Assembly (NCBI RefSeq): GCF_019392195.1
Contig: NZ_JAHXKI010000002.1
Location: 2,108,001-2,172,000 of the forward strand
Direction: 5' to 3'
From: Marinobacter sp. F4206
Lineage (GTDB): Bacteria > Pseudomonadota > Gammaproteobacteria > Pseudomonadales > Oleiphilaceae
DNA: 64,000 bases
The translations under genes and the position numbers were made by a program. Numbering within the stretch: position 1 is the first letter of the stretch; each line of letters opens with the position of its first letter. This document shows positions 1 to 64,000 of the stretch, piece after piece. The notes beneath the pieces are model-generated. The model was given only the letters and a program-made list of their open reading frames with translations. It made no database searches and had not been told where the DNA came from.

Positions 1-973
1 CAATGGCCGTGGTTTCATTGTCGGTGATCTGGTTGTTGTAAATTTCGACGTCGCTGGCGGCATACACCAGGACACCGGTACCGGGAGGTACAATGCCCAC
101 GGCACCGCTGCCAACGTTTTCAGCGTTATTCGCGTAGACCGTGTTGTTGAAGATCCGGATGTTGCCGCCGTATGCCTGTTCCAGGCCTGGCAAATCAAAT
201 GCGAGAATCCCGCCCGTGTTGCCTGCCGCCAGATTGTTATAAACATCGGCCATGGTGGAGTTTTCAATTTCAATGCCGGCAACGTTGTTGATCGCGCTGT
301 TATCCCGAATCACGATGTTGTTGGACTGCCCCACGTAAATACCCGCGTCCGCCGAGCCATAGGCGTAGTTGTTTTCCAGCAGCACGTTCTGGCTCTGCAG
401 CGGATACAGGCCGTAGGCACCGTTGTCAGAGGCCAATTCGCCCTCCCACACGGTCGCGGTGTAGGTCATGTGAACGCCATTGGCGCTGATCGTCTTGATG
501 CCGTTTTTGCGGGCTTCATACACCCCCAGATCCCGGATGGTGATGTCCGTGCCGCCCTCGAACCGGATGGCGTCGTCCCCGTCGGCGCCGGAGAAATCGA
601 GGATCGTTTCATTGATGCCGTGACCCGTGAGAATCAGGCCACTGGCGCTGTTGATGGTAATCGTTTCTGCAACGGTGAAACGTCCCTTTGGCAACACCAC
701 AGTGGCATTATCGGGAACGTCGAACAGGGCAAGCAGAAGCGCCTCGGTAATGTCATCGCCGGGCTGGGCGTCCGGGGCAACAAAGATCGCATCTCCGGGA
801 ATCGCGAAGCCGGAGGTGGTTGCGATGGTTTTCTGGGATGAGGTTTCCGAGCTGGCCGATGCCGAAGCGCCGTCTTTGCCATCCTTGCCATCGTCTCCGC
901 ACCCTGAGATCAAAAGGCTGCCAGACAACACAGCGACCGAAAGCAGGCCTTTACGGCCAGGCAATGTCCACAT
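1..973 (-). CDS. Parallel beta-helix repeat lipoprotein (3' part outside window)
   Basis: This gene starts at ATG 973 with a GGGAG ribosome site just upstream and stays open to the window edge, so at least 324 residues are seen and the C-terminus is missing. The N-terminus is a lipoprotein signal: a basic start, a hydrophobic run and an SGCGDD lipobox near residue 27, followed by a low-complexity GKDGKDG/SASASS linker. The rest shows short degenerate repeats rich in N, V, I and G (such as NNIVIRDNSAINN and VEIYNNQITDN), typical of right-handed parallel beta-helices of the NosD/pectate-lyase type. An outer-membrane anchored, surface or periplasmic role is likely. No catalytic residues can be assigned. 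The fold is well supported, the substrate unknown. Confidence 0.75.
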   Translation of the reverse strand, partial: MWTLPGRKGLLSVAVLSGSLLISGCGDDGKDGKDGASASASSETSSQKTIATTSGFAIPGDAIFVAPDAQPGDDITEALLLALFDVPDNATVVLPKGRFTVAETITINSASGLILTGHGINETILDFSGADGDDAIRFEGGTDITIRDLGVYEARKNGIKTISANGVHMTYTATVWEGELASDNGAYGLYPLQSQNVLLENNYAYGSADAGIYVGQSNNIVIRDNSAINNVAGIEIENSTMADVYNNLAAGNTGGILAFDLPGLEQAYGGNIRIFNNTVYANNAENVGSGAVGIVPPGTGVLVYAASDVEIYNNQITDNETTAI

Positions 974-1275
974 AGTTAACTCCCTACGGTTTTTGTTTGT
1001 ATTTTTTGGGCGCTATTAGCCACCAGCATGACGCTAAACCGGCCTTGGGGATTGAGCCAGAGAATAGGGTGGTCGAATCGTTGAAGGCGTTGTGCAAACC
1101 GTGAAATGCCCCGAAAACAGAGGGCTGGAGAAGGATGGCGGGCGTCTGGAGAACGCTGTGCGAATCGTGCAATTGCAGATTTTGATCAGCGCGTTTGGCG
1201 ATGTCCGTCGGACGTGAGGCGGGTGAGAAGAGCCAAAGAAGAGAAGGCCAGCCGTTTCCAGCTGGCCTGCTGGGG
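974..1275. other. Intergenic region, no gene seen
   Basis: About 300 bases lie between the start of the beta-helix lipoprotein gene and the stop of the sulfatase gene, both on the minus strand. It should hold the lipoprotein promoter. I see a short palindrome, GTCCG-T-CGGAC, at 1203-1213 and a hairpin directly after the sulfatase stop at 1245-1268. Reading frames crossing it have no ribosome site or recognisable protein. Confidence 0.5.
1245..1268 (-). terminator. Weak intrinsic terminator of the sulfatase gene
   Basis: Read on the minus strand, an 8-bp stem (AGGCCAGC/GCTGGCCT) with an 8-base loop sits right after the sulfatase stop and is followed by a pyrimidine-rich but broken T tract (TTCTCTTCTTT). 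The stem is convincing, the T tract only moderate. Confidence 0.45.
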
Positions 1276-2880
1276 CTACTGCATGCCCTTGCTGATGAAG
1301 TCTTCGACCACATTCGACATGTCGAAGGACTTTCCGCCCTGCACCGGCGGATACTCAGCCAGCGTCTTCAGGTGCTGGCCCATCAGTTCGCCCATGGGCT
1401 GAATCAGCCAGGAGACCTTCTGCATCAGGTGCCCGTATGCGTCGGGGCTGTCGTAACTTTCGAAGGGGTCCATCCGTATATTGAACACCAGCGGTACTGT
1501 GCGAGGAACCAGGTTGGCGTAATAGTCCTCTTTGGTGGAGAAGTGGAATTTCCACGGCCCCATGCGTACGGCGGTCAGCTTGGACTCGTAATAGTGGAAG
1601 ATGTGATCACGCGCGGAGTTATCGGTGTCACCCTTCCAGTAGGGGAGGTTATTCACTCCGTCGATGTACTGTTCCTTCTCCTCCATCATCCGTTCGGCCA
1701 CATCATCCACACCTGCGGCAGCCGCAAGACTGGTGAACATGTCCTGATGCCCCTGGATTCCATTCAGCTTCTGACCGGGCTCGATAACGCCGGGCCAGCG
1801 AATCATGGAGGGCACTCGGATGCCGCCCTCGTAAGTGGTCATCTTCTCGCCCCGGAAGGGCGTGGTGGCGCCATGAGGCCAGGAGGTATGTTCCGGGCCG
1901 TTGTCGGTGGAGTACCAGATGATGGTGTTTTCATCCAGACCGTTCTGTTTCAGGAAGTCGAGGACGAGCCCGATGTCGTGATCATGCTGGAGCATGCCGG
2001 AACCGTGATAGTCGGCTTCCGAGGTATACTCTTCAGCGGCGTAGCGCCACTCATCGTTCAGCCGGGTATACAGGTGCATCCGGCTGGTATTCAGCCAGAC
2101 GAAAAAGGGTTTGCCCTCTTCCTGGGCGGTCTTCATGAAGTTTTCGGCTTTGGGAATCACTTCGCCCGCGTCGAAGTTTTTCATTCGCTCCTGGGTCAGT
2201 GGACCGGTGTCCTCAATCTTTTGCTTGCCCACTTTTCCGAAGCGGGGATCCACTGTCTCGTCCAACGTATCCGTTGCAAACGAATGGATCACACCGCGGG
2301 TGCCGAATTTCTTTTCGTAGGCTTCCAGGTCGCCTGAATAGGCTTCGCCGAAGCGCTGGTAGTCACGCTGTTCCGCCTCTTCCTGAGTGTTCAGGTGATA
2401 GAGATTGCCAAAGAATTCGTCAAACCCGTGGGCCGTCGGCAAGTGTTCGTTTCGGTCTCCCAGGTGATTCTTGCCGAAGTGCCCGGTCGCGTAGCCCTCG
2501 GCTTTCAGCACCTCGGCCAGGGAAGGCGATGCCTTCTGAAGCCCCAGTGCATCGCCGGGCTGGCCGACGGTGGTCATGCCGGAGCGAATCGGGTACTGGC
2601 CGGTGATGAAGGCCGCGCGGCCCGCCGTGCAGGAGGGCTGGGCGTAGTGATCGGTAAACCGGATCCCTTCCATGCCAATCCGGTCGATATTGGGGGTTCG
2701 GTAGCCCATGGTGCTTAAGCCATAGGCGCTGAGGTTCTGCCAGCCTATGTCGTCGCCCCAGATCACCAGGATGTTGGGGCGGTCAGACTGGGCGTGGGCG
2801 GCTCCTGCCCAGAGAAGGCTCAACGCCATGGCGACCAGGCAGGTCGCCAGAAGATGCCGAAAACGGGTGGGGTGGTTCAT
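1276..2880 (-). CDS. Secreted arylsulfatase (type I, formylglycine dependent)
   Basis: A 534-residue alkaline-phosphatase-superfamily sulfatase that would hydrolyse sulfate esters in the periplasm. A signal peptide (about residues 1-30) ends AHA-Q. The metal-binding start [14 protein letters not shown] follows, and the active-site motif [13 protein letters not shown] carries the cysteine expected to become formylglycine. HFGKNHLGD and YSTDNGPE supply further metal and sulfate ligands typical of the family. The consensus is CxPxR; here it is CTAGR, a CxAxR variant. It is clearly paralogous to the sulfatase at 18386-19933, sharing the same motif and long identical blocks. It stands alone, downstream of an acyl-CoA ligase on the same strand. 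The natural substrate cannot be read from the sequence. Confidence 0.9.
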
Positions 2881-2963
2881 ATGAGGCGCTCCATTAAATC
2901 CAATTTAACAGACTGATTGCGCGCTGCTCCTCGGTCGCCGGACTCCTTGCGCGGGGGCCTCGC

Positions 2964-2980
2964 GTCATACACGGTATGAC
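2964..2980. promoter_or_regulatory. Inverted repeat upstream of the sulfatase gene
   Basis: A perfect 7-bp inverted repeat, GTCATAC-ACG-GTATGAC, lies about 84-100 bases upstream of the sulfatase start at 2880. A second loose pair, ATACGA/TCGTAT, occurs at 2990-3014. Size and place fit a dimeric regulator site, but no regulator can be named. Confidence 0.35.
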
Positions 2981-3035
2981 TTTCGATAGATACGAGAATA
3001 GCAGCGAGTCGTATTACCGCCACCGAAACGGGTCG

Positions 3036-4658
3036 CTAGCGCAGATCCTTGCGCAGTATCTTGCCCACGTTGGATTTTGGAATCTCCTCAAGCCGGATGA
3101 TCTCTTTCGGCACCTTGTAGGCGGCGAGGTTCGCCCGGCAGTGCTCGATGATTTGTCCAAGGTTGAAGTCCCCGGATCCGGACGGAGATACAAACAACCG
3201 CACCCGTTCTCCGGTTCTCTCATCCGGCACACCAACACAGGCGGCTTCGCCCACGCTGTCCAGTTCGCAGACCAGGCTTTCGATTTCGTTGGGATAGACG
3301 TTGAAACCGGAGACAATCAGCATGTCTTTCTTGCGGTCGACAATTTCAAACTGACCGTCTTCGTGCATCACCGCAACATCGCCGGTGCGAAAGTAGCCAT
3401 CGTCGGTAAACGCTTCCCGGGTAGCCTCCTCCCGCTCCCAGTAACCTTTCATGATTTGAGGGCCCTTGGCGCAAAGTTCGCCGGCCTCGCCTGGCGGAAG
3501 CGGCTGGTCATCCGGGCCCAGTATCCTGACGTCCGTGGACGGGACGGGGTAGCCCACGGTCCCGCTGAACTGCTCGTTGCCAAACGGGTTCAGGGTGAGG
3601 ATCGGGCTGGTTTCAGACAAGCCGAAGCCTTCCAGAATGTGACTGCCCGCCGCTGCCTTCCAGCGCTCCGAGGTGCTGGCGAAAATCTTGGAGCCGCCGC
3701 CAAAGGCGACCTTGCAGGCGGAGAAGTCAATGATCTTGAAATCCGGATGCTGGGTCATGCCGGCATAGAGGGTATTCACACCCCCGATCACGGAAAAGCG
3801 TGCATTCCAGATGGTTCGAATGAACGCACCCATATCCCGAGGATTGGGAATGAGGATGGCTTTGGCGCCGATCGCTGCATAGGCCACAAATACCATCAAT
3901 CCGAAGATGTGGTACATGGGCAGGGCCAGCACCACGCATTCCTCGCCCGGCGCATTGGCATCCGGCACAAATGCCCGGAACTGAAGGGTATTGGCGATCA
4001 GGTTACGGTGGGTCAGTGTTGCCCCTTTTGACGGTCCCGTGGTTCCGCCGGTGTATTGCAGAAACAGCACATCCTCGCCCTTGATCTCCACCGGCTCCGG
4101 TTGCACGCCCCTGTACTTCGACAACAGGCTTTGCAGTGTGCGGTGTTGCCCCAGGTTCTCTGCAATACCGGGGCTGAGCAAATCGGCGCCCGAGCCATCG
4201 CCGGGACTGATGGTGATGGCCGACTCCAACGGTGTCTGGTCCCGGATTTCTGCCAGGGCGGGGGTGGCGCCCTCGAATATAAAGATGTGTCTGGCGCCGG
4301 AATCGTTGAGCTGGTGCGCCAGTTCCCGCGGGGTGTAGAGCGGATTTACGTTCACCTGCACGCCGCCGGCTTTCAGGATGCCGAGCATGACGATCGGGTA
4401 GGCAAACAGGTTGGGGCTCATCAGGGCGATGCGGTCGCCTTTTCGAACGCCCAGATCCTGCTGCAGGCTGACGGCAACGGCATCCGATAGACTGTCCAGT
4501 TCCCGGTAGCTCAATGTCATGCCAAAGCATTCGATGGCCTGATGGTCTGGGAATTGGGTCACCGCCTGCCGAAACAGGTCATTGATGGAGGCGAAAGCGT
4601 CGGGGTCAATTGAATGCGGTGTACCCTCTGGGTAATGTTCGAGCCAGGGTTGGGTCAT
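3036..4658 (-). CDS. Long-chain acyl-CoA ligase (FadD-like)
   Basis: A 540-residue member of the ANL (acyl-CoA synthetase) superfamily, which activates a carboxylic acid as acyl-AMP and then forms the CoA thioester. The AMP-binding P-loop YTGGTTGPSKGATLTH is present, as are the GFGLSETSP block, the YFRTGDVAVMHEDGQFEIVDRKKDMLI hinge region (given here in pieces: YFRTGDVA, DRKKDMLI) and the C-terminal catalytic lysine context SNVGKILRKDLR. Length and motif order are complete. It is a close paralogue of the ligase at 22827-24452, down to the same PWL..YP..IDPD opening. Neighbours are a sulfatase downstream and an AraC regulator upstream, both on the same strand. Long-chain specificity is inferred from similarity to FadD; the acid could be another hydrophobic acid. 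Confidence 0.9.
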   Translation of the reverse strand: MTQPWLEHYPEGTPHSIDPDAFASINDLFRQAVTQFPDHQAIECFGMTLSYRELDSLSDAVAVSLQQDLGVRKGDRIALMSPNLFAYPIVMLGILKAGGVQVNVNPLYTPRELAHQLNDSGARHIFIFEGATPALAEIRDQTPLESAITISPGDGSGADLLSPGIAENLGQHRTLQSLLSKYRGVQPEPVEIKGEDVLFLQYTGGTTGPSKGATLTHRNLIANTLQFRAFVPDANAPGEECVVLALPMYHIFGLMVFVAYAAIGAKAILIPNPRDMGAFIRTIWNARFSVIGGVNTLYAGMTQHPDFKIIDFSACKVAFGGGSKIFASTSERWKAAAGSHILEGFGLSETSPILTLNPFGNEQFSGTVGYPVPSTDVRILGPDDQPLPPGEAGELCAKGPQIMKGYWEREEATREAFTDDGYFRTGDVAVMHEDGQFEIVDRKKDMLIVSGFNVYPNEIESLVCELDSVGEAACVGVPDERTGERVRLFVSPSGSGDFNLGQIIEHCRANLAAYKVPKEIIRLEEIPKSNVGKILRKDLR

Positions 4659-4772
4659 CGTAAAATCCAGTGATTTTTTAATCGGTAATCGGTCGGTAAA
4701 ACGGAAAATTAGGAAGGCGATCGGTAGCAGGCGATTATGATGGCGTGGCGGAGCGGCTAAAAATTTCGCTTT

Positions 4773-5807
4773 TCACGACAGATTTTTGTCAAATGAGGTC
4801 AGCGACTCACGCCTGGCCTTGGGGGACTGGCCAAACCAGCGCAGGCAGGCGCGGTTGAAAGAGCTTTGCTGGCGGTACCCCAACAGACCCGCCACCTGGC
4901 TCATGGCCATGCCGGGTTCGCGCAGGTAGTCGGAGGTCAGCTCTCGCCGGATGTCGTCCACCAGTTCCTCAAAGACCACGCCTTCTCGCTTCAGGGCGCG
5001 CTGCAGTGTGCGTTCGTGGAGCGCCAGATGCCGGGCGATCAGCGATATGGTGCAACGCTGTCCCATGGGCAGCAGTGTGATCACGAGCGAGCGCACGTTG
5101 GCGTTGAGGGAGGCAGAGGTTTGGGCGAGTGTCTGCCGGACATACTCTTCCATGACCTGACGAAGCGCCGAATCAGACTGGTCAATGGGCCGCTGCAGGT
5201 TGTCGGCTGAAAGGCAGAGGGCATTGCCGGGCCTGTTGAAATGCACCGGGCACTGGAAGATCGCACGGTAGCGGGCGGCGGGTGCCTGCATCGCATGGCG
5301 GAAACGTATCTGGATCGGGCGGAAGTCCGGGCCGGCGAGCACGCCGATCACCTTTGTCGCCAGTACCAGGCTCAACTCGACGGTCTGGTTTCGAATGGGT
5401 GCCTGCGCTACAGCGATATCAAAGTGCAGGGTGGCGGGCTTGCCGGGTTTCCCCGGTTCCAGTGCCAGGTGCACGCCCGGGCTGTGGTAGGCCATGTACT
5501 TGATGATGTGTCGGAGAGCCTGTTCGGTGTTTGAGGAGTTCTGGGCGATCACGGCGATAGGCCCCAGCACGCCCATGCCCTGCCGGAGGCCGACTCTGAG
5601 GCCAAAGTCCTTGCAGTCGAGTTCCTGCGCGGCCTGCTCCATCAGTTGAATCAGACTGCTGTAGGGCATCATCTGCTTCGGGTCGTTGATCAGATCCTCG
5701 CGCAGGTTGAACTGATTCAGCAGCGACTTCGGGTCGCCGCCCAGCTCCCGGATGGTCTCCGGGATGCCAGTCATGGCACTGGCACGGATCAGGGTGGTTC
5801 CAGTCAT
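4773..5807 (-). CDS. AraC-family transcriptional regulator with arabinose-binding-like N-domain
   Basis: A 344-residue regulator with a two-part build. The N-terminal two thirds resemble the 'Arabinose_bd' effector domain of the OruR/ArgR-like AraC proteins (MPYSSLIQLMEQAAQELDCKDFG and the AYHSPGVHLALE region). The C-terminal ~100 residues form the double helix-turn-helix, with LIARHLALHERTLQRALKREG and MSQVAGLLGYRQQSSFNRACLRWFGQSPK. It starts at ATG 5807 after a GAAGG site. It is transcribed divergently from the octaheme cytochrome gene (150 bases between starts) and lies upstream of the acyl-CoA ligase gene on the same strand, so either may be its target. The effector is unknown. Confidence 0.88.
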   Translation of the reverse strand: MTGTTLIRASAMTGIPETIRELGGDPKSLLNQFNLREDLINDPKQMMPYSSLIQLMEQAAQELDCKDFGLRVGLRQGMGVLGPIAVIAQNSSNTEQALRHIIKYMAYHSPGVHLALEPGKPGKPATLHFDIAVAQAPIRNQTVELSLVLATKVIGVLAGPDFRPIQIRFRHAMQAPAARYRAIFQCPVHFNRPGNALCLSADNLQRPIDQSDSALRQVMEEYVRQTLAQTSASLNANVRSLVITLLPMGQRCTISLIARHLALHERTLQRALKREGVVFEELVDDIRRELTSDYLREPGMAMSQVAGLLGYRQQSSFNRACLRWFGQSPKARRESLTSFDKNLS

Positions 5808-5958
5808 CGGTTTTCGCCTTCGGGGGCTGACAGGCTCATATAACAGGGTAGCGGGAATTTCGGAGGGCGACGTGCCAGGGCCATCTTTATTCCGGCTGGT
5901 CGGATTTATCTGTTAGCCTTGGGCTGTGCCTTCAAGGTGTTGAAAAGGACTTCATTGG

Positions 5959-8256
5959 ATGCCCCGTGTTCTCGGTTTGGTTGTTATCTTCCTGGCGCTT
6001 TTGATGCCAGGTTTGGCTGTGTCTGAAAACTCGTCGGAACCGTCCATTGAGGACCGGGGCTATGCTGCCGAAGGCACCTGCGCCGGCTGTCACCAGAAAG
6101 AGCAGCACGCCTGGTCGGATTCCGACCACGCCTGGGCCATGCGCCCGGCCAGCAGCGCTTCGATCCTTGGCGACTTCGACGACCGGACCTTCAGCGATGG
6201 CGCTGTCACCGCCCGATTTTTCGAGCGTGATGGCAATTACTGGGTTGAGACAGAAGGTGAAGACGGCGAGGTCGGGGAGTTTCGGGTCGCCTACACCTTC
6301 GGCTATTTGCCCCTGCAACAATACCTGGTGGAATTTCCGGGCGGTCGCCTGCAGGCCTTGACCATCGCCTGGGATACCCGGAGCGTGGACGAAGGCGGGC
6401 AGCGCTGGTTTTCCCTGTATCCGGGGGAGCGTTTCGCGCCGGACGATGCCCTGCACTGGACCGGGCGTTACCAGAACTGGAACGCGATGTGCGCGGACTG
6501 CCATTCCACCTATCTCACATTGAACTACGACGCGGAAGCCGACCGCTTTGCCACCACCTGGCAGGAGCAGAATGTCGGTTGTCAGGGCTGTCACGGCCCC
6601 GGTCAGGACCACGTTGACTGGGCCGAAGGGAAGGATGGCCGGTCCGATGATGGTGAGTACGCCGGGGATAATGGCCTCAAGCTTGATTTCACGACCATGG
6701 ACGGATCGCAGGTGGTCGAAACCTGTGCGTACTGCCACAGCCGCCGGCAGGGGCTGAAGGATGGACAGCATGCGCACGAGGCCTACCTGGACAAGGCCCT
6801 GCCGGCAACGCTTCGGCCCGACCTCTACCACGCCGATGGCCAGATACAGGGTGAGGTCTACGTGTATGGCTCCTTCATCCAGAGCAAGATGGCGGCCGCC
6901 GGGGTGGACTGCCTGGACTGTCACGACCCTCACACCACCGAGTTGCTTGTGGAGGGCAATGGTCTGTGCCTTCAGTGTCACAACACCTCGCCCCCCGAGC
7001 GTTTCCCCCAGCTGGACGCCGGCGACTACGATTCCCCGAGTCATCACCGGCACCCGGTGGATTCGGCGGGCGCACAATGTGTGAACTGCCATATGCCGGA
7101 CAAGACCTACATGGTGGTGGATCCTCGCCGTGATCACAGTTTCCGGATTCCCCGTCCGGACCTGACTCTGTCGACGGGCAGCCCCAATGCCTGCAACGAC
7201 TGCCACGATGACAAGAGTGCTGACTGGGCGGTGGCCGCCATTGACGACTGGTTCGAGTTGCCCCGTCGGCCTCCGCATTTCGCCGGTACCCTGAGCGCCT
7301 TCCGGCGGGCCGAAGCGGATGGTTTTCTACGCCTGGCCGCACTGATCCGGGATGGCGAGGCGCCGGCCATTGCCCGGGCCACGGCGGCGGAGCATCTGGG
7401 GAGCTTCGGACCGAGGGCGGGCTCCGCGCTTCGCAGTGGCTTGCTGGCGGATGACCCGCTGGTACAAGCCTATGCCGCCAACGGCGTGGCGCAATTGCCA
7501 GAGTCTGACCGGGTGAGCTGGCTGCGCAAACAGCTGGCGGAGGAGCAGCCGGTAGCCGTGCGGGATCAGGCGCTGCGGTCGCTGGCCGGTATCGACCTGT
7601 CAGCGTTTCCGGAGTCGGACCGGCCGCGGATCAAAGCCCTGAAAGCGGACTATGAGCAGCGGCTGTGGTCCCTGGCGACACTTCCCGGTAACCGGCTTAA
7701 CCTCGCCTCCTACCTGCAGCGGGAGGGGCGTCCAGCCGAAGCCATGGCGCAGTACCAGCAGGCCCTGGCCATGGATCCCCTGTTTGTGCCGGCCCGGGTC
7801 AACCTGGCAACCCTGGCCAGCGAGCAGGGGCGGATGGGGCTGGCTGTTGAGGTGTTGGCGGAAGGGGCGGACCTTGAGGGGCTGCCTGATGCAGACCGGG
7901 GGCACATGGCCTACCTGCTGGCGCTTGCGCTGGTCGAAGGGAAGCGGCCAGCCGAAGCCCTCCCCCGGTTTCAGCAAGCCGGTGAGCTTAATCCGGACAA
8001 CCCCCGGATTGCCTACAATCATGGTCTCGTTCTTGCGCAGATGGGCAAGGTGCCGGAGGCGGAGCAGGTTCTGGGCGAGGCCCTGGCGCGTCATCCTGAG
8101 GACCACGGGCTTCTGAACGCCATGATCTATCTGAAACTTCAGCAGGGACGTCTGCCAGAAGCGCTGGCGTACGCGCGTAAACTGAAGGCGGCACACCCGG
8201 ATGATCAGCAGGTGGACCGGCTGATACGCGATCTCTCGGCTCGCGTTGGAGGCTGA
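5959..8256 (+). CDS. Octaheme c-type cytochrome with HEAT-like and TPR domains
   Basis: A 765-residue exported protein. A signal peptide covers about residues 1-22. Eight CxxCH haem-attachment sites begin near residues 41, 178, 208, 256, 318, 337, 374 and 412 (CAGCH, CADCH, CQGCH, CAYCH, CLDCH, CLQCH, CVNCH, CNDCH), the spacing seen in cytochrome c554-like multihaem proteins. A helical, HEAT-like segment (about 430-570) and TPR repeats (about 575-765, for example the AEAMAQYQQALAMDPLFVPA type) follow. A role in periplasmic electron transfer with a protein-docking platform is likely. No catalytic signature lets me call it a reductase. It is monocistronic, ends in a strong bidirectional terminator, and is divergent from an AraC gene. 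Confidence 0.85.
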   Translation: MPRVLGLVVIFLALLMPGLAVSENSSEPSIEDRGYAAEGTCAGCHQKEQHAWSDSDHAWAMRPASSASILGDFDDRTFSDGAVTARFFERDGNYWVETEGEDGEVGEFRVAYTFGYLPLQQYLVEFPGGRLQALTIAWDTRSVDEGGQRWFSLYPGERFAPDDALHWTGRYQNWNAMCADCHSTYLTLNYDAEADRFATTWQEQNVGCQGCHGPGQDHVDWAEGKDGRSDDGEYAGDNGLKLDFTTMDGSQVVETCAYCHSRRQGLKDGQHAHEAYLDKALPATLRPDLYHADGQIQGEVYVYGSFIQSKMAAAGVDCLDCHDPHTTELLVEGNGLCLQCHNTSPPERFPQLDAGDYDSPSHHRHPVDSAGAQCVNCHMPDKTYMVVDPRRDHSFRIPRPDLTLSTGSPNACNDCHDDKSADWAVAAIDDWFELPRRPPHFAGTLSAFRRAEADGFLRLAALIRDGEAPAIARATAAEHLGSFGPRAGSALRSGLLADDPLVQAYAANGVAQLPESDRVSWLRKQLAEEQPVAVRDQALRSLAGIDLSAFPESDRPRIKALKADYEQRLWSLATLPGNRLNLASYLQREGRPAEAMAQYQQALAMDPLFVPARVNLATLASEQGRMGLAVEVLAEGADLEGLPDADRGHMAYLLALALVEGKRPAEALPRFQQAGELNPDNPRIAYNHGLVLAQMGKVPEAEQVLGEALARHPEDHGLLNAMIYLKLQQGRLPEALAYARKLKAAHPDDQQVDRLIRDLSARVGG

Positions 8257-8287
8257 AGGAAGGGCAATCGGAACTCCGGCAGCCAAT

Positions 8288-8314
8288 AAAAAGCCCACCA
8301 TTGGTGGGCTTTTT
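8288..8314. terminator. Bidirectional intrinsic terminator
   Basis: A stem AGCCCACC/GGTGGGCT with a 3-base loop is flanked by A5 on the left and T5 on the right, so it can end transcription of the cytochrome gene (plus) and of the MDR gene (minus), whose stop lies at 8352. Confidence 0.9.
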
Positions 8315-8351
8315 GGGAGCTCAGATCGCCGGAGTTATGTCATTGACCACA

Positions 8352-9341
8352 TCAGAGCTCAACAAACAGCTTGCCCTGATTCTGGCCTGAGAACAGGAGC
8401 TGGACCCCTTCGACGGCACTGTCGAGCCCCTTGAGGACGTGACTGCGGAACTTGATCTGGCCGTTCTGCAGGTAGCCCGTCATTGCGGTCATGGACTCGT
8501 CCACCTTGTCGTAGTGATCGGTAATCACGAAACCTTCGACGCGCAGGGCCTTGAGGTTGATATCTACCCAGCTTGGTCCCGGATTCGGCAATTCGTTGGT
8601 GTACTCGGCGATGTTGCCGCACACCACGATCTTGCCCAGCCGGTTCATTCGGTTAAACACCAGGTGCTGGATCGGACCGCCGGTGTTCTCGAAGTACAGG
8701 TCGACACCATTGGGCGTGGCCGCGGCCAGTTGTTCCTCAAGGTCGGCATCCTTGTAGTTGATGGCCTTGTCGAAACCGAGCTCCTCTTCCAGCCAGCGGC
8801 ATTTCTCGTCGCTGCCGGCCACACCGATGACCGTCAGGCCCTCGGCCTTACCCATCTGACCGACGAGGGAACCGACCGAACCGGCGGCGCCACTGACCAC
8901 CATGGTTTCGCCCCTGACCGGGCGGCCGATCTTCATCAGGCCGACATAGGCGGTGAAACCCGGGACGTAAAGCACCGACAGGAGCGCCTGTACGTCGACG
9001 GACTTGTCGACCACCTGCATGTCCTCGCCGCCCAGGGTGTACTCAGCCCAGCCGGTGATGCCAACAACCCGGGCGCCAACCGGATAGTCCGGGTTCCTGG
9101 ATTCAACCACCTCACCCACGCCGTAAGAGCGCATGATGTCGCCCGGCCGGACCGGCTCGATGTAGCTGTCCTCGTTGTCCTGCACCCAGGTACGCATGGC
9201 GGGATCCAGCGACATGTGGGTCTGCTTGACCAGGAAGTCACCGTCGTTGAGAGTTGGTTTCTCAAGCTCAATCGCCTGGAAACAGTCGTCGGTGAACTCG
9301 CCGGTCGGGCGCTTCGCCAGTTTATACGCTTTGAAAGTCAT
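8352..9341 (-). CDS. NADP-dependent MDR-family oxidoreductase, zinc independent
   Basis: A 329-residue medium-chain dehydrogenase/reductase of the leukotriene B4 dehydrogenase/CurA type, which reduces the double bond of alpha,beta-unsaturated ketones or aldehydes with NADPH. The nucleotide-binding motif is VVSGAAGSVGSLVGQMGK; VDLYFENTGG and the closing GKLFVEL tail are typical. No zinc-ligand cysteines are present. I chose ATG 9341 (MTFKAYKLAKRP) rather than an in-frame ATG 54 bases upstream, because an AGGAG sits at the right distance before it and the family starts there. It follows the SDR gene at 9376 by 34 bases, so the two are probably co-transcribed and may act on the same carbonyl substrate. 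Confidence 0.88.
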   Translation of the reverse strand: MTFKAYKLAKRPTGEFTDDCFQAIELEKPTLNDGDFLVKQTHMSLDPAMRTWVQDNEDSYIEPVRPGDIMRSYGVGEVVESRNPDYPVGARVVGITGWAEYTLGGEDMQVVDKSVDVQALLSVLYVPGFTAYVGLMKIGRPVRGETMVVSGAAGSVGSLVGQMGKAEGLTVIGVAGSDEKCRWLEEELGFDKAINYKDADLEEQLAAATPNGVDLYFENTGGPIQHLVFNRMNRLGKIVVCGNIAEYTNELPNPGPSWVDINLKALRVEGFVITDHYDKVDESMTAMTGYLQNGQIKFRSHVLKGLDSAVEGVQLLFSGQNQGKLFVEL

Positions 9342-9375
9342 ATTTGAAAGTCTCCTGAAATCGATGGTGTGGGCG

Positions 9376-10158
9376 TTAGGGGATGGTGACGTCACCGAAA
9401 ATCTCGGTGAAGCGCGGTTGGCCGTTCCAGGCGGAGGCCCCCCCGTCGACGCAAAGATTCTGCCCGGTCAGGTAGCTGGCCAGGTCCGAGGCCAGGAACA
9501 GCATGACCTTGGCGATTTCCTGGGGCTCGCCCGCGCGGCTCATGGGAATGTTGTGCATGTATTCCCGATACGCATCCGGCTGGCCGGTCAGCGGGCCGGT
9601 CAGCGGCGTTTTGATCAGGCCGGGGCTGATGCTGTTGACCCGGATGTTGTCGGTTGCGTAGTCCAGCGCCAGGTTGCGGGTGTAATTGATCACGCCGCCT
9701 TTGGCTGCGGCATAGGCGTTGAAGCCGTAATCGGCACGGGTGCCCGAGACGGAGGCGGTGTTGATGATGCTACCGCCGTTCTTCATCAGGTGGGGAATGG
9801 CGTGCCGGCAAGTATGGAACAGGGCGTTCAGGTTGACTTCCATCACCTTGTACCAGGTTTCCGGCGCAATGATGTGGGTGCGGCCGTAGGTGCCAAAACC
9901 GGCGTTGTTGATCAGGATGTCCAGGCCACCCAGGGTTTCAACCGCCGAGGCGATCATCTGCTCGATCTCTTCCGGAATACTCAGGTCGACCTTGATGAAG
10001 GACACGCCTTCGCCCAGTTCGTTGGCCAAGGCGGTACCGTTGTCTTCATTCATGTCGGCGATGACCACCTTCGCGCCGTTCTTTTGGAACAGGCGAACCG
10101 CCTGTTCACCGATCCCGGAGGCGCCACCGGTAATAATGACTTTCTTGTTCTGAAGCAT
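9376..10158 (-). CDS. Short-chain dehydrogenase/reductase
   Basis: A 260-residue classical SDR. It has the NAD(P) motif TGGASGIG near residue 11, an aspartate (IADMN) at the end of beta-2 favouring NAD(H), NNAG near residue 87, the catalytic serine in NTASVSG and YAAAKGG (YxxxK). The C-terminal DGGASAW is usual for the family. It interconverts an alcohol and a ketone; the substrate cannot be told. It is first in a two-gene operon with the MDR reductase, and divergent from the haem/propeller gene at 10443 across a 284-base region that contains an AraC-type operator. Confidence 0.9.
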   Translation of the reverse strand: MLQNKKVIITGGASGIGEQAVRLFQKNGAKVVIADMNEDNGTALANELGEGVSFIKVDLSIPEEIEQMIASAVETLGGLDILINNAGFGTYGRTHIIAPETWYKVMEVNLNALFHTCRHAIPHLMKNGGSIINTASVSGTRADYGFNAYAAAKGGVINYTRNLALDYATDNIRVNSISPGLIKTPLTGPLTGQPDAYREYMHNIPMSRAGEPQEIAKVMLFLASDLASYLTGQNLCVDGGASAWNGQPRFTEIFGDVTIP

Positions 10159-10442
10159 GTCTGTTTACCCATGTGTTGTTGGAATATTTGCTATCCGACG
10201 TTTCCCCGAATCAGAACGGGTGAGAGGGACAGGGGAGTGGACGTTTTACAACGGGGGAAACAAAGAGAAGCAGTAAAAGGCGCCTAAAATTTGATAATAA
10301 ATGCCAAGCCAATTATTGGCGTGAAAAGCCAAAAGTTGTTCGCGTTGGGTTAAATGTTTGTTTGAGCTTCGATCTAGGATGAGGCGATCTGGGCTGCCAT
10401 GCTTCCGGTAGCCCGGTTCAAGATCCAATGACGGAGTGCGCT
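10159..10442. promoter_or_regulatory. Divergent promoter region (SDR / haem-propeller gene)
   Basis: This 284-base, AT-richer stretch separates the minus-strand SDR gene and the plus-strand haem/propeller gene. It contains the palindrome GCCAAT-T-ATTGGC (10308-10320) overlapping the shared motif ATTGGCGTGAAAAGCCAAA (10315-10333). A possible -10 (TAGGAT, about 10375) lies further downstream. No small gene is supported. Confidence 0.55.
10315..10354 (+). promoter_or_regulatory. AraC-type operator candidate, copy 1
   Basis: ATTGGCGTGAAAAGCCAAA at 10315-10333 matches the site at 31645-31663 in 17 of 19 positions and contains the inverted repeat TTGGC-N7-GCCAA. It ends 109 bases before ATG 10443. 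The position 21 bases downstream (from 10338) is only a poor second copy (7 of 17). See the copies at 22083, 27768 and 31645. Confidence 0.6.
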
Positions 10443-12143
10443 ATGACTACAAGAAACAAAAAGACCGTCGCGGGCGCGGTCACCATGTCGGCCTTGCTGT
10501 TTGCCGCTTTCCCGGCGTCTGCTGGGGTCGTGTCTGGCAAGCTGGCCAGTGCTGACGGCGACGCGATCGCCGGTGCCATCATCCGACTGACGAATGTGCA
10601 AGAGGGCATCTCCGAGTCTGTTTACAGTGATGCCAATGGCGAATATGTATTGGAAACGGACCTGCAAGGCGAACTCCGCCTGAGATTTCGCGCGCATTAT
10701 TTCGCCGATCATGAGGAGCAGATCGTCCTCTCTGATGCCTCAGCAACCCTTGAAAAAGATGTCCGTATGACCGCGCTCGATGCGGAGCGTGAAATCTCGG
10801 AGAGTCTGGCTGCGTCTTATCATTTCAATGAGTTGCCGTTCGATACCAGCGAAGATGAGCCCTTTACCCGGGATAAGTTCCAGCTTGAGTGCCTGTCCTG
10901 TCACCAGTTGGGCAATCCCTTCACCCGTACCGTTCGCCCGGCGGAGTCCTGGCAACAAACGGTGCAGCGCATGCACGCCTACATGGGCGCCATGGACATT
11001 ACCGAGAAGGACCGGCGCCGGGCCGAGATTTTCGCGGAAGGGTTTGATGGCAAGCCCACGGAAATGCGACCGGACTTCCCATATGACAAGGCCCTGGCGC
11101 ACACGAAAGTCTATGAATACCAATTGCCCAGTTCCGGTGTGCCGCACGACGCCTACGTGCACTCGGAAAACGGTTTGGTCTACACCGTGGATCAGTTCGC
11201 CGACGGCATGTACGTGACGGACCTTGAGAAGGGCGAGACGGAGTTTGTGCCGCATCCGGAACAGGGCATGCCGTTGGGTGGCATCTTCACGGTGCTGGGT
11301 GTTCCTCCGGCGATGAATAAGGTCAACGTGCGCCACGGTCCGCATTCATTGGCCGAAGGCCACGATGGCAAGCTGTACGTGACCAATTCCTACTCCGCCT
11401 CTATCGGTGTGTTCAACCCCGAAACCAATGCGTGGGAACAGAAGATCGCGCTGCCGGGCAACGCGCCCTACCCGCATACCATTCGCGTGGATAGCAAAGG
11501 TATCCTCTGGTTCAGTGTGGTTGGAACCGAGCAGATCGGGCGGCTGGATCCGAAAAGCCAGGAAGTCACCCTGATCGATCTGCCGGAGCCGCGTCCGGTG
11601 GCCATCACGCCGGCCGTTCTGACCTATGGTGTGGCCGTCAGCACGCTCGATGGTTCGATCTGGTACAGCCGGCTCTGGGGTAATCGCATCGGTCGTATCG
11701 ACCCGGACACCCTGGAAGTGACCGAAATTGAATCCCCGGTGTTTGGCCCGCGCCGTTTGCGTTTTGCCGAGGATGGCATCCTCTGGCAGACCGGTTACGG
11801 TCACGGCGAGATCGCGCGTATCGATACCAGGACCATGGACACGAAGGTCTATGAAATGCCGGAGTTTGCGCCGGGCGCCCGTCCGGGCCCCTACTCCCTG
11901 AACATCGCGCCTAGCACCGGCGATGTGTGGGTCAATGAGACCATGACTGACCATATTTACCGGTTTGATCCTGAGCAGGAGAGATTCATCGCCTACCCGG
12001 CGCCCCTGCGTGGCACCTACACCCGGGACGTCACGTTCACGAAAGCGGGTTGGGCCTGCATGACCAACAACCCGATTCCGGTCCAGGCCCTGGAAGAATT
12101 TACCGGTGTGCTGATGTGTCTGGATCCGAACTACCGCCGTTGA
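10443..12143 (+). CDS. Exported carboxypeptidase-regulatory-like / c-haem / Vgb-type beta-propeller protein
   Basis: A 566-residue periplasmic protein. It starts at ATG 10443 (MTTRNKKT) with GGAG upstream; an ATG at 10428 is in frame but overlaps this site. A signal peptide ends near ASAG (residue ~24). Residues ~25-110 resemble a carboxypeptidase-regulatory-like (CarboxypepD_reg) beta-sandwich. A single CLSCH haem c site lies near residue 150. From ~220 to the end are repeated YxxDxxxxxWF/IGRIDPxT blades of a virginiamycin-B-lyase-like propeller (GRLDPKSQE, GRIDPDTLE, ARIDTRTMD). The whole could bind and oxidise or sense a hydrophobic or quinone-like ligand, but no activity can be assigned. 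It is monocistronic, with a strong terminator. Confidence 0.8.
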   Translation: MTTRNKKTVAGAVTMSALLFAAFPASAGVVSGKLASADGDAIAGAIIRLTNVQEGISESVYSDANGEYVLETDLQGELRLRFRAHYFADHEEQIVLSDASATLEKDVRMTALDAEREISESLAASYHFNELPFDTSEDEPFTRDKFQLECLSCHQLGNPFTRTVRPAESWQQTVQRMHAYMGAMDITEKDRRRAEIFAEGFDGKPTEMRPDFPYDKALAHTKVYEYQLPSSGVPHDAYVHSENGLVYTVDQFADGMYVTDLEKGETEFVPHPEQGMPLGGIFTVLGVPPAMNKVNVRHGPHSLAEGHDGKLYVTNSYSASIGVFNPETNAWEQKIALPGNAPYPHTIRVDSKGILWFSVVGTEQIGRLDPKSQEVTLIDLPEPRPVAITPAVLTYGVAVSTLDGSIWYSRLWGNRIGRIDPDTLEVTEIESPVFGPRRLRFAEDGILWQTGYGHGEIARIDTRTMDTKVYEMPEFAPGARPGPYSLNIAPSTGDVWVNETMTDHIYRFDPEQERFIAYPAPLRGTYTRDVTFTKAGWACMTNNPIPVQALEEFTGVLMCLDPNYRR

Positions 12144-12180
12144 ATCAGAAGTTCCCCCTTGTTGTTGTGCTCCATGTTTC

Positions 12181-12208
12181 GCCCGGGCCGATTGGTCCGG
12201 GCTTTTTT
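12181..12208 (+). terminator. Intrinsic terminator after the haem/propeller gene
   Basis: A 9-bp stem, GCCCGGGCC / GGTCCGGGC (one G-U pair), with loop GATT is followed by six T. The T tract runs into the stop codon of the convergent BatD-like gene. Confidence 0.92.
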
Positions 12209-13472
12209 ATCTCTGACGGGCGTTCAGAGGAGGGAGTTGCGCGGGGTGTGGGCCACGGTCGGTCCGGGGGGCGCCTTTAATCTTTCGTATCAGAGGGATC
12301 AGTCTGCGGGTGCTCGTTTCCGGTTCCGGGTGGGTGGCATAGTAGCCGGCAATGCCTGCGAGCAGGGCCTCCCGCTGCCGGGAGTTCAAGGGACTGTGGC
12401 GCAGTGAATGCGTGCCGGTCCGTTTGTCCGTGAGCCGGTAAAGCCCCGTCAGTTCTCTGGGCGTTCCCCTGATCTGCTGGATGGCGGCCTGCTTTCGTCC
12501 AGGCACGGAATTCTGCCACCGGCTGCAGACCCGGTTGATAAAGAACCTTGTGCGTGAGCGGATTGCCCGCCGGTAGCCTGCCAGGATCGCCATCGATGCC
12601 CCGGCGGCCAGCATGAAAAGGAACCACCTTGTCTGACCCCGGCTTCCCGATGGGCCGGCTCCGGGCAGGACCGCGATCGGCAAAGCGGGTAATGTCGACT
12701 GCCGGATCCTTTCATCGTCAATATCCCACCAGGTGATTGAGAGGGCGGGCAGGCGATAAGTCCCTGGCTGGTCCGGGCTATAGCGGATGCGCTCGATGCG
12801 CTCCCCGCCCGTGACCCAGCCGCCCTCGTTGGTGACCGGCCGGATGTCTGCCGGTAGTCGCGTGCCCGCTACAGCACCGGTTGAGGACGGAATCAGGGGA
12901 GGGATCGACAGGGCCAGGGCCTGGTGGGCCTGTACCCGAATTTCCCGAACGATAGGGTGGCCGGCGACGATGCTGGCACCGGCCGTGCTGAGGCTCTGGC
13001 TCAATCGGACGTCCGCGGCCAGAAGGGAAATGGCGGAGGACTCGACGCCCGGGAGTGGCTGAACGGCAAACGATCGCTCCGGTGTAGACACGGCAACCGG
13101 GGCATCTTCCTGACCCACCGGGGCCTCAATGCGAAATGACGGCAGGGTCCTGACGCCCGGTTCCAGGGGAATCAGGCGGTAGCTGTAAGTGACTCCGAAA
13201 TACCGCTTGCCCTTGATCGTTCGCTGAATGCTCCGGCCCTGGCTGCCCTCGAAAAACACCAGGGCGCCCGCGACCTCCAGAGGCCGGAATTCCGGGGTAC
13301 CGGTCAGCCAGGTGTCGGTCAGGACATCCACTTCGTAGGAGACCGTCTGGCCTGAGCGGATGTCGGCGTCCGGAACCAGTCGGGTCTGGATCCTCACTTC
13401 CGCGGCCAGAGTCTGACCTGCCAGGCCGGAAAGGAACAGGGCGGCGAGAACCGGTCTTCCCGCCCATCTCAT
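12207..13472 (-). CDS. BatD-like protein
   Basis: A 421-residue membrane protein, last gene of the sulfatase-MoxR-Bat operon. A signal peptide ends LAA-E. The N-terminal part (VRIQTRLVPDADIRSGQTVSYEVDVLTD) carries the beta-sandwich repeats of the BatD (aerotolerance) family, with a YSYRLIPLEPGVRTLPSF segment characteristic of such domains. A transmembrane helix lies around residues 270-290 (WFLFMLAAGASMAILAGY) before a basic cytoplasmic tail. Bat proteins are thought to form an envelope-associated complex with a MoxR ATPase and VWA proteins; their molecular role is unsettled. The start overlaps the previous stop by 4 bases. No terminator for this strand is seen downstream. Confidence 0.8.
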   Translation of the reverse strand: MRWAGRPVLAALFLSGLAGQTLAAEVRIQTRLVPDADIRSGQTVSYEVDVLTDTWLTGTPEFRPLEVAGALVFFEGSQGRSIQRTIKGKRYFGVTYSYRLIPLEPGVRTLPSFRIEAPVGQEDAPVAVSTPERSFAVQPLPGVESSAISLLAADVRLSQSLSTAGASIVAGHPIVREIRVQAHQALALSIPPLIPSSTGAVAGTRLPADIRPVTNEGGWVTGGERIERIRYSPDQPGTYRLPALSITWWDIDDERIRQSTLPALPIAVLPGAGPSGSRGQTRWFLFMLAAGASMAILAGYRRAIRSRTRFFINRVCSRWQNSVPGRKQAAIQQIRGTPRELTGLYRLTDKRTGTHSLRHSPLNSRQREALLAGIAGYYATHPEPETSTRRLIPLIRKIKGAPRTDRGPHPAQLPPLNARQR

Positions 13473-14956
13473 GGTTGTTCTCCGGCCTGCTTGCGCTGCT
13501 CGGCAGCAAACCTGCGTTTCAGAAAGTCTGTGGTCGAGGTATTCAGGTTTTCCAGCCAGACCGCGTCGGTGACAGCCTGCTGCTCCCGGATTCTGGTGCT
13601 GATTCCCTCCCTGGCCTCCTTGTCGAATCGGAGGTCATCGGCGCCGATGTCCGGAGCTTTCTCCCGGCCCTCATCGAGGTTTTCCGACAGGCGTTCTACC
13701 AGCGTCAGGTTCGTCCTCGCGGCTTCCAGCCCGGGATCTCTCTTCAGCGCCGTTTCAAAAGCGATCCGCGATTTTCCCAGTTCCAGTTGCCGGGCGTAAC
13801 TGTTGCCAAGGTAAAACCAGGCCCGGGCGGTATCCAGCTGCCTGAAACTGTCAACGGCGGCCTCAAAATCGGCAGCGCGGTAGGCCGCCAGGCCCCGCAG
13901 GTACGGATCATGGAAACGTTGCGCAGCGTCTGCGTAGTCCCCGGCTTCGAAGGCCAGGCGCCCCTGCTGGTCTGGCGTCAGAAACGCATTGGCCAGAGCG
14001 CCCGCGTTGGCTTGTGGCGTTGGAGCCATCAGTACTGCCAGCGCAACCAGGCAGCCCTGGAGGTTCCATCCCTTGCGAATGGATACCAGGGCCAGCAGCA
14101 GGGCAGGCCAGACCAGCCAGTAACCGTAGTCGTGCCACTTGAGCGCCTCATCAAGGCTTTGCTGTCGCTGGAAATGCGACTGGACTTGGCTTTCAAGCCA
14201 TTGGACATCCGCTTTCGTGGTCGTGAACGGTCGGGCTTCGGCAGAGAGTGTGCTCAGAACAGAGTGGGTTGCACTGGACGACACCGTCGCTGGCGGCAGC
14301 AGTGCCAGCACGTTCAGCCCGTCTCGATTGCTCCATGACGTTGGGAGTTGCGCAGAGGCCAGGTTGTCCGAAAACAGAAGGACTGTTTGCGGGCCACTCT
14401 CATCCAGCGCCGCCATGGCGAGATTCAGTGCGGCTGCCAGGTTGCGTCCCTGGCCCGGAATCATGCCCGCCTCAAGGGAGTTGAGATACAGGCTGAGCAG
14501 CTGCCTGTCCCGGCTATGGGGCAACACGCGATGGGCGCTTTGGGCGTATCCAGTCAGAGCTATGTGCCAGCCGGGCCGGCGTTCCGCGAGTGACTGAATA
14601 CGGTCCTGGGCCAGTGCCAGCGCACCGGTGTCGGTCATGGATTCGGACAGGTCGAGGACGACGGTTACCCGGGTCTGGTCGTCGACATAGGGCGGCAGCA
14701 GTCGGTCCCAGGTGGGCCCGGCAACCGACAGCCCGGCCACCACCAGCAGCAGGCTGAAACCATGGACGGGCCGGAAACGTGTCTGGCTTTTGCTGTTCAG
14801 CGCGAGGTGTGGCAGCAGGTGCGGTGCAATCATCCGGCTGAGCGCATCCCGGCGGCGACTGGTCATGTGCCATGCTGGCAGCAATGCAAGGCCCGCGAGC
14901 ACGATCAGCAGGCCCCAGGGGCGCAGAAAATGAAACTGGGCGATCGCTTCGGTCAT
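13469..14956 (-). CDS. VWA and TPR membrane protein (BatB-BatC type fusion)
   Basis: A 495-residue protein with an N-terminal membrane helix (GLLIVLAGLALLPAW), a second helix around 60-80, then a von Willebrand factor A domain with the MIDAS motif LDLSESMTD (DxSxS). Another membrane segment (LVWPALLLALVSI) near 285 precedes three TPR-like helical repeats (LAFEAGDYADAAQRF, AAYRAADFEAAVDSF, GNSYARQLELGKSRIAFE). The C-terminus is charged. In other bacteria the VWA part (BatB) and TPR part (BatC) are often separate; here they are one chain. It overlaps both neighbours by 4 bases (ATGA type), implying translational coupling. Confidence 0.85.
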   Translation of the reverse strand: MTEAIAQFHFLRPWGLLIVLAGLALLPAWHMTSRRRDALSRMIAPHLLPHLALNSKSQTRFRPVHGFSLLLVVAGLSVAGPTWDRLLPPYVDDQTRVTVVLDLSESMTDTGALALAQDRIQSLAERRPGWHIALTGYAQSAHRVLPHSRDRQLLSLYLNSLEAGMIPGQGRNLAAALNLAMAALDESGPQTVLLFSDNLASAQLPTSWSNRDGLNVLALLPPATVSSSATHSVLSTLSAEARPFTTTKADVQWLESQVQSHFQRQQSLDEALKWHDYGYWLVWPALLLALVSIRKGWNLQGCLVALAVLMAPTPQANAGALANAFLTPDQQGRLAFEAGDYADAAQRFHDPYLRGLAAYRAADFEAAVDSFRQLDTARAWFYLGNSYARQLELGKSRIAFETALKRDPGLEAARTNLTLVERLSENLDEGREKAPDIGADDLRFDKEAREGISTRIREQQAVTDAVWLENLNTSTTDFLKRRFAAEQRKQAGEQP

Positions 14957-15960
14957 GGTTCGTGCCTCTCCACTTCTCGCCAGCGGGCCGGGCGCTGTCC
15001 CAGCGATGGCATTAGGCCAGCCAGAACCTGCAGAAGCAGTAGCCCCGAAGCCATCAGCACGGGAATCCAGAACAACTCCCTGCGGGGGCGGGCTCTCAGT
15101 TCTTCCGCGTTATGCGGTGTCACGGCATCGATGGTCCTGTAGACCCGCTCCAGCGCCGTCCGGTCTGTCGCGAGAAATGACTGGCCACCGGTGATCCCTG
15201 CGATGCGCTCCAGCGTTGGTGCATCCACGGCTTCGTCAGTTCCTGTGTCGGTCCGGCCAAAGCCAATAGTGTGGACGGTCAGGCCCCGGTTGTTGGCGAT
15301 ACGCGCGGCCTGCAAAGGGTCGAGCCGGCTGCGGTTGTCGTTGCCGTCGGTGAGCAGGATCAGGAGTTTGTCGGGTCGGTCGCTTTGCTCCAGCAGTTTC
15401 AGGGTGACGCCAATGGCGTCGCCGAGCGCGGTGTTGGCGCCGGCCATGCCACTCTCGGTCATTGCGAGGATTTGCTGCAGGGAATCGTGTTCCCGGGACG
15501 GAGGTGCCAGGGGAAAGGCCCGGTCCCCGAAACCTACCAGTCCGATGCGGTCATTCGTGCGCCGGTTAATGAACTGGCTGGCGGCCCGCTTGACCGCATC
15601 CAGCCGGGTGGTGTCAGCTCCGTCCGAGGCGGTGACATCGGGTTCGGACATGGATTGGGACAGGTCGATGGCGAGAATGAGGTCCCGCCGGGGTTCAATA
15701 TGCGTTATCGGTGGCTCGAGGTAGGCCGGCCGCGCGGCCGCTGTCAGCAGCAGGGCCCAGATCATCCCGCGCAGGGCGAGGCCGGCCCGGGAGATTCCCG
15801 CGGTTAATGGGCTGGCCCTCTGCTCCACCCGACCCTTGAAGGCGACCGTGAACGGCACCCGGAGTTTCCGATGGGGTGGCCGGTAGGTGGGCAACCAGCG
15901 GTACGCCAACAGGGGCAGCGGCAGCAGCAGCCAGAGCCAGGGGTAGTCAAACTGGATCAT
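14953..15960 (-). CDS. VWA-domain membrane protein (BatA-like)
   Basis: 335 residues. I chose ATG 15960 (MIQFDYPWLWLLLPLPLLAYRWLP), which has GGAG 7 bases before it and places the first membrane helix at the N-terminus; an upstream start at 15993 would add 11 residues inside the previous gene. The VWA domain has a full MIDAS: ILAIDLSQSMSEPD (DxSxS), a central threonine region and LLTDGNDN. A second transmembrane helix lies near the C-terminus (FWIPVLMASGLLLLQVLAGL). BatA proteins are anchored by these two helices with the VWA domain outside. It overlaps the DUF4381 gene by 14 bases. Confidence 0.87.
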   Translation of the reverse strand: MIQFDYPWLWLLLPLPLLAYRWLPTYRPPHRKLRVPFTVAFKGRVEQRASPLTAGISRAGLALRGMIWALLLTAAARPAYLEPPITHIEPRRDLILAIDLSQSMSEPDVTASDGADTTRLDAVKRAASQFINRRTNDRIGLVGFGDRAFPLAPPSREHDSLQQILAMTESGMAGANTALGDAIGVTLKLLEQSDRPDKLLILLTDGNDNRSRLDPLQAARIANNRGLTVHTIGFGRTDTGTDEAVDAPTLERIAGITGGQSFLATDRTALERVYRTIDAVTPHNAEELRARPRRELFWIPVLMASGLLLLQVLAGLMPSLGQRPARWREVERHEP

Positions 15961-16441
15961 GATGGGTCTCCAGCCACTGCCGGCACTCGGCAATCAGGGC
16001 TGCTGCATCCAGGCGTCCCAGGGTCTCGTCACTGGCGTAAGCCAAATCGGCCAGGCACTCGGCAAAGGTTTCGGAAAGTGGGATGTCGGCCATGCGTTGC
16101 AGTTCGCGTTGCCAGATCGGGCCAGTCATGCGCGCCACCTCGGGGGATGGGACTCCCGGTCCGTTGAGCACCGTGCGCTTGAGCAGTCCGGGCAGATCCC
16201 TCAGGGGCGCCGGATTGACTGGGTTCCGGCGCCAACGTGCTTCCAGGACGTCGAGTTCCGCCAGGGCGGCCCGCCGATAGGCGTTGGTTCTCCAGTGCAG
16301 TCTCCAGCGAAGCAGGGCGACAGCGACCATGATCAACAGCAGGGTCAGCACCAGGGCCCAGCCCCAGGTCTGTGGCCACAGTGAAGGCATGGGCGGGGAG
16401 GGGAGTTCCCGAAGCTGTTCCAGGTCGTTGACCAGACTCAT
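15947..16441 (-). CDS. DUF4381 membrane protein of the Bat operon
   Basis: 164 residues, with one transmembrane helix near residues 28-50 (WGWALVLTLLLIMVAVALL) and a helical cytoplasmic part containing WRTNAYRRAALAELDVL and a WL(E) end. This size, topology and place between a DUF58 and a VWA gene are those of the DUF4381 family found in MoxR/Bat operons. Its function is unknown; a scaffold between the cytoplasmic DUF58/MoxR pair and the membrane VWA proteins is a reasonable guess. It overlaps the DUF58 stop by 4 bases. Confidence 0.8.
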   Translation of the reverse strand: MSLVNDLEQLRELPSPPMPSLWPQTWGWALVLTLLLIMVAVALLRWRLHWRTNAYRRAALAELDVLEARWRRNPVNPAPLRDLPGLLKRTVLNGPGVPSPEVARMTGPIWQRELQRMADIPLSETFAECLADLAYASDETLGRLDAAALIAECRQWLETHHDPV

Positions 16442-17385
16442 CGGCGCTGTGCCTCCACCAGTCCCAGAGCCCGCCGAAGCTGCGGCACAGTGGCTTCGCC
16501 TGTGCTGATTTTCAGATGCGGAACCCGGCTGCGCCTGAGATGTTCGTCGACGACTCGGAACCGTTCGCCGAGAAAATCCGCGAGGCTGTTTCGGACGCCG
16601 GCACGGCCAAGGTCGAGGGTCATCTCCACCTGGTCTTCGGCGACGGTCACCACCCCGGCGTCGGGTAGTCTCATAGCCAGCGGGTCATAGACTTGAATGG
16701 CAAGCACGTCATTGTGAAAGGAAAGTTGTTGCAGCAGCCCCAGGGTGCGCTCCGTTAGGCCGGCAAAATCGCTGACGATACAGACGGTCTGGTCATGGTC
16801 GGCATTCGCAAGACAGCCCGAGATGACCTTGTCCAGCTGTCCGACATTGCGCGGAGCGTCGTCATCTGCACGCAGGGCCCGGTTTTGACGGGCTATCCGG
16901 GCGAGTAGATCGGCGACCCGCCGCCGGCTTCGGTGTGGCGTGACCGTGTCCAGGCGCTGATCGTTGAAGACAATGCCACCGACCCGGTCACCGGCATGGA
17001 AGGCGATCCACGCGGCCAATGCCGCCACTTCTGCCGCCGCCGTTGCTTTCAGCAGGAGCGACGAACCGAAAAGCATGTCCATGCGTTGATCGCACAGGAT
17101 CATGGTCGGACGGTCGCGTTCCTCGGTAAAGCTGCGAACCAAAGGGGTTCCGGCCCTGCAGGTGGCGCGCCAGTCCAGGTGGCGGATATCGTCACCCCGG
17201 GTATAACGCCGTAATTCGTCGAAGTCGAGCCCGCGTCCGCGCATCCTTGAGCCGTGTTGCCCCGCCAGCAGGCTGTTTGAGCGCTGGCGGCCATGGAAGT
17301 CGGGGAGCCGGCCTTCCGGCTCGAGCGCCATCAGCCGATCTGTCGTGGTGAAGACGCCGGTGTTGTCTGTGCGGCTTTTGATCAT
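16438..17385 (-). CDS. DUF58 domain protein
   Basis: 315 residues. The family hallmark is visible: RGLDFDELRRYTRGDDIRHLDWR followed by VRSFTEERD (quoted as parts RYTRGDDIRHLDW and VRSFTEERD), then a VWA-like fold with ILCDQRMDMLFGS. DUF58 proteins accompany MoxR ATPases and VWA proteins. A GGGGAG site precedes ATG 17385, 11 bases after the MoxR stop. The protein is cytoplasmic by composition, with no signal peptide or membrane helix. Confidence 0.87.
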   Translation of the reverse strand: MIKSRTDNTGVFTTTDRLMALEPEGRLPDFHGRQRSNSLLAGQHGSRMRGRGLDFDELRRYTRGDDIRHLDWRATCRAGTPLVRSFTEERDRPTMILCDQRMDMLFGSSLLLKATAAAEVAALAAWIAFHAGDRVGGIVFNDQRLDTVTPHRSRRRVADLLARIARQNRALRADDDAPRNVGQLDKVISGCLANADHDQTVCIVSDFAGLTERTLGLLQQLSFHNDVLAIQVYDPLAMRLPDAGVVTVAEDQVEMTLDLGRAGVRNSLADFLGERFRVVDEHLRRSRVPHLKISTGEATVPQLRRALGLVEAQRR

Positions 17386-17396
17386 GGTGGCTCCCC

Positions 17397-18371
17397 TCAG
17401 GCGGGAATCGCAACCTGGTCGAGCAGTCGATCAACGATCTGATCCTCGGTGACCCCATCCGCGATGGCATCGTAGCTGAGCCTCAAGCGGTGACGCAGAA
17501 CCGGTAGGGCGACGGCACGCACGTTGTCCGGGGTGACGTGGGGCTGCTGGTGGAGCCAGGCGTGAGCCCGAGCGGCCCGGTCCAGGGCAATGGCCCCTCT
17601 TGGACTGGCTCCGGTATCGATCCAGTCACGGAGGGTTGCGTCGGGCGCCAATTCCGGTCGCGTCGACTGGACCAGACTGACGACGTACTGATCGATTTTC
17701 GGGGAGACAAACAGCCGGGCGATTTCCCGGCGGGCGGCCAGCAAAATATCGGCCTGAAAGTGAGGTTCCGACATCGGGTGGGCCGATTCGTTGTCCTGCT
17801 CGGACCGGACCAGTCTCAGAATATCGCATTCGTGCTCGTGACTCGGATAATCCAGCACCAGTTTCATGAGAAAGCGATCCATCTGCGCCTCGGGCAGGGG
17901 ATAGGTGCCTTCCTGCTCAATGGGATTCTGAGTAGCCAGCACCATGAACAGATCGTCCATCCGGTGGGTCTCACCGGAAACGGTAATCTGGCGCTCCTCC
18001 ATGACCTCGAGCAGGGCAGACTGGACCTTGGCCGGAGCCCGATTGATCTCGTCCGCCAGTATCAGGTTGCCAAACAGCGGGCCGGGCTCGAACGCCAGGG
18101 ATTGCACGCCGTTGGTGTAGTGCAGCACCTCCGATCCGGTGAGGTCGGAGGGCAGCAGATCCGGAGTGAACTGGATACGGCGCATTTGCGCCTCCAGGTG
18201 GTGGGCCAGTCGTTTTACCGTACGGGTCTTGGCCAGCCCGGGCATACTCTCGATCAGCACATGGCCATCCGAGAGCAGCGCGAGAACCAGCTGTTCGATC
18301 AGCTGTTCCTGACCAAGGACATCGGACGCTAGTCGATCGATCAGGCTGACCACCGAATCGTGAGTATTCAT
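17397..18371 (-). CDS. MoxR-family AAA+ ATPase
   Basis: 324 residues. The start at ATG 18371 (MNTHDSVVSL) is preferred because GGGGAC lies 5 bases upstream; a longer version from 18389 lacks a site. The Walker A region is ESMPGLAKTRTVKRLA, Walker B LILADEINRAPAKVQSALLEVM, sensor 1 LATQNP and an arginine-finger region EQEGTYPLPEAQMDRF, all typical of MoxR. MoxR ATPases act as chaperones in assembling or activating protein complexes, usually with a VWA partner encoded nearby, as here. It is the second gene of the operon, 14 bases after the sulfatase stop. Confidence 0.92.
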   Translation of the reverse strand: MNTHDSVVSLIDRLASDVLGQEQLIEQLVLALLSDGHVLIESMPGLAKTRTVKRLAHHLEAQMRRIQFTPDLLPSDLTGSEVLHYTNGVQSLAFEPGPLFGNLILADEINRAPAKVQSALLEVMEERQITVSGETHRMDDLFMVLATQNPIEQEGTYPLPEAQMDRFLMKLVLDYPSHEHECDILRLVRSEQDNESAHPMSEPHFQADILLAARREIARLFVSPKIDQYVVSLVQSTRPELAPDATLRDWIDTGASPRGAIALDRAARAHAWLHQQPHVTPDNVRAVALPVLRHRLRLSYDAIADGVTEDQIVDRLLDQVAIPA

Positions 18372-18385
18372 AACGTCCCCGATTC

Positions 18386-19933
18386 TCACTGCTGGTAGTT
18401 GAGGAACCGTTCCATCATCTGATCAATGGTAAAGGTCGCCGGTCTCTGGCGGGGTGGGTACTCCTTGAAGGTGTTCAGGAATTGTTTGACCTTGATCAGC
18501 GTCGCCATGCCGCGGGCCTGGATCTTCCGGTCCCACCAGACCTGGTAGGAGTTGGCGTCGATATCGGCACGCTCGAATGGATCCTGGCGCAGGTTGAATA
18601 CCTTCGGAATGCGCAGTTTCACGAAAGGCTCGGACCAGACGTTAAACTTGTGCGCGCGCTGTTCGGCAAAGACCAGCTTCCAGGGGCCATCCCGCAAGGC
18701 CAGGATATCGCCACCGTCACTGGCGTAGATGAACTCGTTGCGAGGACCTTCCTCGACCTTGCCGGTGAGGTAGGGCAGGAAGTTATAGCCATCGAGATGC
18801 ACATTGTAGGTTTTGCCGTTGGCCTCATGGCTTTCCAGCAGTTCCTGCTTGATGTCGGGAACGCCCGCTGCGGCCATCAGTGTCGGCACCCAGTCCAGGT
18901 GGGACATGATGTCGTTGGAAATGCTGTTGGAATCAATTTTGCCCGGCCAGCGGACCAGGGCCGGCACCCGGAAGCCGCCTTCCCAGTTGGTGTTCTTCTC
19001 GCCCCGGAAAGGGGTGATACCGGCATCGGGCCAGTGGTTGTAATGAACGCCGTTGTCCGTGGTGTACAGAACAATGGTGTTATCCGCGACCCCGAGCTCA
19101 TCCAGTTTGGAGAGCAAGGCGCCAACGTGGTTGTCGTGCTCGACCATGCCATCGTTGTAGAAACCCTGGCCGGACAGGCCTCGAGTCTCGTCCTTGAGGT
19201 GGGTGTAGTAATGCATGCGCGTTGAATTGAACCAGACGAAGAAGGGCTCTTCCTGGTTGTGGGCTTTCTCCATGAAGTTCAGGGACGCCTGCAGGAATTC
19301 TTCGTCGATGGTTTCCATCCGTTTGGTGTTCAGCGGGCCGAGATCCTCGACCTTACCGTCGGCGGTGGAGCGGATGACCCCCCGTGGGGTAATCATCTGG
19401 GCAAGCTGAGGATCGTCGGGCCAGGCCGGGTCTTCCGGTGCTTCTTCGGCGTTCAGGTGGTACAGGTTGCCGAAGAATTCATCGAAGCCGTGGTTGGTGG
19501 GCAGGAACTCGTCCCGGTCACCCAGGTGGTTCTTGCCAAACTGGCCGGTGGCGTACCCCAGGGGTTTCAGCAGCTCTGCCAGGGTGGGGTCTTCCGGCTG
19601 AATGCCAATCGGGGCGCCCGGAATGCCGACCTTGGTCAGCCCGGTCCGGATCGGATGTTGACCGGTGATAAAGGCGGACCGGCCGGCGGTGCAACTTTGT
19701 TCCCCGTAGTAATCCGTGAACATCATGCCTTCATTGGCGATGCGGTCGATGTTCGGCGTCTGGTATCCCATCATGCCATGGCTGTACTTGCTGATATTGG
19801 TAATACCGATATCATCACCCATGATGACAAGAATATTCGGGCGTTCTGCGGCGGCGGTCGCCATATGGAGGCTGAGCAGGCCAACGCCCAGGATCAGGCG
19901 GGTGGCACTCCGGTAGAGGCTTCCGGTATTCAT
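18386..19933 (-). CDS. Secreted arylsulfatase heading the MoxR-Bat operon
   Basis: A 515-residue type I sulfatase with a signal peptide (about residues 1-29, ending AAA-E). It has RPNILVIMGDDIG, the SCTAGRSAFITGQ active-site motif, QFGKNHLGD and LYTTDNGVHYN. It is a paralogue of the enzyme at 1276-2880, sharing most of the first 150 residues by eye. The gap to moxR is only 14 bases and no terminator intervenes, so it is probably the first cistron of the seven-gene operon. That suggests either shared regulation or a functional link between the sulfatase and the MoxR/VWA complex. As in the paralogue, the motif is CxAxR rather than CxPxR. No formylglycine-generating enzyme is encoded in the window. 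Confidence 0.9.
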   Translation of the reverse strand: MNTGSLYRSATRLILGVGLLSLHMATAAAERPNILVIMGDDIGITNISKYSHGMMGYQTPNIDRIANEGMMFTDYYGEQSCTAGRSAFITGQHPIRTGLTKVGIPGAPIGIQPEDPTLAELLKPLGYATGQFGKNHLGDRDEFLPTNHGFDEFFGNLYHLNAEEAPEDPAWPDDPQLAQMITPRGVIRSTADGKVEDLGPLNTKRMETIDEEFLQASLNFMEKAHNQEEPFFVWFNSTRMHYYTHLKDETRGLSGQGFYNDGMVEHDNHVGALLSKLDELGVADNTIVLYTTDNGVHYNHWPDAGITPFRGEKNTNWEGGFRVPALVRWPGKIDSNSISNDIMSHLDWVPTLMAAAGVPDIKQELLESHEANGKTYNVHLDGYNFLPYLTGKVEEGPRNEFIYASDGGDILALRDGPWKLVFAEQRAHKFNVWSEPFVKLRIPKVFNLRQDPFERADIDANSYQVWWDRKIQARGMATLIKVKQFLNTFKEYPPRQRPATFTIDQMMERFLNYQQ

Positions 19934-19945
19934 TTTGTTCTCCTG

Positions 19946-19997
19946 TCGAAGCTTGCAAGCGTTATTGTCAGAGGTTGGCTTTTTTCGCTTGCTTCGA
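19946..19997. promoter_or_regulatory. Long inverted repeat in the sulfatase/Crp divergent region
   Basis: TCGAAGC(TTG)CAAGCG at 19946-19961 pairs with CGCTTGCTTCGA at 19986-19997: 12 paired bases, a 3-base bulge, and a 24-base middle containing TTGGC and T6. It is in the leader of the sulfatase gene and could be an operator or leader hairpin. A direct repeat GTAAC-N4-GTAAC lies at 20026-20039, just before the Crp/Fnr gene. Confidence 0.4.
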
Positions 19998-20047
19998 GTC
20001 TACGGCAGGAGCCTCGGGCAACACTGTAACCAGAGTAACAATCCAAT

Positions 20048-20731
20048 ATGACCAATGTTCCCGACACGCTTGGAAACTGTGACCTTCTGGCCGGGCTGCC
20101 ACCGGAGGGGATTGCCGAGGCCGCGCGCCTGGCGACGGTGCGGAACTTTTCCGAGGGACAGACCATTTATCGGAAGGGCAGCTCCCAGAAGACCCTGGCG
20201 GTGATTGAATCCGGGTCGGTCCGGGTGAACGCCATCAGCGGCGCCGGCAAGGAGCTGACCCTGATGATTTGCGGGCCGGGAAACTGGTTCGGCGACGGCG
20301 TGTTCTGGGCAGATACGCCGCGGCTGTATGGGGCCGTCGCCCATGAGCCCACCAAGCTGATTGAGTTCACCTCCAATACCTTCGCCGGACTACTGGAAGC
20401 CTTTCCTGAGTGCTATCCAGTGATTATCAGGGAATTGGGGCAACGGCTGCGGGCGGCTCTGATGGTCATTGAGGATGATGCACTGCGAGGAATTCCGGCC
20501 CGGCTGGCCAGACGACTGTTGTTTATTGCCACCTTTCAGCATGGCAATCCCGAGCCGCCTGTGTCGCTTCGACTGACCCAGGAGCAACTTGGCAGCATGC
20601 TGGGCATTTCCCGGCAGGCAGCATACCGGGCTCTCCAGGTATTGCTCGGCGAAGACCTGATCGAGTTTCGGTACGGCGTTATCCATCTGAAGGACCGGGA
20701 AGGTCTGGAAGCCTTCATTGCACGCGAGTAA
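20048..20731 (+). CDS. Crp/Fnr-family transcriptional regulator
   Basis: 227 residues: an N-terminal cyclic-nucleotide-binding-like beta barrel (LAGLPPEGIAEAARLATVRNFSEGQTIYRKG, quoted as its start LAGLPPEGIAEAA, then GNWFGDGVFW), a long dimerisation helix and a C-terminal winged helix (LTQEQLGSMLGISRQAAYRALQ). There is no FNR-type N-terminal cysteine cluster, so it is not an oxygen-sensing iron-sulfur FNR. The residues expected for cAMP binding are not clearly conserved. It is divergent from the sulfatase-MoxR-Bat operon (114 bases between starts) and may control it. Confidence 0.87.
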   Translation: MTNVPDTLGNCDLLAGLPPEGIAEAARLATVRNFSEGQTIYRKGSSQKTLAVIESGSVRVNAISGAGKELTLMICGPGNWFGDGVFWADTPRLYGAVAHEPTKLIEFTSNTFAGLLEAFPECYPVIIRELGQRLRAALMVIEDDALRGIPARLARRLLFIATFQHGNPEPPVSLRLTQEQLGSMLGISRQAAYRALQVLLGEDLIEFRYGVIHLKDREGLEAFIARE

Positions 20732-20817
20732 CGGCCGCGCTCCGAATGTCCCGGTTAATACTTAAAAGGTTAAGTTGTTGGCGGTTGAAGTTAAATAACC
20801 GGTCAGGCGGGTTTGTA

Positions 20818-20969
20818 TAGTGCGAGCAGGTGAGGAGAGGGTTGCTCCGGCAATCCCGCAGGCGGAAGTTCCTACCCTTGCTGTTTGTGCCGTCTGCGCA
20901 CTTCGCACCGGGCCGTTTCGGCCCAAAACTGTGTCCCTTTCAGCCCCTTCGCCCCGAAGGGGTCTTTTT
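20818..20969 (+). ncRNA. Possible small RNA with intrinsic terminator
   Basis: Between the Crp/Fnr stop (20731) and the convergent AraC stop (20973) a -10-like TATAGT (about 20815-20820) is followed by ~130 bases with no convincing ribosome site. It ends in a GGGCCG-TTT-CGGCCC hairpin, an unpaired AAAAC stretch and a strong terminator. This is the layout of many bacterial small RNAs. It could equally be a structured 3' UTR of the Crp/Fnr mRNA. It matches none of the RNAs I can recall (6S, 4.5S, tmRNA, RNase P). A 63-codon frame from 20820 has no family resemblance. Confidence 0.35.
20944..20969 (+). terminator. Intrinsic terminator between convergent regulator genes
   Basis: A CCCCTTCG-CCC-CGAAGGGG hairpin is followed by TCTTTTT. 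It lies over 200 bases after the Crp/Fnr stop and only works in the plus direction. Confidence 0.88.
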
Positions 20970-20972
20970 CGC

Positions 20973-22034
20973 TCAGCGAAGCCAGCCGGGTGCTTTTTTC
21001 CGCATGGATAGCAGTCGCGGGGACGACTGGATCCCCTGATTTTTTCGCCATTGCCGCGGACTGACACCGTACCAGCGCTGGAAGGCTCGGGAGAAAGCTG
21101 CCAGGTCGGAGTAGCCGAGAATCCCGGAAAGCTGGGTCAGGCTGATCCCCGATTCCTGGAGGTAGCGTTCAGCCATGGTCTTCCGGGTTTCGTCCAGCAG
21201 CTTCTGGAACGACGTGCCCTCTTCGGTGAGGTAGCGTTGAAGTGAGCGGGAACTGAGCATCATGTAGTCGGCCACAAGATCAATGGTAACCCGACCGTTG
21301 GGGAGGAAGTTCTTCATGAGGTGCTGGACATAGGCTGGCAATTCCTGGACCGACAGTTCGTCCATTTTTTCCAGATGCTCGCGCATCAGGGCATGCAGCT
21401 TCGGATCGGAATCGCTCAGGGGCAGGTCCAGCAGGCGGGCTTCAAACACCCAGCCATTGATGGTGCTGTCGAACTGGGGAGGCAGGCCAAGCAGCCGGCT
21501 GTAGGCCTGCGGCGAACTGCTGGGCCCGTGTCGGAAATGCACGCCACTGGGTCGCCACTGGGTCCCAAGCAGCATTTTCAGCAGGGCCTTGCCCACCCCG
21601 ATGGCCAGTTCCACGGCCTGCTTGCTGGCGACCCCCTCGCTCAACAAGGGTTCGTAGCTGAGAATGGCCATCTTGTCCTCGATGGTCGCCGTCACCAGTC
21701 CGCTGGAGGAATGCAGATGATAATACTGCATCAGTTCGTTCAGCGAATCGCCCACGGTCTGGGCGTTTTTGAACAGATAGAGCAAGCGGCCAAAGATGGT
21801 GGTGCCCTGGAAGATTCCGTATTCCAGGCCGAACAAGGGGTGCTCTGTCCGGTTGGCGCAGTTTTCGAGCAGTGTTGCCATCCGGGAATAGGAAATCAGG
21901 CTTTCGGGATGTTCGAGAACGTCCTCGGGCAACCTGGCTTCACGGAGCATCGCCCGGTAATCCAGGCCGTATTTGGCGCAAAACTCGTCCAGTCGTGCCA
22001 GGGACGAGGCTCTGGTGAGATCGGTTGTAACCAT
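20973..22034 (-). CDS. AraC-family transcriptional regulator, candidate master regulator of the lipid region
   Basis: 353 residues from ATG 22034 (MVTTDLTRASSLARLDEF), chosen because family members begin with this block. An upstream frame to 22121 would add an unrelated hydrophobic stretch. No good ribosome site is visible, so the start is not certain. The N-terminal effector domain is of the Arabinose_bd type (ISYSRMATLLENCANRTEHPLFG, quoted in part). The C-terminal helix-turn-helix pair has LVADYMMLSSRSLQRYLTEEG and LTQLSGILGYSDLAAFSRAF. It is divergent from the cupin-ligase operon, whose promoter region carries one of the four shared operator-like sites, making it the best candidate for the protein that binds them. 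Confidence 0.87.
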   Translation of the reverse strand: MVTTDLTRASSLARLDEFCAKYGLDYRAMLREARLPEDVLEHPESLISYSRMATLLENCANRTEHPLFGLEYGIFQGTTIFGRLLYLFKNAQTVGDSLNELMQYYHLHSSSGLVTATIEDKMAILSYEPLLSEGVASKQAVELAIGVGKALLKMLLGTQWRPSGVHFRHGPSSSPQAYSRLLGLPPQFDSTINGWVFEARLLDLPLSDSDPKLHALMREHLEKMDELSVQELPAYVQHLMKNFLPNGRVTIDLVADYMMLSSRSLQRYLTEEGTSFQKLLDETRKTMAERYLQESGISLTQLSGILGYSDLAAFSRAFQRWYGVSPRQWRKNQGIQSSPRLLSMRKKAPGWLR

Positions 22035-22082
22035 AATGACGTGTAATTGTTGTTCACGATTGTAACGGGTAACGCTAGCTGC

Positions 22083-22122
22083 ATTGGCGGGAAATAACAA
22101 GAAAACGGCATTTTCTATCATG
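22083..22122 (+). promoter_or_regulatory. AraC-type operator candidate, copy 2
   Basis: ATTGGCGGGAAATAACAAG at 22083-22101 keeps the ATTGGCGNNAAA core. Exactly 21 bases further on (22106) comes CGGCATT, like the second copy at 31668. It ends 99 bases before ATG 22201, in the AraC/cupin divergent region. A separate TGGCA-N5-TGCCA inverted repeat lies closer to the cupin start. Confidence 0.55.
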
Positions 22123-22200
22123 TGCCGTCATCGGAATCGGGTGACCATGAAATCTGGCAGGTATTGCCAACGGCAAAACAATCTACAAGAGAGGTCGACC

Positions 22201-22731
22201 ATGACGACGCCAAACCAGGTTTTTGAGCACCACGAACTGCTTTATGTGAATTCCAAGAATCAGCCTGTTTATGAAGACGCCATGCCAGGCGTGCCAGGCA
22301 TTGATGTACAACCGCTTTTCCTTGATCCGCATAACGGTGTCTGGGTGCTGAAAGTCTGGTTCCATCCGGGCGTGACTCTGCCCCGTCACTACCACACGGG
22401 CACGGTGCACCTGTTCACGATTTCGGGTCATTGGGAATACAAGGAATACCCCAACGATCCCCAGACCGACGGTTGCTACCTGTACGAGCCGGGCGGTTCT
22501 ATTCACCAGTTCACCACACCGGCGACCAACACCGGGCCGACAGAGACCCTGATGGTGGTGCACGGCGCCAACGTCAATTTCGACGACGATGGCAACTACC
22601 TGGGCATCATGGATGCCAGCGACATCATGATCATGCTGGACAACCTGATCCGGGAACGGGGCCTGGAGCCGGCGAACTACATTACGCCGCCCCAGCCGGA
22701 CCACAACGCCCGGGTCCGTAACGTCAAGTAA
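22201..22731 (+). CDS. Cupin dioxygenase-like protein (2,4'-dihydroxyacetophenone dioxygenase family)
   Basis: A 176-residue single-domain cupin. It starts at ATG 22201 after AGAGGT. The cupin motif VTLPRHYHTGTVHLFTISGHWEY gives the metal ligands (H of RHYHTG, an acidic or histidine ligand downstream), and the second motif PGGSIHQFTTP supplies the last histidine. The DAD family cleaves C-C bonds in hydroxyacetophenones with iron, but many relatives are uncharacterised. In this context, before an acyl-CoA ligase and a VOC protein, it may oxidise a hydrophobic ketone whose acid product is then activated. It is the first gene of the operon under operator copy 2. Confidence 0.75.
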   Translation: MTTPNQVFEHHELLYVNSKNQPVYEDAMPGVPGIDVQPLFLDPHNGVWVLKVWFHPGVTLPRHYHTGTVHLFTISGHWEYKEYPNDPQTDGCYLYEPGGSIHQFTTPATNTGPTETLMVVHGANVNFDDDGNYLGIMDASDIMIMLDNLIRERGLEPANYITPPQPDHNARVRNVK

Positions 22732-22748
22732 GACAGCCAGTGCAGAAG

Positions 22749-22793
22749 CGCCCTCCCGGCCAAAACAGGTTTTCCCGGGTAGGGCGTTTCTTT
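22749..22793 (+). terminator. Attenuator-like hairpin between cupin and ligase genes
   Basis: CGCCCTCCCGG pairs with CCGGG(T)AGGGCG around a 15-base loop and is followed by TTTCTTTGT. It is imperfect as a terminator and sits 34 bases before the ligase start, so it may tune the expression ratio. Confidence 0.5.
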
Positions 22794-22826
22794 GTATCCG
22801 AACAGTCAATAAAGGTAGAGAAAACC

Positions 22827-24452
22827 ATGAAACCCTGGCTTGATTCATACCCCGCGGATGTTCCCCCCACGATTGACCCTGACACCCACGCCTCCGTTAC
22901 CAGCTTGTTTAATGACGCCATCAAGCGTTTCCCGGAGCACGCCGCGCTGGAGTGCTTTGGTCACACCATGACGTATGGCCAGCTTGATGAAGCCTCGGAT
23001 GCCCTGGCCTGCGCCCTGCAGCAGCAATACGGGGTGAAGAAGGGCGACCGGGTCGCGGTCATGTTGCCGAATATCTTTGCCTATCCGGTGGCCATGTTGG
23101 CGATTCTCAAGGTGGGCGCCATCCAGGTGAACGTGAACCCCCTGTACACGCCGAGGGAACTTGAACACCAGCTGAATGATTCCGGCGCCGAAACGATGTT
23201 CATCTACTCGGGCTCCTTGGCGTCGCTGACCCCGATCCGTGACGCCACGCCCGTATCTCAGGTGATTGTGGTCAATCCCGGTGATGGTGCCGGCCTCCCG
23301 ATTCCTGGTAGCGACATTCCCGCCGAACTGGGCGAGTTTACCGGCATGGCGGACCTGTTGGCGCACAACGCGGGTAATAAACCCACTGAAGTACCGGTGT
23401 CCGGCGATGATGTCCTGTTTCTGCAATACACCGGTGGAACCACAGGCCCCTCCAAGGGCGCGACACTGACTCACCGTAACCTGGTTGCCAACAGCCTTCA
23501 GTTCCGGAGCTTCATACCCGAGGCGAACGAACCTGGGGAGGAGGTGCTGGTGCTGGCACTGCCGATGTATCACATCTTTGGCCTGATGATTTTCGTGGCC
23601 TACGCGGCCATCGGAGCCAAAGCCATCCTGATTCCCAATCCTCGTGACATGGACGCCTACCTGAAGGCCATCAAGGATTCCGGGTTCACCGTTATTGGTG
23701 GCGTCAATACCCTGTACGCGGGCATGACCCAGCATCCCCTGTTCAAGGACGTGGACCTGTCCCGTTACAAAGTGGCATTTGGGGGTGGCTCCAAGATCTT
23801 CCCGAGCACCTCCAAGGCCTGGAAGTCTTTCACCGGGGCTCACATCCTGGAAGGCTTCGGTTTGTCCGAAACCTCGCCGATCCTCACCCTGAACCTGATG
23901 GGGCAGGAAGCATTCAGCGGCACGGTGGGCTATCCGGTACCGTCCACTGAGGTCAAGATCATCGATGAGCAAGGTAACGCACTGCCTGCCGGAACGCCGG
24001 GCGAACTCTGTGCCCGCGGACCCCAGGTCATGAAGGGGTACTGGAACCGGGAGCAGGCAACGGCCGATACCTTCACCGAGGATGGCTTTTTCAAAACCGG
24101 TGATGTCGCGGTCATGCACCCGGACGGTCAGTTCGAGATTGTTGATCGCAAGAAAGACATGATCATTGTCTCGGGTTTCAACGTTTACCCCAACGAGGTG
24201 GAAGCCGTTGCCAGTGAGTTGCCCGAGGTTGCTGAATCGGCCTGTATCGGTGTGCCGGACGAGAAAACCGGTGAGCGCATCCGCCTGTTCGTGGCGCCGA
24301 CCGAGGGATCCGCGATCGACAAGGACGCGGTGATGGCACATTGCCGGCAGAGTCTCGCCGCCTACAAGGTTCCGAAGGAAATCGAGGTGCTGCAGGAGCT
24401 GCCCAAGTCAAACGTTGGCAAGATCCTGAGGAAGGATCTGCGCGTTGTCTGA
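22827..24452 (+). CDS. Long-chain acyl-CoA ligase (FadD-like), second copy
   Basis: 541 residues from ATG 22827 (MKPWLDSYPADVPP); longer frames from 22740 run through the hairpin and lack a ribosome site, whereas AAAGG precedes this ATG. It has the ANL motifs YTGGTTGPSKGATLTH, EGFGLSETSP, FFKTGDVAVMH and KSNVGKILRKDLR. It closely matches the ligase at 3036-4658. It probably activates the acid made by, or metabolised alongside, the cupin and dehydrogenases nearby, feeding acyl-CoA to beta-oxidation or to the WS/DGAT enzymes. Confidence 0.9.
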   Translation: MKPWLDSYPADVPPTIDPDTHASVTSLFNDAIKRFPEHAALECFGHTMTYGQLDEASDALACALQQQYGVKKGDRVAVMLPNIFAYPVAMLAILKVGAIQVNVNPLYTPRELEHQLNDSGAETMFIYSGSLASLTPIRDATPVSQVIVVNPGDGAGLPIPGSDIPAELGEFTGMADLLAHNAGNKPTEVPVSGDDVLFLQYTGGTTGPSKGATLTHRNLVANSLQFRSFIPEANEPGEEVLVLALPMYHIFGLMIFVAYAAIGAKAILIPNPRDMDAYLKAIKDSGFTVIGGVNTLYAGMTQHPLFKDVDLSRYKVAFGGGSKIFPSTSKAWKSFTGAHILEGFGLSETSPILTLNLMGQEAFSGTVGYPVPSTEVKIIDEQGNALPAGTPGELCARGPQVMKGYWNREQATADTFTEDGFFKTGDVAVMHPDGQFEIVDRKKDMIIVSGFNVYPNEVEAVASELPEVAESACIGVPDEKTGERIRLFVAPTEGSAIDKDAVMAHCRQSLAAYKVPKEIEVLQELPKSNVGKILRKDLRVV

Positions 24453-24464
24453 GGTGGGATTCCG

Positions 24465-25436
24465 ATGAGCACATACTGCAGTCAGATTGCCTTCGTGTGT
24501 CAGGATGCCAAGGCCCTCCGGTCCTGGTACGGCACCCTGTTCGGTTTTGTGTCGTCGGGGCGGACCATCTATGCGGGCAAGCTGTCTACCCGGGTGATGG
24601 GAATCGACGGCGTAAATACACGCTGCTATTGGTCCCTCGATGGCAATGCCGACATGTTCCAGCTGGAGTTCTTCGACTTCCGGTCGCCGGAAATGCGGCC
24701 CCGCCCGGAACACTGGAGCCCGGCGATGCCGGGTTATGCCTGTATCGGAATCTATAGCCAACGGTTCCAGTGTTGCGTTGATGCCCTGTCGGCCCAGCAG
24801 CGTCTGGAAGCCGTGGAGGGAGAGACCGGTGGCCGGGTGGCCTACGCCAGTGACCCCGAGGGTAACGCGCTGGAAATCTATGAGCGGGATCCCCTGCCGG
24901 ACGCTGGCTGGAATGGCCGGAAGCAACCGTCCGCAGTGCGGCTGATCCGGCTCAATTCCCACGATGCCGAAGGCGTGGCGCGTGCCTGGTCTGGCTCACT
25001 TGGCGTCACGCCGGTGCAGATGCCCGAGGGGTGGGCTCAGCGTCTCTCCGTGGTGAAGCAGGGTCTGTCAGAACCTAGGTACCTGCGTGGCGGCGGCGTT
25101 GTGGTGGAAATCTGTCGCACCCCTGAGCCGTTTCCAGGGGGGCAGCGTCCGGCGTTGTACCAGCACGGTTTCATGAACTTTGCCCTTAACACCCAGTCCC
25201 GGATTGAATGGGACGAGGTGTATGCCCAAGCGCTCTGGTCGGGGTTTCGGGCCAATGGAAAGGCTCTGGAGGCGGGCATATTCAAAGTCATGTATATCAA
25301 TGACCCGGACGGCAATAGCATAGAGCTTCTGTACCCCCGAAAATTTGCCTACCGGGTGACCGGCTTTCGCCCCAGCCTTCGCCTGGGTGCACCCCTTCGG
25401 TGGCTGCGCCGATGGCTGGCCCGGCGCGGGCAATAA
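24465..25436 (+). CDS. VOC (glyoxalase/extradiol dioxygenase fold) protein, two modules
   Basis: 323 residues, with GAGGTGGG before ATG 24465, 12 bases after the ligase stop. Two vicinal-oxygen-chelate modules are visible, about residues 5-145 (IAFVCQDAKALRSWYGTLFGF; DPEGNALEIYERD) and 155-300 (VRLIRLNSHDAEGVARAWSGSLGV; DPDGNSIELLYPRK). DPxGNxxE is the usual metal-ligand and dimer strand of the fold. The histidines of classic extradiol dioxygenases are not clear, so a catalytic class is not assigned. The C-terminus is arginine rich. It is the last gene of the cupin-ligase-VOC operon, which ends in a strong terminator. Confidence 0.72.
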   Translation: MSTYCSQIAFVCQDAKALRSWYGTLFGFVSSGRTIYAGKLSTRVMGIDGVNTRCYWSLDGNADMFQLEFFDFRSPEMRPRPEHWSPAMPGYACIGIYSQRFQCCVDALSAQQRLEAVEGETGGRVAYASDPEGNALEIYERDPLPDAGWNGRKQPSAVRLIRLNSHDAEGVARAWSGSLGVTPVQMPEGWAQRLSVVKQGLSEPRYLRGGGVVVEICRTPEPFPGGQRPALYQHGFMNFALNTQSRIEWDEVYAQALWSGFRANGKALEAGIFKVMYINDPDGNSIELLYPRKFAYRVTGFRPSLRLGAPLRWLRRWLARRGQ

Positions 25437-25439
25437 CCA

Positions 25440-25469
25440 AAAAAGCCGCTGTTTCCAGCGGCTTTTTTG
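25440..25469. terminator. Bidirectional intrinsic terminator
   Basis: GCCGCTG-TTTC-CAGCGGC with A6 on the left and T6 on the right serves the convergent VOC (plus) and alcohol dehydrogenase (minus) genes. Confidence 0.93.
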
Positions 25470-25483
25470 TCGTATTCGACGGC

Positions 25484-26563
25484 TTATTCTGACGGTTTTA
25501 CCAGAATCTTGACGTCGTTTTCAGGCGTGCCCAGGCGGTCGAAGGCGGATTCGATATCACTCAGGCCCACCGTGTCGGAAATCAGCCCACCGGCATCGAG
25601 CTCGCCGTTGGCAAGGTGGTTCAGGGTCGCGCCGAATTCCTCACCGCTGTAGAAACTGACAAAGCGGAGATCGATTTCTTTCATGACCGGGTAGGACGGC
25701 ATCATCGCGTCCTTTTCCATGCACAGACCCACCACCACGACCCGGGCCCCGTAGGGTGCGCCGGTACAGACATTCTGGATCAGGCCAGGTACACCCACAC
25801 ATTCAAAAATCAGCGAGGGTCTCAGGTCGGCGCCTCCGAACAGGGGTGAGATCGGGCCGGCCTCTTCCGGATTCGCAGTCTGGGCTGCTTCTTTCCAGCT
25901 TTCATAGGGTGAATGCTCTGCCGGGTTGACCACGACATCCGCGCCCATTTTTCTGGCAAGGTCGCGACGCGCTCTCGAGAAATCCGACGCCACGATGGGG
26001 CCAATCTTCATCATTTTCAGCACGGCAATAACGGCAAGACCGATCGGGCCGCAGCCGATGACCAGGGGTACGTGGTTCCGGGTTGGCTCGCCCCGGTTAA
26101 CCGCGTGCAGGGCAACGGCCATGGGCTCAGTCAGAGCCGCCATTTCCGGGCTCAGGCCATTGGGGACTTTCATGGTGAGCCGGCTGTCGACCAGCATCTG
26201 CTCGGAAAAGCCCCCGGGAACGTCGGCGGAACTGAAGCCAATCATGGCAAGACCCTCTTCCCGCATCAGGAAGGGCAGGGAGACAACCTGGTCGCCAGCC
26301 TTGAACGTCGAGCCTTGCCGGGTCTCCAGGACTTCCCCGACAAACTCGTGGCCCATCAGGATGGGTTTGTCGGCGTCGATGATGGAACTACCCACGACCT
26401 CGCGGGAGCTCTCGGCCAGTTCATGGGTGTGGTGCCGGCAATGCAGGTCGGACCCGCAGATGCCGCAAACCAGAGATTTGATGAGGAGCTCGTTCTCACG
26501 TGGTTTGGGTTCCGGCAAATCCACGATCTTCAGGTTGTTGTCTTCAACGATGGCACTTCGCAT
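25484..26563 (-). CDS. Zinc-dependent alcohol dehydrogenase (MDR family)
   Basis: 359 residues. The catalytic zinc site is seen in CGICGSDLH (Cys near residue 34) and GHEFVGEV (His-Glu near 71). The nucleotide-binding motif is VIGCGPIGLAVIAV, with an acidic residue (ASDF) after it, suggesting NAD. The four-cysteine structural zinc lobe normally found around residues 90-110 is absent: that segment reads SLPFLMREEGLAMIGFSSAD with no cysteines. The enzyme would oxidise an alcohol to an aldehyde or ketone. It lies 46 bases downstream of the epimerase gene, with a hairpin between them, and is probably co-transcribed. Confidence 0.87.
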   Translation of the reverse strand: MRSAIVEDNNLKIVDLPEPKPRENELLIKSLVCGICGSDLHCRHHTHELAESSREVVGSSIIDADKPILMGHEFVGEVLETRQGSTFKAGDQVVSLPFLMREEGLAMIGFSSADVPGGFSEQMLVDSRLTMKVPNGLSPEMAALTEPMAVALHAVNRGEPTRNHVPLVIGCGPIGLAVIAVLKMMKIGPIVASDFSRARRDLARKMGADVVVNPAEHSPYESWKEAAQTANPEEAGPISPLFGGADLRPSLIFECVGVPGLIQNVCTGAPYGARVVVVGLCMEKDAMMPSYPVMKEIDLRFVSFYSGEEFGATLNHLANGELDAGGLISDTVGLSDIESAFDRLGTPENDVKILVKPSE

Positions 26564-26599
26564 CGGGGGTCTCCTTGGTGTGTGTTGTTGGCAAAGTCA

Positions 26600-26624
26600 G
26601 AGGCCCGCGTCAGGTGCGGGCCTC
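26600..26624 (-). terminator. Hairpin at the epimerase/dehydrogenase junction
   Basis: A perfect 9-bp inverted repeat, GAGGCCCGC-N7-GCGGGCCTC, spans the stop codon of the epimerase gene. No real T tract follows on the minus strand, so it more likely stabilises the upstream mRNA or attenuates than terminates. Confidence 0.45.
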
Positions 26625-27662
26625 CTGGTCAAAGGACGGACTGTCGGTTCGGCTCAGTTCTCCGATCTCTCTGAGCCATGCTTCGGAGCGTTTCATGCCC
26701 TCTTCTAGGTTGACCTTGGGTTCGAAGCCGAGGTGCTTTCGTGCGTTTTCGATGGAGAATCCGCCCTTGCGCGCGAACATCAGCATCGCGTCCGGCGTGA
26801 CCTCGTTGGGGCGCTTGAGCTTGCGGTTCAGCCACCAGATGCCCTGGGTGAGTTTCAGGGCAGCAGCCAGAGGCATGCTCGGTGGGAAACCCTTGTTGCT
26901 GGCCCAGCGCCAGTGATTCATGAAGAATTCCCGGCAGGTCACGGGCTCGTCGCTCCAGAGGATAAAAATGCGGCCGCTGCCGGAGGGCAGGCCGGCGGCG
27001 AGCAAGGTGCCGTCGACCAGGTCATCGATGTACACCGGGGTGAAGATGCCCTTGCCCCGGTTGGGCAGGATCAGTTGGCCGGCCCGGGCCATCTTCAGGG
27101 GCTCCAGCAACCAGGGGCGGGAGCCCGGACCGTAGACGTCGCCCGGGCGGATGATGGTGCAGTCGATCTCGCCGGCAGCGTGGGCTGCCAGGACGGTATG
27201 CTCCGATGCGCCCTTGGCCACGCCGTAGCGGTAGTGTTCACCAATCACCACGGGCGCCGTCTCGTCCGCTCCCGGCTCGTAGTCATAGCCCATGGCTGCG
27301 ATGGATGAATAATGCACGAAGCGCTGTGCGCCGCCGGCAATGGCAACGTCCAGGGCGTTGCGAACGCCGACCAGCGAGGTGGTGGTATAGGTCTCCCAGT
27401 CGGCAGCCAGAGACACCACCGCCGCAGTGTTGATAAAGAGGTCGCAGTCTTTGGCGTGATCACGCCAGCCTGACGGCTCGGTGAGGTCTCCCGCTATGAC
27501 GTTGCGCTCTTCATCGGCGTGCAGATCCATACCACGGACGTCACAGCCCAGTTCGCGGTAACGGCGGTGAAGGGTGCGCCCGATGAAGCCGTTGGCGCCC
27601 GTGATGAAGACTTTTGCGGGGAGGGACGGTTTTTGCCCGTCCCGACCGGTTGGGAGAGACAT
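26610..27662 (-). CDS. NAD-dependent epimerase/dehydratase family (3-beta-HSD-like) oxidoreductase
   Basis: 350 residues of the extended SDR class. It has the Rossmann motif FITGANGFIGRTL near residue 18, an aspartate after beta-2 (GMDLHAD) favouring NAD, the catalytic YRYGVAKGASE (YxxxK) and HYSS(I) with the catalytic serine. Relatives include 3-beta-hydroxysteroid dehydrogenase/isomerases and sterol C4 decarboxylases, and proteins acting on long-chain beta-hydroxy acids such as OleD. A fatty or isoprenoid substrate is therefore plausible but unproven. AGGAG precedes ATG 27662. It is divergent from the esterase-WS/DGAT operon over a 205-base region that carries operator copy 3. Confidence 0.8.
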   Translation of the reverse strand: MSLPTGRDGQKPSLPAKVFITGANGFIGRTLHRRYRELGCDVRGMDLHADEERNVIAGDLTEPSGWRDHAKDCDLFINTAAVVSLAADWETYTTTSLVGVRNALDVAIAGGAQRFVHYSSIAAMGYDYEPGADETAPVVIGEHYRYGVAKGASEHTVLAAHAAGEIDCTIIRPGDVYGPGSRPWLLEPLKMARAGQLILPNRGKGIFTPVYIDDLVDGTLLAAGLPSGSGRIFILWSDEPVTCREFFMNHWRWASNKGFPPSMPLAAALKLTQGIWWLNRKLKRPNEVTPDAMLMFARKGGFSIENARKHLGFEPKVNLEEGMKRSEAWLREIGELSRTDSPSFDQEART

Positions 27663-27753
27663 GGGGGGCTCCTGTTCTGTTTATTGTGTTGCTCCTATCG
27701 TGCTCAGTTTTCAGTGCCGTTATTTTTCAATTCACGACAAATTACAGGTAAAA

Positions 27754-27776
27754 CACGCCACGCATTCCGTGGCGTG
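27754..27776. promoter_or_regulatory. Perfect 9-bp inverted repeat in divergent promoter
   Basis: CACGCCACG-CATTC-CGTGGCGTG lies between the epimerase and esterase genes. Its right arm overlaps the first half of operator copy 3. It may be the binding site for a second, dimeric regulator, or may extend the AraC-type site to the left. Confidence 0.5.
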
Positions 27777-27807
27777 AAATGACAAGCTGTTGACGTTGTT
27801 AGCCAAG
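27768..27807 (+). promoter_or_regulatory. AraC-type operator candidate, copy 3
   Basis: TGGCGTGAAATGACAAG (27770-27786) is followed exactly 21 bases on by TGACGTTGTTAGCCAAG (27791-27807). Both match the 17-base unit TGGCGTGAAAAGCCAAA seen at 10317, in 14 and about 11 positions. The tandem ends 60 bases before ATG 27868. Confidence 0.62.
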
Positions 27808-27867
27808 GAGTAACTACGACTAATTGGTCATAGTGTGGGCAGAAATCACCCAACGGATTGGCTTTCC

Positions 27868-28875
27868 ATGAATTCAGGCTCTGACCCCACCCGGTATGTA
27901 ACGCGCCCGCTCGACCTCTCCTTCACGACTTGGTGCAAACTCCTTTTGCTGCGTTGGCTGCTGCGGCCAATGATGGCCTACCTGCTGCGGGGGCACCCCC
28001 GACGCGTCGCCAGGGCGCAGATTGGCATCGCCGGTCGCTGGGCAAGTGCCCGTCAGAAGGAGCGGTTTCACTATGACTACCACCGGGGCGAGGGCGGGGC
28101 GGTAGCCGGCCACTCGCTGGGTACCCCTTTCTCCCATACCGGCCATCCTGTACTTCTTTGGTTGCATGGCGGCGCCTTTGTGCTGCCGGCGATGCCCAGG
28201 GGGCATCTATCCTTCGCCGAGCGCCTCTGTGATCCCCTGGCTGCCAACGCCTTCGTTCCGGATTACCGGCTGGCGCCCGCCAACCCCTTTCCGGCCGCCC
28301 TCGACGATTGCGAAGCCGCCTACCGTCTGCTGCTCGATTCCGGGATTCCCGCTGAACGGATTGTGCTGGGCGGTGAGTCCGCGGGGGGCAACCTGCTGGT
28401 GTCGCTGCTGTACCGAATCCGGGATCGCGGAATGCCGATGCCGGCGTGTGCCATCGCGGTCTCGCCCGCCCTTGACCTTGCCCGGCTGCATGGTTCGCCT
28501 TCCCGGTTCGCCAATGCCGGTCGGGACGCCATGCTTCCGGTTGCCTCGCTGGCGCAAGCCCTGGACTGGTACCTGGACGGCGCTGACAGCGCCAACCCGG
28601 AAATATCGCCCCTGCTGGGTGAGTGCCGGGGCTTGCCACCGACCCTGATCGTCGCCAGTGAGGCGGAACTGCTGCGCGATGACAGTGTGCTATTTGCCCG
28701 CCGACTCGCCGCGGCCGGCGTCCCGACCGAACTGGCCCTGTGGCCCCATCTCCCGCACGCCTTCCCGCTGCTGGAGGACTGGCTCCCGGAAGCTGCCGGT
28801 GCCAGAGAACAAATAACAACGTTTATGAGAGAGCAGCTCCAGAGAGTAACTGGACGCTCGGGAGAGAGAGGATGA
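27868..28875 (+). CDS. Alpha/beta hydrolase of the hormone-sensitive-lipase family
   Basis: About 335 residues from ATG 27868 (MNSGSDPTRYV); a GTG at 27835 in the same frame is possible, and neither has a good ribosome site, so the start is uncertain. The family oxyanion motif is LWLHGGAFVL, the nucleophile elbow GGESAGGNLL, and the acid and histidine lie in the C-terminal third (DDSVLFARRL; PHLPHAFPLL). HSL-type enzymes hydrolyse short to long acyl esters. Its stop overlaps the following WS/DGAT start (ATGA), so ester hydrolysis and ester synthesis are translated together. No signal peptide is seen; it is probably cytoplasmic or membrane associated. Confidence 0.85.
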   Translation: MNSGSDPTRYVTRPLDLSFTTWCKLLLLRWLLRPMMAYLLRGHPRRVARAQIGIAGRWASARQKERFHYDYHRGEGGAVAGHSLGTPFSHTGHPVLLWLHGGAFVLPAMPRGHLSFAERLCDPLAANAFVPDYRLAPANPFPAALDDCEAAYRLLLDSGIPAERIVLGGESAGGNLLVSLLYRIRDRGMPMPACAIAVSPALDLARLHGSPSRFANAGRDAMLPVASLAQALDWYLDGADSANPEISPLLGECRGLPPTLIVASEAELLRDDSVLFARRLAAAGVPTELALWPHLPHAFPLLEDWLPEAAGAREQITTFMREQLQRVTGRSGERG

Positions 28876-30263
28876 CAAACTACAAGAAACTGACCCCACT
28901 GGACGCGGCCTTTGTCCAGCTGGAAAATCCCAGTGCGCCCATGCACGTTGCCGGTTTGATGATCTTCGAACTGCCGGCGAAAGCCGGCGCGGATTTCGTC
29001 ACCAGGCTGGTCGAGGACTGGCGTAGTGAAACCCGGATCAAGGCCCCCTGGAACCAGAAACTGGTGTCTCCGTCCCGTTGGCAGCTGGCGCCAAGACTCA
29101 AGACCTGCCACGACCCGGATCTTGAGTACCATGTCCGTCATCTGTTTTTGCCCAAGCCGGGCGGTCAGAGGGAGTTGGGGCAGCTGGTGGCCCGTCTGCA
29201 CAGTCAGCCCATGGACCTCAGAAAACTGTTGTGGGAATGCTTTATCATTGAGGGTCTGGCGGACAACCGCTTCGCCATCTACATGAAGTTCCACCACTCG
29301 ATGGTCGATGGCATCAGCGCGAATATCCTGCTGATGAAGGGGCTTTCCGAGCGCCGCGCCGACAGGAAAACGGCGCCGTTCTGGGTTCACTCGGCACCGG
29401 AAAAGCCATTCCAGCCCGGTCCTTTTCGCATTCCGTCTGCCCAGGCGCTGATGAGTACTGCGGCAAACGTCCTCAAGCTCTTCGGCAAAGACGATGACCT
29501 GACCACCTTTCGTTCGGCGCCCTACACCCCATTGAATGGCCCGATTGCAGCCCAGCGGCGTTTCGCCACCCAGAGCTTTTCGATGGATCGGATCAAGGCG
29601 GTGGCCCGACGGGCGGAGGTCAGCCTCAACGACGTGCTGCTCTGCCTGGTTGGCGGTACGCTCCGCCGATACCTGCAGCGAATTACGGCGCTTCCGGGCG
29701 ATAGCCTGACCGCCGCTATCCCGATATCCCTGCGCGCCGAGGGCGACCAGAGTTGCGGTAACGCCGTGGGCATGATTTTCAGTATCCTCGGCACCAACAT
29801 TGCGGATCCGGTGGTGCGCCTGCAGAAAATTCATCAGTCCACCGACCTGGCCAAACAGCAGGTGCTCGGTCTGCCCACGGAAATGCGGGTGCCCTATTCC
29901 CTTCTCAGCATGATGCCTTCGGTGCTCCGGATGCTCACGGGTGTCACCGGGAAAACCCGCCCGCTGTTCAACACGGTGGTGTCCAACGTGCCGGGAGGCT
30001 CTGAGGAAAAGTACCTGAGGGGCGCGCGTCTGGTGAATTTGTATCCGGCGAACATTGTGTTCCCGGGCATGGCGGCGAGCTTCACCTGCTACAGCCATGC
30101 GGGAACCCTCAACGTGGGGATCACAGCCTGCCGGGACACCGTGCCGAACATGCAGAAACTGGCGCTCGGCATGGAGGAGGCGTTCAGAGAACTTGAGGAA
30201 AAACTGGGCGTTGTTGAGCCTGCGCAAGCAGCGGTGGTAAACGCTGTCGAGGAGGCGGTATGA
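28872..30263 (+). CDS. Wax ester synthase / diacylglycerol acyltransferase (WS/DGAT), copy 1
   Basis: 463 residues from ATG 28872, just after GAGAGAGG and overlapping the esterase stop. The opening LTPLDAAFVQLENPSAPMHV is typical. The catalytic motif HHxxxDG is HHSMVDG near residue 141; SLNDVLL supplies the conserved ND, and NTVVSNVPG the C-terminal motif. The usual PLW triad is LLW here (RKLLWEC). These enzymes transfer an acyl group from acyl-CoA to a fatty alcohol or diacylglycerol at the inner membrane, making wax esters or triacylglycerol for storage. It overlaps the second WS/DGAT by 4 bases. The variant triad may reflect different specificity. Confidence 0.92.
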   Translation: MTNYKKLTPLDAAFVQLENPSAPMHVAGLMIFELPAKAGADFVTRLVEDWRSETRIKAPWNQKLVSPSRWQLAPRLKTCHDPDLEYHVRHLFLPKPGGQRELGQLVARLHSQPMDLRKLLWECFIIEGLADNRFAIYMKFHHSMVDGISANILLMKGLSERRADRKTAPFWVHSAPEKPFQPGPFRIPSAQALMSTAANVLKLFGKDDDLTTFRSAPYTPLNGPIAAQRRFATQSFSMDRIKAVARRAEVSLNDVLLCLVGGTLRRYLQRITALPGDSLTAAIPISLRAEGDQSCGNAVGMIFSILGTNIADPVVRLQKIHQSTDLAKQQVLGLPTEMRVPYSLLSMMPSVLRMLTGVTGKTRPLFNTVVSNVPGGSEEKYLRGARLVNLYPANIVFPGMAASFTCYSHAGTLNVGITACRDTVPNMQKLALGMEEAFRELEEKLGVVEPAQAAVVNAVEEAV

Positions 30264-31645
30264 CCCTGAGAAAAATGCCGTTGCTGGATGCCGCGTCGCT
30301 GCAGCTGGAGGGTAAGAAGATGCCCATGCACATTGCGGCGCTGATGACCTTTTCCTATCCCGCCTCGTTGACCGATCACGAACGCAAAACGTTCGTCAGT
30401 GGCCTGGTCGCGCGCTGGCGAGAGGAAACCCGGGTTGTCTATCCGTGGAATCAGGTGCTCACGCGTCCTACCCGTTGGCAGCTCAGGCCCACGACCCGGG
30501 AAGTCTACGATCTGGACCTGGAATACCACCTCAGGCAGTGGTCCCTGCCAGCGCCCGGCGGTGAGAAGGAGCTGGGCCACATGATCGCCTGGATTCACGA
30601 ATTGCCGATGGATCTGGAAAAGCCGCTGTGGGAGTGTCATTTCATCGAAGGGCTCTCCGAAAACCGATTTGCCCTCTACGTCAATATCCATCACGCGCTT
30701 GTCGATGGCATCAGTGGCACCCGTCTGGTGGTAGGCAGTCTGTCCACGGACGCGGACTCATTGAGTGCCCCCATGTGGGCAAAGGCCCAGGCCCAGGCGG
30801 AGGCGGGCACGGGCGAAGTCAAAGAGCCGGAAAGGGGCGCATTGCCACGCCTCGCTGACCTGAAGGCGGGTGCCGCAGCGTCCCTGAAGCTACGGACAAA
30901 AAACGAGACACTGACGACGTTCAGATCCACACCCGAGACCATCCTGAATGGCCCGATTGGCTCCCATCGCCGGGTTGCCACCCAGCACTTCGAATTGGCC
31001 AGGCTCAAGACGCTGGCAAAGACGACGGGTGCCACGGTTAATGATGTGGTGATGGCGATTGTGGGGGGCGCCTTGCGTGAGTACCTGATTGAGGCAAATG
31101 CCTTGCCCGAGGACTCGCTCACGGCGGCGCTGCCGGTTTCCACACGAAAACCCGGTGACGTCAGCATTGGCAATCAGGTAAGCCTGCTGTTCGGAAGCCT
31201 GGGAACCAATATTGCCGATCCGGCCCTTCGTCTGGAACACGTTAAACGGTCCACTCAGGCTGGTAAGGCCATGCTGAATGGTCTCCCTGCCCATGCCGTC
31301 AACGTCTACTCACTGCTTTCGACAGGTCCCTTTCTGTCGTCCGTGGTTCTGGGGCTCGGAAGGACAGGGCGCCAGCTGTTCAATACCACAGTCTCCAATG
31401 TCCCCGGACAGCGCGAGGCGCGCTACCTGGATGGCGCCGAATTGCTGCACGTCTACCCGGTAAGCCTGATCATGCCGGGCATTCCACTGAACTTCACTTG
31501 CGTCAGTCAGGGCGATTTCCTGAATTTCGGCATGGTGGCCTGCAGAGACCGGGTGCCTCATGTGCAGCGGCTGGCTGGGCTAATGGCCGAGGCCTTGGCC
31601 GAACTCGAAAAGAACCTCCTGCAACGCGGGGAGCGGTCGTCCTGA
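30260..31645 (+). CDS. Wax ester synthase / diacylglycerol acyltransferase (WS/DGAT), copy 2
   Basis: 461 residues in a 4-base overlap with copy 1. It has MPLLDAASLQLEGKKMPMH at the start, HHALVDG near residue 144, KPLWECHFIEG with the canonical PLW, TVNDVVMAIVGG with ND, and NTTVSNVPG. By eye the two copies are clear paralogues but well diverged, so the duplication is not recent. An insertion-like, Ala/Gly/Glu-rich linker (residues ~180-205) replaces a different linker in copy 1. Working with acyl-CoA ligases, alcohol dehydrogenase and the esterase, it points to turnover of storage esters in this region. Confidence 0.92.
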   Translation: MTLRKMPLLDAASLQLEGKKMPMHIAALMTFSYPASLTDHERKTFVSGLVARWREETRVVYPWNQVLTRPTRWQLRPTTREVYDLDLEYHLRQWSLPAPGGEKELGHMIAWIHELPMDLEKPLWECHFIEGLSENRFALYVNIHHALVDGISGTRLVVGSLSTDADSLSAPMWAKAQAQAEAGTGEVKEPERGALPRLADLKAGAAASLKLRTKNETLTTFRSTPETILNGPIGSHRRVATQHFELARLKTLAKTTGATVNDVVMAIVGGALREYLIEANALPEDSLTAALPVSTRKPGDVSIGNQVSLLFGSLGTNIADPALRLEHVKRSTQAGKAMLNGLPAHAVNVYSLLSTGPFLSSVVLGLGRTGRQLFNTTVSNVPGQREARYLDGAELLHVYPVSLIMPGIPLNFTCVSQGDFLNFGMVACRDRVPHVQRLAGLMAEALAELEKNLLQRGERSS

Positions 31646-31684
31646 TTGGCGCCAAAAGCCAAATTTGTGGCATTGAAGAGCAAA
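31645..31684 (+). promoter_or_regulatory. AraC-type operator candidate, copy 4
   Basis: ATTGGCGCCAAAAGCCAAA (31645-31663) begins on the last base of the WS/DGAT stop codon and contains TTGGC-N7-GCCAA. A second copy, TGGCATTGAAGAGCAAA, starts exactly 21 bases after the first TGGC (31668), followed by a -10-like TAGGTA at about 31691. It would drive the envelope block starting at 31782 separately from the upstream acyltransferases. Confidence 0.62.
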
Positions 31685-31781
31685 CGCGCATAGGTATTTC
31701 TACGGAATACTGACGCTCGCACGAAAACACAAAAACAACATTCCATGCATCCCAGAGGGTGTGTGGCGGAGTGATCAAACC

Positions 31782-33632
31782 ATGAATGATGCTAAGTCCT
31801 TCCGGGTCAACCGACTCAGTGCGGGTATTGTGATGGCGCTGACCCTCGGTGGTGCCAACACGGCCACCGCCTTTAATTTCGATGCGGGCGAGTGGGATGG
31901 CGGCCTTAACACCACCGTTTCGTTCGGATCGAGCTGGCGTATGCAGGACCCGGATCCTGCCCTGTACAGCGCACAGAATGCTGCCCTGGTTGGCGAAGAG
32001 CCGGGTACCGGTGGCAAGTCCGACGGCGGCAACCTGAACTACGACCAGGGCGACCGGTTTTCCACGGTGGCCAAGTTCCTGACCGAATTCTCCCTCGAAA
32101 AAGACTACATGGGCGCACTCGTCCGGGTGAAGGGCTGGTACGACCAGGCCCTGGAAGACGAGGATGTCCGCTTCGGCAACCAGGCCAATGGCTACCAGCG
32201 AGGGGAACCGCTGTCGGACCGCGGCTATCAGAATCTCCAGAAGTTCTCTGGCGTCCAGCTCATGGACGCGTTTGTCTACAACACCTGGGATATCAACTAC
32301 AAACCTCTCCAGATCCGTCTCGGTCGCCAGGTGGTGAACTGGGGCGAGAGCCTGTTTATCCAGGGCGTGAACCAGGGCATCAACCCGATTGACGTGCCCG
32401 CGTTCCGCCGTCCCGGCACAGAACTGCGAGAGGTACTGCTTCCCACGAACATGCTCTACGCGAACATGGGGCTTGGCAGTGGCGTTTCAGTTGAAGCCTA
32501 CTACCAGTTCGAATGGCAGAATTCCCCGATTGAAGGCTGTGGCCATTACTGGGCGGTCACCGAGAACCTGATCTCGCCTGACCTCAGTGGCTGCGTGAGC
32601 GCCGTGGGCGTGGGGCCGGGCAGTTCCCCGGATGACCTGCAGGGTGGCACCTATTATCCCCAGGCCGCTCGAAACGATACCAGTGACCAGGGGCAGTTCG
32701 GTCTGGCCTTGCGCTTTCCCGCCGATGCCATCGGCACGGAATTCGGTCTGTACGCCATCAACTACCACTCCAAGATGCCGGTGCTGGGCATCAATACCGG
32801 CAGTGGTCCCGGCACTGGCGTCGCGACCCTGATTCCCATGCAGCTGGATTCCCAGTTCGGCACCACGCCGGGGGATGTCTCCTGGGTCTACCCGGAAGAC
32901 ATTCAGCTCTACGGCATCAGCGCGGCCGCCAACATTGCCAGCTGGTCGGTGGGCGCGGAACTGACTCATTCCCGGAACTTCCCGGTGATCCTCAACGGTG
33001 CAGACCTGGTCGTTGGCGCGGCTCAGGGTGTCGGGCCACTGGGCGAAACCTTCGCCACCGCCGAAGCCAATGAGAGCGTCGACGGGTTCCGGCGCTACAA
33101 CAAGACCCAGTTCCAGATCAACGGCCTGAACCTCTGGTCCAACATTCTGGGCGCCCAGACAGCCCTGCTGATTGCCGAGGTGGGTTTCCAGTACGGCGAT
33201 GTGCCTGACACCTATACCGGTGTCCGTCATGGGCGCGGGTTTACCTTCGGCTTCGGCCAGCACGAGGACTTTTTCGATGGTGCCGATCCGTGCGCGGTGG
33301 GCGCCAACACCTCCCCGGCGGGCTGCAAGAACGAAGGCTACGTTACCGACTTCTCCTGGGGCTACCGGGTGCGCGGCTCCCTGGATTACCAGAACCCCTT
33401 TGGTCTGGGGCTCCTGGTGCAGCCGTCCCTGTTCGTCGGTCACGACGTCAAGGGTAACTCTCTTGATGGCCAGTTCCAGGAAGGCCGGATCTCGACCACC
33501 CTGGCGACCGACTTCACCTACCTGAAGCGACACAAGTTTGGCGCAAGCTACGTGCACTTCGCGGACTCCGCCGATTACAACGATCTGCGGGACCGTGACT
33601 ATGCCTCCGTCAATTACAGCTACACCTTCTAA
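31782..33632 (+). CDS. DUF1302 family outer-membrane protein
   Basis: 616 residues from ATG 31782 (MNDAKSFRVN) after GGAG; an in-frame codon at 31761 lies before that site. The signal peptide ends near TAFNF. The rest is rich in alternating aromatic beta strands (YNTWDINYKPLQIRLGRQVV, SVEAYYQFEWQNSP) and ends with the aromatic SVNYSYTF, typical of an outer-membrane beta barrel. DUF1302 proteins are constantly found with DUF1329, Ycf48-like and RND genes, as here. They are thought to form an outer-membrane channel for a hydrophobic compound, but no substrate is established. Confidence 0.85.
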   Translation: MNDAKSFRVNRLSAGIVMALTLGGANTATAFNFDAGEWDGGLNTTVSFGSSWRMQDPDPALYSAQNAALVGEEPGTGGKSDGGNLNYDQGDRFSTVAKFLTEFSLEKDYMGALVRVKGWYDQALEDEDVRFGNQANGYQRGEPLSDRGYQNLQKFSGVQLMDAFVYNTWDINYKPLQIRLGRQVVNWGESLFIQGVNQGINPIDVPAFRRPGTELREVLLPTNMLYANMGLGSGVSVEAYYQFEWQNSPIEGCGHYWAVTENLISPDLSGCVSAVGVGPGSSPDDLQGGTYYPQAARNDTSDQGQFGLALRFPADAIGTEFGLYAINYHSKMPVLGINTGSGPGTGVATLIPMQLDSQFGTTPGDVSWVYPEDIQLYGISAAANIASWSVGAELTHSRNFPVILNGADLVVGAAQGVGPLGETFATAEANESVDGFRRYNKTQFQINGLNLWSNILGAQTALLIAEVGFQYGDVPDTYTGVRHGRGFTFGFGQHEDFFDGADPCAVGANTSPAGCKNEGYVTDFSWGYRVRGSLDYQNPFGLGLLVQPSLFVGHDVKGNSLDGQFQEGRISTTLATDFTYLKRHKFGASYVHFADSADYNDLRDRDYASVNYSYTF

Positions 33633-33655
33633 AACAAAAATCCGAGGATACTGAC

Positions 33656-35011
33656 ATGCAATTTTCCAGAAACAGACTGTATCGGGCGCTGGCGGTTTCT
33701 GCCGCCTTCGCCGTCACCGCTCCGGCCATGGCCGAGCTGTCCCCTGAGGAAGTGGCAAAGCTGGGAACCGAATTGACGCCGGTGGGTGCCAACCCGAACG
33801 CCAACGACGAGGGCACCATCCCGGCATGGACCGGGGGGCTGACTTCGCCCCCGGAAGGCTGGGATCCGGAGCAGGGTTACATCGACCCCTTCCCCCAGGA
33901 CGAAGTGAAGTTCACCATCACCGGGGACAACCTGGACCAGTACCGCGACAAGCTGAGTGCCGGCCAGATTGCCCTGCTCGAGAAGTACGACAACTTCCGG
34001 ATGCCGGTGTATGAAACCCGCCGCACCGCGGCCTTGCCCCAGAAGGTGTACGACACCATCAAGGCCGAGGCGCCGGACGTAACGCTTGAGGGTTTTGGCA
34101 TCAAGAACCTGGATGGCGCCAACGTGCCGTTCCCGATTCCGGAAAACGGACTGGAAGCGATCTGGAACCACAACGTCCGTTACCTGGGTGGCGGCGTTGA
34201 GCGTCAGTACCACTGGTTCCCGGTGCAGGGCGACGGTGATTTCTACAAGGTGGGCTTCCTGGAGAAGCGGATTTTTGATGAGAACATGGACCGTCAGTCC
34301 GAGAACCGCCTGTTGAACTACACCGCCAAGTACACCTCGCCACCGACGCTGGAGGGCACGGTCCAGCTGGTTCACGAGCCAATTGACCAGGTTGAGGAAG
34401 TACGGTCGGCCTGGATTTACAACGTCGGGCAGCGCCGGGTGCGACGCGCTCCGGATCTGGCCTACGACAACGCCAACGACGGTACCGAGGGGATTCGCGT
34501 CACCGACCAGTTCGATGCCTACAACGGGGCGCCCGATCGCTACAACTGGAAACTGGTGGGCAAAAAGGAAATCTACGTTCCCTACAACGCCTATAAGCTG
34601 AGCGATAAGTCCCTGAACTACGAGAAGGACATTCTTCGCACCAACACCATCAATTCGGATCTGATGCGCTATGAGCTGCACCGGTTGTGGGTGGTCGAGG
34701 CGACGCTGCGTGAGGACAGTAGCCACATCTATGGCAAGCGTACTTTCTACCTCGATGAGGACTCCTGGAGTGTCCTGATGGAAGACGCCTACGATACCCG
34801 TGGCGATCTGTGGCGCGTGGCCATCCATCCGGTTATCCAGTTCTATGACGTGCTGGTGCCCTGGTACCGGGCCAATATCTACCACGACCTGAACAACGGC
34901 TCTTACCTGGTATCAAACCTGGCAAACGAGATTGATGATCCCTGGGAGTTCGGTGTCAAAGGTCGTTACATCGAATTCCAGCCGGACGCGCTTCGCCGCA
35001 GCGGGCGCTAA
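33656..35011 (+). CDS. DUF1329 family periplasmic protein
   Basis: 451 residues with a signal peptide ending APAMA-E. The mature start LSPEEVAKLGTELTPVGANPNAN and the end WEFGVKGRYIEFQPDALRRSGR are hallmark blocks of DUF1329, as are RRVRRAPDLAYD and WSVLMEDAYDTRG. The family shows the open beta-barrel fold of LolA/LolB lipoprotein carriers, so a periplasmic shuttle for a lipid between the RND pump and the outer-membrane DUF1302 protein is a fair inference. It starts 23 bases after DUF1302. Confidence 0.87.
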   Translation: MQFSRNRLYRALAVSAAFAVTAPAMAELSPEEVAKLGTELTPVGANPNANDEGTIPAWTGGLTSPPEGWDPEQGYIDPFPQDEVKFTITGDNLDQYRDKLSAGQIALLEKYDNFRMPVYETRRTAALPQKVYDTIKAEAPDVTLEGFGIKNLDGANVPFPIPENGLEAIWNHNVRYLGGGVERQYHWFPVQGDGDFYKVGFLEKRIFDENMDRQSENRLLNYTAKYTSPPTLEGTVQLVHEPIDQVEEVRSAWIYNVGQRRVRRAPDLAYDNANDGTEGIRVTDQFDAYNGAPDRYNWKLVGKKEIYVPYNAYKLSDKSLNYEKDILRTNTINSDLMRYELHRLWVVEATLREDSSHIYGKRTFYLDEDSWSVLMEDAYDTRGDLWRVAIHPVIQFYDVLVPWYRANIYHDLNNGSYLVSNLANEIDDPWEFGVKGRYIEFQPDALRRSGR

Positions 35012-35019
35012 TTGACCAA

Positions 35020-35041
35020 AGCGGGGGCCCCGGCTCCCGCT
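35020..35041 (+). terminator. Weak hairpin after the DUF1329 gene
   Basis: AGCGGG and CCCGCT pair around a GC-rich middle, followed by a poor T run (CTCCAATCTTTT). It is probably an mRNA-stabilising or attenuating element within the operon rather than a true end. Confidence 0.35.
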
Positions 35042-35072
35042 CTCCAATCTTTTCCGATCAGGTATACCTCTC

Positions 35073-36029
35073 ATGGTTATTTCAAACTTTCGGGCCGGAG
35101 CCGTGGCGCTGGCTCTGGGGACGTGTGCGCCTGCCGTTTGGGCTGACAAGCCGCCCCTGTCCTACGACATCTCCGCCGACCGGGTGGCCATCTTCGACCT
35201 CGCGAGCAATGGCCAGGTCTATTACGCCGTTGGTGAGCGGGGCGTGCTGCTGACCAGTCCAGGGCCTGTGCCGGATGCGTGGCACAGCAAGCGCCTGCCT
35301 GCGACCGAATCGGTGATGAGTATCGCTTTCGGGCAGGATGGTCGGGGTGTCGTGGTCGGTCACGGCAGTATGATTCTGCACACCGCTGACCATGGCACCA
35401 CCTGGGCGCCGGTGGATGTGTCCGAGCATGGGCGGGGGGATCCGTTCATGGATGTCGCCTACCTGGGAAACGGGCGGTTCCTGGCGGTGGGTGCCTTCGG
35501 GCTGGTCATGGAATCGGTCGATGGCGGGGAGACCTGGCAGCCTGCGAGCATTTCCGAGGACTACTTCGACCGGCATCTGTACAGCATCGCCCGGGCGGGT
35601 GATGACTGGCTGCTGATCGGCGAGAGCGGTTCGCTGTTTGTCAGCGCCGATGGCGGCGAGCAGTGGGAAAAACTGACCTCGCCCTATGAGGGCTCCTTCT
35701 TCGGTGGGATGCAGACACCGGACGGCGCCTGGCTGCTTTACGGAATGCGTGGGCAAATCTGGCGTACCGAAGACCGCGGTGCGACCTGGCAGAGAGCGAA
35801 GGTGGACATCGCCACCGCCATCAATGCCCATGAAACCGGGCCCGAAGGCCAGGTCTTCCTGTTCGGCAATGGCGGACAGGTGCTGGTGAGCGAAGACGAC
35901 GGCCGTCATTTCTTGCCCGCTTCACGCAGTGGGTTGCCGGGCGATATTACCGCCGCGACCAGAATCAACGGCGAATGGCTGGTGGCCGGCACCGCGGGCG
36001 TTCGTCTTTGGAATGGTCAGGGAGAATAA
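35073..36029 (+). CDS. Ycf48-like / BNR-repeat beta-propeller protein
   Basis: 318 residues with a signal peptide ending VWA-D. Repeated blades such as HTADHGTTWAPVDV, ESVDGGETWQPASI, VSADGGEQWEKLTS, RTEDRGATWQRAKV and VSEDDGRHF show the Ycf48/BNR (Asp-box-like SxDxGxTW) signature five to six times. This is a periplasmic propeller. In these clusters it is presumed to help assemble or dock the RND complex. It is separated from the RND gene by three bases. Confidence 0.85.
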   Translation: MVISNFRAGAVALALGTCAPAVWADKPPLSYDISADRVAIFDLASNGQVYYAVGERGVLLTSPGPVPDAWHSKRLPATESVMSIAFGQDGRGVVVGHGSMILHTADHGTTWAPVDVSEHGRGDPFMDVAYLGNGRFLAVGAFGLVMESVDGGETWQPASISEDYFDRHLYSIARAGDDWLLIGESGSLFVSADGGEQWEKLTSPYEGSFFGGMQTPDGAWLLYGMRGQIWRTEDRGATWQRAKVDIATAINAHETGPEGQVFLFGNGGQVLVSEDDGRHFLPASRSGLPGDITAATRINGEWLVAGTAGVRLWNGQGE

Positions 36030-36032
36030 GTC

Positions 36033-38474
36033 ATGAGTTCAGAGCAGAAGAAAACGGGCTTGACCCGAGTACTGGCCCGCGGGGTGTTCCGATTCCGTAT
36101 TACCTTGTTGGTGGTCATGGCCGCCATGACGCTGGCCCTTGGCTACTCCGCCAGTCAGTTGCGCGTGGACGCGGGCTTTATGAAGATGATCCCGCTCAGT
36201 CACGAGTACATGGGCACCTTCCTGGACTACCAGGGCGAGTTTGTGGGCGCGAACCGGATCATGGTGTCCCTGCGTAACGAAGATGGCACGGTGTTCGACA
36301 AGGAATTCCTGGCCTCATTAAAGCAGGCGACCGAATCCGTGTTCTACCTGGAAGGCGTTGAGCGAAGCTCTGTGACGTCGATGTTCACACCGAATGTGCG
36401 CTATTCGGAGGTCGTTGAGGAGGGCTTTGTCGGGGGTAACCTGATTGAAGCCGACTATTCCGGTACCGAGGCGGAACTGAAAGAAATCCGGGAGCGGACT
36501 CTGAAATCCAGCTGGGTTGGCCAGATTGTCGCCAATGACCTGCGATCGGCGATGGTTGTCGCAACCCTTCAGGAAGTGAATCCTGACACAGGTGAGAAGA
36601 TTGACCTGCAAGCCGTTGCCAACAAGCTTGAGGACATCCGTTCCGAGCTTGAGAGCGAGTCCCTTGAAGTGAACATCATCGGTTTCTCCAAGGCCATTGG
36701 CGATATCGCCAACGGCGCCCGTGGTGTGCTCGTGTTCTTTGCCGTTGCGGTCGTTATTATCGCGGTGTTGCTGTACTGGTACACTCGCTCGAAGCGTCTG
36801 ACGCTGCTCACCCTGGTCACCGCATCGCTGCCGGTTGTCTGGCTATTGGGCCTGTTGCCCCTGCTGGGGCTCAGCCTGGACCCGATGTCGATTCTGGTGC
36901 CCTTCCTGATCTTTGCCATCGCCGTATCGCACGCAGTGCAGATGTGCAATTCCTGGAAACTTGATGTGCTGGCCGGTGCCAATATCCGCACGGCGGCTGA
37001 AGACAGCCTGGCCGATCTGGTGGTTCCCAGTGTGGTCGCGTTGGCGGCCAACGTACTGGGTTTCCTGGTCATCGCATTTGTCGATATCCAGATGGTGCAT
37101 GAGCTGGCCGTCACCGCGACCCTGGGGGTCGGTGTCATGATTCTCACCAACTCGTTGGTGCTGCCGCCTCTCCTGTCGTTTACCAAGATGGATCAGCACG
37201 CACTGGACCGACTGACCGGTAAAGGTTCCCACTACTGGTTCTGGGAGAAGCTCAGCATCCTGGCCACCACACCGAAGGCGTGGGTGCCCATTGCCTGTGC
37301 TCTGGGGCTAACCGGCTATGGCATCTACCAGGCGGACCAGATGCACGTGGGGGATCTCGGGGACGGCGTGCCGGAGCTGCGTGATGACGCCCGCTACAAC
37401 CAGGACGTCAGGGCGGTCACCTCGCAGTATTCCGTCGGTGTTGACGTACTGCAGGTGGTGGTGGAAGCCGAGGGCGACAATATGCCCTGTGTGCAGCCTG
37501 AGCTGATGCAGCAGCTGGAAGAATTTGAACTGTTCCTTCGCCAGCAGCCGGGCGTGGCTTCCGTCGGTGCACTGCCGGGGTTCGTGAAAGGCGTTACCCA
37601 GAACTACGCAGAGACCAACCCGAAATGGCACGTGGTGCCGGGCAACCGGGCCCAGGTTGCCCAAGGTGTTGCATTCGCCACCCGCAACGGCAGCACGCTC
37701 ATGAACACCGACTGTGACGCGATGGCGATTTCAGTGTTCCTGAGTGACCACAAGGCCGACACGATTTCCGGCATTGTCGCGGCCATCAAGGAGTTTAAGT
37801 CCGTCTATGACAACGACACCCTGACCTATCGTCTGGCATCCGGCAACGTCGGGGTGATGGCGGCCACCAACGAAGCGGTGACCGCGGCGAATCCGTGGGT
37901 TAACGGCGCGCTGTTTGTCTCGGTGACCCTGCTGTGTCTGGCCATGTTCCGTAGCCTCAGAATCAGCCTGTGCATCATCCTGCCCCTGGCGCTGGTGACA
38001 CTGCTGTGCAACGCCTTCATGTCGTTGCTGGGCATCGGCCTGAAGGTGAACACGCTGCCTGTCATCGCCCTGGGCGTTGGTAGCGGTATCGACTACGGCA
38101 TTTACCTGTTCGAGCGCATGAAGCACGAGCTGGATGCCCGCGACTGCAGCATTCAGGAGGCGTTTTTCGAAGCCCTGAAACAGCGTGGCACCGCGTCGGC
38201 GTTCACGGCGTTGACCATGACTGTCTCGGTGGCGACCTGGTACTTCTCGGACCTGAAGTTCCAGGCCGATATGGGCATCCTGCTGGCGTTCATGTTCCTG
38301 GTGAATCTGTTCGGGGCGATTCTGCTGCTGCCGGCAATCGCGGCGGTACTCTTTCGCGACCGATCATTTGCCAAGCAACCAGGTGAACCGGAATGTCCTG
38401 TTCAGAGCGAGCGTAAGGAAACCTCGACGGCTCAGGATGGTTTCTCGGGGGCCGGCGTCTATTCCAGAAGCTGA
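36033..38474 (+). CDS. RND-superfamily transporter (MMPL type)
   Basis: 813 residues, with an inner-membrane topology of two related halves. TM1 lies near 25-45 with a large periplasmic loop to ~225, then five helices to ~410; a second loop runs ~450-620, then five helices to ~790. LVVPSVVALAANVLGFLVIAFVDI and ALGVGSGIDYGIYLFERMK are the MMPL/RND core helices with GxxxDY-type acidic residues. The family moves lipids, hopanoids or other hydrophobic molecules using the proton gradient. Export of a wax ester, fatty acid or isoprenoid product is a natural guess here. It is the last gene of the four-gene envelope operon. Confidence 0.9.
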   Translation: MSSEQKKTGLTRVLARGVFRFRITLLVVMAAMTLALGYSASQLRVDAGFMKMIPLSHEYMGTFLDYQGEFVGANRIMVSLRNEDGTVFDKEFLASLKQATESVFYLEGVERSSVTSMFTPNVRYSEVVEEGFVGGNLIEADYSGTEAELKEIRERTLKSSWVGQIVANDLRSAMVVATLQEVNPDTGEKIDLQAVANKLEDIRSELESESLEVNIIGFSKAIGDIANGARGVLVFFAVAVVIIAVLLYWYTRSKRLTLLTLVTASLPVVWLLGLLPLLGLSLDPMSILVPFLIFAIAVSHAVQMCNSWKLDVLAGANIRTAAEDSLADLVVPSVVALAANVLGFLVIAFVDIQMVHELAVTATLGVGVMILTNSLVLPPLLSFTKMDQHALDRLTGKGSHYWFWEKLSILATTPKAWVPIACALGLTGYGIYQADQMHVGDLGDGVPELRDDARYNQDVRAVTSQYSVGVDVLQVVVEAEGDNMPCVQPELMQQLEEFELFLRQQPGVASVGALPGFVKGVTQNYAETNPKWHVVPGNRAQVAQGVAFATRNGSTLMNTDCDAMAISVFLSDHKADTISGIVAAIKEFKSVYDNDTLTYRLASGNVGVMAATNEAVTAANPWVNGALFVSVTLLCLAMFRSLRISLCIILPLALVTLLCNAFMSLLGIGLKVNTLPVIALGVGSGIDYGIYLFERMKHELDARDCSIQEAFFEALKQRGTASAFTALTMTVSVATWYFSDLKFQADMGILLAFMFLVNLFGAILLLPAIAAVLFRDRSFAKQPGEPECPVQSERKETSTAQDGFSGAGVYSRS

Positions 38475-38484
38475 CCTGGAGAAC

Positions 38485-39555
38485 TTATCTCTGACCTTTG
38501 CCACCCCTCTCGGGGTGGCTTTTTTTATCTGGGCGGTTGTCCTGACGAAACTCAGTCGGCGTGGTCTCCATGATGTCGCGGAAGGCCCGATTAAACGAGC
38601 TCAGGGTCCGATAACCGACATCCAGGGAAATGTTCAGAATCGGTGTTTCCGGTTCCCGGACCAGTCGCATGGCCGCCTCTTCGACCCTCAGGTGGTTGAT
38701 GTAATCATTGAAGTTGCGATAGCCCAACGTCTGGTTGATGGTTTTGCGTACCCGGTACTCGGGAATCTCGAGGGACTCGGCCAGTCGCTTCAGCGTCAGC
38801 TTCTCGGTGGTGTAGAAGCCGTCGTTCATCAGCCTGTTCAAGGCGACCAAATCCTGGTTGTTCTCATAATCGGAAATCGGTATCGAAGCGGGATCATCGG
38901 CTGGTCTGGATGTCAGGGGCTGTGCAGTCTGGGTCTCGGGCGACAGTTCGAGAATACCTTCGCGCGCGGACACGAAACACAGCAGGGTGGCCAGGGCTGC
39001 GAAGCTGACGATGATGCCCCGTGAATACTCGTGATACAGGCCAAAGTTCAGACTGACCGTGGCGATACCGACAGAGCCACCGACGATCAGCAGGAACGCG
39101 AGTCGGGCCCGTCGGCGGGACTCCACCAGATCCGCTCGCCAGTGCCGGATGACGTGCAGGAGTCCGTGCAGCACCACCACGTATTCGAACCACCGCCCCA
39201 GTTCCCAACCAAAGAAGACCGCCAGATCGGATGATTCGCCTGCTATGACATAGGGTCTTGCCAGGGCCGGGACGATAAAGCTGTATAACGCCATGAAGCC
39301 CCAGACCGATCGGAATCGGGGGCGTGACGCGAAAATAAGCTGGCAGACGACCCAGAACAGACCGGGCATGGCGGTTTGCAGATCGGAGGCAATCCATCGC
39401 CAGTCCTGCGGAACCAGTGGTGCAACGAGATAGGCCGTGGCAGAGGTAAGGATCAGCAGAAAAACCTGGCCCACCAGCTGGTACCGAAAATCCCGGAGAA
39501 TAATGAGGAACAGGCAAGCCAGACAACCGAGACCAAATCCTGTCAGGATGAGCAC
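38485..39555 (-). CDS. AraC-family regulator with N-terminal membrane domain
   Basis: 356 residues. The first ~215 contain about seven hydrophobic helices (LTGFGLGCLACLFLIIL, LVGQVFLLILTSATAYLVA, FWVVCQLIFA, and so on). The C-terminal ~110 form an AraC DNA-binding domain (LTLKRLAESLEIPEYRVRKTINQTLGY; LNISLDVGYRTLSSFNRAFRDIMETTP, quoted in part). Such 7TM-AraC proteins probably sense a membrane-soluble signal. It is convergent to the RND operon, and the terminator of that operon lies inside its last codons. It is the third AraC gene in the window and a second candidate regulator of the lipid region. Confidence 0.87.
   Translation of the reverse strand: MLILTGFGLGCLACLFLIILRDFRYQLVGQVFLLILTSATAYLVAPLVPQDWRWIASDLQTAMPGLFWVVCQLIFASRPRFRSVWGFMALYSFIVPALARPYVIAGESSDLAVFFGWELGRWFEYVVVLHGLLHVIRHWRADLVESRRRARLAFLLIVGGSVGIATVSLNFGLYHEYSRGIIVSFAALATLLCFVSAREGILELSPETQTAQPLTSRPADDPASIPISDYENNQDLVALNRLMNDGFYTTEKLTLKRLAESLEIPEYRVRKTINQTLGYRNFNDYINHLRVEEAAMRLVREPETPILNISLDVGYRTLSSFNRAFRDIMETTPTEFRQDNRPDKKSHPERGGKGQR
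38500..38527 (+). terminator. Intrinsic terminator of the envelope/RND operon
   Basis: GCCACCCC-TCTC-GGGGTGGC is followed by seven T. It is a strong plus-strand terminator embedded in the 3' end of the convergent AraC coding sequence (which stops at 38485). Confidence 0.93.
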
Positions 39556-39695
39556 AACGTTTTCCTCTGATACTGCTTTTCTTTTTGTGTCCGTCGAGCT
39601 TAATGGAAGACGTCGAATTTTACAGCATTGGTTTGGAAGAAAGCGTTGAATCTGGAGAAAAAACGAAAGGACTTCTTACTGCGGATGCCAGTCAA

Positions 39696-39935
39696 CTAGG
39701 CCAAACAGATTCTGTAACGGAGGACACCGGCGTCCTCCTCCCGAACCCATTCAATTCGGTGGCCGGTTATCTCGCACAAGGCCTGTAAATCCCGGCGGCC
39801 GCTGGGGTCATCGGCCAGAAACTCGACCTCTGTCCCGCTGGGCAAGCCCCGGGTACGTTTTTTAAACCGCAGGATAGGGAGAGGGCACACCAGACCGACA
39901 GCATCGATTTGGTGTACCTCGCATTGGTCAGTCAA
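39696..39935 (-). CDS. TusA-family sulfurtransferase
   Basis: 79 residues from a TTG start at 39935 (TTG ACT GAC CAA), giving the usual TusA length; longer frames to ATG 40040 run through the small membrane protein gene. The sulfur-relay motif is VGLVCPLPILRFKK, with the persulfide cysteine in CPxP, followed by GTEVEFLADDPSGRRDLQALCEITGH. TusA-type proteins hand sulfur from a cysteine desulfurase to acceptors. Last in the formate dehydrogenase operon and overlapping the 41-residue gene by 8 bases, it may supply sulfur to FdhD or to the molybdenum/tungsten centre. Confidence 0.82.
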   Translation of the reverse strand: MTDQCEVHQIDAVGLVCPLPILRFKKRTRGLPSGTEVEFLADDPSGRRDLQALCEITGHRIEWVREEDAGVLRYRICLA

Positions 39936-40053
39936 GGCGCACGCTCTCGCTGCTGGTCTGGTCGGCTGAGGACCAGCCGAACTGGTCCAGGGCAACCGGG
40001 GCGACGGCGGCAATGACCAGGGCTGCGACAAACGCGGCAATCATGACCTTCAC
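39928..40053 (-). CDS. 41-residue single-span membrane protein of the fdh operon
   Basis: A GTG start at 40053 overlaps the FdhC (gamma) stop (GTGA) and has an excellent AAAGGAG site 7 bases before it. The product is a short basic N-terminus (MKVM), one hydrophobic helix (IAAFVAALVIAAVAPVAL) and a polar tail (DQFGWSSADQTSSESVRLD). I know no named family. Placement and signals argue that it is translated, perhaps as a small accessory subunit of the membrane-bound enzyme. Confidence 0.65.
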   Translation of the reverse strand: MKVMIAAFVAALVIAAVAPVALDQFGWSSADQTSSESVRLD

Positions 40054-41222
40054 GATGACTCTCCTTTGCCTTGTTTGGCCTCGACCTCGGCCACCCAGAG
40101 ATCGTGGTGCTGACGCGCCCACTCTATATCAACCTCGCCGTTACCCATGGCATCGAACGCTCCTTCCATACCGACCGAGCCGATATAGATGTGGGCGATG
40201 ATGGCCACCATCATCACGAACGCCACAATCGAGTGCCAGATGTTGGCGTATTGCATTTCCTCGTGCGGGGCCAACGCCGTTGGCAGGTCGGTTCCCAGAA
40301 CGCTATTGATGACCCCGAAGGTGTCGGAGAACATGGGCATCTGGAAAGGGAATAACAGTGACAGGCCGGACAGTGAGACGGAAAAGCCCAGTACCATCAC
40401 CGTCCAGAAAATGATCTTCTGGCCTGCGTTGAACTTCTTCGCGGAAGGGTGGCCCTTGGTGAAAATGCCGCCGCCTGCCTTCAGCCACTGCCAGTCGAGT
40501 TTGTTGGGGATGTTATGCGCGACCCACATCACGAACGTCATCACCAGCCCCAGCATAAAGGCCCACGCAACGTTGTTGTGAAGCCATTTGGAACCAGCGG
40601 CCAACGTCGCAAAGGCGTCAGGCCCCAAAACCGGGATCAGGAACGTACGCCCCATCAGGGTGATCAGGCCCGTCAGAGCCAGTGCGATAAACGAGCCGGC
40701 CAGCAACCAGTGCCCGAATCGTTCGATGGCTTTGAAGCGTTCAATTGTGGTGCCGGCAGGGCCTCCATCAATCTTGATTCTGCCGCGGACAAAATAAAAC
40801 ACGGCCAACAAAGCGATAATGCCGAGTATGGCACCGCCGCCATAGGTTATGACCGGTCCTTCCCGCAGCTTGTACCAGGCTATGCCTTCGCCCTGGATCA
40901 TGACGCCGTTGGCAGGTCCAGGTGACTGAACCGTGGGATCTATCTTGTTATAGCGGACAGAACGCCAGACGTCAGCATCAGAGCGCCCCCCCAGCGTACC
41001 CAGCTGGCCACTGGTCGGTGCCGCATTGTCGGGATTACCCAGGTTTTCAGAGCGGAAGGACTCGTCGATTTTCAACTGCTCCTGACGGGCCATGATGTCT
41101 TCGAGGGTCTGGGCGCCCCCGGTAGACGTCCGATCAACCGCCGGGGCCTCTTCGGCCAGAGCCGGGTTGCAAAGCAGTGTCGCCATCGCAAGTACGGCGG
41201 CACCCAGTAATTTTATGTTCAT
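40050..41222 (-). CDS. Formate dehydrogenase gamma subunit, cytochrome b
   Basis: 390 residues. A signal peptide (to ALA-E, about residue 23) is followed by a periplasmic segment of ~100 residues and a membrane helix (ILGIIALLAVFYFV), then the FdoI/FdnI cytochrome b556 core with IERFGHWLLAGSFIALALTGL, WLHNNVAWAFMLGLVM and WHSIVAFVMMVAIIAHIYIG. These carry the histidines that bind two haems b and quinone. It passes electrons from the FdhB clusters to the quinone pool. The longer N-terminal part is typical of the FDH-3-like form. It is encoded 85 bases after fdhB. Confidence 0.9.
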   Translation of the reverse strand: MNIKLLGAAVLAMATLLCNPALAEEAPAVDRTSTGGAQTLEDIMARQEQLKIDESFRSENLGNPDNAAPTSGQLGTLGGRSDADVWRSVRYNKIDPTVQSPGPANGVMIQGEGIAWYKLREGPVITYGGGAILGIIALLAVFYFVRGRIKIDGGPAGTTIERFKAIERFGHWLLAGSFIALALTGLITLMGRTFLIPVLGPDAFATLAAGSKWLHNNVAWAFMLGLVMTFVMWVAHNIPNKLDWQWLKAGGGIFTKGHPSAKKFNAGQKIIFWTVMVLGFSVSLSGLSLLFPFQMPMFSDTFGVINSVLGTDLPTALAPHEEMQYANIWHSIVAFVMMVAIIAHIYIGSVGMEGAFDAMGNGEVDIEWARQHHDLWVAEVEAKQGKGESS

Positions 41223-41307
41223 CAGAGCACTCCAACGGAATCAACAAGAAGACTTCGGTGCCTCAATGAATTCCGGGGCCCGAGGGCCCCGGAACTATCG
41301 GGCTGGC

Positions 41308-41916
41308 TTAAGCGCCCTTCTTCTCGTAAGCCGTGCCCCATCCCCAGGCACCTGAACCGAAACCACGGTTCACCACGCGCTGGCGATAGATGTCCGCCAC
41401 CTCGTTGCCATCACCGGCCAACAGGGCTTTGGTCGAGCACATTTCCGCACAGAGGGGTAACTTACCCTCGGCAATACGGTTGCGCCCGTACTTGGAGAAC
41501 TCGGCGGTTGAATTGTCTTCTTCAGGACCACCAGCACAGAAGGTGCATTTGTCCATCTTGCCACGGCTTCCGAAGTTGCCCGCTTGCGGGAACTGGGGCG
41601 CGCCGAAGGGGCAGGCATAAAAACAATACCCACAACCGATACACAGATCCTTGGAGTGCAGCACCACACCGTCCTCAGTCTGGTAGAAGCAGTCCACCGG
41701 ACAGACGGCCATACAGGGCGCATCTGAACAGTGCATGCAAGCTACCGAGATTGAGCGCTCGCCGGGTTTACCATCTTCGATGGTGACCACGCGGCGACGG
41801 TTGATGCCCCAGGGTACTTCGTTCTCATTCTTACAGGCCGTTACGCAGGCATTGCATTCGATGCAGCGTTCGGCGTCGCAAAGGAATTTTGCGCGTGCTT
41901 GTCCTTCAAGTGCCAT
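41308..41916 (-). CDS. Formate dehydrogenase beta (iron-sulfur) subunit, FDH-3 type
   Basis: 202 residues with four ferredoxin-like cysteine groups: CIECNACVTACKNENEVP, CMHCSDAPCMAVCPVDC, CIGCGYCFYACPFG and the outlying CTFC and CAEMC. They can hold four [4Fe-4S] clusters wiring FdhA to the cytochrome b. It lacks the C-terminal membrane anchor of FdnH/FdoH, fitting the shorter FDH-3 beta class. AGAGGT precedes ATG 41916, 15 bases after the alpha stop. Confidence 0.92.
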   Translation of the reverse strand: MALEGQARAKFLCDAERCIECNACVTACKNENEVPWGINRRRVVTIEDGKPGERSISVACMHCSDAPCMAVCPVDCFYQTEDGVVLHSKDLCIGCGYCFYACPFGAPQFPQAGNFGSRGKMDKCTFCAGGPEEDNSTAEFSKYGRNRIAEGKLPLCAEMCSTKALLAGDGNEVADIYRQRVVNRGFGSGAWGWGTAYEKKGA

Positions 41917-41931
41917 GATCTACACCTCTCA

Positions 41932-44817
41932 TCATGCCGGCATAATCGAACACAGGGTGGCCTTGGTCTCTTGCATCTGCGTGACCGAGTCATACCCGTA
42001 TGTTTGAACTACGTTGGTGGATTCGCCCAAGACAATGGGGTCGGCTCCTTCGGGATACTTGTCCCTCAGGCTCTTACCCTCCAGCTCTCCGCCGAAGTGG
42101 AAGGGCATGAAGGCTACGCCCTCGCCAACACGTTCAGTTACCATCGCCTTGACTTTGATGCGCCCGCCTTCCGGGCCGGAAACCCAAACGTCATTGCCGT
42201 CACGGATGTTCAGGTTATTCGCATCGCGCGGATTCACCTCGATGAACATCTCCTGCTGCAGTTCCGCCAGCCAGGGGTTGGAGCGCGTCTCGTCACCACC
42301 ACCTTCGTACTCGACCAGGCGGCCGGAGGTGAGAATGATGGGGAAGTCCTTGCTGAAGTCCTTCTGTTGAATGGATTCGTACAACGTCGGAACCCGCCAG
42401 AAGGTCTTGTCGGCGTAGGTCGGGTAATCCTCGACCAGGTCACGACGGGTCGTGTACAGCGGCTCGCGGTGAATCGGCACAGGGTCCGGGAAGTTCCAGA
42501 CCACGGCGCGCGCCTTGGCATTACCAAAGGGGGCGCACTCGTGCTTGATGGCAACGCGCTGGATGCCGCCGGACAGATCGGTTTTCCAATTGGTCTCGGG
42601 ACCGGCAACGGCCTCGATGCTGGCGCGCTCTTCCTCCGTGAGGTCGCCATCCCAGCCAAGATCCATCAGCATCTGCATGGTGAACTCCGGATAGCCATCC
42701 TTGATGTCGGAGTTTTTCGAGTAGACGCCCTCGGCAAGCAGATTATCGCCGTCGCGTTCCACGCCGAAACGGGCGCGGAAGGTAAGGCCGCCCTCGGAGA
42801 CCGGCATCGACATGTCGTACAGGTTCGGTGTGCCCGGGTGGTTCATCTCAGCCGTTCCCCAGGATGGCCAGGGTAGACCGTAGACATCACCATCGCAGGG
42901 TCCGCCATTTGCACGCAGGGTGGTCTTGTCGAAGTGGTGCTGGTACTTCATGTGCTTTTTGAGACGCTCGGGGGACTGACCGGTATAGCCGATGGTCCAC
43001 ATGCCACGATTGAACTCGCGAGTAATGTCCTCAATCGAGGGTTCGTCGCCGTCAATCGCAATGTTGCGGAACATGCGATCGGTGAAACCGAACTTGTCCG
43101 CAAACAGCTTCATGATTTCGTGGTCGACCTTGGAGTCAAACAGCGGCTCGACGACCTTTTCCCGCCACTGGAGCGAACGATTCGACGCAGTGACTGAACC
43201 GTAGGTCTCAAACTGGGTGGTGGTCGGCAGCAGGTAAGCGCCGTCTTTGCGATCGTGCAGCACTGCTGACACGGTGGGGAAGGGATCCACTACGACCAGC
43301 AGGTCCAGCTTTTCCATGGCTTCCTTCATCTCGAGCATCCGGGTCTGCGAGTTGGGGGCATGGCCCCACAGAACCATGGCTCGGGTGTTGTCAGGCTGCT
43401 CCAGGTTTTCCTTGGCTTCCAGAACACCATCAATCCAACGAGACACGGGAATGCCCTTCTCGTTCATCATGGCTTTGGACTTGCCGTTCTTGTCCCACAC
43501 GGCAAACCGACCTTTCAGCCAGTCCAGGTCCTCCTCCCAGACCCGCGCCCAATGAGCCCAGGAACCCGCAGCCAGGCCGTAGTAGCCGGGCAGGGTGTCG
43601 GCCAGAACCCCCAGATCGGTGGCGCCCTGAACATTATCGTGACCACGGAAGATGTTGGTGCCTCCGCCCGCGACGCCCATGTTACCCAGCGCCAGTTGCA
43701 GAATGCAGTAGGCTCGGGTGTTGTTGTTGCCGTTGGTGTGCTGAGTCCCACCCATGCACCAGATGACTGTGCCCGGGCGGTTGTTGGCCAGGGTGCGGGC
43801 GACGCGCTCGAGCTGGGCCGCCGGGGCGCCGGTGACCCGCTCGACTTCTTCCGGGTTCCAGCGCTTCACCTCGTTACGGATTTCGTCCATTCCCCACACC
43901 CGGGTGCGGATAAACTCCTTGTCTTCCCAGCCGTTCTCGAAGATGTGCCAGAGGATTCCCCAGACCAATGCCACGTCTGAACCCGGCCGGAAGCGTACGA
44001 ACTCATCGGCATGGGCGGCCGTGCGCGTGAAACGAGGGTCGCACACGATGAGCGGCGCGTTGTTTTCTTCCTTGGCTTTCAGGATGTGCAGCAGTGATAC
44101 CGGGTGCGCTTCTGCCGGGTTGCCCCCGATCAGGAAGATCGCCTGGGATTTGTGGATGTCGTTGTAGGAGTTCGTCATCGCCCCGTAGCCCCAGGTGTTG
44201 GCTACGCCCGCGACCGTGGTTGAGTGACAGATCCGGGCCTGGTGATCGACATTGTTGGTGCCCCAGTAGCCAGCAAATTTACGGAAGAGATATGCCTGTT
44301 CGTTGTTGAACTTGGCGCTGCCTAACCAATAGACCGAGTCAGGGCCGCTCTCTTCACGGATTTGCAGCATCTTGTCGCCGATCTCGTTGATGGCGGTTTC
44401 CCACGAGATCTTCTGCCACTGGCCATCGACCATTTTCATCGGGGTCTTGAGACGACGTTCGCCGTGCGCGTGCTCGCGCACCGAGGCCCCTTTTGCACAG
44501 TGAGCGCCGAGGTTGAAGGGGCTGTCCCACCCCGGTTCCTGGCCGGTCCAAACGCCATTTTTCACTTCGGCCTCGACCGTGCACCCGACCGAGCAATGCG
44601 TACACACCGATTTCTTGTGAACGACTTCCCCGCCTTCCGTCGACGGAGTTTCGGCCCGAACCCGGGTGGACGTCAGTGATAGAGCGGCCAGACCACCCAC
44701 AGTGACACCGGAGGCCGCGAGAAATCCCCGCCGGTCCAGGGTTTTTGCGGCGAGGGATGAAAGTAAAGATCCCGCACGGGAGCCTTTCGCTACCCCGTTG
44801 GTTTTCTTCCTTAACAT
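41932..44817 (-). CDS. Formate dehydrogenase alpha (catalytic) subunit, Tat-exported, cysteine form
   Basis: 961 residues from ATG 44817 (MLRKKTNGVAKGS) with GAGGTAAC before it; a longer frame to 44865 overlaps that site. The Tat signal is DRRGFLAASG. The N-terminal [4Fe-4S] binding block starts CTHCSVGCTVEAEV and ends LGAHCAKGAS. The molybdenum/tungsten ligand is the cysteine in ARICHSTTVAG (near residue 196), followed by the conserved histidine, so this is not a selenocysteine enzyme. It oxidises formate to CO2 in the periplasm. The C-terminal third is the MopB nucleotide-binding domain (LTSGRLVEYEGGG; VNPRDANNL). The tungstate transporter nearby suggests it may use tungsten. Confidence 0.93.
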   Translation of the reverse strand: MLRKKTNGVAKGSRAGSLLSSLAAKTLDRRGFLAASGVTVGGLAALSLTSTRVRAETPSTEGGEVVHKKSVCTHCSVGCTVEAEVKNGVWTGQEPGWDSPFNLGAHCAKGASVREHAHGERRLKTPMKMVDGQWQKISWETAINEIGDKMLQIREESGPDSVYWLGSAKFNNEQAYLFRKFAGYWGTNNVDHQARICHSTTVAGVANTWGYGAMTNSYNDIHKSQAIFLIGGNPAEAHPVSLLHILKAKEENNAPLIVCDPRFTRTAAHADEFVRFRPGSDVALVWGILWHIFENGWEDKEFIRTRVWGMDEIRNEVKRWNPEEVERVTGAPAAQLERVARTLANNRPGTVIWCMGGTQHTNGNNNTRAYCILQLALGNMGVAGGGTNIFRGHDNVQGATDLGVLADTLPGYYGLAAGSWAHWARVWEEDLDWLKGRFAVWDKNGKSKAMMNEKGIPVSRWIDGVLEAKENLEQPDNTRAMVLWGHAPNSQTRMLEMKEAMEKLDLLVVVDPFPTVSAVLHDRKDGAYLLPTTTQFETYGSVTASNRSLQWREKVVEPLFDSKVDHEIMKLFADKFGFTDRMFRNIAIDGDEPSIEDITREFNRGMWTIGYTGQSPERLKKHMKYQHHFDKTTLRANGGPCDGDVYGLPWPSWGTAEMNHPGTPNLYDMSMPVSEGGLTFRARFGVERDGDNLLAEGVYSKNSDIKDGYPEFTMQMLMDLGWDGDLTEEERASIEAVAGPETNWKTDLSGGIQRVAIKHECAPFGNAKARAVVWNFPDPVPIHREPLYTTRRDLVEDYPTYADKTFWRVPTLYESIQQKDFSKDFPIILTSGRLVEYEGGGDETRSNPWLAELQQEMFIEVNPRDANNLNIRDGNDVWVSGPEGGRIKVKAMVTERVGEGVAFMPFHFGGELEGKSLRDKYPEGADPIVLGESTNVVQTYGYDSVTQMQETKATLCSIMPA

Positions 44818-44903
44818 GTCAGTTACCTCTGTTTTTTGTTCTCGTTTTTCCGGAGGTGTGATCATCCAGGAGCATCACGCAATCCTGAATGACGCACGCT
44901 TCC

Positions 44904-45092
44904 TCAAAAGCGAGCCGATTCGAAGTATTTCCTTGTGTGCTCAGTGTCACGCAGACCGCGGCTTTTCGGGACTTCGTTAGCGACTTCGGCTACGGCGTTC
45001 GGTGCAACTGCCATGGCAACGGCAGCTGGTGCTGCGGTTGCTGCCAACTGCAAGAAACGGCGACGGCTGTGTTCATGCTTGGGGTTGTCCAT
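44904..45092 (-). CDS. Formate dehydrogenase region Tat-target protein (FdhX type)
   Basis: 62 residues with a Tat motif, HSRRRFLQLAATAAP, and a short mature part ending LRDTEHTRKYFESARF. GGAGGT precedes ATG 45092. It matches the short family found just before catalytic subunits of FDH-3-like enzymes. The role is unknown; a Tat escort or an assembly factor is possible. Confidence 0.85.
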   Translation of the reverse strand: MDNPKHEHSRRRFLQLAATAAPAAVAMAVAPNAVAEVANEVPKSRGLRDTEHTRKYFESARF

Positions 45093-45133
45093 TGGACACC
45101 TCCACCTGAGTTATGGGATCGGGCAGATCCCGG

Positions 45134-45745
45134 TTACTGAATTGCAAAAGCATCAGCTTCCACGGTCATAAAGGCCCGACCGAGCGAGCCCACAGGAGCG
45201 AAGAAGACTGCGCTTTGCGCTTCTTCCAAATCGGTAAAAAACAACGCCGCCCACTTTGCCAGGTGGGCGTCAAAAAAGGCTTTTTGTGAAGACAAACCGC
45301 TGTCGCACGGGAACTCGCCCGTGATGATGCCGGCCATGATTTCGCACAGTGTGCTGATGTGGTCTTCGGGCTCTTTAACGTCATCGCGGGATTTGATGCC
45401 CCTGACCATCAGATCGCTGCGCAAGTCTGCAAGGGGTTTTTCGTTCAGAAAACCGGTGAGGTAGTAACTGGCATAAGGCAGTAGTTCACCACGGCCGACG
45501 CCCACGAAAAGGTTGTTGAACTCTCGTTCGGCGTCATGAGGATTGGTGCGTTCGGCAAGAGCAGCGAGGTTCTTTGAAGCAGCCCCCAGTGGTGTGTCAT
45601 CCCCCTTCAGCAATGCCAATCCGGCAAGTAGCTCTCTGGAGGGTGGCTCTCCCAGCAAGGCACCCAGCAACTGATACATTTGGGCTCGGGCACGATCTTC
45701 GTCGTTGATCGAGCGGGGGCACTGAACTTCTACAGCGTTGGCCAA
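45134..45745 (-). CDS. TorD/DmsD-family chaperone for formate dehydrogenase
   Basis: 203 residues from a TTG start at 45745 (TTG GCC AAC), with GAGAGAG upstream and no ATG near. All-helical, with MYQLLGALLGEPPSRELLAGL at the start, EFNNLFVGVGRGELLPYASYYLTGFL (the family NLFxGxGRGEL..YxSxYLTG block, quoted in part) and LCEIMAGIITGEF. TorD-like chaperones bind the Tat signal and help insert the cofactor into the catalytic subunit before export. It is between DUF3306 and fdhX in the operon. Confidence 0.87.
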   Translation of the reverse strand: MANAVEVQCPRSINDEDRARAQMYQLLGALLGEPPSRELLAGLALLKGDDTPLGAASKNLAALAERTNPHDAEREFNNLFVGVGRGELLPYASYYLTGFLNEKPLADLRSDLMVRGIKSRDDVKEPEDHISTLCEIMAGIITGEFPCDSGLSSQKAFFDAHLAKWAALFFTDLEEAQSAVFFAPVGSLGRAFMTVEADAFAIQ

Positions 45746-45829
45746 GTTTTCTCTCTCTTGTTGTTGTTTAAATTTTCATCACTGTTTTATAGACCCGATT
45801 CAGCTCGGGAGCAACTCCGGCTCTTGGCG

Positions 45830-46444
45830 CTAATGGTCAAAGCGCATCCTGGGACGATAGCGAGGTGTCGTTTCCAACTCTGGCTCGGGAGCCAGAGGTT
45901 CAGAATGCCGGGCATCGATGAGGGGCTCCGCAGGGATGTCGGATTCTGAATGCCGGGCGATCTCTTCGGTGTCCTCTGCAAATGAAATCGGTTCTGGACC
46001 ATCGGCCAGTTCCCGAACCGGATTCTCGGCTTGCTCGTCCTTCCTTGCACTTTTATCGATTAACCCCTGTCCAACCTTGTACAGGGTTTGCACGACGTTG
46101 CCTGCAGTAGCGGCGTCGGTGAAATCTTCATCGTAGTCATTGAGCCCGTCCAGCACCGCCAGAACGGGGTTGGATTTCCAGAGCGCGCGCAGCGCCTTAC
46201 GTCGGAGGAATTCGGGAATTTCTTTTCCCATGAATCCGGTAATGTCGGTGCCCAGCACAATGGTGTCCGGGGCGGGCAGGCTGTACTTCTCGAGGATCTC
46301 ATGCTCGGGCAAGGTCTCGTTGATGGCGAGTTCTTGCGCTTCACGCGATGGTTCGGGTTCGGTTGGCGAGGGCGGGGCGACCTCCGCCTCTTTGCGAGCT
46401 TCGGCTTTTTGACGCGACCAGCGCTGCAGGCGTGATTCGGCCAT
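45830..46444 (-). CDS. DUF3306 protein
   Basis: 204 residues. The N-terminus MAESRLQRWSRQKAEARKE and the core LPEHEILEKYSLPAPDTIVLGTD, GFMGKEIPEFLRRKALRALWKSNPVLAVLDGLNDYDEDF (quoted as parts IPEFLRRKALRALWKSNP and DGLNDYDEDFT) are the DUF3306 signature. The tail is acidic and variable. Members always sit with DUF3305 in formate dehydrogenase or related molybdoenzyme operons. The function is unknown. Its start overlaps the DUF3305 stop by one base (TGATG). Confidence 0.85.
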   Translation of the reverse strand: MAESRLQRWSRQKAEARKEAEVAPPSPTEPEPSREAQELAINETLPEHEILEKYSLPAPDTIVLGTDITGFMGKEIPEFLRRKALRALWKSNPVLAVLDGLNDYDEDFTDAATAGNVVQTLYKVGQGLIDKSARKDEQAENPVRELADGPEPISFAEDTEEIARHSESDIPAEPLIDARHSEPLAPEPELETTPRYRPRMRFDH

Positions 46445-47022
46445 CAGTGCACCCTCGGTTTTTTGAGGTTGGAGGGAGCACGGTAGACGTCGCTTTGCTG
46501 GCGGATACGTGGATCGCCTTTACCTTCCTCGACAACGTCAACACGGACCTCATCGCGGCGGCGTTTCTTGAACGGCTCCTCGATGTAATGCATGTCGATA
46601 AACTCTTTGATCCAGGCCGCAAGGGACTCGGGAATCGGAACGGCTTCGACAATGCTCTCACCACTGTCCAGGGCATCCAACGCCTCATGGGCACTGGCGG
46701 TGATCGTGCTGACCATCCACCCGGAGGGAGAACGACGGGTCTGGTCTTTATCCATGATGATCCAGACGGAGGGAACGGTCATGTTCAGGGACACAAGGTA
46801 ACCTTCCACATCGGCGCGAAACAGTTCCATGGTTACGGTGCCTGCGTGAAAATCGACCACCTCGCCCTCGCGAACCAGCTCTTTCCAGAACGCCTCAGGT
46901 GCGCCCGGTATAACGGCGACGGGCTTCCAGATATCGCGCGCCCACCGGGTTACGCCGGGGGAACGGCGAACGACGGCACCCACTTGTATCTCGCGTTTCC
47001 AATGCTCTGTGCGACTGCTCAT
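46444..47022 (-). CDS. DUF3305 protein
   Basis: 192 residues. SRTEHWKREIQVGAVVRRSPGVTRWARDIWKPVAVIPGAP (quoted as parts VVRRSPGVTRWARDIWKP and VAVIPGAP) and SVWIIMDKD are family hallmarks. It is first in the fdh operon and partner of DUF3306. A role in enzyme maturation is inferred only from genome context. It is divergent from the polyferredoxin operon with 137 bases between starts. Confidence 0.85.
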   Translation of the reverse strand: MSSRTEHWKREIQVGAVVRRSPGVTRWARDIWKPVAVIPGAPEAFWKELVREGEVVDFHAGTVTMELFRADVEGYLVSLNMTVPSVWIIMDKDQTRRSPSGWMVSTITASAHEALDALDSGESIVEAVPIPESLAAWIKEFIDMHYIEEPFKKRRRDEVRVDVVEEGKGDPRIRQQSDVYRAPSNLKKPRVH

Positions 47023-47159
47023 GACTACATCTCTTTTTTTAAAAAGCTAGCAGAGCCGAAACAATTATCCAGTTGTCCAAAAAGAAAAGGCTGTGCCATG
47101 CTCTAGTGGAGGCATGCACACGTATACGTATAACAACAACGAAAAGAGTCAATTTCCTG
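47023..47159. promoter_or_regulatory. Divergent promoter of the two formate dehydrogenase operons
   Basis: This AT-rich stretch holds the 10-base palindrome ACGTATACGT (47120-47129), continuing as ATAACAACAACG. It is a candidate site for a regulator of both operons. The GTATAAC part is faintly like a ModE half-site, but the match is too weak to name. Confidence 0.4.
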
Positions 47160-49139
47160 ATGACGGCATCCAAGACTTTACTGTTATGCACTTGCGATAA
47201 ATCACAGTCTCTTGATCAAAAGGCCCTGCAAACGGCAGCGGCCGCTGAGCAGGTGATCGTGGTGGATCAACTGTGCGGCACCGATATGAAAACGGCCGCA
47301 GAGTATTTAAGTGGCAACAGTGACGTGCTCATCGCCTGTGGCCAACAGGCCGCGCTATTCGAGCGTCTGAGCGAGGACATAGAAGCTGAAACCCAGCATT
47401 CCGCTCCGCTGGGCACCATCGATATTCGGGACCGCGCGGGCTGGAGCGCACCAGACGCGAGTCCGAAGCGCCTACACGCCAAACAGGCAGCCTTGATCGC
47501 TGCCTCGCAATTACCGGCCCCCATGGCGCCGGTGAAAACCATTCAGTCCAGCGGGGTGTGTTGCATTGTCGGTCCTACCGAGCAGGCCATCAGGATGGCT
47601 GAACTGGTTCAGGACGAGCTGGGGGTGACGTGTGTTGTCAATGATTCGGGGCCGATCCAGCTACCCTCCGCTGGCTACGACGTGGCGAGAGGGCAATTGA
47701 CGGCCGCCCAGGGCGCGTTGGGCAACTTCCAGCTGGAATTTGCCCAGCTGCAGACACTGAATCCCGCGGGTCGTGGCGCCCTGGGTTTTGGCGAGATCAA
47801 AGCCACTGCCCGCAGTGAGTGCGACGTTTTTATTGATCTGCGCGGTGTGGGCCCCGCGTTTCCCAGTCATCAAAAGCGCAATGGCTACTTCTGGGCCGAC
47901 CCGGCGAAAACCGGAGAGCTGGAACGGATCGCCTTGACCGCCAGGGATCGGGTCGGTGAGTTTGAGAAAACCGTGTTTTTCAGATTGGAGGAATCGCTGT
48001 GTGCCCATTCCCGGGCAAACAAGACCGGTTGCACCCGGTGTCTCGACGTCTGCCCGACTGAGGCCATTTTTTCAGCGGGCGATCACATACAGATTGACTC
48101 GGATATTTGCGCCGGCTGTGGATCCTGTGCGGCGGTCTGTCCGACGTCGGCCGTGACCATGAACGAAACACCGTTCGAGGCGGTGACGCAGGCGGTGGAA
48201 ACCATGGCCAGGGTCTACCGGGAGCATACCAACGAATCCCCGCGTCTGGTTTTCCACACGTTGGGCGCGGGTGCCGATGCCATTGCCTATCTGGCTCGAT
48301 ATGACGATGGGCTGGCGGATGATCTCATCCCGCTGGGGCTGGAGCATGTGGATCGCATCGGCCATGCCGAGATCATGGCAGCATTCGGCGCAGGCTACGC
48401 AGAAGTCCTGATCCTGGCGGACAACGAGATCGACCGCCGGGCGGTCACGGCGGAAGTTGAACTGGCCCAGGCCATGCTCAAAGGCACCCATAACTCACCC
48501 AGCCGGGTCCGGGTGATCGAAGCCAAAGAACTCTGTGCCGCCGGTGACAACGACGGGCGAGTGAGTGAGCCGGTTTTGCTGGTTGGCGGGCGGCGTGACA
48601 TCACCCGGGTCACCGTTGCCGCGATGGCGGACAAGATCGAAGCGCCGATCCCTCTGCCCGCGGGCGCACCCTACGGGGCGATCGAGATTGATTCCGACAA
48701 GTGCACGCTTTGCCTGGCCTGCGTGTCCCTCTGTCCCACCGGCGCCCTCGGCGACCATCCGGATCGTCCGGAGGTCCAGTTTACGGAGAATGCCTGCGTG
48801 CAATGTGGGGTCTGTGACAGCACCTGCCCGGAGACAGCCATTGCTCTGAAGCCTCAACTGGATGTGTCCAAGGATGCCCTGAGTGCCCGGGCACTGCACG
48901 GCGAGGAACCGTTCGAATGCATCAGTTGTGGGGCTCCGTTTGGCGTCGCCAGCACCATTAACCGGATCGTTGAAAAACTGGAAAACCAGCATTGGATGTA
49001 TACCAACGCTGACAACGTCCAGCTCATCAAGATGTGTGATGACTGTCGGGTGAAATCCCAGTTCCATGGGCAGAACTCACCGATGGCAGGGGGCGAACGT
49101 CCTCGAGTTCGCACCAGTGACGACTACCTGGACAGCTAA
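47160..49139 (+). CDS. Polyferredoxin-like iron-sulfur protein of the fdh locus
   Basis: 659 residues from ATG 47160 ([12 protein letters not shown]); longer frames lack a ribosome site. Residues 1-270 form a domain with scattered cysteines (CTC at 10-12, CGTD, CGQ) and no recognised family. Four ferredoxin motifs follow: [10 protein letters not shown] (~281-300), [12 protein letters not shown] (~317), [12 protein letters not shown] (~514) and [12 protein letters not shown] (~547). The C-terminus has CISCG (~587) and CDDC (~626), a possible zinc ribbon. Between the ferredoxin pairs (340-500) is a region like the MvhD/HdrA-associated type ([23 protein letters not shown], quoted in part). It is likely a cytoplasmic electron carrier or maturation factor for formate dehydrogenase. 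Confidence 0.78.
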
Positions 49140-49158
49140 CAACAAAGCAGGACACAAC

Positions 49159-50004
49159 ATGGTTCAATACGTTGACGCGGGACAATCCAACCTGATCGGC
49201 ACTGACGCGCCCCGGCCACAGGACAAAAACCCGAAGGGGATTGATCGCATCATTGCCATCGCCTCGGGGAAGGGGGGCGTGGGCAAGTCCACCGTGTCGT
49301 CCAACCTGGCGGTGGCGCTGGCCTCGAAAGGGCTGAAGGTGGGCCTGTTGGACGCCGACGTCTACGGACCCAGCCAGCCCCGCATGCTGGGTGTATCCGG
49401 TCGCCCGTCCAGTCCGGACGGGCATACCATTCTGCCGCTGCGCAATCATGGCGTGACCCTGATGTCCCTGGGCCTGATGGCCCCGGACGATGAAGCCATT
49501 GTCTGGCGCGGGCCGATGCTGATGGGCGCCCTGCAACAGATGATGAACCAGGTCGATTGGGGCAGGCTGGATGTCTTGCTGGTGGATCTGCCGCCGGGCA
49601 CCGGTGATGTCCAGATGACCCTGAGTCAGAAATTCTTTGTGGCCGGCGCTGTGGTGGTCTCGACACCCCAGGACATTGCTCTGATGGATGCGCGCAAAGG
49701 CATCGACATGTTCAACCGGATGGAGGTGCCGCTCTTCGGCCTGATCGAAAACATGGCCTCGTTTGTCTGTGACGGCTGCGGTAAAGAGCACCACCCGTTT
49801 GGATCCGGCGGCGCCCGGGCCGAGGCACAAAAGCTGGGCGCGCCCTTCCTCGGTGAGATTCCGCTCGACCTGGATATCCGTGTTGGGTCGGATGGCGGCG
49901 TTCCGATTGTGGTGTCGAAGCCGGACAGTCCGCAGGCGCAGGCCTTCCAGCGCATTGCCGATGAGATCGTCACCTCTGATGTCTACGCCCGGGCCATCCA
50001 ATGA
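49159..50004 (+). CDS. Mrp/ApbC-family P-loop ATPase, iron-sulfur carrier
   Basis: 281 residues from ATG 49159 ([11 protein letters not shown]), 19 bases after the polyferredoxin stop. The deviant Walker A is [33 protein letters not shown] is the Walker B/family block; [14 protein letters not shown] carries the CxxC that binds a bridging [4Fe-4S] cluster in the dimer. Such proteins deliver clusters to targets, here plausibly the neighbouring polyferredoxin or FdhAB. This version lacks the N-terminal MIP18-like domain of the longer housekeeping ApbC/Mrp. Confidence 0.88.
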
Positions 50005-50705
50005 TCGAGTCACCTCAGTTTCCGCCGTTACTGACGGGTGAAATGGTGCCCAAACACACAGATCCCTTTGACAAGGCCGTGAGCCGGGCCATCGCGGGGG
50101 TCGATTCAGGCACGATTTTTTACTCCGAGACGGTCGACAATCTGCGCGCTGCCCTGGTGCTGGCGCCGGAAACGTCCCTGGAAGAGGCGATTCAAGCCGT
50201 TTACGTGGCCCAGATAGGCTTGGCCGAGAGTCTGGGCGCACTGGCCCCGCCGGAAGTGCCTGTGCACTTTCAATGGCCCGATCGCATAAAGGTCAATGGT
50301 GCGGTCTGCGGGTCCGTCCGTTTTGCAGCGGATGTGTCTGATCCGAAGGCGCAGCCAAACTGGCTGATCATCGGGATCGATGTACCCTTTATGCATCTGA
50401 CAGATGAGCCGGGTAAAACCCCGAATCAAACCTGTCTGCATGAGGAGGGCTGTGTCGAGATCACCCCCATGGCGCTGCTGGAAAGCTGGTCCAAACATAC
50501 CCTGCTGTGGCTGACCTACTTCATGGACGGTGGGTTCGAGCGTGTACACAACGAGTGGCGCCCCCGTTGTGACACGCTGGGTAAAAGGATTGACCGGCCG
50601 AAGTCCGGAGTCTTTGTTGGGCTGGATGAGAAGGGCCGGATGTTATTGCGCCAAGACGTCATGACCGAGACAGTGAGCTTGATCGAATTCGCGGAGCACC
50701 TATGA
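50001..50705 (+). CDS. Biotin/lipoate-protein-ligase-like protein of the fdh locus
   Basis: 234 residues overlapping the Mrp stop by 4 bases. The fold of biotin/lipoate ligases is suggested by [43 protein letters not shown] (quoted as parts [17 protein letters not shown] and WLIIGIDV). The [10 protein letters not shown] segment matches the catalytic KxN(D)..KxxG region of BirA-like enzymes, but the second catalytic lysine is replaced: G-A-V-C-G instead of xKxxG. A C-terminal block, RCDTLGKRI, is family specific. Whether it has ligase activity is doubtful. Homologues occur beside formate dehydrogenase genes, so a maturation role is likely. Confidence 0.7.
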
Positions 50706-51178
50706 AACTGGCCCGAACCCTGAGACTGGATGTATCTGATGAAAACGTCTACGAGGTGCCTGCCCCCAGTGGCGAATGGGCCATCTCCGGCGGATTTGAA
50801 TTTTCCAATTGGACCGAAGCGGATATGAAAGGCAAGGCCCGTCAGGCCTTCAGTAACGGTTGGTACAGCATAGAATCGGGTGGCCGCGCCAGTTTTGTCG
50901 GTGTTTGCGACATCACCGAAGCCGAACTGGAAACGTTGCGAAAGACCCTGGCGCAAACCTTTGTCGAGCTCTACGGCGCCCCGGATATGGATGCTGCCTA
51001 CCCCGTCGCCTGCGAAGAAATCGACCAGATGCGCAATATGTGTGAGGACTTCGAAGACAACAGCTTGTTGATGGTCAGCCGCACCCTGACCGAATTGGGG
51101 GTTGAGGAAACCTTCCGCTCCCGGGCTCCACAGGATGCCTCGCTGGAAGCCTTTGCCGTGCATGGCAGCGTCGAGTGA
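50702..51178 (+). CDS. DUF6505-type protein of the fdh locus
   Basis: 158 residues in a 4-base overlap with the ligase-like gene. No signal peptide or membrane helix. Recognisable blocks are [31 protein letters not shown] and ARQAFSNGWYSIES. I assign it to DUF6505 by memory of such proteins beside formate dehydrogenases. The function is unknown. Its stop codon abuts the stop of the convergent moeA-like gene with no base between. Confidence 0.65.
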   Translation: MKLARTLRLDVSDENVYEVPAPSGEWAISGGFEFSNWTEADMKGKARQAFSNGWYSIESGGRASFVGVCDITEAELETLRKTLAQTFVELYGAPDMDAAYPVACEEIDQMRNMCEDFEDNSLLMVSRTLTELGVEETFRSRAPQDASLEAFAVHGSVE

Positions 51179-52426
51179 TTACAGCCCGAAGCTGCCGTAG
51201 GGAATGAATCGCACCGGGGTTCCCGGCTCGATCTGCTGAGCGCTCTCATCCAACTCTACCAGACCCTCGGACCAGGCCAGGCCTGTCACCCGGCCCGAGC
51301 CTTCCGAGCCGAACACTTCAACCTGCCCATTGCGGACCCGGGCGCGCAGCATCTCGCTGCGCCCAGGCTTTTTGTTCTTGGAAAAATTCGCGGGCACGAG
51401 ATAGCCCTGGGGTTCGAACCACTCCCCCCCTGCCAATAGCGCCATCGCGGGCGCGCCAAAGCGCAATGCGCAGACCCACGCGGCCACCGGATTGCCCGGC
51501 AAGCCGACCACGGGCGTACCCCGGAACATGGCCAGCGCCAGCGGGCGGCCCGGCTTGATGGCGATGCGCCAGTTGCTGATGTCGCCGTGGGCTTTCAACG
51601 TTTTCGATACATGATCCTCGTCGCCTGCAGAAACACCGCCGCTGGTCAGGATCAGGTCACACGCCTCCGCGCCTCGTTCCAGCACCGCTTCCACGTCTTC
51701 GGCCCGGTCCTGGACATGGCCCAGGTCCACCAGTTCGTAGCCAAGCTGCGTCACCAGGGCGCTCAGCATTGGGCGGTTGGCATCGTAAATTTGCCAGTCG
51801 GTGACCGATGAACCGACGGGCTTCACTTCATCACCCGTGGACAGAATGCCGACCCGCAGTCGCTGAAACACATCGACCGACGCCACACCGACACTGGCCA
51901 GCACGGAAATCTGGGTTGGCGTCAGGCGGCTTGCTGCGGTGAGGATCCGGTCCTGTGCGTTGATGTCCTCTCCGGCTTGGCGCCGGTTGGCTCCTACCTT
52001 CAACGTGCCGTTCAGATGGAGCTGGCCATCGATGACTTCGCAGTCCTCCTCCAGAACGATCGTATCAACGCCCGTTGGCATCACCGCGCCGGTCAGGATC
52101 CGGATCGCGTGGCCCTCGGGTACCTGACCGGTGTATGGCTCCCCGGCGGCGCTTCGGCCGTCGACCAGGGGCAGGGTGCAGGGCACTTGAGTCAGGGGGC
52201 CCGCGAACGCATAGCCGTCGACCGCAGAATTGCTGCTGGGGGGGTGAGCGCGAGGTGCAAAAACATCGCTCGCCAGTATCCGGCCATTTACCTGGGCCAG
52301 AGGGACGGCGCGTTCCACTTCCACCACCGGACGCAACCGTGAACGCAACCGCTCCAGGGCCTCGTCGACCGGCGTCCAGTTCACCCCGGGGGGCAGGGCA
52401 AAACAGTCATTACGAAGCGGCTTCAT
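51179..52426 (-). CDS. moeA: Molybdopterin molybdenumtransferase (MoeA)
   Basis: 415 residues. MoeA inserts molybdenum (or tungsten) into adenylylated molybdopterin. Signature blocks are present: PSSNSAVDGYAF near residue 65, ILTGAVMPTGVDTIV, RVGILSTGDEV, LTSGGVSAGDEDHV and IKPGRPLAL, ending with GLPGNPVAAWV and the C-terminal domain IV. It is last of the tungstate-FdhD-Mob operon and overlaps mobB by 4 bases. The presence of a dedicated copy here suggests a cofactor supply line for the adjacent enzyme. Confidence 0.94.
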   Translation of the reverse strand: MKPLRNDCFALPPGVNWTPVDEALERLRSRLRPVVEVERAVPLAQVNGRILASDVFAPRAHPPSSNSAVDGYAFAGPLTQVPCTLPLVDGRSAAGEPYTGQVPEGHAIRILTGAVMPTGVDTIVLEEDCEVIDGQLHLNGTLKVGANRRQAGEDINAQDRILTAASRLTPTQISVLASVGVASVDVFQRLRVGILSTGDEVKPVGSSVTDWQIYDANRPMLSALVTQLGYELVDLGHVQDRAEDVEAVLERGAEACDLILTSGGVSAGDEDHVSKTLKAHGDISNWRIAIKPGRPLALAMFRGTPVVGLPGNPVAAWVCALRFGAPAMALLAGGEWFEPQGYLVPANFSKNKKPGRSEMLRARVRNGQVEVFGSEGSGRVTGLAWSEGLVELDESAQQIEPGTPVRFIPYGSFGL

Positions 52427-52914
52427 AATTCTCCTGTGCTCAGAATAAAATCGGCAATTCCGGGTACATCGTTCACATCAAAGCAGGGGCCCGAAAACTC
52501 CGGAGCATAGTCCGTCGCCACTGCGATGATGCTGGGGTCTTCCGGGTACAGGGGCGCACGGGAGCTCTCCTGTCTGTGCACTTCAATCTTGGGGTGGGCA
52601 TGGGATTTGAATCCCTCGACCACGACCCAATCGCAAGGGCCCAGCCGGGCCAGCAACTCTTCCATGGTTGGCTCGTCGGCGCCACGCAGTTCGTGCATGA
52701 TGGCGAACCGCTGTCCTCCCGCCAGAATGACTTCCTGGGCGCCCGCCTCGCGGTGCTGGTAACTATCGGTTCCGGGCTGGTCCACGTCGACGCCATGATG
52801 GGCGTGCTTGATCGAGTTAACCGTTAACCCCCTGTTCGACAGTTCGCGAATCAGCGCGCTGGCCAGAGTGGTTTTTCCGCTGTTCTTCCAGCCGACAATC
52901 CCAATAACGTTCAC
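52423..52914 (-). CDS. mobB: Molybdopterin-guanine dinucleotide biosynthesis adaptor (MobB)
   Basis: 163 residues. The P-loop IVGWKNSGKTTLASALI is at the N-terminus, with the HHGVDVDQPGTDS segment (HD(x)DxPGxDS) and GCD/VEGFK block (CDWVVVEGFKSH) typical of MobB. It binds GTP and assists MobA. It overlaps both mobA and moeA by 4 bases. Confidence 0.92.
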   Translation of the reverse strand: MNVIGIVGWKNSGKTTLASALIRELSNRGLTVNSIKHAHHGVDVDQPGTDSYQHREAGAQEVILAGGQRFAIMHELRGADEPTMEELLARLGPCDWVVVEGFKSHAHPKIEVHRQESSRAPLYPEDPSIIAVATDYAPEFSGPCFDVNDVPGIADFILSTGEL

Positions 52915-53498
52915 TGCAACTGCTGCTCCGCCCGGGCCAGATCCTCCGGCGTGTTAATGTTGAAAAAGTCGTCCTCACCAAAAATCACCAGTGTCTCGCC
53001 CTGGGCCTGCGTCCACTGGCGAATCTTGCGTACACCGTCGTTCAGGGCGGCCCTCAAATCGTGCCGCAACGCCACCTGCCAGCGGCCAAATGTCGGCTGT
53101 GGCACCCGGCCACGTTCCGGATCCGGCGTGGCCGCCAGCACCACCGGGGTATCATGCCCGGCCAATCGTTCAGCCAGATCCAGCGGAAACGACGGGGTGT
53201 CCGCAGCGACACTGATCAGCCACTCATGCCCATGCTGGGCAGCCCAATCCATACCTGCCAGCACACCCGCCAGAGGGCCCGAAAACTCACCGATCGAGTC
53301 GGCCACCACGGGCAATCCCAGATCATCAAAGCGGCTCAAATCGCCATTGGCGTTCAGCACCACGGCATCGACCTGCGGCGTGATTCGATCGATGACACGA
53401 TGGATCAATGACTGATCGCCCAGCATCAATCGTCCTTTGTCACCACCACCCATTCGGTTTGCCTGGCCACCCGCCAGAATTACTGCGCAAACGCTCAT
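52911..53498 (-). CDS. mobA: Molybdenum cofactor guanylyltransferase (MobA)
   Basis: 195 residues. ILAGGQANRMGGGDKGRLML is the nucleotidyltransferase motif (LAGGxxxRMGGxDK); ISVAADTPSFPLDL holds the metal-binding aspartate. MobA attaches GMP to molybdopterin to give the bis-MGD cofactor used by FdhA. It lies 30 bases after fdhD. Confidence 0.93.
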   Translation of the reverse strand: MSVCAVILAGGQANRMGGGDKGRLMLGDQSLIHRVIDRITPQVDAVVLNANGDLSRFDDLGLPVVADSIGEFSGPLAGVLAGMDWAAQHGHEWLISVAADTPSFPLDLAERLAGHDTPVVLAATPDPERGRVPQPTFGRWQVALRHDLRAALNDGVRKIRQWTQAQGETLVIFGEDDFFNINTPEDLARAEQQLQ

Positions 53499-53528
53499 GC
53501 TGCCCCTCTTTCAGTCATGGTGAGATTC

Positions 53529-54398
53529 TCAGTCATGCTGCGCGCCCTTGCGACGCATTTTCTTGTCGTCGTCCGGAACCTGCGACAGGTCCTGATCGTA
53601 CACCAGTCGGTGCTGGCCACTGAGGCAGGTGAACTTCTTACCTCGCATCCGTCCGATCAGGGTCAACCCGACCTGTCGGGCAATATCGACGCCCCAGGCG
53701 GTGAAACCGGACCGGCTGATCAGGGTCGGGATGCCCATCAGGGATGTCTTGATCACCATCTCGGACGTCAGGCGGCCCGTAGTGTAGAGGACTTTATTGT
53801 CGGCCGGAATGTTGTTCAGGTGCATCCAGCCAGCGATCTTGTCGACCGCGTTGTGGCGCCCGACATCCTCCATGTAGGCCAGAACCTGACGGTCCTGACA
53901 CAGGGCGGTGCCATGAATGGCACCGGTTTCCATATACAGACTGGGGGTATGGTTGATCTGGTAGGAGAGGTCGTAAAAGGTGCTGGTATGCACCGGTGTG
54001 TCCGGCAGTGACAACCCTTCGAGCCCCGCCATCATGTCACCAAATACGGTGCCCACGGCACAGCCGGACGTACGGGTTTTCTTTTCCAGCTTGTCTTCGA
54101 CATCGGTAATGCCAGCGGTACGAACCACGGCGACTTCCAGCTCCTCGTCGAAATCGATCTTCGTGACCTGATCGGTCTCTTTCAGCATACCCTGGTTCAG
54201 TAGAAACCCGAGGGCCAGGTACTCCGGATGATCGCCGATGGTCATGGCCGTGACGATCTCCTGGCTGTTCAGATAGATGGTCAGGGGGCGCTCCTCGATC
54301 ACGCTGATCGACTTCGCCTGACCCGTTTCATCAACGCCCTCAACCTTGCGGGACAGCCGAGGATCAGAGGGGTTGGGTAGAAGGGGTGTACTCGTCAT
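53529..54398 (-). CDS. fdhD: Formate dehydrogenase accessory sulfurtransferase (FdhD) with single-cysteine motif
   Basis: 289 residues. FdhD moves sulfur from a cysteine desulfurase to the FdhA cofactor and is needed for activity. VEERPLTIYLN-like IEERPLTIYLN, EYLALGFLLNQGML, GRHNAVDKIAGW and YTTGRLTSEMV are family blocks. The usual CGVC loop is replaced by SGCAVGTVFG, keeping only the first cysteine. E. coli-type FdhD uses a CxxC pair of which the first is the critical one, so activity may remain. The C-terminus is lysine rich. It is 48 bases downstream of tupA. Confidence 0.9.
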   Translation of the reverse strand: MTSTPLLPNPSDPRLSRKVEGVDETGQAKSISVIEERPLTIYLNSQEIVTAMTIGDHPEYLALGFLLNQGMLKETDQVTKIDFDEELEVAVVRTAGITDVEDKLEKKTRTSGCAVGTVFGDMMAGLEGLSLPDTPVHTSTFYDLSYQINHTPSLYMETGAIHGTALCQDRQVLAYMEDVGRHNAVDKIAGWMHLNNIPADNKVLYTTGRLTSEMVIKTSLMGIPTLISRSGFTAWGVDIARQVGLTLIGRMRGKKFTCLSGQHRLVYDQDLSQVPDDDKKMRRKGAQHD

Positions 54399-54446
54399 TA
54401 TGGTTGTAGCCCGGTTAGGAAATTCACTGGCTCGGGTCCGGACGGC

Positions 54447-55244
54447 CTAGTGGGCGTTCGGGAAAAACAGCTGTTTACCGTCGACCTGATAGGCGCCAAT
54501 AGCGGCCTGTCCGGTTTCCGACAGCAACCACTGTGCAAAGGCTTCCGCCGCCTCCCGATTCACGTTGGGGCACTTTTTCGTACTGACCGGAATCACACCG
54601 TACTGGTTGAACAGGGCGGGATTTCCCTCAAATACGATGGTGGCGTCCTGTTTGTTGGTAAAGGCGATCCAGGTAGCTCTGTCTGTTAACACGTAGGCAC
54701 CGAGGCTCACGCCGGTGTTCAGGGTTGCGCCCATGCCGCTGCCGGTTTCCAGGTACCATTGACCGGAACCGGTGTCGGGGTCGATACCGGCCTCGCGCCA
54801 CAGGGAACGTTCTTTCTTGTGTGTCCCCGAATCATCACCCCGTGAGGCAAATTTAGCGCCGGTCTGCTGGATGCGCTGCAAAGCCTCGGTGGCGTTCTCA
54901 GCGCCTGCCAGATTGGCAGGATCCGCTTGAGGGCCAATGATCACAAAGTCGTTGTACATCAGGTCGCGGCGGTATTCGCCAAAGCCGTCAGCAATGAACT
55001 GTTCTTCGGCCGACTTGGCGTGAACCAGGAGCACATCGCCATCGCAGCGCCTGGCATTCTTGATCGCCTGTCCCGTGCCCACAGCGACCACGTTAACCTT
55101 ATTGCCGGTTTCCTTTTCCAGTATCGGTAACAGGTAGTCATACAGGCCACTGTTCTGGGTCGAGGTGGTGGACTGGACAATGATGGTGTCGGCCAGAGCG
55201 GGAGTGCTCAGGGCTAAGGCGATGGCAATGGCAAAGTTTTTCAT
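54447..55244 (-). CDS. tupA: Tungstate ABC transporter, substrate-binding protein (TupA)
   Basis: 265 residues from ATG 55244 (MKNFAIAIALALSTPALA) with GAGGAC before it; a longer frame reaching 55340 would hide the signal peptide. The mature start is DTIIVQSTTSTQNSGLYDYL, and TTSTxxSGL is the TupA oxyanion-binding signature. GDDSGTHKKERSLW is the second ligand loop. It captures tungstate in the periplasm. In TupA proteins this motif separates them from molybdate-binding ModA, and tungstate selectivity is inferred on that basis. Confidence 0.9.
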   Translation of the reverse strand: MKNFAIAIALALSTPALADTIIVQSTTSTQNSGLYDYLLPILEKETGNKVNVVAVGTGQAIKNARRCDGDVLLVHAKSAEEQFIADGFGEYRRDLMYNDFVIIGPQADPANLAGAENATEALQRIQQTGAKFASRGDDSGTHKKERSLWREAGIDPDTGSGQWYLETGSGMGATLNTGVSLGAYVLTDRATWIAFTNKQDATIVFEGNPALFNQYGVIPVSTKKCPNVNREAAEAFAQWLLSETGQAAIGAYQVDGKQLFFPNAH

Positions 55245-55281
55245 GGCTGTCCTCTGTTTTGTTTTTGTTGTTGTTCTTTTC

Positions 55282-55992
55282 TTAAAACAGGATTTCTCCT
55301 GCCAGATAGGCTTTAGCGACCCGGGTTTGGGGTGCGGCAAAGAATTGATCCGCGGGCCCCTGCTCGGCTACCTGCCCGTTCGATATAAATACGACTTCAT
55401 CGGCCAAACGTCGAGCCTGGCCCTGATCGTGACTAACCAGAATAACCTTGGCCCCCCGGGCGCTATGCGCTTTGACCAGCGATTCAATTAATAGCACCGA
55501 TGCAGGATCCAGGCTAGCCGTCGCCTCATCCAGCAACAATAGCCCAGGCTCACTCAACAGTGCTCGTGCCAGGGCAAGTCGTTGTTGCTCGCCGCCCGAA
55601 AGCATACGTGCGGGCTGGTCGGCCCGATCAGCCAGGTGTACAGACTCCAACGCTTTAATTAATCGCTGGGGGGCGGTTTTAGCGATCCTGGGGGCCGCAA
55701 ACGCTAAATTCTGTATCACGGTTCGGCGCAGCAGTACCGGTTGCTGAAAGACCATGGCCTGTTGGTCATGGCTGTCGCTCACCGTCAGAGAGCCAAGCGT
55801 GATACTCCCCTGATCCGGAGTGATCAAACCGTGCAAAGAGCGCAGGAGCAGGCTTTTACCCGCGCCGTTAGAGCCCATGATCACAGTAATGCCGGGCTCA
55901 TCAATGACGAGGTTCACGCCTCCCAGCACGGCTCGATCGCCTTTGGTCAGGCGCAGATCGCTGATGTGTATGGGCAGGAGTGAACTAGGCAT
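55282..55992 (-). CDS. tupC: Tungstate ABC transporter, ATPase (TupC)
   Basis: 236 residues from ATG 55992 (MPSSLLPIHISD), preceded by GAGGCG; an upstream start would lie inside tupB. Walker A is GSNGAGKSLLLRSL, signature LSGGEQQRLALARALL, Walker B LLLLDEATASLD and the switch histidine VSHDQGQ. It energises tungstate uptake. It overlaps tupB by 8 bases. Confidence 0.9.
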   Translation of the reverse strand: MPSSLLPIHISDLRLTKGDRAVLGGVNLVIDEPGITVIMGSNGAGKSLLLRSLHGLITPDQGSITLGSLTVSDSHDQQAMVFQQPVLLRRTVIQNLAFAAPRIAKTAPQRLIKALESVHLADRADQPARMLSGGEQQRLALARALLSEPGLLLLDEATASLDPASVLLIESLVKAHSARGAKVILVSHDQGQARRLADEVVFISNGQVAEQGPADQFFAAPQTRVAKAYLAGEILF

Positions 55993-56680
55993 ATTGACGC
56001 CTCGCGGCATATTCACGGACACCAATCACCAGGGCGTTGACCAGCAACGACAGCGTCAGCAGTATGGCACCCAGGCCCAAGGCCAGGGTCAGGTTGCCTT
56101 TCGAGGTTTCCAACGCGATGGTGGTCGTCATCACGCGGGTCAGATGATCAATATTGCCGCCGACGATGATGACGGCGCCAACCTCGGCGATGGCCCGGCC
56201 GAAACCCGCGAGAATGCAGGTGGTCAGTGCGTAACGCGCATCCACCAGGTAGGCCACCACCGCACGGCGTCCGGTGACACCCATCGAGTGAAACGTATCG
56301 CTGTATTCCTGATGAAGGTGCTCGATCACCTGATTCGCCAGGGCCGCAATAATCGGGGTGATCAGCACCACTTGCGCGATGATCATGGCGGTGGGTGTGT
56401 ACAGCAGCCCCATCCAGCCGAGCGGCCCGGACCGTGACAGGAACAGATATACAATCAGCCCTACGACCACTGGGGGCATGCCCATGAGGGCGTTAAGCAA
56501 AAGGATGCAGAACTTGCGTCCGGGAAACGTCGTGATCGCCAGCCAGGTTCCCAGGGGGAGGCTGATGAGTGCGGAGATGGCCAATGCGGTCACACTGACA
56601 CGAATGGAGAGCCAGAGAATTTCGAAGAGATCTGCATCCAGCGTGACGATCAGTCGGAAGGCTTCTGCCAAAGCGTCCAT
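55985..56680 (-). CDS. tupB: Tungstate ABC transporter, permease (TupB)
   Basis: 231 residues with about five to six membrane helices. The EAA-type coupling loop is GVTGRRAVVAYLVDARYALTTCILAGFGRAIAEVGAVIIVGGNI (quoted as the parts GVTGRRAVVAYLVDAR and AGFGRAIAEVGA). This matches permeases of tungstate/molybdate importers. It is first in the seven-gene operon tupB-tupC-tupA-fdhD-mobA-mobB-moeA. Confidence 0.9.
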   Translation of the reverse strand: MDALAEAFRLIVTLDADLFEILWLSIRVSVTALAISALISLPLGTWLAITTFPGRKFCILLLNALMGMPPVVVGLIVYLFLSRSGPLGWMGLLYTPTAMIIAQVVLITPIIAALANQVIEHLHQEYSDTFHSMGVTGRRAVVAYLVDARYALTTCILAGFGRAIAEVGAVIIVGGNIDHLTRVMTTTIALETSKGNLTLALGLGAILLTLSLLVNALVIGVREYAARRQYA

Positions 56681-56964
56681 TTATAATTGTTGTCCTGCAG
56701 TGGTGACTCGAAGATTGCACGCGCTTTTAATCAGATTCGCAAGGGGTGCGGGCGGAGTCAACCCGGGCGAAAGGAATCGAACCTCTCGCCGTCAGAATGG
56801 CGGTGATTTTGTGCCCGAAGGGGCTTTATACGGGGGCGGGTCCCGGTTGGTACCTGATTAACCGGATGAAGTGATACCCTTACGCACCGCTACCAATCAC
56901 GCAAATCCAACCTGAATGCCGACACCCGGCATGCCATCTTCAATCCGGAGTTTGAGCCTTACCC
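56681..56964. promoter_or_regulatory. Leader region of the tungstate operon with tRNA-like hairpins
   Basis: This 284-base divergent region (tup operon on minus, glutaredoxin-like gene on plus) is GC rich and structured. On the minus strand CGGGC...GCCCG encloses a CGCC/GGCG hairpin and an AGAGG-TTCGATT-CCTTT hairpin that looks like a tRNA T-arm (about 56766-56820). No complete tRNA can be folded: the D-arm and a proper anticodon stem are missing and no CCA follows. It could be a decayed tRNA or a structured leader such as a tungsten/molybdenum cofactor riboswitch, which I could not match. Confidence 0.4.
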
Positions 56965-57357
56965 ATGAGAGTTATTATTCGTTATTTTTTCCGCACCCTG
57001 CGCCTGGTCCTGACACCGTTCATGCTGCTCACCGAAAAGCTCAGCACGCCAAAAAGCGTGGCCCGCACCGCTGAAGAGCAGGCCCGCGTCGACGAGGCCA
57101 GTAAACATCTCGCTCTTTACCAGTTCAGAGCCTGCCCGTTCTGCATCAAGGTACGCAAGGAAATCGCCCGACTTGGCCTGAACATTGAAACCCGCGATGC
57201 CCAGCATGATCCGCAGCATCGTGCCGCGCTGGAAGCCGGTGGAGGCCGCGTCAAAGTTCCCTGTCTGAAGATTCACCAGGAAGATGGCAGTGAGCGTTGG
57301 TTGTACGAGTCTGGGGAGATCAAGGCATGGCTGCAGGAGCGATTCGAGCTGGCCTGA
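56965..57357 (+). CDS. Glutaredoxin / GST N-domain-like protein
   Basis: 130 residues. An N-terminal hydrophobic or amphipathic segment (IIRYFFRTLRLVLTPFMLL) is followed by a thioredoxin-fold domain with the active-site CPFC (LYQFRACPFCIKVRKEIARLG, near residue 57), the cis-proline segment GGGRVKVPCLKI and a C-terminal LYESGEIKAWLQERF. The N-terminus may tether it to the membrane. It could reduce disulfides or glutathionylated proteins. It is monocistronic, upstream of the tRNA-Arg gene on the other strand. Confidence 0.82.
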   Translation: MRVIIRYFFRTLRLVLTPFMLLTEKLSTPKSVARTAEEQARVDEASKHLALYQFRACPFCIKVRKEIARLGLNIETRDAQHDPQHRAALEAGGGRVKVPCLKIHQEDGSERWLYESGEIKAWLQERFELA

Positions 57358-57446
57358 TTGCAGTCGCTGATGTGGTGCTGGCTTCCATCATCACTGTATT
57401 GCTTGGTCCGTGCACACACCATGGAAAGGATTTCGACACAACCAAT

Positions 57447-57477
57447 AAAAAAGGCCCGCGTTTTCACGCAGGCCTTT
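57447..57477 (-). terminator. Intrinsic terminator of tRNA-Arg
   Basis: AAAGGCC-C-GCGT / ACGC-A-GGCCTTT pair around TTTC with one mismatch; on the minus strand six T follow. It lies 8 bases after the tRNA 3' end. Confidence 0.85.
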
Positions 57478-57484
57478 GAAATAA

Positions 57485-57561
<77 letters not shown>

Positions 57562-57659
57562 AACGAAAGTTAACGGCAGTGCGTCAATTTCGAGTGCGCA
57601 ATCTTACGTGCGCAGCAGGAGTCTGTCCAGCCCCCTGTTGCATCATCTGAACCGGGGGG

Positions 57660-58202
57660 TTACCGGAGGTCCATCGGCTCCGGCGTCAAGTTTACCAGCG
57701 CGTCTTCGTTGCTGACGGAGACCTCGCCGTCCTGAATGGTCACCTGGAAATTCATGCTGCGCTGCGCCAGTTGCCCCAGTGCCTCGGTGGCGTCCTGGGG
57801 CAGGTTGATAAGGGTCAGGTTATCGAAACGGTTCAACTTGTTGTGATGCTTCTCCCACCACAAGGGCACGGCGCGGCCCCCGTAGGTGTATAGAATCACC
57901 TGCCTCGCCCGGTTGCAGGCTTTGCGCAGACGGCCCTCCTCGGGCAGCCCCAGCTCAATCCAAAGCTCGATCTCATCGCTCAGGCTTTTACGCCACAACT
58001 CGGGTTCGTCGTCGGTGCTCAGACCCTTCGTGAACTCCAGGTGCTCGTCGGCATTCAGCGCGAACGCCAACAGGCGGATCATCATCCGCTCGTCGGTTTC
58101 CGACGGGTGCTGGGCGATGGTGAGGTGGTGGTCCGCGTAATAATGCCGGTCCATGTCGGCGATGTTGAGCGTGGCCTTGAAGATTGTTGCTTTGAGCGCC
58201 AT
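57660..58202 (-). CDS. yaeQ: YaeQ family protein
   Basis: 180 residues matching YaeQ over the whole length: MALKATIFKATLNIADMDRH at the start, HPSETDERMMIRLLAFAL, DEPELWRKS and IELWIELGLPEEGRLRKAC. The fold is nuclease-like (PD-(D/E)xK-related), with the acidic E-L-W-IEL-G-LP and a Q/K pair, but no enzyme activity is established. It is convergent with nothing close and divergent from lrgA with 75 bases between starts. Confidence 0.93.
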   Translation of the reverse strand: MALKATIFKATLNIADMDRHYYADHHLTIAQHPSETDERMMIRLLAFALNADEHLEFTKGLSTDDEPELWRKSLSDEIELWIELGLPEEGRLRKACNRARQVILYTYGGRAVPLWWEKHHNKLNRFDNLTLINLPQDATEALGQLAQRSMNFQVTIQDGEVSVSNEDALVNLTPEPMDLR

Positions 58203-58277
58203 GAGCCTTCCGGAATGGTATGAAACGGTAAGTATGCGCTAGTGTAGAGCAATTCTGTCCCTGATGAGCATGACAGC

Positions 58278-58643
58278 ATGCCGATGTTGCGCGGTTTTTT
58301 GATTCTGGTCCTGTTTTTCCTGTTCGGCGAAGCCCTGCGCCTGCTATTCCTGGTGCCGGTCAGCGGTGGCGTACTGGGCATGATCTGCATGACCTTGACG
58401 TTAATGATGAATGGCAGCGTCAGCGAGCCGTTGGCAACGGCGAGCCAAGGTCTGATATCGGTGCTGGTGTTGCTGATCATGCCCGGGGTGGTCGGGGTGT
58501 TCTTCACCGCCGACCAGTTTCAGGGCCAGTGGCTGGCGGTGGCGATGGCATTGCTGGCCGGTACCTTTCTGAGTGTGCTGACGACGCTGGTGCTGATGAA
58601 GTGGCTGGTTCGGGGCTCCGGCCGGGGGCCGGCCAATGACTGA
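58278..58643 (+). CDS. lrgA: CidA/LrgA family holin-like protein
   Basis: 121 residues with four hydrophobic helices (LRGFLILVLFFLFGEALRLLF, GVLGMICMTLTLMM, LISVLVLLIMPGVVGVFF, QWLAVAMALLAGTFLSVL; quoted in parts). The P-x-P-G(V)-like PVSGGVLGM and FLxxPGxVG-like LLIMPGVVGVFF blocks match the family. CidA/LrgA proteins modulate murein hydrolases, or act in metabolite transport with LrgB. It overlaps lrgB by 8 bases. Confidence 0.88.
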   Translation: MPMLRGFLILVLFFLFGEALRLLFLVPVSGGVLGMICMTLTLMMNGSVSEPLATASQGLISVLVLLIMPGVVGVFFTADQFQGQWLAVAMALLAGTFLSVLTTLVLMKWLVRGSGRGPAND

Positions 58644-59349
58644 GCGTTTGCTGTCGCTGGTGGAGACGTTGTCGGACGGCCCGGCACTGGCCATTGGCCT
58701 GACGCTGGGTGCGTTCTTCGCCGGCAACTGGGTCTTCGCCCGGATCGGCCGTCCGCTCTGGCTGCCGCCGGTGGTGCTTGCGGCCGTCCTGCTGTCGGCG
58801 ACCATTGCCGTTCTACCCCTGGATTACACCCGCTATCAACTGGGCGCCCAATGGCTGACGGTGCTGTTGGGGCCGGCGACGGTCGCCCTGGGCATTCCGC
58901 TCTATCAACAGATGCACCACATTCGGGCCCTGTGGCGTCCAATCCTGTGCACCCTCCCGGTGGCGGCGACGCTGGCGGCGGTCTACGCTGTGGTGATTGC
59001 CTGGGCGCTGGGTGCAACCCCGGAGGTGTTGGCGTCGCTGGCGCCGAAGTCGGTTACCGCACCGATTGCCATCGGGATCACCGAGCAACTCGGTGGTTCG
59101 GTGCCACTGATGATGGGCGGTCTGTTGATCACCGGTGTGGTGGCTACCCTGTTCGTTGACCTGCTGGCAGGTCTGCTGCCGGTGGAAGACGAGCGCATCC
59201 TCGGATTTGCCCTGGGCCTGAATGGGCACGCGGTGGGTACCGCCCGGGCTTTTGAGATCAGCCACACGGCGGGCGCGTTTGCGTCACTCGGTATGGGGCT
59301 GACGGGGGTGTTCACGGCCCTGATTCTGCCCCTGGTTTTCCATCTCTGA
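58636..59349 (+). CDS. lrgB: LrgB/CidB family membrane protein
   Basis: 237 residues with about seven to eight helices. LAPKSVTAPIAIGITEQLGG is the family hallmark, as are GHAVGTARAFE and AGAFASLGMGLTGVFTALILP. The partner of LrgA; relatives have been linked to export or import of small organic acids and to control of lysis. Confidence 0.92.
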   Translation: MTERLLSLVETLSDGPALAIGLTLGAFFAGNWVFARIGRPLWLPPVVLAAVLLSATIAVLPLDYTRYQLGAQWLTVLLGPATVALGIPLYQQMHHIRALWRPILCTLPVAATLAAVYAVVIAWALGATPEVLASLAPKSVTAPIAIGITEQLGGSVPLMMGGLLITGVVATLFVDLLAGLLPVEDERILGFALGLNGHAVGTARAFEISHTAGAFASLGMGLTGVFTALILPLVFHL

Positions 59350-59364
59350 ACGTCGCCCCAAATC

Positions 59365-59392
59365 AGGTCATTCACCTCACGAATAAGGTCAT
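59365..59392 (+). promoter_or_regulatory. Direct repeat upstream of the oligopeptide operon
   Basis: AGGTCAT occurs at 59365-59371 and again at 59386-59392, exactly 21 bases apart, within similar flanks (ATCAGGTCATTCAC / ATAAGGTCATGTCG). Two turns of helix between direct repeats is typical of tandem-site regulators. It lies 114 bases before ATG 59506. Confidence 0.4.
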
Positions 59393-59505
59393 GTCGCAAT
59401 TTCGATTGCTGTTCCGGGTTTCCACGACTAGCTTTTAGCGCAGTCATCTGGTGCGAATGTGCGCCGATGCGCCGCAAAATTCTTAAAACAGCGACGGAAA
59501 ACGCG

Positions 59506-61068
59506 ATGAAAAAACTACTGACAGCTTTTGTTGGTTCCATGGCCCTGGCCGCCGCCCCGGTAGCAATGTCCGCCGAGGCGAACAAGGAACTGAAAATGGC
59601 GTACGACGCCGACCCCGTAACCCTGGATATCCATGAACAGCTCTCCGGCGGCATGTTGCAGCTGAGCCACATGACCTTCGACCCGCTGCTGCGCTGGACC
59701 AAGGACCTCGGTTTCGAGCCGCGCCTGGCTGAGAGCTGGGAGCGTGTCGATGAGAACACCATGCGCTTCAAGCTGCGTGAGGGTGTGACCTTCCATTCTG
59801 GCAACGAGCTGACCACCAAGGACGTCAAGTTCACCTTTGATCGTCTGAAGCAGAGCCAGGACTACAAAGCGATTTTCAAGCCGTTCAGCGAACTCAAGGT
59901 GATCGACGATTACACCTTCGAGCTGGTTACCAGCGAGCCCTATCCGCTGCTGCTGAATACCGCGACCTATATCTTTCCGATGGACAGCGAGTTCTACACC
60001 GGCGAGACCGAGAACGGCCAGAGCAAGAGCGCCATCGTCAAGCACGGCAACTCCTTTGCTTCCGAGAATCTGTCCGGTACCGGCCCCTACGTGATCACCG
60101 GGCGCCAGCAGGGCGTGCGCGTCGAGTTCGAGCGCTTTGACGACTACTGGGATACCGAATCTCCGGGTAACGTCGGCAAAATCGTGCTGACTCCCATCAA
60201 GGAGAACAACACCCGTGTTTCCGCGCTGCTGTCCGGCGGTGTGGACTTCATTGCACCCGTGCCGCCGACCGACCTGGAACGTATCCGTCGTGACAAGAAT
60301 GCGGACCTGGTGACCATGAGCGGTACCCGCATCATCCTGTTCCACATGAACCAGGACCGGGTGGAAGCGTTCAAGAACCCGAAGGTGCGTGAAGCCATTG
60401 CCTACGCCATCAACCAGGAAGGCATTGCCGCCAAGATCATGAAGGGCTTTGCCACGCCGGCTGCCCAGATGTCCCCGGCAGGCTACCAGGGCCACAACGA
60501 CGCCCTGGCACCCCGGTTTGACGTGGCCAAGGCCCAGGAGCTGATGAAGGAGGCCGGTTACGAGGACGGTTTCACCATCACCATGATGGCGCCCAACAAC
60601 CGCTACGTGAACGATGACAAGATCGCCCAGGCAGTGGCCGCCATGCTGGCACGGATCAACATCAAGGTGGATCTGAAGACCCTGCCGAAAGCCCAGTACT
60701 GGCCGGAGTATGACGCCCGCGCCGCGGACATGATGATGATCGGCTGGCACGCGGACACCGAGGACTCCGCCAACTTCTTCGAGTTCCTGACCTTCTGTCC
60801 GGATGCCGACAGTGGTGCCGGTCAGTACAACGCCGGCAATTACTGCAACCCGGAGATCGATGCGCTGGTGAACAAGGCCAACGTCGAAACCGATCTCGAC
60901 AAGCGGGCTGAAATGCTGAAGGAAGTTGAGCAGCGCCTATACGACGACGCAGCCTTCGTGCCCCTGCACTGGCAGGACCTGGCCTGGGCCAGCAAAAAGA
61001 ATGTGAAGATCGAGCCGATCCTCAACGTGATGAACTTCCCGTACCTGGGTGACCTGGTCGTGGAATAA
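59506..61068 (+). CDS. Dipeptide/oligopeptide ABC transporter, substrate-binding protein
   Basis: 520 residues from ATG 59506 (MKKLLTAFVGSMALAAAP) with ACGGA upstream; an in-frame ATG at 59467 adds 13 residues and is less likely. The signal peptide ends AMSA-E. The family 5 extracellular binding domain is clear: LRWTKDLGFEPRLAESWE, FKLREGVTFHSGNELTTKDVKFTFDRLK (quoted as FHSGNELTTKDVKFTFD) and VREAIAYAINQEGI. It delivers peptides, or possibly glutathione or opines, to the permease. A hairpin terminator follows, so it is likely made in excess over the membrane subunits. Confidence 0.92.
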   Translation: MKKLLTAFVGSMALAAAPVAMSAEANKELKMAYDADPVTLDIHEQLSGGMLQLSHMTFDPLLRWTKDLGFEPRLAESWERVDENTMRFKLREGVTFHSGNELTTKDVKFTFDRLKQSQDYKAIFKPFSELKVIDDYTFELVTSEPYPLLLNTATYIFPMDSEFYTGETENGQSKSAIVKHGNSFASENLSGTGPYVITGRQQGVRVEFERFDDYWDTESPGNVGKIVLTPIKENNTRVSALLSGGVDFIAPVPPTDLERIRRDKNADLVTMSGTRIILFHMNQDRVEAFKNPKVREAIAYAINQEGIAAKIMKGFATPAAQMSPAGYQGHNDALAPRFDVAKAQELMKEAGYEDGFTITMMAPNNRYVNDDKIAQAVAAMLARINIKVDLKTLPKAQYWPEYDARAADMMMIGWHADTEDSANFFEFLTFCPDADSGAGQYNAGNYCNPEIDALVNKANVETDLDKRAEMLKEVEQRLYDDAAFVPLHWQDLAWASKKNVKIEPILNVMNFPYLGDLVVE

Positions 61069-61084
61069 CCGCCTTTATGGCAGG

Positions 61085-61120
61085 CCGGCTTCGGATACGT
61101 CCGGAGCCGGTCTTTTGTTT
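61085..61120 (+). terminator. Attenuating terminator after the binding-protein gene
   Basis: CCGGCTTCGGA-TACG-TCCGGAGCCGG, an 11-bp stem (one T-G pair), is followed by TCTTTTGTTT. It sits between the binding-protein and permease genes, the common position for reducing downstream expression. Confidence 0.85.
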
Positions 61121-61143
61121 GCAGAATTATCCGGTAAATTTTC

Positions 61144-62193
61144 ATGTTAGCGTTTCTAGTTCAGCGGATTTCCCAGGCAGTACTGGTCATGTTTGTGATC
61201 AGCGTGATTGCCTTTGCCATCCAGGATGGCCTTGGTGACCCGCTTCAGCAGATGGTGGGCATGTCCGTTTCCCAGGAGGAGCGGGAAGCGCTCCGCGACG
61301 AAATGGGCCTGAATGATCCACTGGTGGTGCAGTACCTGCGATTTGCCGGTAACGCCCTGCAGGGCGACCTTGGCACCTCCTATTTTTATGGCAAACCCAC
61401 TCTCGATGTCATTCTCGAGCACCTTCCGGCGACGCTGGAACTGGTGATCGGTGCCAGCCTGATTATTCTTGTGTTCTCGGTGCCCATTGGCGTCTATGCC
61501 GCCATCCGGCCCCAGGCCTGGCTGTCCAAATTCTTTATGGGGGTCAGTACCGTCGGGATATCCATCCCGGTGTTCCTGACCGCCATTGTATTGATTCAGC
61601 TGTTCTCCATCGGCGTCACCGTGGACTGGTTCCCGGAAGATGCCGGCTGGGGGCAGTGGCTCAATGCCGCCCTGTCCACCCAGGGTGGCTTGCCTTCCTA
61701 TGGACGCGGCGACGACCTGACGCCCCTGTTCGGCACCTGGAACTCCGGCTTTTTCTCCCAGGGTGGCATCCTGCACCTGGTGCTGCCGTCGGTGTCGCTG
61801 GCGTCCATCATGCTGCCGCTGTTCATCCGCCTGATCCGGGCGGAGATGATGGAAGTGCTGCAGAGCGACTACATCCGGTATGCCCGGGCCAAGGGTCTGA
61901 GCTCGCCCCGCATTAATTTCCTGCACGCGCTCAAGAACACCATGCTGCCGGTGATTACCGTCGGTGGGGTACAGATCGGCATCATGGTGGCCTACACCAT
62001 CCTGACCGAGACCGTGTTCCAGTGGCCGGGTGTCGGCCTGATGTTCCTGGAAGCCATCACCCGCAGCGACATCCCCCTGATCGTGGCCTACCTGATGGTG
62101 GTAGGGCTGATCTTTGTGATTACCAATACCGTGGTGGATCTGGTCTACGGCCTGGTCAACCCCACTGTAAAACTGACAGGTAAGAAAGCATGA
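61144..62193 (+). CDS. Dipeptide-type ABC transporter, permease 1
   Basis: 349 residues with about six helices. N-terminal LVQRISQAVLVMFVISVIAF, then DPLQQMVGMSVSQEEREALR, the EAA loop (DYIRYARAKGLSSPRINFLHALKNTMLP; quoted in parts) and FQWPGVGLMFLEAITRSDIPLI are typical of DppB/OppB. It has a longer periplasmic insertion (WFPEDAGWGQWLNAALST) than DppB. It overlaps the second permease by 4 bases. Confidence 0.93.
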   Translation: MLAFLVQRISQAVLVMFVISVIAFAIQDGLGDPLQQMVGMSVSQEEREALRDEMGLNDPLVVQYLRFAGNALQGDLGTSYFYGKPTLDVILEHLPATLELVIGASLIILVFSVPIGVYAAIRPQAWLSKFFMGVSTVGISIPVFLTAIVLIQLFSIGVTVDWFPEDAGWGQWLNAALSTQGGLPSYGRGDDLTPLFGTWNSGFFSQGGILHLVLPSVSLASIMLPLFIRLIRAEMMEVLQSDYIRYARAKGLSSPRINFLHALKNTMLPVITVGGVQIGIMVAYTILTETVFQWPGVGLMFLEAITRSDIPLIVAYLMVVGLIFVITNTVVDLVYGLVNPTVKLTGKKA

Positions 62194-63122
62194 CGACGGC
62201 GACTCTTTCACGCTGGGATCGCTTTCGCGAGTCCTTCCTCTGGTACAGCTTCAAGCGGGACAAGGTGGCGATTGCCAGCTTCGTGGTGCTGATGCTGATG
62301 GTGTTGGCGGCCATCTTCGCACCGCTGCTGGCCCCGGCCGATCCCTACGATCTGGCCCAGATCAACATCATGAACTCGGAGCTGCCGCCGGTCGGCCTCG
62401 ACGGCTCCGATCCGGCCTTCCCGCTGGGCACCGACGCTCAGGGTCGGGATCTGCTCTCCACGATTCTCTACGGCACCAGGGTGTCGCTGCTGATCGGGTT
62501 TGGTGCCGTCCTGCTGCAGGCGGCGCTGGGCATCCTGTTTGGTCTGTTGGCGGGCTACCTTGGCGGCCGTGTGGATTCCATCCTGATGCGCATCGCCGAC
62601 GTTCAGCTGTCATTCTCCACCCTGATGGTGGCGATCATCGTGGGGGCCGTGTTCAAAGCCAGCTTCGGCAGCCTGATGTTTGGCGAGATTGCCATCTACA
62701 TGTTGATCTTCATTATCGGTGTCTCGGAGTGGCCGCAGATTGCCCGGACCGTTCGTGCCTCGGTGTTGGCGGAGAAGAAAAAGGAATACGTGGACGCGGC
62801 CAAGGTGATGGGTTTCCGTACCGGCCGGATCATGTTCCGCCACATCCTGCCCAATACCCTGTCGCCGATTTTTGTCATCGCCACGGTGCAGATCGCCAAC
62901 GCGATCATCTCCGAGGCGGCGCTGTCGTTCCTCGGTCTGGGCATGCCGGAAACCCAGCCGTCGTTGGGTTCACTGATCAAATCCGGTTTTGACTACATCC
63001 AGAGTGGCTCCTGGTGGATCACCCTGATTCCCGGCCTGGTGCTGGTGGTACTCGTTCTGGTCATCAACCTGTTGGGTGACTGGCTGCGGGATGTCATGAA
63101 TCCACGGCTGTACAAGGGGTAA
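62190..63122 (+). CDS. Dipeptide-type ABC transporter, permease 2
   Basis: 310 residues; N-terminal cytoplasmic segment and helix (VAIASFVVLMLMVLAAIFAPLL), then FPLGTDAQGRDLLSTILYGTRVSL, the EAA loop (EYVDAAKVMGFRTGRIMFRHILPNTLSP, in parts) and EAALSFLGLGMPETQPSLG, all DppC/OppC family hallmarks. It forms the heterodimeric membrane channel with permease 1. Confidence 0.94.
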   Translation: MTTATLSRWDRFRESFLWYSFKRDKVAIASFVVLMLMVLAAIFAPLLAPADPYDLAQINIMNSELPPVGLDGSDPAFPLGTDAQGRDLLSTILYGTRVSLLIGFGAVLLQAALGILFGLLAGYLGGRVDSILMRIADVQLSFSTLMVAIIVGAVFKASFGSLMFGEIAIYMLIFIIGVSEWPQIARTVRASVLAEKKKEYVDAAKVMGFRTGRIMFRHILPNTLSPIFVIATVQIANAIISEAALSFLGLGMPETQPSLGSLIKSGFDYIQSGSWWITLIPGLVLVVLVLVINLLGDWLRDVMNPRLYKG

Positions 63123-63126
63123 CGTC

Positions 63127-64000
63127 ATGTCATTACTGGAAGTAAAAAATCTCGACGTCCGCTTTGCCGTGCGCGGCGGTGACCTCACCGCCTTGCGCGG
63201 CATCAGCTTCAGCCTGGATAAGGGCGAGCGCCTCGGGCTGGTGGGGGAATCCGGTGCCGGTAAATCGGTGGCGGCCTTCTCCATCCTCAACCTGATCGCC
63301 CGGCCCGGTTACATCGCCGGTGGCCAGATCCTGTTTGAAGGGAAGGACCTGGCGGCCATGAGCGAGCGCGAACTGCGCAAAATCCGTGGCAACCGTATTG
63401 CCATGATTTTCCAGGATCCGATGATGACCCTGAATCCGGTGCTGACCATCGGTACCCAGATGATCGAGGCCATCAAGGCGCATCGTCGGATCAACACGAA
63501 AGGCGCCCGGGACATCGCCCTGGACAAGTTGCGCAAGGTGCAGATTCCGTCCCCGGAAAAGCGCCTGGACCAGTATCCCCATGAGCTGTCCGGGGGCATG
63601 CGACAGCGGGTGATAATTGCCATCGCACTGCTGCTGGACCCGGAGATCATCATTGCGGATGAGCCGACCACGGCGCTGGATGTCACCATCCAGGCGGAAA
63701 TCATGGCGCTGTTGCTGGAGTTGTGTGAGCAGGAAAACGTGGCGCTGATGCTGATCACCCACGATCTGGGGGTGGTTTCCCAGGTGACCCAACGCATGCT
63801 GGTGATGTATTCGGGCCGGATCATCGAGCAGGGCCCGACCCGGGAAATCATCAACGATGCCCAGCATCCCTACACCCAGGGGCTAATCAACGCACTGCCC
63901 CAGATGGGCGAGCCGGGTGAACGGCTGTTCCAGATTCCCGGTTCCATGCCGTCCCTGAAGAACGTACCCACAGGCTGCCCCTTCCATCCGCGTTGCAAGT
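63127..64000 (+). CDS. Dipeptide-type ABC transporter, ATPase (DppD-like), 3' end outside window
   Basis: From ATG 63127 the frame stays open to the window edge, with 291 residues seen. Walker A is GESGAGKSVAAFSI, signature HELSGGMRQRVIIAI, Walker B IIIADEPTTALD and the switch histidine LITHDLGVV. The C-terminal oligopeptide-ATPase block GCPFHPRCK, which begins the cysteine-rich iron-sulfur region of DppD/OppD, is just reached at the edge. Its partner DppF is expected downstream. Confidence 0.93.
   Translation, partial: MSLLEVKNLDVRFAVRGGDLTALRGISFSLDKGERLGLVGESGAGKSVAAFSILNLIARPGYIAGGQILFEGKDLAAMSERELRKIRGNRIAMIFQDPMMTLNPVLTIGTQMIEAIKAHRRINTKGARDIALDKLRKVQIPSPEKRLDQYPHELSGGMRQRVIIAIALLLDPEIIIADEPTTALDVTIQAEIMALLLELCEQENVALMLITHDLGVVSQVTQRMLVMYSGRIIEQGPTREIINDAQHPYTQGLINALPQMGEPGERLFQIPGSMPSLKNVPTGCPFHPRCK

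What the first reader, a model, noticed from the sequence alone, without database searches (positions are those of the whole stretch)
10315..31684. One AraC-type tandem operator in front of four transcription units
The 19-base motif ATTGGCGTGAAAAGCCAAA at 10315 recurs as ATTGGCGCCAAAAGCCAAA at 31645, ATTGGCGGGAAATAACAAG at 22083 and CGTGGCGTGAAATGACAAG at 27768. All are on the plus strand, 80-120 bases before a start codon. At 22106, 27791 and 31668, exactly 21 bases after the first TGGC, a degenerate second copy begins (CGGCATT..., TGACGTTGTTAGCCAAG, TGGCATTGAAGAGCAAA). Two half-sites two helical turns apart is the classic AraC-family layout. The four units encode the haem/propeller protein, the cupin-ligase-VOC operon, the esterase-WS/DGAT operon and the DUF1302-DUF1329-Ycf48-RND block. 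This implies one regulon tying lipid turnover to an envelope export system. The regulator is probably the AraC protein at 20973-22034.
Basis: partly seen in the sequence, partly recalled or inferred. Interest (0 to 1): 0.82.

Follow-up and report, generated by a model that had tools for sequence, protein, structure and literature searches.

The report
One AraC-type switch for a lipid island
Several sets of lipid-handling and export genes in this Marinobacter-type bacterium share the same paired regulator-binding site at a fixed distance from their promoters, and a regulator encoded among them very probably switches them together; the layout is a known kind, this particular regulon seems undescribed.

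Summary
All four sites lie at the stated coordinates; in the 4.03-Mb genome the shared pattern matches exactly only there. The 21-bp tandem copy is real, degenerate at the propeller promoter, and a -10-like hexamer starts 58-59 bases after the first TGGC in all four, weakest at the cupin. The composite recurs upstream of orthologous genes in other Marinobacter and Microbulbifer species, and spacing 21 stands out in 32 loci not used for training. The regulator is most likely the 20973-22034 protein: relative G017 keeps it and all four sites but has no orthologue of the other two AraC proteins, and the propeller gene occurs only in genomes that have it (8 of 8). Probable further minus-strand targets are 3BHSD-ADH (27760), SDR-reductase (10306) and ligase-sulfatase (4801). 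The closest solved relative is VirS, whose mymA operon has a similar gene set. This looks like a class II AraC activator regulon, a new member of a known kind. Binding, activation and inducer are inferred, not shown.

The parts
10317..10333 (+). distal half-site, propeller promoter
   Evidence: retained in 8 of 8 propeller loci
10338..10354 (+). proximal half-site (degenerate), propeller promoter
   Evidence: 21-bp register; similar sequence in L079 and L081
10375..10380 (+). -10-like TAGGAT, propeller promoter
22085..22101 (+). distal half-site, cupin promoter
22106..22122 (+). proximal half-site, cupin promoter
   Evidence: 21-bp register
22143..22148 (+). -10-like GACCAT (weak), cupin promoter
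   Evidence: score 0.2
27770..27786 (+). distal half-site, esterase promoter
27791..27807 (+). proximal half-site, esterase promoter
27829..27834 (+). -10-like CATAGT, esterase promoter
   Evidence: same hexamer at 58-59 in L080, L081, L082
31647..31663 (+). distal half-site, DUF1302 promoter
31668..31684 (+). proximal half-site, DUF1302 promoter
31706..31711 (+). -10-like AATACT, DUF1302 promoter
27723..27760 (-). candidate tandem operator of 3BHSD-ADH, back to back with the esterase operator
   Evidence: score 14.3; counterparts in L158, L080, L082, L092
10269..10306 (-). candidate tandem operator of SDR-reductase, back to back with the propeller operator
   Evidence: score 13.0; counterparts in L157, L159, L084
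4764..4801 (-). candidate tandem operator of ligase1-sulfatase1
   Evidence: score 17.9; counterpart in L159 and, before cupin-ligase, in L081
20973..22034 (-). AraC-family regulator, PF12625 plus HTH_18, VirS-like; proposed regulator
10443..12143 (+). Vgb-type beta-propeller with one CxxCH motif
22201..25436 (+). ChrR-type cupin, long-chain acyl-CoA ligase, VOC protein
27868..31645 (+). esterase (Abhydrolase_3) and two WS/DGAT acyltransferases
31782..38474 (+). DUF1302, DUF1329, Ycf48-like, RND transporter (Ame-type block)
   Evidence: HAE3 model TIGR00921 best NCBIfam hit but 152.2 bits, below its cut-off 351.9
25484..27662 (-). Zn-dependent alcohol dehydrogenase and 3BHSD-like epimerase
8352..10158 (-). 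NADP-dependent reductase and SDR
1276..4658 (-). sulfatase and acyl-CoA ligase

Best explanation
The sites are operators of a local regulon controlled by the VirS-like AraC protein encoded at 20973-22034. A dimer, probably made competent by an acyl or other lipid-derived ligand, binds two 17-bp half-sites set head to tail with a 21-bp repeat. The proximal half-site ends 20 bases before the -10 hexamer, so it covers the -35 position and the regulator recruits RNA polymerase there (class II activation). The ligand thereby switches on ester hydrolysis, CoA activation, alcohol or ketone oxidation, wax-ester synthesis and an Ame-type export block together. Supported by computation here: the sites, their spacing, the -10 position, their conservation and their co-occurrence with this regulator. 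Inferred: binding, activation, dimer and ligand.
For: Exact pattern only at the four sites in the own genome. Same four sites in G016 and G017 with changes at degenerate positions only. Matrix from three close genomes: 10 of 15 hits in 8 diverged loci fall in target upstream regions, 9 of 12 regions hit, 0.13 hits expected. Offset 21 best of 97 for the four window sites and for 16 external sites; 22 places at spacing 21 against 0-4 at the 17 other spacings in 32 untrained loci. -10 peak at offset 58. Second half-site variable in 4 of 68 columns and -10 stretch in 2 of 32 against 158 of 496 in flanks. G017 has no orthologue of the other two AraC proteins. Propeller in 8 of 120 genus genomes, all 8 among the 12 with the regulator, 8 of 8 with a composite site.
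Against: No binding or expression data. The cupin -10 is weak and the propeller's proximal half-site very degenerate. The narrow matrix hits only 2 of 14 target regions in the 32 mostly Pseudomonas loci. Six weaker external sites show no -10 peak at 58. Paralogous PF12625 regulators seem to use similar operators, so another family member could bind. The 16 external sites were chosen by me from 39 rows, and three of the 12 target regions were filled only by reading degenerate sites by eye.
Confidence: 0.8

Rival explanations
1. Another regulator of the island (AraC 4773-5807, AraC 38485-39555 or the CRP-like protein 20048-20731) binds the sites.
For: All three lie in the window in or beside the island. 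AraC 4773-5807 is of the same PF12625 type and 30% identical to the proposed regulator; the 4801 site beside it may be its own. Orthologues of AraC 38485-39555 exist in most of the other regulator-bearing genomes searched.
Against: G017 keeps all four sites without an orthologue of either AraC protein and without the CRP-like gene in the 38 kb around the island (not searched genome-wide).
Confidence: 0.07
2. The 20973-22034 protein binds the sites but mainly represses, or works in both directions, as AraC does at araBAD without inducer.
For: Divergent operators lie close or back to back, which would suit looping or mutual exclusion; AraC represses from araI1 with araO2 (passages of PMC4760080).
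Against: The half-sites lie upstream of the -10 in the position of class II activators, not over the start site; VirS activates its operon (passages of PMC10272862).
Confidence: 0.11
3. The sites are chance matches or copies of one duplicated promoter, without a regulatory role.
For: The motif was picked by eye; with 1 mismatch the own-genome count (18) is near the backward control (13).
Against: The promoters share little outside the half-sites and -10, these are retained while flanks change, and the composite recurs upstream of orthologues in other species.
Confidence: 0.02

Closest known systems
VirS-mymA regulon of Mycobacterium tuberculosis
   Same: VirS is the closest solved relative of the regulator (N-terminal fold). 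The mymA operon lists monooxygenase, acetylhydrolase, an SDR-type acetoin dehydrogenase, alcohol dehydrogenase, two diacylglycerol acyltransferases and an acyl-CoA ligase (table passage of PMC6018540); the island has all these families except the monooxygenase.
   Different: There one divergent operon; here several operons, plus sulfatases, propeller, cupin, VOC and an Ame-type block. No monooxygenase among the window proteins scanned; one (FMO-like) stands under a composite site in L087. The mycobacterial operator was not compared.
araBAD control by AraC (araI1-araI2)
   Same: Two half-sites in direct repeat next to the polymerase site (passages of PMC4760080); 17-bp half-sites, 21-bp repeat and overlap with -35 are recalled.
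   Different: Different N-terminal domain and sequence motif; several promoters, no araO2-like site identified.
AmeABCD of Castellaniella defragrans
   Same: Same cassette: DUF1302, DUF1329, COG4447-type and HAE3 RND proteins (passages of PMC6394551). P. putida homologues PP_0765/0766 are needed for Tween 20 metabolism (passages of PMC10866462).
   Different: There in a monoterpene island; here beside lipase and wax-ester genes under an AraC-type operator.

Membership tests
AraC/XylS family, PF12625 (VirS-like) type | N-terminal PF12625 domain and C-terminal HTH_18 | tested here: met
   120.8 bits (cut-off 27.6) and 67 bits (cut-off 33.6)
AraC/XylS family, PF12625 (VirS-like) type | fold of a solved member | tested here: met
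   VirS 8rcx E 1.9e-56 by profile; predicted N-terminal domain on 8rcw, target TM 0.90
QhpR equivalog (NF049968) | score above the curated cut-off | tested here: not met
   239.3 bits, cut-off 250
Class II AraC-type activator promoter | two half-sites in direct repeat about two helical turns apart | tested here: met
Class II AraC-type activator promoter | proximal half-site reaching the -35 position, fixed distance to -10 | tested here: met
   offset 58 best of 62 over 14 sites; no transcription start mapped
Class II AraC-type activator promoter | binding and activation by the regulator | not testable with these tools
   needs footprinting and deletion
VirS-mymA type regulon | VirS-like regulator divergent from a target operon | tested here: met
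   20973-22034 (-) divergent from the cupin operon with the operator between
VirS-mymA type regulon | Baeyer-Villiger-type monooxygenase in the controlled operon | tested here: not met
   none among the window proteins scanned with Pfam; not searched genome-wide; present in L087
VirS-mymA type regulon | esterase, SDR, Zn-ADH, two WS/DGAT, acyl-CoA ligase | tested here: met
   family matches, not orthology; spread over several operons
AmeABCD-type system | DUF1302-DUF1329-Ycf48-like-RND in this order | tested here: met
   order as in PMC6394551
AmeABCD-type system | RND protein of the HAE3 family | tested here: inconclusive
   TIGR00921 best hit, 152.2 bits, cut-off 351.9

The most novel reading that the evidence does not exclude
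This is the proteobacterial counterpart of the VirS-mymA regulon: a VirS-type, lipid-sensing activator that, through 21-bp tandem operators, some set back to back, controls a whole ester-uptake, acyl-recycling and Ame-type export island in Marinobacter, Microbulbifer and Pseudomonas. PF12625-type regulators as a class would share this operator grammar.
Probability: 0.4. Interest if true: 0.68.

Novelty: new member of a known kind. Interest (0 to 1): 0.52.

Why it matters
It gives a precise, testable operator (two 17-mers, 21-bp repeat, -10 at 58) for a class of AraC regulators with few known sites, and places an Ame-type export block of unknown substrate in one regulon with a lipase, wax-ester synthases and acyl-CoA ligases. 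The inducer, once found, would point to the substrate of the DUF1302/DUF1329 system. The parallel with VirS-mymA suggests a non-pathogen in which this type of regulator could be studied.

Tried and rejected
Rejected: AraC 38485-39555 and AraC 4773-5807 as master regulators. Filing the regulator as QhpR (below cut-off). A wide genome-wide regulon: the exact pattern has only the 4 sites, a consensus tandem pattern with 1 mismatch only the esterase site. A looser tandem pattern with 3 mismatches gives 33 matches in the own genome against 9 for the backward control; I did not examine these one by one, so further weak targets are not excluded. Of the 14 one-mismatch places elsewhere, 10 lie inside long ORFs; L005, L009, L013 and L015 lie between or at the ends of ORFs.

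Motif without regulator: the 34 other same-genus genomes, which lack a near-full-length orthologue (G027 has a 112-residue piece at 52% on a contig end), hold 29 exact matches against 21 for the backward control, at most 3 per genome (tally).

Led nowhere: searches for a described operator or regulon of this kind in the open-licence paper library (listings and starts of abstracts only) showed none; one search found no paper. Structure search and fold gave family, not ligand.

Weak points: ten places in the window score 12 or more, four the main sites, three the minus-strand candidates, and three (48292, 20758, 22920) without a known role. Loci L087-L118 include relatives of one another (L116 and L117 gave identical hits), so counts are not independent.
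Full report
Observation. The shared pattern TGGCGNNAAAWRMCAA matches exactly four times in the 4.03-Mb genome, all four in this 21-kb stretch, on one strand and upstream of genes, with none for the backward control. Fourteen further places have one mismatch, 10 of them inside long ORFs. Since the pattern was fitted to the sites, uniqueness alone proves little, so I looked for evidence in other genomes.

Genes. The units encode a beta-propeller with one CxxCH motif, cupin-ligase-VOC, an esterase with two WS/DGATs, and DUF1302-DUF1329-Ycf48-RND. Among the proteins scanned the window has three of the AraC family: 20973-22034 and 4773-5807 (both with PF12625) and 38485-39555.

Close relatives. Of 36 other same-genus genomes, two (G016, whose contig matches Marinobacter sp. 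F4218, and G017) have the regulator at 99 and 96% identity, and both carry these four sites with changes only at the degenerate positions; G017 has one further match elsewhere. In the four promoters of the three genomes the second half-site varies in 4 of 68 columns and the -10 stretch in 2 of 32, against 158 of 496 in flanks. The core (0 of 44) served to find the sites, so that figure is biased.

Which regulator. In G017 the 9-kb MoxR/VWA/sulfatase/CRP block between propeller and regulator is missing, and the genome has no orthologue of the other two AraC proteins: the best match to 38485-39555 is E 6e-10 over 88 residues, and to 4773-5807 the proposed regulator itself at 30%. It still has all four sites. 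In searches of 120 genus genomes the propeller (E up to 1e-60) occurs in 8 and the regulator (E up to 1e-70) in 12; all 8 are among the 12. A composite site stands upstream of the propeller in 8 of 8. L193, L196 and L197 (scores 37.1, 27.3, 23.7) were not in the training set, though L193 is nearly identical to G016. A site stands beside the regulator gene in 11 of 12 genomes; the exception, L208, is a 2.5-kb contig end.

Diverged orthologues. A profile of 25 regulator homologues brought 79 loci. A matrix made only from the three close genomes gave 15 hits (score 13.5 or more) in 8 Marinobacter/Microbulbifer loci with 55-73% identical regulators. Ten lie 60-280 bases upstream of homologues of the units' first genes, in regions that are 0.84% of the strand-bases scanned (0.13 expected), covering 9 of 12 such regions. 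The other three (L081 propeller, L082 DUF1302, L084 propeller), read by eye, hold degenerate tandem sites with a -10 at about the same place. In 32 further loci, nearly all Pseudomonas, that narrow matrix hit only 2 of 14 target regions: the motif drifts.

Architecture. Offset 21 is the best of 97 both for the four window sites and for 16 external sites that I chose from the 39 rows. With a composite matrix trained on 15 promoters, the 32 untrained loci show 22 places at spacing 21 and 0-4 at each of the 17 other spacings from 17 to 34; 30 column-permuted matrices give at most 1. Thirty-eight paralogue loci show 8 at spacing 21 and at most 2 at others, several next to the paralogue, so the grammar may be common to PF12625-type regulators. 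The -10 score peaks at offset 58 of 62 over 14 sites, while six weaker sites show no such peak. This is the layout of class II AraC activation, as at araI1-araI2 (passages of PMC4760080; exact distances recalled).

Further targets. On the minus strand the composite finds candidates at 27760 (3BHSD-ADH), 10306 (SDR-reductase) and 4801 (ligase1-sulfatase1), scores 14.3, 13.0 and 17.9; 20 Markov shuffles give on average 0.45 hits of 12 or more per 64 kb, with a largest score of 20.5. Three other window places of that score have no known role. Counterparts exist for ADH/3BHSD in L158, L080, L092 and about 300 bp before ADH in L082, for SDR in L157, L159 and L084, and for ligase1 in L159. In divergent promoters the two distal half-sites start 8-11 bp apart in the window, L157-L159, L080, L082 and L196, but 31 bp in L197 and 50 bp in L084.

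What it resembles. The closest solved relative is VirS (E 1.9e-56; next CdpR, 1.8e-19), and the N-terminal domain of the predicted model superposes on VirS with target TM 0.90 (model pTM 0.68). The mymA operon contains monooxygenase, acetylhydrolase, acetoin dehydrogenase, alcohol dehydrogenase, two acyltransferases and an acyl-CoA ligase (table passage of PMC6018540); VirS controls it and its activity rises on lipids (passages of PMC9044949; also PMC13234193). The island has these families except the monooxygenase, which was not found among the window proteins scanned; in L087 an FMO-like gene follows DUF1302/DUF1329 with a composite site in front. FadD13 is among the solved relatives of ligase1 but not the best. 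The export block is AmeABCD-like (passages of PMC6394551), and P. putida homologues matter for Tween 20 use (passages of PMC10866462). I therefore favour a lipid-derived inducer, which is inference.

Verdict. The finding is real and its main interpretation holds. It is a new regulon of a known regulatory kind. Binding, direction of control and ligand remain to be tested.

Noticed in passing
window 20758-20795, plus strand: A composite-like site (score 12.5) lies between the 3' ends of the CRP-like gene and the regulator, pointing into the regulator antisense; similar sites lie 3' of the regulator in G017 (L157:18461, 14.4) and G105 (L200:1282, 17.1). Unexplained; perhaps an antisense or small-RNA promoter.
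   Followed up: partly
window 12207-20731: A MoxR/DUF58/VWA/BatD block with a sulfatase and a CRP-like gene separates propeller and regulator here and in F4218, but not in G017, L079, L081 or L084.
   Followed up: partly
L065, L073, L068 and own-genome L009: TGGCGYNAAATGACAA-like sites recur in a promoter region beside a TetR-type gene in several Marinobacter genomes, outside any AraC island seen; possibly another regulator's site.
   Followed up: no
L005 (own genome C1:57203): A tandem-like TGGCGGCAAATGACACC with a second TGTCGCCAAGCGACAA 22 bases on stands before a FAD-binding oxidase gene.
   Followed up: no
L099-L113: In most of these Pseudomonas-type loci two regulator homologues stand in tandem (each 38-47% identical to the query), suggesting a duplicated pair.
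   Followed up: no
window 40050-50004: Beside the island lie molybdopterin oxidoreductase, Fe-S, cytochrome b561-type and Nar-delta-like genes, apparently unrelated.
   Followed up: no
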